Shown piece by piece: positions 1 through 64,000 of a DNA stretch of 64,000 bases. A program made the translations under genes and the position numbers. Numbering within the stretch: position 1 is the first letter of the stretch; the number at the start of each line of letters is the position of its first letter. The DNA comes from Asterochloris sp. CNOR1 (lineage: Eukaryota > Chlorophyta > Trebouxiophyceae > Trebouxiales > Trebouxiaceae), in NCBI GenBank assembly GCA_963969365.1, contig OZ017755.1, positions 620,001-684,000 of the forward strand. Direction: 5' to 3'. The notes below the pieces were generated by a model, which did not search any database, had not been told where the DNA came from, and saw nothing but the letters and a program-made list of their open reading frames with translations.

Positions 1-2857
1 GGTGGCAGCGGTGGCTGACCGCTGGCATCAGGGCTGGCAGCAGCAGCCGCCTGAGGAGCTGCAACTGCTTGCGCTGCCCTGATCCTGCAGGCACCGAGCT
101 CGGTCAGTGCGCCGATGGCACTGCTTGCTGACCACTGTTTGCCAGGGCCTGGTGTGTGCAGCATGGTAGGTACTCACTGGGGTTCCAGGCAGGCAGCCTC
201 CTTGCCGGCGTAAGCACTGTCATACACTGATAAGATGGTGCCGGGCTGCCACCAATTCTGTCAGGCAACTCACTGAGCCTCCAGGCGGGCAGCCTCCTTG
301 CCAGCCCGCTTTCTGTCCTTCCTATCTCTGCTGGCCTTGGTCCGCTGATTCTCATCTGCTTTGAGCTCGAGCAGCCTCTGCAGACGCAGTGGCAGCAGGA
401 TGCTGAGCTCAGCACCCACCTCATGAGCAGGGGACATGCCAGGCAGGGGACATGCTGAGCTTCTGCAACCGCCTAGCAGAGAGTGAGCCCTTCTGCTCAG
501 CAAGGCTGACAGGCACATGGGAGGCGGGCAGGAGATCCGGCTACCTTGCGGTGGTGGTGGTCATATGAGCTCATGTGACCTTCCAGCTCCATGGCGTTCT
601 TGTACTGCTTGTGGCACGTCTGCGCCCAGGGAAAGGGCTGTCAGAACTTAGCACAAGTGCCACCCTGCAGGAAGCCTAAGGGTGCAGAGAACACAACCTC
701 AGGAGCCCAAGCTGAGTTTGTGACGGCTGCCAAGCTCTCACTCAGGCAAGGCAGTGCCTGCTTATCAGTGGTGGTGCTCACATGGACCTTTTCTGTGCTT
801 ATGATGTGGCAAGTCGGCTGCAAGGTGTAAGTGCATATGCATATGGGACCCCAACAGCACAGCAGATCCTGCAAAGCTGCAGGGGCCACCGGCAGCAAGC
901 TGCTGCATGTATGCCCACCTCACAGTAGAAGGTGCGCTGCTGCTGGGCGACCTCCTGGCGAATCTGCTGCTCCAGCTCGGCTTGCATCTACACAGTGCAG
1001 TGGGAAAGGCGGCGTGATAGGACCTGACCGTGGCAGACGCAGTCTGTGATGGGTGCGCACGCAGCAGCCCACTGCGTCTGGCTCCAAGCTGCAGCCTGAG
1101 CACAAACTCCAGGGAAGTGGCCACATGAGCAGCTTGGAAAATTGAGCTCTGAGTGGCGACACTGGAGCCAGTAGGACATGCTGCGAACGGCAGTGCATTG
1201 GTCCCCATGGCAAAGAAGTGTTGCTCATGGTGCAACACGAGCAGGGTCCTGAAGCTGCCCCTTAGCAGTCCTGACAGGACAGCCGCAAGCCTGCTCCCCA
1301 ATGCCTGGACAGCCCAACAGCATCCACTCGGCACATCACAGGCGCCACACAACTCCGCTCGGCAATGCTGGGCAGCCAAGTTATTGAGCTAGAGCCTGGA
1401 ATGTCTGAGGCGCCACCTGAGGTGCGCCCAACATGCAATGTGGCCACTCGCTGCAGCCTACCTGACGGCGGGCAGCCCGTGTCTCGTCCTCGTCTGCCTG
1501 CACCTCCACCTCCAGCTTGCGGCGCACGACGTTGTCTGCGTCTGTGTAGAAGGTGTCCTGCTGGGCCTTGCCCAGCCCCAGACGCAGCCCAGCCTCCACG
1601 CCGCCCTGCACAGGCTCTGTGATGCCTGCAGAAGAGGACCATCTGTGGTGATGAAGCAATAAGGAAGCCTGGCTGCAGGTACAGGTGACACAGCTGACGC
1701 CGCTCTTGCACCAGATGAAGCCTGCGGGCGGCAGGCGTGTGCTGGTATGAAAGTCTGCAGGGTACCACAGGTGCCAACCCCCTCAGCTCTGTGCTGCCTG
1801 AACCAGCAGACCGCTTCTGGTCAGTTAGGGTTTGCCTGCAGCAGTGCATGAGGCGGCGCTGGGGCGTCACGCCTGCAGGTGGCAGGAGGGTACTAATATG
1901 GGCAGCTCCAGGCGACCCAGTGATTGAAGCAAATAGCAGCACCTCTGCAGTGGCTCTGTGATGCATCATAGCACTGTTTCTGTTGACGATGCAGGTGCAT
2001 GTGTGAGGCAGCTCTGGGGACAATGCCTGCAGGTGGCAATAGCGGACTGTACCACAGCGGACTGTACCACCTTCATAGTCAAGGACCAGCTTGGCCATCA
2101 AAAGAGGGTCATCACAAAGCCTGCCGGATGCAAGCTGCCGCAGCCCGGCTCTGCGATGCCTGTGCACGCGAACCTCCAGCTGCTGTCCGAGTGCGCGATG
2201 CTAGATGCAACAAAGAATTGCTCAGGTGTTTCTAGAGCACCCATGCTGGCAATTGCCCCAACAGTGCCGGCTTTGAACTCCAATCCTGTCATGCTGCAGC
2301 TATGCCATGTCTCAAGCCGTGATGCAGCTCATAGTGCATTAAAAAATCACAAGGGGATCCTACCACAGCGTCTTGTACAACCAACTTCCACCCACAGTAC
2401 CACCCCAGCCATACATGTTGCAGCCGGTGTTGTACAAGAAGGACCCACCATGCTCCTCCCGCCCCAGCCCTGCCCCCTTCCACCCCATGCGCTGCATCAT
2501 TTGGAAGCCCTTGTTGTGGTCAGGAATGGGCAGGCTGGCAGAGGCCATTTCTAGCCCGTCCATTTCCAGGGAGTCCTCAGCTCGATGCCCAATGGGGAGG
2601 TGCCAATTGTCGTCATCTGTCGCAGCCTTCAGCCGCTGCTCTCGCTGCACAGCATCAGTGCAACTTTTGATGTACCTCTGGCAGCTGCAGGTCTCAACGA
2701 TCAGATGCCACAGTGCAATGCTGCAGGGCCGAGCGTCCGGCTCAGGCATTGGCCAGGTGTTTGCTGACTCCTCAGAACAGCTTACCAAGTAGTCAGCAGA
2801 GAACTCTTTGCCCCGTCCAGCCTGGAGCTTGCTGTTCACCACCTCGAACTGCTGCAT
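1..2857 (-). CDS. G-patch and C2H2 zinc-finger protein (3' end beyond window)
   Basis: This is probably a nuclear RNA-processing factor: G-patch domains activate DEAH-box helicases, and the YCETCHKQY...DHHHRK finger is the type seen in GPATCH8/ZNF804-like and plant D111/G-patch proteins. Exons on the minus strand are 2857-2786, 2677-2449, 1625-1462, 987-919, 619-545, 377-274 and 84 to beyond base 1, and their phases agree at every joint. The G-patch lies at about residues 78-105 (NKGFQMMQRMGWKGAGLG, then REEHG split by an intron). The finger lies at about residues 170-200 and is itself split by an intron inside the C-x2-C pair. After it comes a Lys/Arg/Glu-rich helix (RKDRKRAGKEAARLEAQ) and then an Ala/Pro-rich tail that leaves the window. 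The start is the first ATG in frame. I infer RNA processing from domain content only. Confidence 0.82.
172..306 (-). repeat. Exon-edge echo: donor end of G-patch gene exon 6
   Basis: Bases 267-306 carry the real exon end and donor (plus-strand reading actcactgagcctccaggc, continuing to 306). Bases 172-209 repeat the same stretch with a few mismatches, about 95 bases further into the intron, including the CAGTGAGT-type donor. The copy is not needed for the reading frame and looks like a degenerate tandem duplicate. Confidence 0.65.
1612..2165 (-). repeat. Acceptor-end echoes of G-patch gene exon 3, plus a 15-base tandem
   Basis: The true exon 3 start reads ggctctgtgatgcctgcag on the plus strand (ending near 1631). 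Similar strings recur upstream in the same intron near 1952-1966 (tggctctgtgatgca) and 2149-2163 (cggctctgcgatgcc). A perfect 15-base tandem pair lies near 2040-2069 (agcggactgtaccac twice). The rest of this 820-base intron (1626-2448) shows nothing else I recognise. Confidence 0.45.
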
Positions 2858-3003
2858 AGTGCTTTGTACCCTGCACTGAGACTGTCAAGATCCCCTCTGC
2901 ACGCAGCACAAGCACATACAGGAAAATAGCCATGGCATACATCAGCCCAGGTTACCTGGACAGGATCAAGAAGAGCCTCTCGAGGGAACAGTCAGTCCAT
3001 GTG

Positions 3004-6000
3004 TAGCAGCGGTGTAGTAGAGCCCCACCCCGCCGGAGTCTTTTTGAGGCATATCAGGAACGTCAAATCAACGATTTCCAACGATTCCATGGGTGCACCC
3101 CGCCAATGCCCCCGCATTCCAGTCCCAATCTCTTCGGGTCTGTGTGGCATTGACAGGGCCAGCAGAAGCCACCCCACTCCTCTCTCACTGCTCTCTGCAG
3201 GTCCCTTCAGGGCCCCAGTTTCGTTCACTTCTAAGGGCTACAGAAGGCTCAAGTGAACGGCTGTCATGCAATGTGTACAGGGACTAAGCAATGCAATATG
3301 TGCCAGCAAGTATCTGTCATGCAAAGGACTGCTGTAGAGATGTTGCAAGGGGTGGGGGTCATCTCTCCTGGGCATCTGTCTGCTTCAGAACTTGCTGCTG
3401 TGGAGGGGTGGGAGGCTGCTAGATGGCAGTACCCAGTCACTTGGTGCAGTGAAGCATCAAGCAATGGATGCAATGCAAGCTGTGCATTGAAGCTCACCTG
3501 CTTGGCCTGGGACTGTGCAGTCGAAATCCTTTGAGAGACCTGGAGGGTGACCCTTTCAGGCTCCTTGTCATCCTTCACCATCCTAACCCCGGGTCATGAC
3601 AGAGATTGGCACCTTAGCAAACTGAGCAAACAGGCTGGTCACATCAAGCTTCTCAGCCTTCCACTATGCAGTGAGCTCATGGTAGACCTCCGCCTTGTAC
3701 TCTTCCTGCAGCAGATATGGGTGTGTCAGCAGCAGGTATTTGGATGTGTGTGGGGGTCAGACAACAGCAGCCAACTCACCCAGCAGTCATTGCAATGGGA
3801 GGCTGTCTCACTCTCAATTTTACCAGCCAAATCTCATTGTCCAAGCTCATCTTAGCAGCACACTGCCTGCAGACCTGTGCTGGGCTTCCCTCATGGCAAC
3901 AGTTGAAGCCTTTGACACAGGGTACCCAGGTGTTGGCGCCAGGGCCCCTCCTGTTCAATCTACTTTTTGCTGCACTTGCAGCACTGCAGCCAACAGTGAT
4001 ACATGAATGAGTTGCAGCAGCACTGGAGGCCTGCAGCAGGCTGCAATCAAGAACACACCTCAAGCTTCCACATCTCCCAACATGGCCCTTCCTGTCAGCA
4101 GAAGCAGGGGGAGCATCAGGCTCCTCCACAATCTCCACTCCTGCCCCATCACTGTCCACCCCAGATCCCTCAGCATTGGCATCAGCCTCAGCTATGGCAG
4201 TGGCAGTCCTGCTCCTCTGTAGCATTCAGCAGATGCCTTAGTGAAGCTTGTAGAAAACAGCCATGGACCACAGCCACAGACCTCACACACCTTTTGGGCT
4301 TCACATGCTCGGATTCACTCTGCCTCTCCTTGCCTGTAGGTGCAACCGCCGCTCCTTCCGGTTGAATCAGCACATAACCAAGCCACAGCTGATGAGCTGG
4401 GGAGTCTGGCATCCGCAGGGTAAGCGGCCAGAAAATACTATAAGTGTAAGCTCAAGAAACCACTTGGAGGTCCTGGGCCTCGAGTGCGCCACCACAACCA
4501 GTATTAGTCGCCGACAGGCGCGTATTTCTTCAGACTGGGAGGCCCGTCGAAGCTCTACAAAAGCAGGTGCAGCACCTGACCTGGTGCTGCATGTGTGTGC
4601 CTGCACAGCAAGCAGCTGACGCTTGTGCAGAAGCTTTCATGTCACCGCATACTATGCTTCCGCTGCAAAATGCCTGGGAGCCCAAAGTTCTGGCAGCATG
4701 CAGCATGTCCTGTACTGCAGGCAGCGGTGCTTCTGCGGAGCCGGTCAGGAGCCAGGCCAGCAGCACCAAACAGGCGTTGTCGTGCAGAAGCAGGTCGTCA
4801 GGTCTCCTGCACTGTTCCTAACACGTGAGTGGAGGTCTGCAGCCTAGGGGCTGCTTTGTCACAGCCATTCTAGAAACTGAGGGCCTCAGCAACTCTTTAG
4901 GGCACTTCTGTGAGGCATCATGAAGCGTCTTGATTCAGCAGCCCACGGACTGGACAACCTCAACGCTGCATGCCCATCTTGCAGACCATGGGCACTGATA
5001 CATACTCCACAGCTGGATCAGTGTGACAGCACTGATTTATCTAACTTCTCTGATCAGTCTGACGGCACTGGCTGCTCTGATTGCACTGGTATGCTGCAGC
5101 ACAAGGTGGCATCCCCGCAGGCCCTGAATGCATGGAGGCCCTGTGTGTTCAGTCTCCTGTCTCACGCTCCATGACATGTGTGTCCTTTGCAATGTGCAGT
5201 GAATGACAGCGTGTGCAAGCGCCACATGATTGCGCCTGACTGGCGCCGGCCATGGGACCGTCTGTGTCCTCAGTTGCTTGGCCAGATGGAACACTGGTTC
5301 AGCTGCTTGGGACAGTGGATGTCGTGCTCCTGCTGCAGGCCAGTCATGGTCACGATCCAGGAGCTGATTGCCAACACTGGCTTGCCACCTGACGGCAGGC
5401 ACCGGCTCTCCAGGGTGATGCAGCAGTACGGCTATGCAGAAGGCGATACACTGGGGACAGAGGTGCAGTGGATGACGCAGGAGACGCTTGAGGCAGCGGC
5501 AAGGGCGGCAGGGTTGGAACCTCCACTGACCTTGAGGGAAATAGGCGCTCTGCTAGTTGCAGCTGGTAAGCGTGTGGTGCTTGAGAGGAAGATGTCTGGA
5601 CTTCCATGCTGCGCAAGGCGCAGTTCCCATCAGCGGCGAGTGGCTGTGCCCTGAGGTTGCTGCTGGCAAAGGCCAACCTGATGGCTGCAGCTGGCGATGG
5701 AGTCTGTCTGAGCAGCAGCCTGCGCTTTGTCGCATTTCTGGCCCTGGCAGGCAGTGCTCTGCAGGTGGACAGCAGCCTTCGCCCCGTACACCATGACATC
5801 AGCGACCTGGCTGAGCGGGTGCTGCTTGTTTGCAGGGGCAGGCACAGACCAGGCGCACAGGGGGGGCCCCGCTCAGGCTCCAGGTGGGAAAGACTCAGCC
5901 GCCTCTCTGTGGCATCCATCCCTTTTAGATCAGAGCCAGCAGCATGCAGCTGGCTAGCAACATTGATGGAGTCGTCCAGTCCCTGACTTGCACCGACCAG

Positions 6001-6913
6001 CGCTGGTCAGCCTGTGAAGCGCAGTGATCTTCTGGCAAGGGGTCTTGCATGACCACAGCGGTCCTGCAATGCTTGAGGGTCTGCCTGGACTGTACAGCCC
6101 GCCTCTGAATCACCTGAAAGGCAGTGCTGCATGTGGCTCCTGCAGAGTGTTGGGGATGGGGTGGTGCTCAGTGACTCCACAACGCTGCAATAGTTCATGT
6201 TGCCAGCTTAGTTGATGTTGCCAGCATGACGCCCTTGCTGCTGTTGGGGTGCAAAGCTTGCAGGGTGGAGCGAACAGGGTGCCCTGTCGCAGGGAGAATG
6301 CAAGCTGGTCTATGGGCCCACAGGCAGCCTGCAGCGGCAGCCTTGCTGCTGGCCTGCAACTCACCGCTTTCACGTCTTGCCCTGCAGGAGGAACCAGTGG
6401 TACTGGTGGCGCAGGGGTAGCCGCCCCTGCAGGTGTGCAAACAGGGCTTTGCCTGCTGGGTTGCTGCTCCAGTTCTGCTTGATGTGTTTCGCGTGGGTGG
6501 TGTCATCCATCCCCAGATATTACTGCATTGCCCTGCACTCCCAGGCATACGATTGCACTGGCCAGCCAACTCCCTCCCACTCTGCAACCTGCTCAGCAGC
6601 TTGGAGCATGCGTAAGCTGTTATGCATGTGCAGGGATGTCAACATCAGCTGCCTCCACAAGCTCAGAAAGTGGCATCGAAGAGGCCCTGCGGGGGGTCGC
6701 TAATCACATGGGAGAGCAGAGCCGTCTGCAGGCCCGGCTGGCGGCTCTGGTGGAAGCTGAGCTCAGCCGCAACGCTGCCATCAACGAAACACTCATCCAG
6801 ATCAAGCAGCAGATGGGCGGCCGTCTGACCAGGTCGGACCCTCACTCTAGCACAGAGGTCAATGCCCCGACTTCCTCGCGTGGCAGTGATGCCCACTTGG
6901 ATGACAACAGTCC
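3004..6913 (+). repeat. Left arm of 3.9-kb inverted repeat
   Basis: Reading this arm forward and 11304-7418 in reverse complement gives nearly the same sequence throughout. The outer edge is at tagcagcggtgtagtag (3004) and the inner edge at gacaacagtcc (ending 6913). I see about one difference per 50-100 bases, plus indels: about 17 bases near 4405-4420 and 6 bases near 6270 are present here and absent from the other arm. Those two account for the 23-base length difference between the arms. No terminal inverted repeats of transposon type and no target-site duplication are evident at the edges, and no transposase is recognisable. It is best described as an inverted segmental duplication. Confidence 0.93.
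5178..5654 (+). CDS. Hypothetical ORF in left arm, 158 residues
   Basis: I do not recognise this protein. The frame is open from MCPLQCAVND to RRVAVP and contains a plausible helical segment (TIQELIANTGLPPDGRHRL, then LEAAARAAGLEPPLTLREIG). It may be one exon of a longer gene, because possible coding stretches also lie near 4450-4850 and 5570-5830 on the same strand. The mirrored copy in the other arm is frameshifted, so at most one arm keeps a working version. No signal peptide or membrane segment is evident. It could be non-coding sequence open by chance in GC-rich DNA. Confidence 0.3.
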   Translation: MCPLQCAVNDSVCKRHMIAPDWRRPWDRLCPQLLGQMEHWFSCLGQWMSCSCCRPVMVTIQELIANTGLPPDGRHRLSRVMQQYGYAEGDTLGTEVQWMTQETLEAAARAAGLEPPLTLREIGALLVAAGKRVVLERKMSGLPCCARRSSHQRRVAVP

Positions 6914-7040
6914 AGAATTGTATTTAAGCACCCATGCTTCAAGGCTTGCACTTGAGATGTTGACATCTGCAGATGATGTACTACCCTGGATGCAGGCGGA
7001 GGTCTCATCGTGGAAGATGGCGGATGCCTACCATTGTTGA
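6636..7040 (+). CDS. Possible terminal exon, Ser-rich and coiled-coil, left arm
   Basis: This 134-residue frame opens just after a CAG acceptor-like site. It has a Ser/Thr-rich start (MSTSAASTSSESG), then a likely amphipathic helix (about residues 18-60, with RLQARLAALVEAELSRN) and QIKQQMGG, then a polar tail that crosses from the arm into the unique spacer before stopping. The mirrored copy has mostly amino-acid-changing differences (T to A, G to V, A to S, L to M). I cannot name a family. Confidence 0.3.
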   Translation: MSTSAASTSSESGIEEALRGVANHMGEQSRLQARLAALVEAELSRNAAINETLIQIKQQMGGRLTRSDPHSSTEVNAPTSSRGSDAHLDDNSPELYLSTHASRLALEMLTSADDVLPWMQAEVSSWKMADAYHC

Positions 7041-7417
7041 AGCCCAATGACTTCCAAATAACAACCTCTGCTTGATGATGGATGGGGACGGTGGCCTCAG
7101 GCCAATATGTGGCAAGAATCTGAAGTTGATGACCTTTGCTGGTGCAGCCATGCCAGAGAGAGCTGGAGTACTACAGTATAGTTACAGCTTGGTGTCTCGC
7201 TTCTACAGTGTCCAAACTGCTGCGTCTTTCTCTGAAGGTTTTAATTTCTAAGGGATATGGGGTTACTAGGTCATCAGATGACTGATCTGCATCTTGCTGG
7301 CTGGTGTTGCTCTGCAAGGGCTGCAATCTTCGTGACCTGAGGTGCCCTGGCCACTGATGGTCTAGCTGAGTAAAACTGCTGCCAGTGCTGGTACACTCTG
7401 CATGCTAGTTGGCCATA
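6914..7417. other. Unique spacer (loop) of the inverted repeat
   Basis: These 504 bases separate the arms and have no counterpart elsewhere in the window. A candidate reading frame from the left arm runs into the spacer and stops at 7040; the mirrored frame from the right arm stops just past its own arm edge. I see no other gene, repeat or RNA here. Confidence 0.7.
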
Positions 7418-7695
7418 GGACTGTTGTCATCCATGTGGGAATCACTGCCACGCGAGGAAGTCGGGGCATTGACCTCTGTGCTAGAGTGAGGGTCCGACCT
7501 GGTCAGACGGCCGCCCATCTGCTGCTTGATCTGGATGAGTGTTTCGTTGATGGCAGCGTTGCGGCTGAGCTCAGCTTCCACCAGAGCCGCCAGCCGGGCC
7601 TGCAGACGGCTCTGCTCTCCCATGTGATTAGCGACCACCCGCAGGGCCTCTTCAATGCCACTTTCTGAGCTTGCGGAGGCAGCTGATGTTGACAT
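7405..7695 (-). CDS. Mirror of the Ser-rich coiled-coil frame, right arm
   Basis: The frame is 96 residues long and almost identical to the left-arm copy over its first 90 residues. It then leaves the arm and stops at SPMAN, so the two copies have different C-termini set by the spacer. It is open throughout, unlike the 158-residue ORF copy in this arm. Its function is unknown and it may not be expressed. Confidence 0.25.
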   Translation of the reverse strand: MSTSAASASSESGIEEALRVVANHMGEQSRLQARLAALVEAELSRNAAINETLIQIKQQMGGRLTRSDPHSSTEVNAPTSSRGSDSHMDDNSPMAN

Positions 7696-10600
7696 CCCTG
7701 CACATGCATAACAGCTTACGCATGCTCCAAGCTGCTGAGCAGGTTGCAGAGTGGGAGGGAGTTGGCTGGCCAGTGCAATCGTATGCCTGGGAGTGCAGGG
7801 CAATGCAGTAATATCTGGGAATGGATGACACCACCCACGCGAAACACATCAAGCAGAACTGGAGCAGCAACCCAGCAGGCAAAGCCCTGTTTGCACACCT
7901 GCAGGGGCGGCTACCCCTGCGCCACCAGTACCACTGGTTCCTCCTGCAGGGCAAGACGTGAAAGCGGTGAGTTGCAGGCCAGCAGCAAGGCTGCCGCTGC
8001 AGGCTGCCTGTGGGCCCATAGACCAGCTTGCATTCTCCCTGCGACAGGGCATCGCTCCACCCTGCAAGCTTTGCACCCCAACAGCAGCAAGGGCGTCATG
8101 CTGGCAACATCAACTAAGCTGGCAACATGAACTGTTGCAGCGTTGTGGAGTCACTGAGCACCACCCCATCCCCAACACTCTGCAGGAGCCACATGCAGCA
8201 CTGCCTTTCAGGTGATTCAGAGGCGGGCTGTACAGTCCAGGCAGACCCTCAAGCATTGCAGGACCGCTGTGGTCATGCAAGACCCCTTGCCAGAAGATCA
8301 CTGCGCTTCACAGGCTGACCAGCGCTGGTCGGTGCAAGTCAGGGACTGGACGACTCCATCAATGTTGCTAGCCAGCTGCATGCTGCTGGCTCTGATCTAA
8401 AAGGGATGGATGCCTCAGAGAGGCGGCTGAGTCTTTCCCACCTGGAGCCTGAGCGGGGCCCCCCCTGTGCGCCTGGTCTGTGGCTGCCCCTGCAAACAAG
8501 CAGCACCCGCTCAGCCAGGTCGCTGATGTCATGGTGTACGGGGGCGGAGGCTGCTGTCCACCTGCAGAGCACTGCCTGCCAGGGCCAGAAATGCGACAAA
8601 GCGTAGGCTGCTGCTCAGACAGACTCCATCGCCAGCTGCAGCCATCAGGTTGGCCTTTGCCAGCAGCAACCTCAGGGCACAGCCACTCGCCGCTGATGGG
8701 AACTGCGCCTTGCGCAGCATGGAAGTCCAGACATCTTCCTCTCAAGCACCACACGCTTACCAGCTGCAACTAGCAGAGCGCCTATTTCCCTCAAGGTCAG
8801 TGGAGGTTCCAACCCTGCCGCCCTTGCCGCTGCCTCAAGCGTCCCTGCGTCATCCACTGCACCTCTATCCCCAGTGTATCGCCTTCTGCATAGCCGTACT
8901 GCTGCATCACCCTGGAGAGCCGGTGCCTGCCGTCAGGTGGCAAGCCAGTGTTGGCAATCAGCTCCTGGATCGTGACCATGACTGGCCTGCAGCAGGAGCA
9001 CGACATCCACTGTCCCAAGCAGCTGAACCAGTGTTCCATCTGGCCAAGCAACTGAGGACACAGACGGTCCCATGGCCGGCGCCAGTCAGGCGCAATCATG
9101 TGGCGCTTGCACACGCTGTCATTCACTGCACATTGCAAAGGACACACATGTCATGGAGCGTGAGACAGGAGACTGAACACACAGGGCCTCCATGCATTCA
9201 GGGCCTGCGGGGATGCCACCTTGTGCTGCAGCATACCAGTGCAATCAGAGCAGCCAGTGCCGTCAGACTGATCAGAGAAGTTAGATAAATCAGTGCTGTC
9301 ACACTGATCCAGCTGTGGAGTATGTATCAGTGCCCATGGTCTGCAAGATGGGCATGCAGCGTTGAGGTTGTCCAGTCCGTGGGCTGCTGAATCAAGACGC
9401 TTCATGATGCCTCACAGAAGTGCCCTGAAGAGTTGCTGAGGCCCTCAGTTTCTAGAATGGCTGTGACAAAGCAGCCCCTAGGCTGCAGACCTCCACTCAC
9501 GTGTTAGGAACAGTGCAGGAGACCTGACGACCTGCTTCTGCACGACAACGCCTGTTTGGTGCTGCTGGCCTGGCTCCTGACCGGCTCCGCAGAAGCACCG
9601 CTGCCTGCAGTACAGGACATGCTGCATGCTGCCAGAACTTTGGGCTCCCAGGCATTTGCAGCGGAAGCATAGTATGCGGTGACATGAAAGCTTCTGCACA
9701 AGCGTCAGCTGCTTGCTGTGCAGGCACACACATGCAGCACCAGGTCAGGTGCTGCACCTGCTTTTGTAGAGCTTCGACGGGCCTCCCAGTCTGAAGAAAT
9801 ACGCGCCTGTCGCGACTAATACTGGTTGTGGTGGCGCACTCAAGGCCCAGGACCTCCAAGTGGTTTCTTGAGCTTACACTTATAGTATTTTCCGGCCGCT
9901 TACCCTGCAGCTCATCAGCTGTGGCTTGGTTATGTGCTGATTCAACCGGAAGGAGCGGCGGTTGCACCTACAGGCAAGGAGAGGCAGAGTGAATCCGAGC
10001 ATGTGAAGCCCAAAAGGTGTGTGAGGTCTGTGGCTGTGGTCCATGGCTGTTTTCTACAAGCTTCACTAAGGCATCTGCTGAATGCTACAGAGGAGCAGGA
10101 CTGCCACTGCCATAGCTGAGGCTGATGCCAATGCTGAGGGATCTGGGGTGGACAGTGATGGGGCAGGAGTGGAGATTGTGGAGGAGCCTGATGCTCCCCC
10201 TGCTTCTGCTGACAGGAAGGGCCATGTTGGGAGATGTGGAAGCTTGAGGTGTGTTCTTGATTGCAGCCTGCTGCAGGCCTCCAGTGCTGCTGCAACTCAT
10301 TCATGTATCACTGTTGGCTGCAGTGCTGCAAGTGCAGCAAAAAGTAGATTGAACAGGAGGGGCCCTGGCGCCAACACCTGGGTACCCTGTGTCAAAGGCT
10401 TCAACTGTTGCCATGAGGGAAGCCCAGCACAGGTCTGCAGGCAGTGTGCTGCTAAGATGAGCTTGGACAATGAGATATTGGCTGGTAAAATTGAGAGTGA
10501 GACAGCCTCCCATTGCAATGACTGCTGGGTGAGTTGGCTGCTGTTGTCTGACTCCCACACGCATCCAAATACTTGCTGCTGACACACCCATATCTGCTGC

Positions 10601-11304
10601 AGGAAGAGTACAAGGCGGAGGTCTACCATGAGCTCACTGCATAGTGGAAGGCTGAGAAGCTTGATGTGACCAGCCTGTTTGCTCAGTTTGCTAAGGTGCC
10701 AATCTCTGTCATGACCCGGGGTTAGGATGGTGAAGGATGACAAGGAGCCTGAAAGGGTCACCCTCCAGGTCTCTCAAAGGATTTCGACTGCACAGTCCCA
10801 GGCCAAGCAGGTGAGCTTCAATGCACAGCTTGCATTGCATCCATTGCTTGATGCTTCACTGCACCAAGTGACTGGGTACTGCCATCTAGCAGCCTCCCAC
10901 CCCTCCACAGCAGCAAGTTCTGAAGCAGACAGATGCCCAGGAGAGATGACCCCCACCCCTTGCAACATCTCTACAGCAGTCCTTTGCATGACAGATACTT
11001 GCTGGCACATATTGCATTGCTTAGTCCCTGTACACATTGCATGACAGCCGTTCACTTGAGCCTTCTGTAGCCCTTAGAAGTGAACGAAACTGGGGCCCTG
11101 AAGGGACCTGCAGAGAGCAGTGAGAGAGGAGTGGGGTGGCTTCTGCTGGCCCTGTCAATGCCACACAGACCCTAAGAGATTGGGACTGGAATGCGGGGGC
11201 ATTGGCGGGGTGCACCCATGGAATCGTTGGAAATCGTTGATTTGACGTTCCTTATATGCCTCAAAAAGACTCCGGCGGGGTGGGGCTCTACTACACCGCT
11301 GCTA
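7418..11304 (-). repeat. Right arm of 3.9-kb inverted repeat
   Basis: This is the reverse-complement partner of 3004-6913, 3887 bases long. Single-base differences break reading frames that are open in the left arm. One example is a one-base deletion near 8845 (GCAGGGACGC against GCAGGAGACGC near 5480, reading both in the same sense). Another is a one-base gain near 8545. The scattered divergence argues against a pure assembly duplication of one molecule, although joining of two alleles is still possible. Confidence 0.93.
8672..9147 (-). pseudogene. Frameshifted mirror copy of the 158-residue ORF
   Basis: On the minus strand the same protein text starts at 9147 and continues to about 8850. 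There a one-base deletion in the GCAG(A)GACGC stretch moves the second half (LEAAARAAGLEPPLT onward, ending 8672) into another frame. The missing base is the only large change, so the break is probably recent relative to the duplication. Confidence 0.4.
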
Positions 11305-11666
11305 TGTGTAGTGCTGTTGCAGCGAAAGTGCTTGAATAGTCTTACTAGTTCAGTGCACTGCCATCACTTGCATTCACTTTTAGCTGGCATGCACAGGTAA
11401 CCATGGACACTGCACCACAGCCGTCAGGTGCACCAGCCCCTAGCTGGAGTCAGGGTAAAGCAGCTGCAGCATTGTCTCATGAAGACAGTGATGTCCATAA
11501 CCGCAGCCTCTGGGCTTATCAGCTGGCTCATCCCCGTGCAGTCAATTGCCCTGGAAAAAGGACCCTGCAGTGGCAGCCAGCGCAGGGAGGAGGCAGTCAA
11601 CAGCATCACATGTAGCGGAGCTCAACAAACAGCTCTAGATCCGCAGCCAGCAATGCACAGCTCACC
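11305..11666. other. Intergenic, inverted repeat to GT14 gene
   Basis: This stretch lies between the outer edge of the right arm and the stop codon of the GT14 gene. A short frame beginning MDTAPQPSGAPAP at 11403 is open for 70 codons but resembles nothing I know. It probably holds the 3' untranslated region of the GT14 gene. Confidence 0.5.
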
Positions 11667-14276
11667 TTACAGCAGCCCTTCATCAGGGCACTGCACCTGT
11701 GGGAACACTCTGAGCGCTGCAGCGCCATGGCTGCAGTTGCTGAAAAGGTTGTGCAGGGGAACGGTCGTCTCTGCAGACCATTTTCGGCTCCACAATGCAC
11801 AGTGGCCAGTATCCATCAGAAGCAGCTCAGACAGCGGCAGCTTTGGCTTCACCCTGCGCGCCATCATTTGTCTGAGATCGTCTTGGTGGATCAAGAGCTC
11901 AGAGGAGATTCTGCAGTCAAAAACCCCTCATGAGGCTTGATGTTGGTGCATGTGAACAACATCAGGTGTGAGGTGACCTGATGAGCAGCTTGTCTGCACA
12001 ATCCTGTTGCTGGTGCCAGCCATCGTTGCGGATACCCTGCAGGGTTGCTGTGGTGACCGCGCTGGCGTTGTATGTCTGTGGATGAGGCTCTCCTGCAGGG
12101 GCGTCCATGAACGCAGTGAGCGGCAGCTGCAGCAGGGCGCTGCAGTGTAGAGGCAGCCCATGTGTCCTATGGGTATGGTGAGCAGCAGCTGCAGCGCAGC
12201 GCAGCAGTGCAGCGGTAGCCCACCTGTGCTGTGGTTGCTGTGGATGCCCATGCCCACACAGTCTGTGTTGTGGCCCTCCCCTTTTGCTGCCAGCAGGCTG
12301 CTCACATAGTGCTCATCTGACATGCAGTCCCTGAACCTGCAGGCACATTGCATGGAACTCGTCTGGGTACTGCTGCCGCCAGATGCAGCTGAAAGCTGAC
12401 GTGGCCTGCCCAGCTGACAGTATGACCGGGAGGCTTCTAGATTCTAGAGCGGCACAGAGGAATGATGCACAACTGCCTTCCCAGCCCAACTGCTCAACAT
12501 GGCTCCTGTTCAACACCAACACAGCACTAAGCCCAGAGCTGCATCTTGGTCGGCATCAAGGGGCTCCCAGAATTGTTGTGCAACTTGGGGCTGCACAGAG
12601 CTTGAAGCTTTCCCACCTGCCCAGAGCCTCGTCCTGGCCAACATAGCAGTGCTGCCGGAAGGATGCATCATACAGCACATCGTCTGCTACCAGCTGTGCA
12701 TGTCGCCTGATCATAAGGGGGAATTGTGAAGACTTATGGAAAGTGCGGAAGGTCAGGTTGCCAACAGCCAGCAGGGGTGACCAGCGCCGCCACAGCTCAT
12801 TCAAGGAGTCCCACTGCGTGTTCCAGAGCTGCAGCACAAGTTGAGGAGTTCAGCAGCAGTGGGCGCATGATGAGATGGTCAGCTCAGCACCAAGTCCGGT
12901 CGGCATGCAGTGGGACACTCTGCCAGTGTGTCTCCCTATGCTTCAAACGGCAGAATGCAAAATGCTCAACAGCTGATCTGTACAAAGCAAAGCCTGCCAG
13001 CAGCATCAGATGCAAGTCAGTACGGCAGGACAACCAGCGCTGGGAGAGCAAAGTTTCCCCTTTGACAATGAGCCACAGGCTTCAGGAGGATAGGCTAATG
13101 CCTGCCAGAAGCACTTCCATGCAGCCATGTGAAGAGGATTGAGGACTCACATTGTCTGGGTGATCACAAGCTGCCACTCTGCTCTTCTGCTCAGCCAACA
13201 TGTGTGAATAGACTGCCCCTGGTGGGTACAATGGGACTGCAGGCAGTCAGTGCACATGCCCAGATTAGTTTGAGGTCTGAGCTAGTGGCCATCAGGTACA
13301 GACATCCAACAGCCGCAATCAGATTTCACTGCATTGCACCAGCACTAGCTGACCTGTGACCTCGCAGAGAATTTGAAAGCGCTGATTTGCAGGGTCTGCA
13401 AGAGCAGCCGCCAGGAGCAGCCGCACTGCATCAATGCCACTGTGCTGCCCCCACCTGACCTGCAGGAGTGATGTGAACTTGCTCATGAGCCAGCCTATCA
13501 TGCAGTTGGGGGCCGCCCGACGCAGGACAGAACACCCTGCTGCACAGCCATTGTCACCAGCAAGGATGGCTGGCCTGACCTTCACGCTGGTGTCCAGCAG
13601 AGTCTTGGCAAAGACATGTCCTTGCGGGTAGCCCTTGAAGTCTGGCCCTGCGTGAACGTGCACAGAGAAGAGGTGCTGCCTGCTGAGGACGTCTGGATGC
13701 TTGCTGCCTGCTTGCTCCAGGAGACGAGCACAGTCCTTGGAAGCTGGGTCGGAGCACAGCGCAAATGCTGTGTTTTTTGGAACCCAGCCGGCTGCGCCCT
13801 CAAACCAGCTGCGCCAGATGGGCTCATGGTGCACTGCACCACGCACCAGGAAGAGGAGAGCCACCTGCAAGGCATGCCCAGCTGTGCAGCAAGGCAGTCT
13901 GTGTCCATGGCTGTGTACCAGATGTGCCAATGGCAACTGCTGCCTTGCTGTAGCGACACCTCATGTCTGGAGGCACCTTTGACATCAGTGCTGGTGGTTC
14001 TGTTGATGGCCTGGCTCCAACCTGTGCCTCGCGGAACAGCCCTGAGCGCCTGCCATGCCAGGAGCTGCTGGATGCGCTAGCCAGCTTTGTGCACCGGCCC
14101 TGGGTGCAGCTAGCATTTCTGAGTGCCTTCCAGCAGGCTGTCAGTGTAAAGAGCAGAGCACTTGTGGTGGCTGCCAGCAGCAGGTAGTGCCTTGAAATGT
14201 CATGGAGGGGCAGACGCATCCTGCCCAGTTGTCTAGGCCTGTGTGCAGACATGAAAGGAGTGCACGCAGCTGACAA
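11667..14276 (-). CDS. GT14 family (core-2/I-branching-like, DUF266) glycosyltransferase
   Basis: This is a type II Golgi-membrane enzyme of the plant/algal DUF266 group, whose acceptor substrates are mostly unknown. The N-terminal exon (14276-13977; a second possible ATG is at 14222) has one membrane anchor, HYLLLAATTSALLFTLTACW. Exon 13864-13580 gives VALLFLVRGAVHHEPIWRSW and LFSVHVHAGPDF, the family's first conserved block. Exon 13459-13361 gives VRWGQHSGIDAVRLLLAAAL and ends in FQILCE. Further exons near 12833-12600 (FHKSSQFPLMIRRHAQLV) and 12340-12240 (RDCMSDEHYVSSLL) carry the usual DEHY block. The last exon (about 11918-11667) has LWSRKW, matching the family's FARKF ending. I could not place the exon expected between 13360 and 12840, so the model is incomplete there. 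Confidence 0.8.
12110..12225 (-). repeat. Two tandem copies beside a GT14 exon end
   Basis: On the minus strand GGGCTACCGCTGCACTGCTG... (from about 12215) is followed by a diverged copy, GGGCTGCCTCTACACTGCAG... (from about 12155). Both end in a GCTCAC-type string. They sit just past the donor of the DEHY exon and look like duplicated border sequence. Confidence 0.45.
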
Positions 14277-14469
14277 GGTCTACCACAGGTGCAGTGTGTC
14301 AGTCCAAGAAGGGCGCGGTGACGCGATGCAAGGTTTGACTGACTGGGCCCTTAAACAGTCTGTGCGACCCTAGCGCAGCACTGTGCCCAGTGGCAGAGCT
14401 TCAGTAAGCTGTGAAAATGCTGTCTGGGATTGACTTGGCTATGTCTGCCGAGGGGCCATCTGCCACAGG
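14277..14469. promoter_or_regulatory. Short divergent interval, GT14 / SET gene
   Basis: Only 193 bases separate the first ATG of the minus-strand GT14 gene from the assigned ATG of the plus-strand SET gene. Both promoters must lie here or overlap the first exons. I recognise no TATA box or other motif. Confidence 0.4.
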
Positions 14470-15437
14470 ATGAAGGTGCCCAGCACAGGGCCTGCATACA
14501 GCTTGTGGCAGCACCTGCAAGCATTACGCTCGTCCTCTAGGTGTGGCAAGGTGGGCCGCCGCAGTCTCAATGTCAATGTTGGCAGCCGTGGACAATGTCA
14601 TGAATCAAGAGTCCTTGGAGGTAGAGTCTGGTTGGTCAAGCCGTCAGTGATCAGCAGCTACAGGCAGGCCCAAGGCTTCATTCAGAAGTGGTCAAAGGGA
14701 GGCTGCCAGCTCATCTCCCCAGAGAATTGGCTTGTCACCTTAGAAACAGCTGCCTTGAGGCTGCAGGTCAGTTGCCATGATGGCATGCTTTGACCAGCCC
14801 CTTTCCTTCTGGTCTATCAGCTGCTGCAGGCCACAGCCGAACCGTATGAGCCTCTGCAAAGTCACTGCCACTCCCTATACAGGCGAAGCAGTGGCCAGAG
14901 GTGACAATCGATGCTTCTTTCCGAGCATCCTCCATCTGCAGTCCTCCACCCAAGACAACATTCGCTGTCTGCAGGAGTGGTGGCAGCCACACCAATGAGC
15001 AGAGGGCAGCTTGTTGAAATCGCCCACTGCATTGCTGTTCCTGAAGATCAATACACAAAGCACCTCAGGCAAGCTTGCTCAGCTTGAGAGCCCTGCATCC
15101 TGGCTCCATCTGCTTGACATCCCCCCTGGCTCCGCACAGGCACACAACGCTTGAGCACTATGTCTTCAAGGTCAGATCAGGCGGGGTCCTGGTGGCATTG
15201 GGCCTGGGCAGCTTGTTTAATCACAGCCGCACCCCAAACTTGGACTACAAGGTTGATGCTGATCACCTGGTCATTCACTACTATGCTGCTCGTGACATTG
15301 CTGAGAATGAGGAGCTCTTTATATACTATGGCAGCGATATCTGGTTTGAAGACAGTCAAGAGGGGGGCACTGTGCCAACCCACAATCATGAACACATGGA
15401 AGATGAACAGGCCTTCCTTGGAGCCATGCAGCTCTAG
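14470..15437 (+). CDS. Small stand-alone SET-domain protein
   Basis: This is a putative protein-lysine methyltransferase, or a catalytically modified relative, consisting almost only of a SET domain (180 residues). Exons are 14470-14620, 14975-15068 and 15140-15437; they sum to 543 bases with consistent phases. Core motifs are present: SRGQLVEIAHCIAVPEDQY near the front, then LGSLFNHSRTPNLDYKVD (the NHS...PN substrate/cofactor motif) and ARDIAENEELFIYYG (the E-E-L-x-x-x-Y-G motif). No post-SET cysteines follow; the tail is acidic and polar. The second intron (15069-15139) uses a GC donor. The first exon is the least certain part, because it was chosen by phase and by the family's GxGVxAT pattern (here GGVVAATP). 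Confidence 0.72.
15069..15139 (+). other. GC-AG intron in SET gene
   Basis: CTCAG|GCAAGC joins to GCACAG|GCACAC. Splicing here restores KHLR-HTTLEHYVFK in frame; no GT donor in reach keeps the SET domain intact. AG|GCAAG is the known strong consensus for GC donors. Confidence 0.75.
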
Positions 15438-15574
15438 ACAGAAGCAGCAGAGTTACAGTGATGTTGCAGGAAGAAGGTGCTGGGTGTGTTGCAATGGCAC
15501 AGGAATCCTGAATTATTTCAAGCTGGGGAGGGCATGCAACACGCTACACATGTCACTAAAGTAATGGTGCATCG
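15438..15574. other. Convergent 3' interval, SET and CHD1
   Basis: There are 137 bases between the two stop codons. They must hold both polyadenylation regions. I see no TGTAA signal of the Chlamydomonas type. Confidence 0.5.
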
Positions 15575-36015
<20,441 letters not shown>

Positions 36016-36231
36016 TGGCCTTTCTTTCGCAAGATCCAGGGGGCCCCGGAGGACGGACCGATGATCTAGGCCATTTGTCAACTGCGTCTCGCTTAGTCCC
36101 CTGACGAGGCTACGTCTGGTGCCTCAGCCGCTGCCAAAAGAACAAGAACGAAAATCATTAGCCATTTAAAGCTTGCTGGCTTCTGTTTGTGCCCTTGCGC
36201 CAGCCAGCTTGCCTTGTGTGACCGCTGCTTC
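36016..36231. promoter_or_regulatory. Shared divergent promoter, CHD1 / LUL
   Basis: 216 bases separate the start codons of two oppositely transcribed genes, so both promoters lie here. An AT-richer patch around 36145-36175 (aaaatcattagccatttaaa) stands out, but I cannot assign a factor or a TATA box. Confidence 0.5.
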
Positions 36232-39200
36232 ATGGGTAATTCAGTGAGTGGACGCAGAAGGCATCGTCAGGAGCAGAACCAGCAGCAGCAGCAGCAGCAG
36301 CAAGCAACTCAGCAGACTCCCCACTATGGCCCAGTATATCCCCCTCCAGCTGTGCAAGGGCCTGGCCAGCAGGTGAGCCCTGATCTTGTCACAGCCCTCT
36401 AGGCTGCATCTTGGCTACTGCATGACAGTTGCCCTGTGCTGCGCGGCATGGCGCAGTGGCATGTCGCGCCTGCCAGGCACAGCGTCCAGGGCTCTGCCAT
36501 GTGTGGCGCAACCAAAGTCTCATGATGTAATCACACTATCTGTCACAACGCAGGATCCAGGAGGGCGTGGGGGTGCGCTGCCCCATCACCACCAGTGGCG
36601 GCCTTTCAATCCTCCTGCAGCCTTCCCTGGGGTGAGGCCGCCCTGACGTAACACGGCATCACAGGTGGCCCAGGCCTGTGGTGGCCGCACTGAAGCTTCA
36701 CACTCTGCAGTGCTGCTGGCGACTGTGCCGCACCCTGCTTGTGCGGCCGGCACAGTTGATGGACCTGAACACCACTCAAACAGCACCAGTTCTGGCGTAC
36801 TAACTCATCTGCGACCTTGGGCAGCACGTATCCTCAGCAACACGGCGCCACATGGCATCTCCAGCAATACCGTGCACCACACCCCCAGCACCAGCCCTCT
36901 AGGTCGATCTGGTTGGCTCGGTGCTTGCAGGCCCCGCTGCCCCAGGGGCAGCCTGCCTCGCGAGGGGGAGTCCCCCCCGCAGAGCTGACCCAGACAGCTA
37001 CCATCCGCAACGCTGTGAACCTGAAGAAGCACACCCTGAAACTGGTGCCCATTGCGGGGAATGAGAACAAGCTGTCAGTGCAGTTCATGTTTGACGCTGC
37101 AGAGCCCTGCAGGTGAGGCTAGTGTGAAGAAGGTATATGCACTGGGCAGCTGCTGTGAGCAGCAGCACATTCTGCCTTGTGGAAATGGATGCACAGTCCC
37201 TGATGAGGACTTAGGGCCACCAACAGGCTGCCGTGTGGAGGGTGGCTGCACAGTCACTACTGAGGATGCTGACGGCAGGGTGTTCACAGTTGATCTGGCT
37301 GCAGCAGCATCTATCTGTCTTCTGTAGGCGCGCTGAAGACAGGGGCTGGTAGGGCTGTCTTGACCATCCCCAAAATCAGCAGCAGCGGCAGTAACGGCAT
37401 TGCTGCCGTGTGCAGGTTGACTGCCTTTGTGCTGGCTCGGGAGGAGCCTGCCGAGGCCTGCAGACTCACCCCACTCAGCAGCGGATCAGCGCTGGGCCCA
37501 TGCATGTATGACAAAGGGGTGAGTCACGCTGAGATGCTTCACTGCACCCTGCTTGGTTCCCCGGGACTTTGTTTTCCTGTCTGCTTGAACTTGCCTGTCT
37601 CGCCAGTTTCTTGATAGCAGGGTGCTGTAGCCCCCACAATGCATTGCCTGCCTGCAGTTCAACCACACCTTCCCCCGACAAGGAGCCCCAGATGCAGAGC
37701 AGATCATCCTGGACTTGGCAAGACTCGATGTGCAGAAGCTGTCTGTGGCTGAGGGCAATTCCTACCCGCTGGTGCTACGTCTAGAGACCATCTCAGCCAA
37801 GGGGCTTGAGGAGGGGCACACGCTGCAGGTGCAACCAAGGCTGCTTTGTTCCTGTCAGCTAGCTTGTTGATGCCTGGGGACTGTCTCAGCAATCGGGGTG
37901 GAGGGAGGGGCATACCCTGCAGGTGCAACCCAGGCCCTCTTTGCTTTCCGTCACCAACAACCAAGCCAGTGGGGCTTGGGGAGGCCAGGCAACCTTGCTT
38001 TGCTGCTTGAGTGCAATAAGTTGTTGCATAGGAACCATCTCAGCCAAAGCGCTCTTCGAGGGGCGCACCCTTCATGTGAGGGCAGCTGTGTGGTTCAGCA
38101 TGCTGATCTCTGGACACTGCCTTTGTGTCGACATTTGCGAGGTGGTGGGACCACCTCGCATGAAGTACATGATGTGAAACAGCCTGCTGCATACATTAAG
38201 CTGCCTGCTTGCCGACTGTGCCTGCAGGAGCTGGAAGTGGGGCAGATGCAGAAGGTGTGGATTCAGTCGCAGACCACGTTTGCCAGCGTGGCAAAGAATG
38301 AGGATGGGCACTTTTGCTGCAAGGTGGGCCCCGGCAATGGGCATCTGGAACTCTGCCGCTCTCTTGCTCTGTGAGGGTTTGCAGGCAGACATGACTCTGC
38401 AGTCCTGCATCCCTGCATCCTGCCTGTAGAAGCTGGCTCTGCAGCTCTGTTGCTTGGTCTAGATGTCAGGCATGCAGCCTGGAGACGCGTGGTACCTGCT
38501 CTACCCCTGTGCCTTGCCTGCAGATGTTGAAGCAGAAGATCTGGTTTGAGGGGTGCTCCTTTGAGCTCCAAGAGATCTATGGCATGGAGCACTCGCAGAG
38601 GGATGGGCGTAAGACCGAGGTCAGCTCTGCACAGCTGTCAATGCCCTGCCACTGGCGGGCAGTATGACACATCCCTGCCTGGCACAGGAAGGGCACAGCA
38701 TGGCCCTGTAAGCCCAATGCAGACGGGAGGGCTGAGCTCACCCGCCTGTCCCGAGCCGCTCTGTAGAGCATGGCAGCCTGCTGAGGCTGCAGTCAACCTT
38801 TGCGGCTGTGGCGCCTGCGCAGTTTTGTCCGGCACTATGCATATGTGAGGGATTGGCACGCTGGGTGCTGACAACCGTCAGATGCATGGTCGTGGCTGTG
38901 GTGCAGAAGAAGAAGGAAGGTGGCTTGGAGGAGCACTCCTGTGTGATCTCAGCAGTCATCGCAGCTTCTGAAAGATGTGGGTCACACATGAGCCATGTGT
39001 GGGGTGCTTGATGTAAGGTGCTGCTGTGCCATGGTGCAGGAGGGGTCAGTGCTGCAGCCTTGCAGCCAGTGACAACAACACAATCAGCTGCTGTCACCCG
39101 CCCTCAAGGGGGGCTTCTCTTCTGCAGAAGGAGAAGGAAGAGGACTTGGAGGAGCGCCTGTGCGTGATCTGCCTGGTGAATGACCGCAACACGACAGTGC

Positions 39201-39675
39201 TACCCTGTCGGCACATGTGCATGTGCAACGAGTGTGCCCAGGAGCTGCGCAAACAGACCAGCCGCTGCCCCATCTGCCGCAACCACGTGGAGAGCCTGCT
39301 GCACATCAAGATGCAGAAGAAGCCCAGCCGGCAGCAGGTCAATGCAGCAGGTGAGACTGCAGGGCCAAGGGGTTGCCCATTCTGCTGCATTTTTACGCAG
39401 GCCGGCAGCCAATGAAAGTAGCTTGCAGCTAAATCTCTGCACTGTTGCAAGGGGCCCCTCTGGCTTGTGGATCTACCGCTAGGGGAATCAGCTTGCTATC
39501 AACTGGTCAATATGGGGGTTTGTCAGCCTGCGTGCATCAGCGCTGCCATTCCTCCACACTTTGTCACGATTTTGAGAAGTCTGTGCTTGCAGTTGCTGCG
39601 GCTGGAGGTGACCCTGCCAAACTAACGGATGAGTTCCAGAAGTTGCAGCAACAGCAGGCTGGCAGGCAGTCCTGA
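36232..39675 (+). CDS. LUL: LUL/MGRN1-type RING E3 ubiquitin ligase
   Basis: This is a membrane-associated ubiquitin ligase of the family of plant LOG2/LUL1-4 and animal MGRN1. Nine exons (36232-36372, 36554-36631, 36931-37112, 37416-37518, 37658-37828, 38228-38323, 38524-38619, 39128-39350, 39593-39675) give 390 residues in perfect phase. MGNSVSG fits N-myristoylation. A poly-Gln run and Pro/His-rich stretch follow (residues 15-75). The substrate-recognition domain starts with [17 protein letters not shown] (about residue 95) and runs to about 285. The C3HC4 RING is CVIC...[16 protein letters not shown]...CPICR (about residues 300-345). A Gln-rich tail ends the protein. A further small exon near 36826-36900 ([13 protein letters not shown]) is possible but its phase does not fit. 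Confidence 0.92.
36276..36304 (+). repeat. CAG tract encoding poly-Gln in LUL
   Basis: This is a run of CAG codons interrupted near its start by AAC and near its end by CAA, encoding [13 protein letters not shown] repeats of this size are length-variable in many genomes. Confidence 0.85.
37785..38085 (+). repeat. Exon-edge echo x3: donor end of LUL exon 5
   Basis: The real exon end, [14 protein letters not shown] plus GTGCAACC (37785-37850), recurs at 37881-37945 with the same GTGCAACC beyond the border. It recurs again at 38032-38085, reading [14 protein letters not shown] then GTGAGG. The third copy is the best preserved in coding sense and ends in a stronger donor than the real one. Confidence 0.78.
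38899..39170 (+). repeat. Exon-edge echo x2: acceptor end of the RING exon
   Basis: The real RING exon start ([15 protein letters not shown], from 39128) is mirrored at 38899-38950 by a copy reading [16 protein letters not shown]. The copy has lost the second zinc-binding cysteine. Its acceptor region reads gtggtgcag. Confidence 0.75.
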
Positions 39676-39843
39676 TTGTCAGCATGCATTCCACTTAATG
39701 TAGTTCATAGTACCTGGCCCCATCCTTCTGAAATGCTCATGTACCATATATTCAATTCATTTCAGTGCAGTGGTAATTTAGTATGTCTGCTGTCAATGTC
39801 ATTTTGAGCTCATGCAATTGTTGGGGCACAAAGAGACAGGCTA

Positions 39844-42800
39844 TCACCAGGCCTGCGTACTCGCCTGGCCCCTGATTGGCTCCATTTCGTGCTCCTCCTC
39901 GTATTCTATGTTGGTGCCACGCCGCCGCTTTGCAGCCCGGCCAGCTCCATCTGCAGCACGCGCAGGCATTACAGATGTGCCAAGAATGTGAACACCATAT
40001 GTCAAGATGCTCAACACTGAAGAGCCGACATGAACACAGAGGGGTACCGCCCAGGGCCAGATCCCTGAGCATGTACTACTGAAGTAAAAAGGCGCAACCA
40101 ACCGCCCCTCTGCTTGGCATGCGCCGCGAGTTCAGCTGCTACCACGGCACGCTGGCCTTCATGACCCAGGCTGCTTGCCACTCTGCTTGTTGATGAGTAT
40201 GCACACCTGTCACAGGATGTGCAATCTACACTGCTTCAGCAGCTATCTGGGGCCAGGCATCGCTCCCTGTGCACATCCGTCACAGCTGTGATAGCATTGC
40301 AACAGCCAACTGCATTCTAGTTGGCCAGCATTTAGAGACGTATGCTGCTGCACTTGTCCCCCTGACAACTCAGCCGCCCAGTTGCTGCTCTACCTTGCAG
40401 GGGCGCTCACACACCCAGTCACAGCACGCACCTGCTCTCCGCTTGGCTGGTGCCCTCTGACCAGGTGCTGCTGCCCTGCGCTGGCTGCCGCTGCCCTTCA
40501 ACGCTTCAGCCTGCTCAGCAGCCCCATTCTGCCTGTCTTCATCATCGCTATCCGAGCCAGACTCCCTCACATAGTCTTCCATGTCGTCCTCCTCATCCGT
40601 GTCAATGTTCACCTCTGCGTCGCTTAGGTACTGCACCTGAGGCCGCAGCATTGTAGTGCACAAGATGTCAAAACATACTCTGGAGCTGGGGCGGCAGCAG
40701 CTAAGCTGGGGTCGAGTGCGCACATGGGGTAACGCAGTGCAGCCAACAGGAAGTATGCAGCAGCAGGGATGGCTGTGATAAGCACACAGGTGTTACTGTT
40801 ATTGTTGTTGGAGCTGAACCTGGGGTGCAGCACACGCCAAGGCAGGTACTCGGCCTGCAGCCTTCCAAATTGGCTGCTTTGATGCAGGGGCATGCAAAGC
40901 AGCCGAGAGAGTCCTACACCTGGGCCAGCACCAGCAACAATGGCTGGAGTCAGTGCAAAGGGCCACAGCTCAGCATTAGCAGAGCAGGGGCTGCACATCG
41001 GGCTGCAGCAGCCCATGTGCAATGTGTCGGCACCTTAGGCATGCTGCAGATGGCGGCTCAAGAGCCGCATCCCACACGCAAAGCGCCTCAGGCTGCAGCT
41101 CAATGCAGGTGGCTTGGCAGCGAGGAGTGAGGAAGCCTCGTCTGCGCTGCTACCTGCAGTCCTCCTCAAGGCGCCTGACCCAATGCAGCACTTTGCTCTT
41201 GGCACTTCAAGTGCTCCTACTCAAGAGGCAATCGCTTGATGCTTCACACAAATTCTTTGCATACATATGGTTGTGTCATGTGTCTAGCACAAGTGCGGCA
41301 CACATCTGGTCTCATGGATAAGAGTGTCGAGCTGAAGACGGTTGAACTGTAGCCTACCTGCTCGTCCTCGTTCTCGTATTCCAGCTCCTGATCAGCATCC
41401 TCATCTGCGTCTTCCTCGGCTTCCTCATCCTCCTCTGCCTCCACAAAGTCTGCCAGATCCTCGTCTGCCTCAGCATGCAGCCCCTCATCCAGCGCCTGCA
41501 CAACAACCCCACAGCACTGACCCCACACCATGCTGCAGCTTGTGGCCGTGTTTTTGGCATTGCTCTCAGTGTGCTGGCTCCAGCTTGCCAGCAGCAAGTC
41601 CTGTAGGGGCGCCCTTCACATGCAGGCCTCATCCAGGCTGCCGGGCCGCTTGAAATGAGCGTCACGAGGTAGGCGACCCAGGCCGCAGGATGCCCTAAGT
41701 CTACACATCACCACAACTCCTTGCTGTCCCACCTTTTCATAGACTTTCTGGTGGATGTTGTAGATGTCGCCGTACATGCCCTGCTTGAGGCGCTGCAACA
41801 GCTCTGCCTCAATGCTGGACTCCAGCTTGGCAGCCACCTCTGCCTTGGCCTCCCTGTTCCTCTCCCGCTTCTCTGTCCTGCAGGCAGGCAGGCCAAAATC
41901 CCTGGCTGCCCTTTGATTCTCTATGTAGGCAGGCAGATAGAATGATCAGCCTGCAGTCAATGCTCTGGAGCTCGGGGAGCTCATGTAGGCCTGTGAAGTG
42001 AAAGGGCCACTGCAAGGACGGTGGTTGTGGGGGCTGGCCCTGGAAGCACAGCTGCAGATCCGGCCTGAGGCAGCCTGTAAACTCCTGGAGGGGCAGCTGT
42101 ACACAGCCGCAGGGCAATCAAAAGCGGATGAGGGCATGATCTGGGCACGTCCTGTATCGCCCATATCCCTGTGAGCCCTCCCAGTCCCTTGCCAGCCTGC
42201 TGCATCACCGGCAGGAGGCAGTGACCCGCTGCCCACCCTGCCTGTCACAGGGGGACCAGATTGGCTCTGCTGGCGGCTAGTCAGCCACCTGTGGCTCACC
42301 TGCGCGTGATGGTGGTCAGCTTGGGCGTGGCCCGCAGGGCGAGCTTGCGCATGCGGATGAGGTACTGCGTGATCTTGGTCAGGCGCTGCTTGTTCTTATG
42401 CACCAGGAACTTAGGCCAGTGCTGCAGGTGCTCATCTACCTGCAGACGCAGCACCAGGACGTCAGCAGTCAAAGTGTCTCTGGTTTGGCAGACTTGATCT
42501 TCGTACACAACGAGCACACCAGGTGCCAGATTCTGGGGGCTTGCTCATGCACAGGGCCAACTGGCTGCACCACCAACCACACCTGTGCCAATGCCTCTGC
42601 GTAGCTCTTCTTAAGCCTGATCTTCTGCCACATCTTGCTGGGCATGTGTGCCCGCTCAATGGTCTTGATGTACAGGTATATCCTGCATAGATCCGCCGGA
42701 CATGCCAGTGAGTGAGCCAAGGAGGGCAGAGAGGCAAGCCGCCAGCAGTGATGCTGACAGCTGCCTTGGTTGAAGGCCGCCAGCTAGCTCACCTGCCATT

Positions 42801-43056
42801 CTCCTCTCGGATTGTGGCATATCTGCTGTTGGCCAGGGGACAGGAGCTGCGATTGCACAGCCCAGTTACGTTGTATTCATTTCTGCAGAAGTTCTGGCTC
42901 TTGGTCTTGGCCTTGAAGCTGCAATGCTCATGATTGATGACCTGGAGGCAGAAGGAGTGCTGTGAGTCATTACAGCAGCCTCTAAGAGTTTGAGATCTTG
43001 GGACTGGAGACACTGAGGTCAACACTTACCTGCCAGATGACTTCATCGTGCTGCAT
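39844..43056 (-). CDS. MAK16: MAK16 ribosome biogenesis factor
   Basis: This is a nucleolar protein needed for early 60S ribosomal subunit assembly, in complex with RPF1. Eight exons (43056-43030, 42941-42793, 42682-42583, 42439-42300, 41877-41733, 41495-41358, 40636-40432, 39950-39844) give 336 residues with every phase consistent. It opens [20 protein letters not shown] and carries the family's conserved zinc-binding core, [20 protein letters not shown], then the [13 protein letters not shown] and [19 protein letters not shown] blocks. The middle has [15 protein letters not shown]. The C-terminal third is the usual acidic tract (for example [18 protein letters not shown]), ending in a basic patch and NIEYEEE. 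Length is typical. It converges with LUL, with 168 bases between the stops. Confidence 0.95.
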
Positions 43057-44510
43057 GCTGAGAGCTCAATGCAAGTCTCTTTGCAATTGCCTGCCCAGTC
43101 AGGCGGCACTGCTATGCAACCAGCAGCTGGTGACTGTCAGGACACAGTACTCAGAGTCAGCGCCACAGATCGCAATGACAAACTGGTGAACTTGGAACAT
43201 CGTACTGTCAGATGGTGGCACCTGACCTACAGCACAACCACCTGCATCTCAGCACTTGCAAAAGCAGCCCTGAGGACAGAGCTTCCAGTTTAAAGCGCTG
43301 CAGAATAGTCACAACGCCAAGATTGAAGGCTGGGATGCTGCAATTGCATGCAGACTGCTGAGGCCAGCATCTGCTGGAGACCCTGTTGTCAGGCGCCTGC
43401 CGTCTGTGGTGCACTACATATCACTGGCACCTTGGAGGGCAAGATTTTCAAATTTGACAAGCAGCAGTATGCAGCTCACCTCAACAGCTGCCCCCGCGCT
43501 GAATCAGAGACAGCTGGTGTCCCAACAACAGAAGACAGAGGGGATGGATCATCTGGCAGGGCCACCACTCACGCAACCATGCAAGTCCACTCACATGACT
43601 CGTGGCGCCACCAGCCGGCTGGCCTTGAAGGGTGTTGCTGATGCCATCTGCAATTGTGAATGCCTGTAGCTTTGGCGCTCATCGTAAGTTGGCGCATCAG
43701 CAGCAAGCCCAGCCTTCCCAACTCACATCCTGGTCCTATGTCTTCCTGGTTATACCAGTTTTGGATGCCTGCACGAGGCATCATGTATCACATGGCCAGC
43801 CCTCAGCTGTTGTGTCTCCGCTTGCCTGTGCAGCTGCTGTGTACCCCTCTGCAGGCGCTGGGATTGCTTGCAGCGCTGCTGTGGGCTGGGCAGCAGCCCA
43901 GACATTCAGACCAATACACTCCGCATTGATAGAGCTGGGAGTGCCCTCCGGCACAGCCACATATTGTTCACAGACAGTGGTTTGCCATAGTCATTGCTGG
44001 CAAAGACTGATCTGAATGCTCAGCCTTCGCAGCTAGCTACTGTTGAGCCACATCTGCTGCCTCCCCAAAAGGGGCTGTCTGTGTTGCTGTGCTGCCTTCT
44101 TTCTAAATCAAGTTTTGTACAACAGCCCCTGGAAGGGTCAGAAGCAGTGTTGTGGCAAAAACAGTTTGCATTCTGCATCCAGGGTGTCCTACAGGTGCTG
44201 ACAGGTCAAAATTTTCAGCTAGCCTGCTGCGGCCATCAGAAGGCACCCAGATCGCACTGTGTGGACCCTGCCCTTCACAAAAGCCCATCGGCAGAAAGAC
44301 ACTAATTTGGTTCGGCCGACAGCTGCAACAGCAGGTGCTTCACAGCAGATCTTTGGAACCTTTTCAGATGCAGCCTGCTGCTCTTACTGCCTCAGTTCTG
44401 GCTGCCTGCTGGAAGCCATTTGTGCTCAGTGATTGCCTGCAAGGATTGCATTGTGCTTTGCCTGGATACTTCAGACCCATGCCTGGCGCTGTACAGGTCC
44501 CCTGGTGGCC
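43057..44510. other. Divergent intergenic region, MAK16 / FKBP
   Basis: At 1.45 kb this is the longest gap between recognised genes outside the inverted repeat. Promoters of both genes must lie here. A plus-strand frame around 43400-43640 (GALHITGTLEGKIFKFDKQ followed by a His/Cys pair) looks mildly protein-like. I cannot join it to anything or name a family; it could be an unannotated exon, a 5' untranslated exon of the FKBP gene, or chance. Confidence 0.4.
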
Positions 44511-47500
44511 ATGGCGTTTTGGGGAGTGGAGCTCAAGCCCGAGAAGGTGGCACCGTTTGTGCCGCCGCCTGAAGCAGTGGATGGCAAGCTGCACGTCTCT
44601 CAGGTAGGCAGGACCATGCTTGTTGTTAGCAGGTGGCGTGTGATCTCCAGCACCGGCCACTTTAAGCACACCGCAGGGTGTGTTTTTGCCCACAAGAAAT
44701 GTGTCAGAGCCATGTTGCCTGGTGCCAAGTCTCTGCCGTGTGGGTAGTGTGTTTGGACCGCCCTTCATCGGGTTCTCATTTGAGCGGTAGTCTGAGCTGC
44801 GCACTGGCGGCTGGTGCAGGCAACCATCGCTGGGGAGGCCCAGGCCGGCAGCCGTGCAGTGCTGAAGTGCAAGGTGCAGGACGGGCCCTGGCTGCGGATG
44901 TGCAGCCTGCGCGAGGGGGGCACAGAGTGCTGTGGCCTGGACCTGATCTATGATCAGTACACAGAGTTCATGGTGGAGGGCGATGCAGGGCTCCACCTCA
45001 CAGGTAGATGCACTAAAGCATGGTCCTTGTCTGATCTGGCCTGGAAGGTTTCTGGCTCGTTGTCCTGCAGGTTGTAGAGTTGACAGACCCAGATGGGCCA
45101 CACTCCATCACAAGGGTTTGTAAGGCTGGTGTTCATGCTGTGGGCGTGCAGCAATATGCAAGCTGCTGCGCCTGCACTGCCTTCAGCACCGTGCTCTGGT
45201 GCAGGCAGGTTGTGCCTTGCCTGCCATTGTGGCCTGCCGCAGGTGCAGCTCTCGCTGCGCTGCCTTTATCACCTGGCCTGGAAGTTTGGCTGTGCACATG
45301 TCCAGACTCCTGCTGCCCATGCTCTGCTGCTGCGGTCGCTGGTTTGAGAGACTTGCTTTGCAGATGTTGACACGCGTGCCATCCATGAATGGCCGCTGCA
45401 TGTGCCACAAAGTCCTGCCTGTACCTGCCTCTGCACTGCGCCCCAGGGCTCGAAGGGAGCACACCCTTCCTGATGTCCCTGTTTGCTGCGACTGGCAACA
45501 GAGGCCCCCTCTGGCCGCTGCTGCAGGGTACATGATGCCTGAGTATGGGCCCCAGCAGGACGAGGATGAATATGAGGAGGATCCAGATTTCTCAGAGGAG
45601 GACCTCGCGCTGGGAGGGGAGCCTGACGAGGCCACGCTGCGGCGCATGCTGCATGGGCCTCCACAGCAGCAGGAACTGGCGCTGCAGTACATGCGACAGC
45701 GCCTGAATGGAGGTGGGTGCTTGAGTCTCACTTTGCCATGCAGGCGTGACACCTGACTGCATTTGGGGTCAGGCGTGACACCTGACTGCATTTGGGGTCA
45801 GGCCCTCTGAGCACCAGGAGGTGGTGCTGCAGTGCATGCAGCCATGGTGCTGATGACAGTGCGTTGCTGGGCGGGAACGATCTGGCGACGCAGGGCACAG
45901 GGCAGCACACTCTTGGCGGCAGAGACCTTGAGGCACTCAGCAGGATAGGGTTGCAGCTAACACTGCAATCATTCACCCTATTCGATCTGCGGGGCAAAGC
46001 GCAGCACAGCCTGTCTTGATGTCTGCCCCTGGCTGCCTTTCTCAACTGACGGCAACATGTGCCTGCCCAGCAGATTAGCACTTGTCAAGGGTACATCCCA
46101 GCCATCAGCTCACGCTGGTGAGTGTCTGTGCAGGCACAGTTCAGAACATGGACCCTGCCTCCACCCCAGCAAGTGCTGCAGCACTGTCCTATGCAAAAGC
46201 CACCATGCACAAGCTGAGGCAGAGACCTGCGGCCAGATACTGCCACATACACTGCATATAGCGCCAGCTAGTGGTGTTCAAGGGCCAGGGCTGCATGCGC
46301 ACACCTGCAGGCCGAGCTGGGTACCGCCTCAGCCTGCAGGCGCAACCATATCTAGGCAGGCCCGGCTGCATGCCTGCGGATTGCTGCAGAGACATCAAAC
46401 GCTTTGCAGTGGCAAGCATAGTCCTCACTCCAAAGAAGGTGGGCTCCGACTCAAGGCAGCCTCTGCTGCACATGGCCCCAACAGCAAGACCAACTCTGCT
46501 GCCCCTCTGCCCTGCAGACTACGAGGAGGACAGTGAGGGCTCAGACATTGACACTGACTCTGAGGAGGAGGACTCTGAAGATGGCATGCGTATGCTGGCA
46601 GGCAAGTCAAGGGAGTGCCATCATGATCTGGTGACTTCACAGATGCAAGAGAGGGCTTCATGTGGCCACCTTTGCGTCAGTGAGCGTACAGGGTCATGTA
46701 GACGGTGCTGCATGTGCCATTGACAGGCACCCGGGCGGGGCGGGGTTTGCCTGAACCCAGTGGCAAGCCCAGTGACAAAAGGCACACCTGCACGGTGCAG
46801 CTGGCCCAGGCACGCATGGAGACGAATAACACAAATGCTGGCAGGCACCATGTGACTGTGCTGGTGCTGGTGAAGTCTGGAGCTCCATTCTATACATGGG
46901 ACAGCTTCGCCTGAGGTGGGTGCATCAAGGCTGGCAGTGGGGCTGAGAGGGGATCATAGCATCATCACCCCACCAGAGTGTGGCAGCAAGATGCAGCAGG
47001 CGGGCAAAATCCCTCAAATCAAGTAGTTGTGCAACCTGCTGCACATGGCGGGTGATGAAACAAACCCCCCCAGATGCTATCTGCTGCATCTGGTGTCTCA
47101 GGGGACATGTTTGCTGCCAAGACTGCACTGACAGCTGGCAAAGGTCAGCAACGGATCACACCAGCAGCCGGTGCTGTCACCTCCACCTGGCCCACGATGA
47201 TGTGAAGACTAGCCTGGCGCTTGGGACCACACACTGGAGCAGGCATTCAGGCCTGCTGCCTGCCAGCAGGGTCTCACTCAGAGCCCACCTCCCTGCAGGG
47301 GATGAGGATGAGGAGGACTACGATAGCGAGGACAGCGGGGACTCTGAATTTGAGGAAGACTTCCTGCCACGATCTAGCGTTGTCATTGAGGAGATCAATG
47401 ATGAGGCCATCCTGGCAGCCAAGGGGGCGGGGGGGATCATGGTGACGGCAGCCAACACAGAGGTGAGCCCTCCTAGGGCCTTGAACGGGCTTGTGTGCCG

Positions 47501-50500
47501 AGAGAAGCACAGCCAAGGCAGGGACTGGAAGGAACGAAAAGAAGATCTTGTCGGCAGCCAACATAGGGGTGAGCATGGGGACCCCTGAGAATTGTGTTGG
47601 CAGCTGACACAGAGGTGGGGTATGGCGTCCCTGCCTGAAGACTGCTTGACCAGTTGCACCTCGATGCTTCCAGCTCACGCCATCCTGACAGGCAAGGCGC
47701 CTGGCCGGGTGTCAACCCCAGCAGCAGCCAGCCCAGTGGGGAGCTCAGTCCCTCTGCTGGGCAGCTGCTCAGGCTTGTGTTGTGACATGGTGGGCTGTGC
47801 AGCCAGTCCCCAGGGCGGCATGCCCGGTGCTGAGCAGGCCCGTCGAGATGCCTGGCACCGTGATACGCGCCATGGGGCCCCTCCTTCACCCCCCCTGGGC
47901 GATCTTGCACTGCCTCACTTCTGCGTTCTGACCCACAGTGCACTGTGTAAGCTGCTGTGCGTCTGCTGGGTGCAGGTGATTGTGAGTCACCCAGCCAATG
48001 AGAGCAGCTTGGACATTGCCCAGCAGGATGACGCCACGGCGGAGGATCCGGCAGTGACCAGCCAGGCTGCAGGGCTGGCTGACGTGGTGACACCTGCTGC
48101 TGGGATCGATAAGCGTGTGGCTGCACAACTTGAGGTCAAGGTACGGCATGGCCGTGCAGCAGGGGCCCTGCAGCCCAGTGCTTGAGACTGGCACAGCGTC
48201 CTGCTTGCAGACTGCAGCCTCTGCTGGCAGCATGCCTGCACCTGGGCCACAGCAGGTGCGCAGTCTGACTCTGGTACAGCCCCCACACCAGGCCCTGTGC
48301 CGCAGGGGTGTGGGTGCGCAGTCTGGTGTGGGTGCAGCCCCGCACTAAGCTCTGTGCTGCAGGGGTGTGCTTTGCTGCCCCCTTAAGCCTGCCTCCCCAA
48401 GCCTGCCTGCCCAAGCCTGCCTCCCCAAGCCTGCCTCTTCAAGCCTGCTTGACTTTCTCTTCTGCTGTGCAGGCTGAGGCAGCAGCTGGAGCTGACAGCC
48501 AGGACGAAGATGACGAGATGCCACCAGCTGAGCCCCTGCAGGCTGCACCAGCCAAGCAACCACAGGCAGCAACACTTGCTGGTGCCAAGGCGGCAGAGAA
48601 GGCCAAGCAGAAGGCAGAGGGCAAGCAGAAGAAGCAGAAGGAGCCCGGGGTGGCGGTTGAGAAAGATGACAAGAAGCGCAAGCGTGCTGCAGATGGAGCG
48701 GCTGCGGCTGCAGCAGGCGCTTCACCAGCACTCAAAGAGGCTGCTGCTGCTGCGCCTGGGGACATCGCCGCTGGGGATGTCCAGAAGCCTCTGACTAAGA
48801 AGCAGCGCAGGTCAGGGCACATGATTTTCTCTCTGGCAGGCTTTTGCAGAGGGAGTCTCAGCAGCCACCTGTGCGGTTGCGCAGGCCACACCAGCCATAT
48901 GTGGTGCCAGGCCTCAGCTGAAGATGGCTGTGGCTGCTGGGCTGCATGTGGGGTCCTGACATCTGTCCCTTCAGAAATTTCAGGCACACTTCTCTCGGGG
49001 TGGCTCTGAGGGGTGCTGCTGGCTGTGCAGGGAGCCGAAGAAGGAAGGGTTTGCTGCTGCTGCTGACAAGGCTGCACTGCGCGCTTGATTCCACACATAG
49101 ATTGAAAGGTTTTGCAAATGACACGCTCAGAGAGCCGCTGATTGTGCTGGGGAGTTGAAAGCCAACCGGGCAGACTGCAGTGCATGCTTGGCATGGCAGT
49201 GCCTCTACGAAGAGCTAGAAATGAGGCTGCTGAGGCCAAGCAAGGATGTCTTCTGCAGGCTTTGACGTGCATGTTGAGGTCCCTGACAAGCAGAAGGTTG
49301 CCTGACCTGCGTGCGCGCTTGCAGTGCTGACTGGTCGCTCTGTTTGCAGGGAGCTGAAGAAGAAGGAGGCCACTGCTGCCAAGGCTGCCGAGGCAGGGCC
49401 CGAGGCAGCGGCTGCTTCTGCACAGCCGGAGGCGAGTGGCGTCAAGGCTGAAGGTGCACTTGGGGTCCTTCATCGTTTGACCTGCTGCTGACAGGGATGC
49501 TAAGGACCAGGCCCCATAAGTAGCAGAGCAATCAGATCCCTTACACAGGTGGCTTCATGGCGCGCTATGTGCTGCATGCGTTCTGATGGACAGGGGTCAT
49601 CTTGTTGCAGAGCAGATCGGGCCCCTCTGTGCAACCTTTTGAAAACAATTGAGCACCTTCTGTGAGCATAACGCCGGAGTGCAAGCTTTGCACTCCAGCT
49701 GTGCACCATTGCCGACTGCTGTTGCCCTGTGTCCTGCTGCAGGCTCCCAGAAGGGCAGGGTGCAAAAGTATGAGAATGGGTTCATTGTCGAGAATGTGCA
49801 CATGGGGCCCCCCGCTGGCAAGGTGGGTGCTGTTCATGCTGCATGGAGCCCCCTTGTGTTTGGTTTCTGACCCACGCAAGCTGTGTGGTCAGCAGGTCAG
49901 GTAGCCACATAGCACCAATGCGTATCTGCAATGAGAGGCAGGCTGCATGTTGGCGTCTGGCTGAGGGCTTGGCCTTTGAGGCCATGAAGCTGTATTATTC
50001 TCTTCTGCAGCATTGTGCCAGCGCCTGCACTGCGCAGGACACACTGTGCTCTGCTTTGCAGATGGCACGGCCAGGAGGTGCCTGCCCTCCCCTGCAGGGT
50101 CCTGTCAGCCCGTTGGTTTTGCTGTGCTGTGCAGTGCCTTACATGAAATGGCTGACGCCCACTTGCAGCATGCGGACCAGACCTGAACCAGCCCTGACAC
50201 CTGTGCTTTGGCCCCTGCAGTCAGCCAGGTCCCAACAGCTGTGTAACTACCCCTCAGGCCGCCCTTAGAGGTGCTTCGACAGCTGCACTTTCCCCTGTGC
50301 AGATGGCCAAGCCCGGCAAGAAGGTAGTGGTGCAGTATGTGGGCAAGCTGGCCTCCAACGGACGCATCTTTGATCAGACCAAGGGCAACAGCACCTTCAG
50401 CTTCCGCCTGGGCGTGGGCGAGGTCATCAAGGGTGAGCTGGCTGCCCCACAAGACTCACAACCATGACTGCTGCAAGGCTGCAGTGAAATGGCTGCCCCC

Positions 50501-50994
50501 AGACTGTTCTGGCTGCTGCATGTAGCTTGAGCAGGGGCGCACAGAAGCTCACAGTGAACGCTGCCTTGCACCGCACCGTGCAGCCTGCCATGCGCCTGCT
50601 GAGGCCTCAAGGGGTGGAGAAGATTATATGACTGGAGGATGCCAACCAGCTGCATACAGTGTATTGGTGATGGCTTCCCCACAGGGGCTTATTGATGCAC
50701 TAAGAGGCCTCCTCCAGGCAAACCTTTGTGGGGCATGGCTGGATGTGTCGAGTCCGCCACGGGAGTCTCTTCATGTTGCACTAGCGAGCTGGCATATGAG
50801 CCTGCACTCATACAAAGCTTGACTCTTGCCCCTTGTGTGCAGGCTGGGACCGTGGGGTGCAGGGCATGCGTGTGGGCGACAAGCGCAAGCTGACTGTCCC
50901 TCCCCAGATGGCATATGGGAGCACTGGCATCAAGGGGACCATCCCATCCAATGCGACCCTCCAGTTCGATGTCACACTGAGAGATGTCAAGTAA
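44511..50994 (+). CDS. FKBP53: Nuclear FKBP prolyl isomerase with nucleoplasmin-like head
   Basis: This is a histone chaperone and peptidyl-prolyl isomerase of the FKBP43/FKBP53 (plant), Fpr3/Fpr4 (yeast) type. Eleven exons (44511-44603, 44820-45003, 45527-45712, 46518-46601, 47299-47462, 47976-48140, 48473-48810, 49350-49453, 49743-49822, 50303-50432, 50843-50994) total 560 codons with consistent phases. Residues 1-100 form the nucleoplasmin-like fold (MAFWGVELKPEKVAPF ... GDAGLHLTG). Acidic histone-binding tracts follow (about 105-230). A Lys/Ala-rich nuclear segment (about 290-430) contains KKRKR and KKQRR. The FKBP domain occupies about the last 110 residues, with VVVQYVGKL, IFDQT, FRLGVGEVIKGWD, YGSTG and LQFDVTLRDVK. 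The drug-pocket residues Tyr, Phe-Asp, Val-Ile, Trp and Tyr are all present, so catalysis is plausible. Confidence 0.92.
45741..45802 (+). repeat. Exact 29-base tandem pair in FKBP intron 3
   Basis: The unit starting caggcgtgacacctgactgc fills 45741-45769 and is repeated without change at 45770-45798, followed by the first bases of a third unit. It starts 28 bases after the donor of exon 3. Perfect identity implies a young duplication. Confidence 0.9.
46602..47298 (+). other. GC-AG intron in FKBP gene
   Basis: CTGGCAG|GCAAGT to CTGCAG|GGGATG. The GC donor is required to keep phase 1 between the two acidic exons; using the nearby GT would create a stop. Confidence 0.78.
47446..47620 (+). repeat. 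Exon-edge echo x3: donor end of FKBP exon 5
   Basis: The real exon end cggcagccaacacagag|gtgagc (47446-47470) is echoed at 47551-47577 (cggcagccaacataggg then gtgagc) and 47599-47620 (ggcagctgacacagag then gtgggg). All three copies keep a GT donor. Confidence 0.78.
48240..48454 (+). repeat. Degenerate tandems and 14-base x5 array upstream of FKBP exon 7
   Basis: Five 14-base units of the form aagcctgcctcccc run from 48385 to 48454, ending 18 bases before the acceptor of exon 7. Just upstream, a ggtgtgggtgcgcagtctgg-type motif and a gctctgtgctgcaggggtgt motif are also duplicated (48255-48375). Confidence 0.75.
49024..49395 (+). repeat. Exon-edge echo x2: acceptor end of FKBP exon 8
   Basis: The real exon 8 start (tttgcag|ggagctgaagaagaagg at 49343 onward) has a copy at 49024-49075 (tgtgcag|ggagccgaagaaggaag, then gctgctgctgctgacaaggc). 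The copy keeps the acceptor but has an altered Lys-rich reading. Confidence 0.7.
50053..50325 (+). repeat. Exon-edge echo x2: acceptor end of FKBP exon 10
   Basis: tttgcagatggcacggccag (50055) mimics the real gtgcagatggccaagcccgg (50297), about 240 bases upstream. It would act as a decoy start for the FKBP catalytic exon (MARPGG against MAKPGKKV). Confidence 0.55.
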
Positions 50995-51320
50995 AACATC
51001 AGCCTTGCTAGCACCAGCCTTTGCACTGCATCATAGCTTAGACAGTAGTGCACGTTTCAACGTCGAGCCCCCTCCCACACCCCTTCCCCCTCCCAAGTCA
51101 GCACCATCTGAAAGGCTTGACAAGTTGTGGCATCCTCAAAAGACAGAAACTGCTTCACGTGGAGCTATTACTTTGGCACAATGTAGACAAGACCGAATGT
51201 CAGCATGGGCACTGAGGAGTAGCGCAGGCAGCACTTGCACAAGAGGCACCATCCTCGTGGTGCAATGAAAGGTCGAGCTTGGGCAAACCCCAGGCGGGGG
51301 CCTGTTTCAGGGGGCGCCAC
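50995..51320. other. Convergent 3' interval, FKBP / RAMP4
   Basis: 326 bases between two stop codons, probably the two 3' untranslated regions. A short pyrimidine-rich tract (ccccctcccacaccccttcc, 51067-51086) is the only striking feature. Confidence 0.5.
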
Positions 51321-52042
51321 TCAGAAGCTGCCTCCACTGGTGGCTGTCCGGATGATTTGAAGGAGAGCTGCAGGCACAGAGGTTGCATGCATCAGACTTG
51401 GAAAGTGATGGGGATCAACTCAAACTCACAGGTGCGGAAGACTGGCGGCTTCAACACTGATGCATTGACAGAGGGCGGCACACCAGCTGGATACGCTTGA
51501 GGCACCCAACCCTGCGCTCCAGGCAGGTGCTCTGCAAGCGATGACCTCTCACCTGAGCCCACCACAACAAATAGGAAGAATCCAACCATGATGGGGCCTA
51601 CTGCCAGCGATGTCTTGGTCTTCTGCAGGCAGGCACATGATGAAAGTATCAGCGCCTGTCCCTCGGGAGGCAGGATACCTGGCATCTTCAAAGGGCAATC
51701 TAATCTGCAAATCTCCATGCTGAAGTGTCAGGCAAGCAGACTTTGCAGCCTTGGCTTCCCTCGCAGGGCACATGCAGGTAAGCAGAGCAGCTGCCCCCAA
51801 ATTTCTCCCGCCTGCTGCACGAGGCATGCTAAGCAGCAGCGCTTGCTGTCTCGCTGTTGAGCTGGCAACTGCACCCTACCCTGCACAGTCTTCTGTCACA
51901 GTATATGCTGCCGCCTTGAACAGGCACCTTGGCACACCACCTTGGATGTGCTCACCTTTTCTTCTGTCTCTTCCCCGCGCTTGTGGATCCTCTTGCTGTA
52001 TGCATCGCTGCGCGAGTTTAGCTTCCTGATGCTGCTTGTCAT
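51321..52042 (-). CDS. SERP1: RAMP4/SERP1, Sec61-associated ER protein
   Basis: This is a small tail-anchored protein of the endoplasmic reticulum translocon that stabilises membrane proteins under stress. Exons 52042-51956, 51622-51553 and 51367-51321 add up to 204 bases, 67 residues. The cytosolic part contains RKLNSRSDAYSKRIHKRGE, matching the family's K/R-rich KRG motif. The single membrane segment is VGPIMVGFFLFVVVGSALLQ, followed by the plant-like luminal end IIRTATSGGSF. Full length for the family. The codon for the Ala in GSA is split by the second intron, which is easily missed because the frame stays open across that donor. Confidence 0.93.
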
Positions 52043-52280
52043 TATAGCCGGCAGCAGGAAGGCTTTGGGGAAGACAGGCAGATGTCGACAGCTGCTGCTG
52101 CACTGTCTGGGCCGAGGAGACTGTAGCTTGCAAGTTTTGGATATCGGCAAGAAAGCAAGTATAACAATACCATGAGAAGCCAGCTGCAGCCAGTGGCCCT
52201 GCTGCCAAGGCAGCTGCAGATGGCACCTCGTACAGGACTTTCACCACGCCACCTGCTTTAAATGAGCTGCATACACTAGC
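52043..52280. promoter_or_regulatory. Upstream region of RAMP4
   Basis: 238 bases upstream of the RAMP4 start codon, shared with the candidate plus-strand gene if that is real. I recognise no ER-stress element or TATA box. Confidence 0.35.
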
Positions 52281-52762
52281 ATGCAAGCTGCACAGAGTCA
52301 AGTCCAGCAAGTGGAGCTGCTGAGTGCAGACTTCGCTCACACCTACTCAGAGGTGAATTGGCTAGTGAGATCAATGCTTGACATCAAGCGCCGACCAAGG
52401 CAGGTAATTCTGGCCACAGGTGCTGAGGCTTGCGCAGGAGAGGGAGCAGGCTGCAGCTGGGCTGGCTGCTCTGCAGCATGCCCAGCAGGATGAGATGGTC
52501 TGGGTGATGCGCCCAGCACGAGCTCAGATCAGGATGCAGGTGCCCAGGGCAGAGGCCATGCTGCGAAGTGGTAGGACTGAGCAATGCCGCAGAGCCAGAC
52601 TGGCCGCGGGCTCCAGACATGACTTGGAGATGCTCTGCAGACATTGAGGAGCTTAGCGAGCAGCAGGAGTCTGTGGCAAGCAGGCAGAAGCAGCTCACAG
52701 AGGAGCTGAGCCGGCATGGCGAGCTGGGGGAGGTGATCATCAGAGCCCTGCACTCAGGCTGA
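52281..52762 (+). CDS. Candidate small coiled-coil protein
   Basis: I do not recognise a family. Three stretches on one strand have coiled-coil character: MQAAQSQVQQVELLSADF ... IKRRPRQ (52281-52404), LRLAQEREQAAAGLAALQHA (about 52420-52495), and IEELSEQQESVASRQKQLTE ... RALHSG to a stop at 52762, preceded by a CTGCAG acceptor near 52644. Joining the first two needs removal of 16 bases flanked by GT and AG, far too short for a normal intron, so the exon structure is unresolved. It could be a decayed gene or wrongly framed. Confidence 0.35.
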
Positions 52763-53080
52763 CCTGACTCAATTGACAGGCAGCAAGGACTCTGTCAAAT
52801 AGGTGCTTCAATCGGATGACTCCTGCCATGCTGAGCTGCAACAGCCCATGGAAGCTTGATCACTTATGGCTGGTGCTTGAGCAGATCGGTGTCAGGAACT
52901 CTGGACACCTTCAGCGCTGACAGCTCACAGCAACAGCATTCAGTCCTTTTTAAGTTAATTGATATTAGGAAGCAGGCAGCTCTTTAGGTCGAGCAGCAAT
53001 TTGGTGCCAGCAGAGCAGAGCAGGGGCAGACCCTCGGTACATTGCAGCTAGACAAAGCCGGAGCAAAGCAGTGAGGAGTC
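52763..53080. other. Upstream region of cytochrome c gene
   Basis: 318 bases with a slightly AT-richer patch at 52945-52970 (tttttaagttaattgatatt). It probably holds the cytochrome c promoter. No other feature is seen. Confidence 0.4.
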
Positions 53081-53947
53081 ATGTCCAGCTTTAGTGAGGC
53101 ACCCTCAGGCGATAAGGACAAGGGGTCAGTGCTCCTTGGCATCTGATGTTTCTGGTCCACGTGTGTCTGCATACAGTCCTGTGTGCTGGCTGAGCAATCA
53201 GTGCAGATGCCCATGTTTGACACCAACACCCTCCACTTCGCCTGCCGCAGGGCCAAAATATTCAAAACCAAGTGCTCCCAATGTCATGTAGCCGAGAAGG
53301 GAGGCGGTCACAAGCAGGTACGCTGAGAGTTGGCGTGTCTAAACGGCCACGGCCGGTCCGGTCTGCTGTCCAGCAATGCAGGGCCTGCTTGCAATGGCTC
53401 AAGGTGCCTGCCTGGCAATATTGCAGCATGCCATGTAGCACGAAAAGCCATGTCACATAAGCCCTGGTGCGGTGCCTCTGCAGGGGCCCAACCTAGGTGG
53501 GCTGTTTGGCAGACAGTCAGGCACCATGGACGGCTTTTCTTACTCCAAGGCGAACAAGGAGAAGGCCGTCCACTGGGATGAGAACACACTGTATGACTAC
53601 CTGCTGGCACCCAAGAAGTACATCCCAGGTGAGGTTCTGGCTGGCTGCTGGGTGTGCAGCAGGTTGTGTCTTCCCCAGTTGGAGTTGGGCAGACTATCTT
53701 GGTCTCTGCTCTGGTTCTTGCAGGCCTGCATGATTTTCCCTGGCCTGCCCCATCAGCAGGCCAGAGCTGCATTGCCTCGCATCTGGAAACAGGCCTGTAC
53801 ACCAGTGGGGAGTTATTGCACAGTACAATGCTGTCCCCCAGACATGTGACACCTGCTTCTGCAGGAACCAAGATGGTGTTTGCTGGGCTGAAGAAGCCCC
53901 AAGAGCGTGCAGACCTGATTGCCTATCTCAAGGAGGCTACAGCATGA
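53081..53947 (+). CDS. CYC: Cytochrome c
   Basis: This is the soluble haem protein of the mitochondrial intermembrane space that carries electrons from complex III to complex IV. Exons 53081-53124, 53251-53317, 53484-53628 and 53865-53947 give 112 residues. The haem-attachment motif is CSQCH, after AKIFKTK. The axial methionine lies in [11 protein letters not shown]. The plant-type N-terminal extension ([15 protein letters not shown]) precedes it, and the family signatures [10 protein letters not shown] and [13 protein letters not shown] are intact. No cleavable presequence is expected. The first intron starts GTCAGT, a slightly unusual but acceptable donor. Confidence 0.96.
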
Positions 53948-54536
53948 GATGCTCGTCCTGGCGAGCTGCCTGCAAAGGCAGTGTGGTCGCTGGCAGTCGG
54001 GCTATCCTGGCGCATCATCACAAGAGGCTGTTGTTGAGGCTTATGCAATCAGCTGCCCTGCACATAGGAGTGCTGTCGAATCAATCACTTAGTGAACAGT
54101 GTGACCCCCATCGCAGTATAGACAAGCAGTCAGCCTGTTGCAGCTCTTGAAGCACAAGTGCCATGCATGTGAATGGATGTATCATGGCTGACTGACGCCA
54201 TGGGCTTGCAGCCCACCCTTATGATGCAGCTCACACATTGTGGATGCACTGTTGTCAACTGACACCATGGGCTTGCTGCTAATGCTTGTGGCAGAAATCA
54301 TCCAACATGCAAGGGAGCGAACTAAGTTACACAATGTGCAACAAGTCAGCAACAGGCTGTGATGCGCAGCCCATCTGGGCTAGCAGCACAACGCCATCTG
54401 CAGACTTTGCAAGAAGCTATGAGACAGCGTAGTTCATGCTGGCGAGATTGATTGTCTCCATGCTGGTGAATACATGTTCTGCCGTCATCTTTGGCAGATG
54501 TTCGCCTGGTGGCTCCCACTGAGTTATGATGCGTGC
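53948..54536. other. Convergent 3' interval, cytochrome c / VDAC
   Basis: 589 bases between two stop codons. Two near-copies of a (c)tgac(g)ccatgggcttgc string lie at about 54190-54215 and 54258-54276. No gene is recognisable. Confidence 0.45.
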
Positions 54537-57345
54537 TCATTGCTTGACGTCAAAGGCAAATCCCTGCAGGCAACATTCAAGCCTCACTTGAGCTGCAGGG
54601 TGGCCCAACAAGATACTCCATACAAGTGGATACAGGCTAATGCAGGAGCTAGAGAACACTCAGGCTCACCAGCTTTGGCCTTGTGTCTGGCTTGCGCACA
54701 TCGACCTGCCCAGTCACACCCATCCTAATCTTAGGCCTAACCTCCTGCACAATGTAGGTGGGCAGGTTCACAGTTTCTGAAGACCAGCCTATGTGTACAC
54801 CAGGCAAGCCTGCCTTCACAGCACGCATGAGGCAGCCAGCAGGCAGCAGAGTACGCATCAACTGTGCATAGCTTGTACCTGTGACTGCCCATCCAAGCGG
54901 CTCAGCAATACCCCAGGGGGCAGGCAAACTGCTGCAGGACCCACCTGCTCATACAGAATGGTCAGCAGTCCGCCGGTGTCGATCCTGAGCTTGCTCACAG
55001 CACCGTCCTGCAGTCTGTGGGAGTAGCCCACGACGGCCTTGGTGTCGCCGCCGTTGATGGGCCGGGTGACCTCTGCGCCAGCTGTGCGGGCAGCATCCAG
55101 GTTGTGTGCATAGTGCAGCTTCAGGGTGTTGCCTGCAGCATGGTGAGGCTGTATGATCATCAGCTGCAGACCAAGGGTTTCCTGTGACAGAACAGGGCAA
55201 GTGCTTGTCAGCAAAGGGGCTCCAAGAACTACAGGCTTCATCAGCCTCTGCACAACGCAGCTTCACGGTGTTCCTGCAGAGAGACACGGTGCCTGTGAGC
55301 AGGGCCACAGCAGATACGCTGCATCATTGTGTGCCACACAGTGTTGCCTTCCATGCAAGCAGCAGGCAGAGATTGTCAGCAGAAGCTGCACCTGTATAGC
55401 ATGACTAAAATTTGCAGTGACAAGCTGGCTCCTTGACAAGGCTGTCCTGTACCACCAGCAGATCAGCATCAGCTACATTGCAGCTTGATGCTCCCTTGCA
55501 CAGCACTGAACGCTCTGATCACAGCAGCACATGCTGACCGGTATGTAGCCTTGTGCATATGAGCTGGCGCAGCAGCTGCATCACTTAAGGTTGCATGCCA
55601 GCATTGACACCCTGCCTGTCAGGCAATGCAGGTGGTGCTACTGTGTCAACTGCAGAGAGCAGGAGGATGCTGGCTGTTCAGCTTGCGGCCCTTGCCAGCC
55701 ATTCCAGCAGCCAGTCCCAAGCTTGACGCAGCATCTGCGCATGCCTGCGAGCAGCCCTGTCTCAACAGGATGCACAGCAAAGGCAGCTCAGCTGGGTAAC
55801 ACAGGATGCTGCAGCCTGCCACACTGAACCAGAGCCCAGCGGGAGTATGAAAGCATGTGTGCACCCACCCCTGTCTGTCAGGATGCCGCCTAGCTGGTAG
55901 TCCAGGCCATGGTAGCCCAACCCTGCGCTCCAGGCAGTCACATCCGCCTTGTTGGTGTCGTAGGTGGCATCACCGCCCACCACAACAACCTCCTTGCCTG
56001 CACACAGTAGCAGAGGCAGCAATCAGGCGGCTGGACACAAGTGCAGGTTTGTCCTGTGCAGAGTCAGGTCAGCAGGATACTGGCTGGAGCAGTGCAGATG
56101 CCTGCCACTGGCCGGTAGAGGTCTGTAGTAATGCTAGCTGCCTGATGCAATCCGGGCAAGCAAGGCCACAGCAGCACCCAGCGCAAGCTCACCATCAATG
56201 CCGAAGCCATCCTTGCCTGCACATCACAACAGGCATCAGTCATATTGATTTGCAGCATGCAGTGAGCAGCGCCATTGGAGTCTCAAGCATGCGTTTCCAG
56301 CAAACACACCTGTGGAGGCAGAGATGTCGAGCTTGGGGCTGTTGGTGAGCCCCAGCTTGCTCTTCAGGGTGAAGTAAGGTGCTGAGTAGTCCAGCGCGAG
56401 CTGCGGGGCCATGCAGCAGGGTGAGCAAAAGGAGCACAGCATTACAGCTGAGAGATGCAGAGCAGGGGGGGGACCCCAAGTTCAGATCTGCAGCAGGTGC
56501 GTGCAGCCATGCAGAGGAGCGCCAAAATGCTGGACACAGCATTGCCCACAAGGAAGGTCTACACACCTTGCCAGAGTTCTCGTCCGGGATGGTGCCGCTC
56601 AGTGTAACATTCACGCCAGGAGCAGGGTTCTTCAGGGTGGCTGTTCCCAGCACCTGTAGGAGAAGCAAGGGCTTTGCCTCATGCAGACCATACACAGGCA
56701 GCAAGCGCTGAAACTGGCCCATACAGGCCCCACGGGGACGCCCCATGGGGACGTATTGCCTTGAAGGCCATGCATCGGCGGCCAGATGACGCACCTGCTG
56801 CTCATACAACTACGAAAGGGTTTGTAGGGCATGCAGAGCTGAGGCACCCGAGCTGTACAGCGGTCACTAGCAGTCACAGACAGGCAGGCAGCATCAATTA
56901 GTGCTTGGTGCCCGCACACCTTCCCGTCTCCCAGGATGCTGGCTGTGAAGCCATACTTTTCAGTGCCATAGGCTGCCTTGATGATGCTTTCGAGCCTCTC
57001 GCCCTTGACAGAGGTGGTGGTGCTGAACTCCTGCAGGCAGGGCGGATGCACTGGAATCTTCTGTCTTGCCAACAGGCTGTGGCACAGAAGGCTGCGCACT
57101 GGGGAGCACACGAAGACACCAGGCAGCGCTCACCACTCCATCTGCAGTTTTGCTGGTGAGCTGCACCATGTTATCAAACTGGAATGCCCCAGTCTTGCCT
57201 CCATAGAGCAGTTCTGCAGGCAGGGGCCAACCTCAGCCGGCGCCCTGCATACAGGCAGGGCATGCATGTGGCTGGCAGGAGCTGAGCCAGCCCTCACACC
57301 TCTGGTGGCACGGTCGAGGTCCGTGAAGCCTGGGATTCTTGACAT
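54537..57345 (-). CDS. VDAC: Mitochondrial porin (VDAC)
   Basis: This is a 19-stranded beta-barrel channel of the mitochondrial outer membrane for metabolites and ATP. Ten exons (57345-57300, 57213-57134, 57030-56920, 56653-56567, 56400-56310, 56216-56193, 55997-55869, 55132-54945, 54744-54670, 54563-54537) give 285 residues, phases consistent throughout. It starts MSRIPGFTDLDRATRELLYG, the usual amphipathic N-helix region. The eukaryotic porin signature area is GLDYQLGGILTDRG followed by NTLKLHYAHNLD. The C-terminus KLGFAFDVKQ is reached only by splicing a 9-codon last exon. An in-frame ATG lies 8 codons upstream of the chosen start (57369); I prefer the inner one because porins start directly at this motif. 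Confidence 0.93.
55104..55280 (-). repeat. Exon-edge echo x2: acceptor end of VDAC exon 8
   Basis: The real border (plus-strand gtgcagcttcagggtgttgc then ctgcag, ending 55138) is echoed at about 55246-55279 (acgcagcttcacggtgttcc then tgcag). The copy is about 140 bases into the 735-base intron 7 and keeps a CTGCAG acceptor. Confidence 0.72.
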
Positions 57346-57634
57346 GATGACTGCGTCTCTTACAGACAAGCAGCAGCAGCAGATCAGGCTCCCGGGGTGA
57401 CTGGCACGCTCTTTGTGAATAAATGGGTTTTTTTCCCCTTTTCAGACTCTGACTCAGCACGATGGCCAACTGCCCACCTTGCTTGAAGCTCTGAGAGATC
57501 CCCTAGCAGCCCTGCTTCAGCATTTACACTAAGCAGCCCCGCCGCATGTGACTAGCATTTGACTCGAAGTGCACTGCGCAGGGCAGGGGGTCTGGTCAGC
57601 GAGGGGTCACACTGAAGCTGCTGCACTGAGGGGC
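57346..57634. promoter_or_regulatory. Interval between VDAC start and regulatory IDH stop
   Basis: 289 bases that contain the VDAC promoter and the 3' untranslated region of the next gene. A T-run (57425-57441, gggtttttttccccttttc) is the only distinct string. Confidence 0.4.
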
Positions 57635-60600
57635 TCAGTCATAGCGCCCCTTGTACTTGGTTTGAAGGTTGCGAATCACAGCGTCAACCACTTTGGAGGT
57701 AGTGCCGGTACCCTTGAGATCTGGCGTCAATATACTCTTGTCGCCAGCCTTGATGACTGCCAGCGTGGCATTCTCCAGCCTGCATTGCACACATGCCCAT
57801 TGAAGCCAATCCTTGAGCCATGCAGTCAAAAAAAGCCGATCATATTGCTCATGCCATCCTCAAGGGTGTGCTGAACTGCAGCTTGGCAGTCACTGTGCTC
57901 TACAAAAGCCAGTCCCCAAGCAACCCCACCTGTCTGAAAAGTCTGGCAGGTTCATGTATCTGAAGGCCATGGCCATGCTCAGCAGCATGGCAATAGGGTT
58001 TGCAACGCCCTTGCCTGCAGCACAGCAGGTCAGCCACTGCTTGCAGGAGGGCCTTCTTCCAGGCAGCTGGCACATCGCCTCAGCACATGGGTGAAGCATG
58101 CAGCTGCGCAATGCAGCTCAGCCCAGGCCTTCTGCCCGCCCACAGGGCAGCTCACCAGCAATGTCCCTGCCAACATGCCGCGCCCCCTGCTCAAAGATGG
58201 CTGCTGTCTCACCAACATTGACACCTGCAGAGTAGCAGACTCCCTCTGAGAAGCTCAATCTCTGGACCGCACTTGGTGCTGGCCTGGCCCATGTGACTCA
58301 AAGGGGGCAATGTAGGCCAATGCATGGTTCACAGCAAATCAGGAGCTGCACAAGGGGGCAGGCAGCTCGCAGCTGGATCATTGCAGCAATTCCTAGGCAC
58401 CTGCCACCTGCTCAGGCAGCTCTTCACAATGCTGTGAAGCACAGTTTGCATGAACTGCAGCAGAGGCACTGAATGTCTGCAGGGCCTGACCTGGAGTGAC
58501 GCCTGCACCACCTGTGAGGCCGCTGGCAATGTTGGAGACAAGGTTACCATACAGGTTGGGCGTGACCAGCACATCGAATTGCTCAGGGTGGCTCACAAGC
58601 TGCATGCCTGCAAATGGGGGGGGGTGCACATGAGCCACCAGATCAGGGCATGCAGACTTGCTCTGGCATCTGCACCGTTTAGAGCAGCCCTGTGGGTTTG
58701 GCGGGCAGTGCAGCGCAGGCTGGCATGACCACGCAGTACTGCCATGTTCAAGCATTCAAACAGCAAGCACGTAAGGGGACGCAAGGGGACAGCGTCACCC
58801 TTCTCTCAGCCAACACAAGAATGCTGCTCAAGGCATGTCAAGCTGCACTGACTCTCTGCAAAGCCAAACATGCTCACAGGTGTTGTCCACAATCATCTCC
58901 TGAGCTTGGATTGTTGGGTACTGCTTGGCCACCGCTCTGAACTCCTACAGGTAGCAGGATCAACAGCAGTCAGAACATTGTCAGGTGCACTGCATCGGCA
59001 CTGCCCACAGAGTATACTGGCAAAAGCACTGATTGAAGTGCATTGCCACCAATACTCAGGTTGCATAAGCACCAGACTCAGCAGAAGTTGTTTTTGGGTG
59101 ATGAGTCTGCTCTGCCGCATGACAGCCTGGAGCTTGCGACGCCTCACCTTCAGGAACAGGCCATCTGACAGCTTCATGATGTTGGCCTTGTGCACTGCAG
59201 TGACCTTCTTGCGGTTGTTGAGGAAGGCATAGCCAAAGGCATACTCTGCTGTGCGCCGCGACTTGAGCTCTGTGATGACCTGCAGCCAGCAAGGTCTCTT
59301 GACGCAGTGTGCGTACTCAGTGTGAATCTCAGCAGGCAGTGTCAAGACTGAAACAGCTTTTTCCATCTGAGGCCAGCACATCAAGGCCACAGGCGGCATG
59401 AGCAGATATTGTGCAGACCCCTGCACAAGGGCAGGCCGCAGGCACTGCCCATCCCCGCGCAAGCTGTGCAACAGCTTTGTGACCAAGCAACTGCAAATTG
59501 TGTCAATGGGATGCGCAGCTGTCACTCCCAAACTGACTGTGCACGGCCTGCGCGAGCAGGATGGAGGCCAGCAGGACCACAGTCAGAGCACATGCTCCTC
59601 ATGAAGTGCTCACCTTCAGCGACTCAATCACATCTGGTACTACCTCATGCTCCAGCCCACTGTACTCGCCCTCTGTGTTCTCCCTGCAGGGTGAGAGCCC
59701 CTGGTGAGCACTAGCAGCACCGCAGCGCCTGGCCAACGCAGGACCAGAAATGCAAGAGCTGTCCTGAGCGGCGTCAACCCACTTCTGAGACGCAGGACTT
59801 GAAAGGCCCGCAGCTTCGTGCACCTCATGCAGCATTGTAAGCACCGGCGGAATTGATGATGTGGCAAAGAGCAATCGCGATGCATGAGGGAAAAGGGCGT
59901 GCCCCAAGGAGTGTTGATGCAATGAAGGCAGGGCTGACCTAATGACCACAATGTCGACGTCTTTGTGGCGAGTTGGGAGGCCGCTCATGCTGAAGCCATG
60001 CACCAGGTTGACATGCAGGTCCAGCTGCTTGCGGAGCTGCAGGTCACAGGCGCAGCAGTGAGCTGCTTGCTGCAAGGGACATGTGCTGGCACCTCTTGAC
60101 ATATACAGATCCGGCGAGGGCCTCGAGCTGCCGCCTCTGCCAGGATGCACATGCTGCGGGGGACTCATACCTCGCTCCCATACACATGCTCTAAGGGACT
60201 CAAAGGTGCCAGCCCTGCTGCTTTGCCCATGACCAAGCAGGATGCAGACCGGAGGAACAGCACTGGTGCATCAAGAGAGCCAGGAGCACAGTATGCAAGC
60301 CCACCCTTGCTTGTGCTGCACAGAACCGTGGACAACCTTACCAGATGGAGAGTGTCCAAGCAAAGCAAGCCCTGTGCGAACACATGACAAGGCACTCCTC
60401 TGCCCACCTGGACGTTCAGGCTCTCTGTGGCTGTGCTCTTGGACAGCGGCGTGAACAGGGTGCCCTTCAGGCACACCCCTGTGCGAAGAATGGATTCCAG
60501 CACAGCCGGGGGAACAGACTGCACTGGCATGCCATTTGGTGCCGTGCCGTGCAGGTCGTCAAACCTGCATTGCAGAGGCCGCAGTGAGCTGTGCTGCAGT

Positions 60601-61237
60601 GAGTTGTGCTGCAGCAATGCGCGATCTGCAGTGCTCATGCAGCTGAGGAAGTGAGCCATATTTCCAGCAGGCACTTAGCATGCTGCTGCTGCGGGCAACA
60701 ACATGCCCACATGGGCCTGGCACAAAGCATCCAAGCATCAGCTGGCAGCATTGCAGAGGGGAGGGCTGGTCTGACAGGCAGGTGCTCAGCTTAGCTGCAC
60801 AGGCAGGGCGCTAGTGCAGGTCATTGGGACCAGTGACTGCTTGCCTCTCCCAGCGAATGGGGGCATCCATTGCAGCCACCACTTTCTGCACGGCGTCGCA
60901 GGTCTCTGGCCCAATCCCGTCGCCTGGGATGAGGGTGATCTCCTGTGGCTTGGCGTCGTTCACGTGGGGCACATAGGTCATTAAGCACCGTGCCTGCAGT
61001 TGTACAAGCTGACCTGATAGCAGTCTGCACCTGAGGTTGAGGAAAGCACTGGCAAGGCTGCGCTGGGCAACATGTGCAGCTGTGCAAGCAGGTACCCAGG
61101 TGACAGCAATGTGCCTTGAAATACATCCATTGTCAGGTTGTCAGGCCAGCCAGGAGAGAGGTTCTGTTCACCTGCTGTGCTGCATCTCGAATAGCCTGGC
61201 CCCTGGAGGCCAGGGCTTGCGCAGCCCGGCCTAGCAT
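57635..61237 (-). CDS. IDH1: NAD-isocitrate dehydrogenase, regulatory subunit
   Basis: This is a mitochondrial matrix TCA-cycle enzyme subunit (yeast naming). Eleven exons (61237-61172, 60993-60845, 60564-60408, 60036-59939, 59683-59614, 59279-59148, 58944-58878, 58607-58491, 58224-58156, 58014-57930, 57779-57635) total 1,155 bases, 384 residues. The N-terminus [20 protein letters not shown] is a typical matrix-targeting helix. Family motifs include [51 protein letters not shown] and [20 protein letters not shown]. The stretch [15 protein letters not shown] has Val-His where the catalytic partner has Arg-Pro, marking it as the non-catalytic subunit. The second intron has a GC donor. Confidence 0.95.
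60565..60844 (-). other. GC-AG intron in regulatory IDH gene
   Basis: On the minus strand GGGAGAG|GCAAGC joins ATGCAG|GTTTGAC. This gives WERFDDLHG, the conserved WERF block of the family. The frame without splicing reaches a stop soon after. Confidence 0.82.
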
Positions 61238-61601
61238 TGCCACTGCTTGTGTGCAGAGCAGCTGTACTCCTCAGATGGCCTTAGGTGGCACCAGTGAGCT
61301 CCTGTGCCACAGATTGCTCCTCTCTGGCAATGCCCCAGAGAGCAGCAACTGCTTTGGCTGAATGCACCGATTGATTGCAGCCCGGTCCCGTTGATCGATG
61401 CTGAGTGAATGCTGGCAAGCTATTTCAGCCGGGCGCCTGCTAACCTCAGGCCTCAAAAAGCAAAACCTGGCATGTAGTTGAATAGTGAGGGCTTTTGATA
61501 TTGCAGCCCTCATTCTGCTTTCTCAGCCAGCCAGCACTATTCACGAGGCATCGAGCTTTACATCAGAGCAAAGCGTGAGCGGTTGCTGAGACAGGGCTGA
61601 A
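61238..61601. promoter_or_regulatory. Bidirectional promoter of the NAD-IDH subunit pair
   Basis: 364 bases between start codons of two head-to-head genes for the two subunits of one enzyme. A duplicated tattgcagccc-like string (61373-61384, 61499-61510) is the only internal similarity. No TATA box is evident. Confidence 0.6.
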
Positions 61602-64000
61602 ATGAGGAGGGCAGCACTGGGAGCTGCTGCTCAATTGAGGAATGCTGCAATCCAATCTGGGGAGAGGAGCTTTGCCTCAGAGGTTCAGCCTGTCACAGCA
61701 ACACTCTTCCCAGGTCTGCCCCTCATATCTCACCTGCATGGCTCAGCTTCATTTGTAGTGTCCAGGCGCAACATTGTCAGGCACTGACAGCTTGCTGTGG
61801 CTGTCAGGACATACTACAATTGCACAATGTCGGGCATGCGCAGCAATGAGCCAGGCAGAGCTGCATTGCTGTGCTGTTGCAGTCTAATGTGCTGCTGGAT
61901 GGTCGCAGGTGATGGCATTGGCCCCGACATTGCAGAAGCAGTGAAGACAGTGTTCAGTGCTGCCAAGGCCCCAATCGTGTGGGAGGAGCAGATAGTGGGC
62001 ACCACTGTGGATTCCCGCACCAACAGCATGGTGTCCCGGGAGAATCTGGACTCCGTTCTTGTGAGTGTAGCGTCAAGCGCTGTTCCTCGCTTGCTGCACT
62101 CTGCACGCTGAAATCCCTCTGCATGCTGAGCGCCCCACTGCTTGCTTCACAGCACTGGTAGCTCAATGGCCTGCTTGCTTGGGGCCAGCAGCGTCCCTGA
62201 CATCAGGTTGGCAGGCAAGCAGGGCTGGACTGGCCTGGCAAGTGCCGATTTTCACAGATGGACGCTCAATCTGCTGCCTGCACTGACCAGCCGTTGCATG
62301 CCGGCCAGGCAAATCCACATGTACTGCTTGCCCTTTGGCTCTGGCACAGCTCTGCGCTGCACCGCTACCTGCTTATTAGCATGCAGTACGCCAAGCTCAA
62401 AGGTGTCCCCTGGCTGCCTCTGCAGAAAAATAGGATTGGTTTGAAAGGCCCCATGGCCACCCCCATTGGCAAGGGCCACCGCTCGCTGAACCTGACCCTC
62501 CGCAAGGAGTTGCAGCTGTACGCCAATGTGCGCCCCTGTTTCAGCGTGCCAGGCTACAAGACGAGATACGACAATGTCAACCTGGTCACTATCAGGCACG
62601 TTTCCGCATTGTATTGGCAGGGGGCAGATGAGCCAGGTTCACAGAGGGCTCAGCGGCACCCGTGTGCCTGTTGTGCAATGCATGGTGCTGGATGACAGCT
62701 GTCATCGATTGTGTAGTATTCTTGGCTGCAACATGTCACCATGAGTCATGCCTCCTGCAGCAGACATGACTGCCAGTTGGTCTTCATGGGGCTTGGTGGG
62801 GCTGTGCACTGTCACCTAGCTGCACAAGCTGGGCCTGCTGAAGCGAGCCTCTCCAGCTGTCCAGGGGTAACGCTTGCAGGCTGGCCGGCCTAAAAGAATC
62901 CTGGGAGGGGTGTGCAAGGGAAGCAGCATGCATTTGCGCCTGATGTGGAGATGTGATGCAGATGATTCATCCCGGGCAAGAGGGTCCCTTTGCAGGAGAG
63001 CAGCTGAAGTGCAGGCACACCTCCTGCAGGGGTCACACTGGGGGTGTAAATGCTCAGGGAAGACACAGAGGGTGCAGCAGGAGAGTGCATGTGCCCTGGC
63101 TGCAGGGAAAACACAGAGGGTGAGTACAGTGGGCTGGAGCATGAGGTCATCCCCGGCGTGGTGGAGTCTCTAAAGGTGGGCCTGACTCTGAGGCTTTGCT
63201 GGGCCTGAACCCTCAGGTGTGCTTGCTTGGCTGTGGCCCTCTCTCGGACAAAAGCAACAGCACCTGGCCGTCCCCAAAACAGGCTTCACAGAAGCCTCGC
63301 TGGATGGGACCTTTACGTGCTGCTCTATGTCATCACGTTGGACGTGTGCAGTGCCTCAGCTTGGAGCTGGGAAGGCACAGGACAGGCTCTGAACCATCTG
63401 GACCTTCCCCGCTGGTCACTGTGCGGGTTGCCAGCACCCATGTCGTGGCCCACAGTCCTCCTAGGCACAGGACAAGTTTCTATGCATGCCCCTGCAGATT
63501 ATCACACGTGCAGCCAGCACCCGCGTGGCCGAGTATGCCTTCAAATATGCTCAGGACAACGGCCGAAAGAAGGTGTCAGCCGTGCACAAGGCCAACATCA
63601 TGAAGCTGACGGATGGGCTGTTCATAAAATGCTGCCGAGAGGGTGCGCCTGCATTGCCCTTCCCCTTAGCCTGCACGACTGTACGGCCTGCCACCCTCTG
63701 CTTTCTGTGCTCTGAATCTGGTCCCCGGGTCTTGTTGCCACTGTCTGCCTTCAGACGTGCCCCACACCAGCCTGCACGGCTTACGTATGCTGCTATGGGC
63801 GCAGCACATTGCCCGCACCTGGGTGTGACTTGCTGTGGGCTTTGCTGGACGCACTTGGGTATCATGCTCTTTCTGCATGCAGGTATCAAAGTCTGTCGCG
63901 CAGTAGGTACTGACATAGTGCTAGCTGCCCTGCGTAAAAAGGAAGTCACCCCAACATTCAGACGCAAGAGATAATTGTAGCCAGCATACTCAATGCAGCA
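61602..64000 (+). CDS. IDH2: NAD-isocitrate dehydrogenase, catalytic subunit (3' end beyond window)
   Basis: This is the catalytic partner of the neighbouring gene (yeast naming). Exons 61602-61713, 61909-62060, 62426-62595, 63106-63175 and 63498-63642 have consistent phases and cover about the first 216 residues of an expected 360-370. The presequence [20 protein letters not shown] is followed by [15 protein letters not shown]. Substrate-binding residues are all there: [20 protein letters not shown] (the Ser-Asn-Arg-Arg set) and [19 protein letters not shown]. Helix [19 protein letters not shown] follows. After the donor at 63643 no further family sequence appears before the edge; the rest is probably intron. 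An in-frame stretch at about 63881-63974 ([13 protein letters not shown] ... RRKR, stop) does not resemble IDH. Confidence 0.93.
62596..63105 (+). other. GC-AG intron in catalytic IDH gene
   Basis: ACTATCAG|GCACGT joins CTGCAG|GGAAAAC to give VTIRENTEGE. The regulatory gene has an intron at exactly the same codon and phase, but there with a GT donor (ATTAG|GTCAGC, 59938). Confidence 0.85.
63055..63125 (+). repeat. Exon-edge echo x2: acceptor end of catalytic IDH exon 4
   Basis: The real start cag|ggaaaacacagagggtgag (63103 on) is preceded 48 bases upstream by cagggaagacacagagggtg (63055-63074). Splicing to the copy would shift into [10 protein letters not shown]..., so it is a plausible decoy acceptor. 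Confidence 0.75.

Follow-up and report, generated by a model that had tools for sequence, protein, structure and literature searches.

Intron gain by tandem genomic duplication is said to have been the subject of work by Rogers in 1989, by Gao and Lynch in 2009, and by Hellsten in 2011, and a study of rice by Vaughn and Bennetzen from 2014 reportedly dealt with small tandem duplications at DNA breaks. A review covers intron gain by such duplications, also described as internal gene duplication (PMC3443670). In potato, a boundary between intron and exon in an RdRp gene has been duplicated in tandem (Ma et al. 2016, PMC4974935). In the stwintrons of Lipomyces, a copy of the donor lies inside the intron, and the authors suggest break repair as a possible origin (PMC7138796). 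Small tandem duplications at DNA breaks are also described as a common class of mutation, direct and local (PMC8355091).

In the alga Asterochloris sp. CNOR1, a first-pass annotation of one 64-kb stretch of DNA (64,000 nucleotides at 620001-684000 of contig OZ017755.1, which we will call the window) reported that introns of many genes hold degenerate copies of the edge of the neighboring exon. We will call these copies echoes. Among the matches listed from the open-licence literature, we found no description of echoes at intron borders as a genome-wide feature, which is weak evidence of absence.

We examined the window together with 270 kb from 17 other places, or 334 kb in total, from a genome of 56.38 Mb in 21 contigs. 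Each of the other places lies on a different contig (17 contigs, among them that of the window), and adjacent stretches were joined. One sampled stretch (L024, C11:1200001-1210000) was all N and was excluded from every count.

When the window was compared to itself with BLASTN, 25 of the 26 direct-repeat matches were less than 500 bp apart. Across the 334-kb sample, there were 131 direct matches at 50-300 bp (108 after filtering for low complexity), versus one inverted match at the same centre distance (none after filtering). A further 39 inverted matches at the shortest range (17 after filtering) were self-overlapping palindromes. As would be the case for tandem duplications, the repeats are direct and local. 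An ungapped scan gave a similar picture: with scores of 16 or above, there were 289 direct pairs at distances of 20-600 bp, versus 13 at a control distance of 3000-3580 bp, and with scores of 18 or above, there were 223 direct pairs versus 4 at the control distance and versus 2 inverted pairs with non-overlapping arms. The commonest offsets of the direct pairs were 80-120 bp. The echoes are confirmed as real, and they occur beyond the window. Their counts are well above those from the control, instead of being no higher than for randomised sequence, and 15 of the 18 stretches (window included) have at least one pair that crosses an exon border with a score of at least 18.

Exon calls are the predictions of our own hidden Markov gene finder, which was seeded with 30 peptides from the window that were judged by eye to be conserved and was then trained on the 334-kb sample. 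It called 58 genes in this sample. The 55 genes with at least three exons hold 521 exons; their predicted exons have a median length of 134 bp, and their introns, 324 bp. The splice consensus is CAG/GTGAG for donors and CTGCAG/G for acceptors (the slash marks the border). We classified pairs only in genes with at least four exons (500 exons and 452 introns), and we removed low-complexity pairs with a trinucleotide-entropy filter. Two errors of the gene finder are known: it called a false exon at 22942-22989, which is an echo, and it fused genes into one at 7405-36015. Also, the gene end that it placed at 270 (G-patch) is probably false. Alignment of the CHD1 model to the solved CHD1 (PDB 9ear) shows no break or insert at the junction that has four echoes. 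The domain of the FKBP model matches structures of FKBP53, and the models for IDH, VDAC, RING, and MAK16 match their Pfam families.

The echoes in the window, with the used sites of CHD1 to which some of them correspond, are as follows (the offset is the distance between the two copies):

172..209, minus strand: echo of a G-patch donor; the used copy is at 268-305, and both copies contain GTGAGT
1786..1821, minus strand: echo of G-patch acceptor 1625; offset 172, weak (score 16)
18881..18972, minus strand: echo of the CHD1 donor of exon 19017-19186; offset 105, 85% over 92 bp, with a further copy at 18826-18879
18986..19077, minus strand: used CHD1 donor of exon 19017-19186
19618..19645, minus strand: echo of CHD1 acceptor 19549; offset 90
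19696..19750, minus strand: second echo of CHD1 acceptor 19549; offset 194
20952..20980, minus strand: echo of CHD1 acceptor 20727; offset 241
22417..22463, minus strand: echo of CHD1 donor 22539; offset 120
22705..22735, minus strand: used CHD1 acceptor and exon start, border 22731/22732
22807..22829, minus strand: echo of the CHD1 acceptor at border 22731/22732; offset 93, AG kept
22882..22912, minus strand: echo of the same acceptor; offset 177, 97% identity over 31 bp, AG kept
22939..22999, minus strand: echo of the same acceptor; offset 258; the part that was called as an exon (22942-22989) is contradicted by the protein alignment
23135..23171, minus strand: farthest echo of the same acceptor; offset 443, splice site lost
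25612..25676, minus strand: echo of CHD1 acceptor 25546; offset 105
30151..30174, minus strand: echo of CHD1 acceptor 30076; offset 93
30984..31017, minus strand: echo of CHD1 acceptor 30860; offset 149
33706..33789, minus strand: echo of donor 33972, which belongs to the N-terminal region predicted for the CHD1 gene; offset 219, with another at 33861-33902 (offset 102)
37904..37935, plus strand: echo of RING-gene donor 37828; offset 94, GT kept, with another at 38029-38078 (offset 247)
38902..38949, plus strand: echo of RING-gene acceptor 39128; offset 221, AG kept
47549..47574, plus strand: echo of FKBP donor 47462; offset 106, with another at 47591-47617 (offset 152)
49026..49060, plus strand: echo of FKBP acceptor 49350; offset 319
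55249..55272, minus strand: echo of the VDAC acceptor region at 55132; partner at 55107-55130, offset 142, weak (score 16), with the border outside the match
63055..63074, plus strand: echo of a catalytic IDH acceptor; used copy at 63103-63122, offset 48, 19/20 identical, P = 0.010

The predicted CHD1 gene has echoes at nine borders. The echo in catalytic IDH was found by a separate alignment of six IDH borders (P = 0.010, 0.50, 0.020, 0.27, 0.85, and 0.25), and the general scan probably missed it owing to the complexity filter. The first-pass annotation had named seven genes with echoes, and we see them in G-patch, CHD1, FKBP, catalytic IDH, VDAC (weakly), and the gene that was named LUL. The seventh, GT14, has no usable gene model; its domain is only marginally recognized (PF02485, 22.2 bits versus a cut-off of 23.4). 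The name LUL holds up as far as a RING domain, which is the only domain recognized in the calls for this gene. Echoes were also said to occur on both sides of introns and usually to keep the splice site. Both statements describe the larger sample as well: 49% of echoes are of acceptors and 51% are of donors (n = 136), and among pairs within 5 bp of the border, AG is present in 41/55 and GT or GC in 37/46.

The window and the sample contain other kinds of repeats. A 3.9-kb inverted repeat (3004-6913 and 7418-11304) has arms that are 98.8% identical and a spacer of 504 bp. The arms differ by 17 substitutions and seven indels of 1-16 bp. We found no new duplications between these arms: the two indels of at least 2 bp (16 and 6 bp) are not tandem. 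At 32693-32896, in the predicted N-terminal part of the CHD1 gene, there is a 39-bp minisatellite with about five copies. Two IDH genes lie head to head, at 57635-60981 on the minus strand (regulatory-type) and 61899-63971 on the plus strand (catalytic-type), with subunit types as in the first-pass annotation. Two pairs of their exons still match (59608-59689 with 63100-63181, 84%; 59154-59249 with 63528-63623, 78%). Short contiguous duplications form a separate class, with units of 23-33 bp that are 86-100% identical and lie mostly within introns. Examples are at 45741-45803 and in the sampled stretches L004, L005, L018, L020, L023, and L026.

Direct repeats prefer exon borders. Among the 223 pairs with scores of at least 18, 75 cross a border, versus 18.8 expected from random placement. 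In contrast, pairs that lie deeper than 10 bp in an exon are not enriched (26 versus 37.5 expected), so echoes are not equally common at exon-interior positions, and neither are intron-only pairs (63 versus 94.7). If we consider just the 162 best-scoring exons, then 52 pairs cross a border versus 7.2 expected, 20 are interior versus 18.4, and 57 are intron-only versus 82.6. The enrichment of crossing pairs is steady at 3-4x as the score threshold rises from 16 to 30. At least one echo was found for 78 of 904 borders (~9%), and 19 of these 78 have two or three echoes, while 5.2 would be expected to have two or more. The excess at borders and the excess of direct repeats at short distances support the first-pass proposal that exon-intron borders are repeatedly duplicated locally and that one of the copies serves as exon. 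Part of the border excess is a bias, because the exon is conserved: a pair that includes an exon diverges at one rate, while a pair within an intron diverges at two, so an exon-derived copy can be recognised for more time than an intron-derived one.

The anatomy of the pairs suggests how much sequence was copied. In 136 exon-intron pairs, homology continues beyond the matching core on the border side in 30% of cases and on the exon side in 8%, with 5% expected by chance. Because flank homology is so much more frequent on the border side, similarity tends to extend from the interior of the exon across the border. The 68 introns with an echo have a median length of 506 bp, versus 290 bp for the 384 introns without, although an echo also needs room. 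If the offset is subtracted from the intron length, then the median is 374 bp, which is like that of ordinary introns, and just 2/86 of the remainders are under 80 bp, versus 14.4 expected for random positions. Of the effects that had been proposed for echoes, shifts of exon borders over time and alternative splice sites may occur, and intron lengthening is supported: in this comparison within one genome, the introns with echoes are longer, and removal of the offset leaves an ordinary intron. Both the border-side homology and the normal residual length fit a duplication of the whole offset. The echo itself is free of coding constraint, and third positions of the exon have changed more: in genes with a start codon, the mismatch rates at codon positions 1, 2, and 3 are 0.225, 0.209, and 0.310. 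In the 334-kb sample, CpG is kept less in echoes (0.53-0.56) than are other bases (0.69-0.81), which suggests methylation-type decay.

The two copies are rarely close together if they span a border. Offsets under 80 bp occur in just 4 of 88 border-crossing pairs, as compared to 49 of 134 non-exonic pairs; after length weighting, 11.5 would be expected (P = 0.016). Conversely, 36 crossing pairs have offsets of 80-130 bp, versus 18.3 expected (P = 0.0003). Introns under 80 bp are rare (9/452). We infer that this minimum spacing near 80 bp reflects selection against a second splice site that is too close to the first. The echo in catalytic IDH, at 48 bp, is an exception.

The splice dinucleotides of echoes are often intact. 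We counted matches that include at least 2 bp of the intron and whose used site is AG or GT, which is 85 of the 136 exon-intron pairs. AG or GT was kept in 74 of these 85 echoes, versus 55.9 expected from a simulation at matched identity (p = 7e-6, with equal base changes and with echoes treated as independent). Retention was 20/20 in the window and 54/65 elsewhere, and it did not depend on the identity of the rest of the match (11/12, 21/25, 20/23, and 22/25). With one echo per border, AG or GT was kept in 57/64, as compared to 76/136 when the same dinucleotide was counted at other positions of these matches. For matches that include 8 bp or more of the intron, retention is weaker: 40/50 (p = 0.0015 versus the square of the identity), with p = 0.02-0.08 versus six of eight same-dinucleotide controls and p = 0.39 and 0.78 versus the two narrowest GT controls (n = 50). 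At positions -3 to -5, echoes show no clear advantage in retention over the simulation. Overall, it is likely, but not proven, that the AG or GT of echoes survives beyond neutral decay. This survival hints that echoes may be used in splicing.

Given these observations, we lean towards the view that local direct duplications arise across exon borders, with one copy spliced and the other decaying in the intron, where its AG or GT survives longer than it would under neutrality. The excess of direct pairs shows that the genome gains direct local duplications, mostly of 80-300 bp, in its non-coding parts. If a duplication covers a border, then the copy beside the body of the exon would still be spliced, and the other would become part of a longer intron. 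That the used copy is the one beside the exon body is inferred from the topology, the conserved protein models, and the intron lengths. The copy in the intron would then decay without coding constraint, and since the exon and its splice signal are fixed as the intron copy decays, it is mainly the exon edge that stays recognisable. Copies closer than about 80 bp, which is the size of the shortest introns, are mostly absent, probably since they would confuse the choice of splice site. Because the survival of AG and GT is above neutral, the splicing machinery probably still recognises many echo sites to some degree, or did so until recently. Judging from the literature, the duplications would most likely be side effects of the repair of DNA breaks, which is known to produce small tandem duplications. 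A stronger version is that selection maintains the splice sites of echoes for their use by the spliceosome, whether as alternative sites or as relay sites, in a genome with thousands of border duplicates whose distance from the copied site is mostly no shorter than a minimal intron. We consider this version possible but doubtful, and “thousands” is an extrapolation from the 9% of sampled borders.

How far could duplication go with nothing acting on the echo? In a purely neutral account, the exon is a frozen reference and copies of its border simply remain visible for longer. We simulated uniform tandem duplication of whole units, with the exon and splice signal conserved, and measured the result with the same pipeline. 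At 0.2-0.35 substitutions per site and with long-tailed indels, the simulation comes close to the observed share of exon-intron pairs (0.68, observed 0.61), identity (0.788, observed 0.773), and length (43, observed ~41). But across six parameter sets, it predicts too much flank homology, both on the border side (0.40-0.63 versus 0.29) and on the exon side (0.27-0.38 versus 0.10). As a sign that the whole unit between the copies was duplicated, flank homology gives a mixed picture: it was above the 95% level of the null in 51% of intron-only pairs (n = 43) and 24% of exon-intron pairs (n = 108), versus 53-83% and 61-73% in the simulation. The simulation also predicts too little focus on the border: 0.27-0.35 of matches end at -15 to +5 bp, and no setting that we tried gave more than 0.39, versus 0.52 observed. 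With the retention of AG and GT as well, we think that a purely neutral process is unlikely. The flanks count against any plain tandem duplication, including the one that we favor, because there are pairs with 91-100% identity over 21-36 bp whose flanks lack any clear similarity, and plain duplication should not yield near-identical cores with dissimilar flanks. Those abrupt ends, which are seen for many cores, even highly identical ones, and the 86 of 136 exon-intron pairs without detectable flank homology on either side, would be explained if just 20-60 bp around the splice site was copied into the intron or was duplicated around filler (by template switching, or by end joining with filler DNA). 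If such copying were random, however, it would take exon interiors too, and the abrupt pairs cross the border 67% of the time, versus 25% expected, and lie more than 10 bp inside the exon 16% of the time, versus 67% expected. Introns also seem to be longer by the whole offset rather than by the core. Border preference would require an additional cause, and short copying seems to us as improbable as pure neutrality. Random templated insertion was set aside, as exon-interior pieces are not enriched and introns are longer by the whole offset.

Direct repeats around a spacer could also be long target-site duplications, left by a transposon or introner that inserted at exon borders. This is very unlikely: the length of the repeats is highly variable, and matches between stretches are no denser than matches between far parts of the same stretch. 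When three introns with echoes were searched against the genome, only the intron itself and its own exon edge matched (simple repeats and words that are very common are not covered by this search). We give slightly less credence still to the idea that echoes are an artefact, whether of low-complexity sequence, of matches between splice motifs, or of errors in exon calling. The window does have CAG/CTG-rich stretches, and the gene finder did err (at the end of 270-377, at 22942-22989, and in the fused gene). But only 4 pairs occur at the control distance versus 223, the enrichment persists from a score of 16 to 30 and grows with the score of the exon, and genes that are confirmed by homology carry echoes. 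Intron gain at AGGT motifs is disfavored as well, as GT or AG is not preferred and the far splice site has no echo. Exons with an acceptor echo begin with GT in 9/40 cases, versus 97/412 for other exons; for exons with a donor echo, the last two bases are AG in 27/35 cases, versus 280/417 for others (p = 0.26); and all 99 echoes are farther than 10 bp from the opposite splice site of their own intron.

If echoes arise by local duplication across borders, then they show how introns can grow and how spare splice sites can originate. In a genome with about 9% of its exon borders copied, the growth of introns could be watched. Such a genome would also allow the spliceosome's tolerance of a near-identical second site to be measured by distance, and the existence of a minimum spacing to be tested. 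And echoes are a warning for gene finders, as they may be called as exons, which happened once here (22942-22989).

The closest precedent is the duplication in the potato RdRp gene. There, as in the alga, a direct duplication takes in the last part of an intron along with the beginning of the exon that follows. A second acceptor with its exon edge thereby lies in tandem, and splice signals are inherited (PMC4974935). But the potato case, as described, is one recent event with RNA support; its two copies are both in use, with a new intron as the result (PMC4974935), while the alga has many diverged copies, of which one is apparently used, as far as can be seen from the DNA alone. Intron gain by tandem duplication, as reviewed, also involves duplications within genes that carry splice sites and alter intron content (PMC3443670). 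Unlike in that process, existing introns of the alga are lengthened, with no preference for AGGT and no echo at the far splice site. The duplications reported in Lipomyces stwintrons are 4-7 nt, and splicing intermediates were shown (PMC7138796), whereas the echoes of the alga are about 20-90 bp, are mostly 80-300 bp apart, and are known as genomic sequence only. Duplications at DNA breaks share the direct and local form of the echoes, and the description in PMC8355091 does not link them to exon borders. As compared to these systems, what is new in the alga is the frequency of the copies, their minimum spacing near 80 bp, and the retention of their splice sites.
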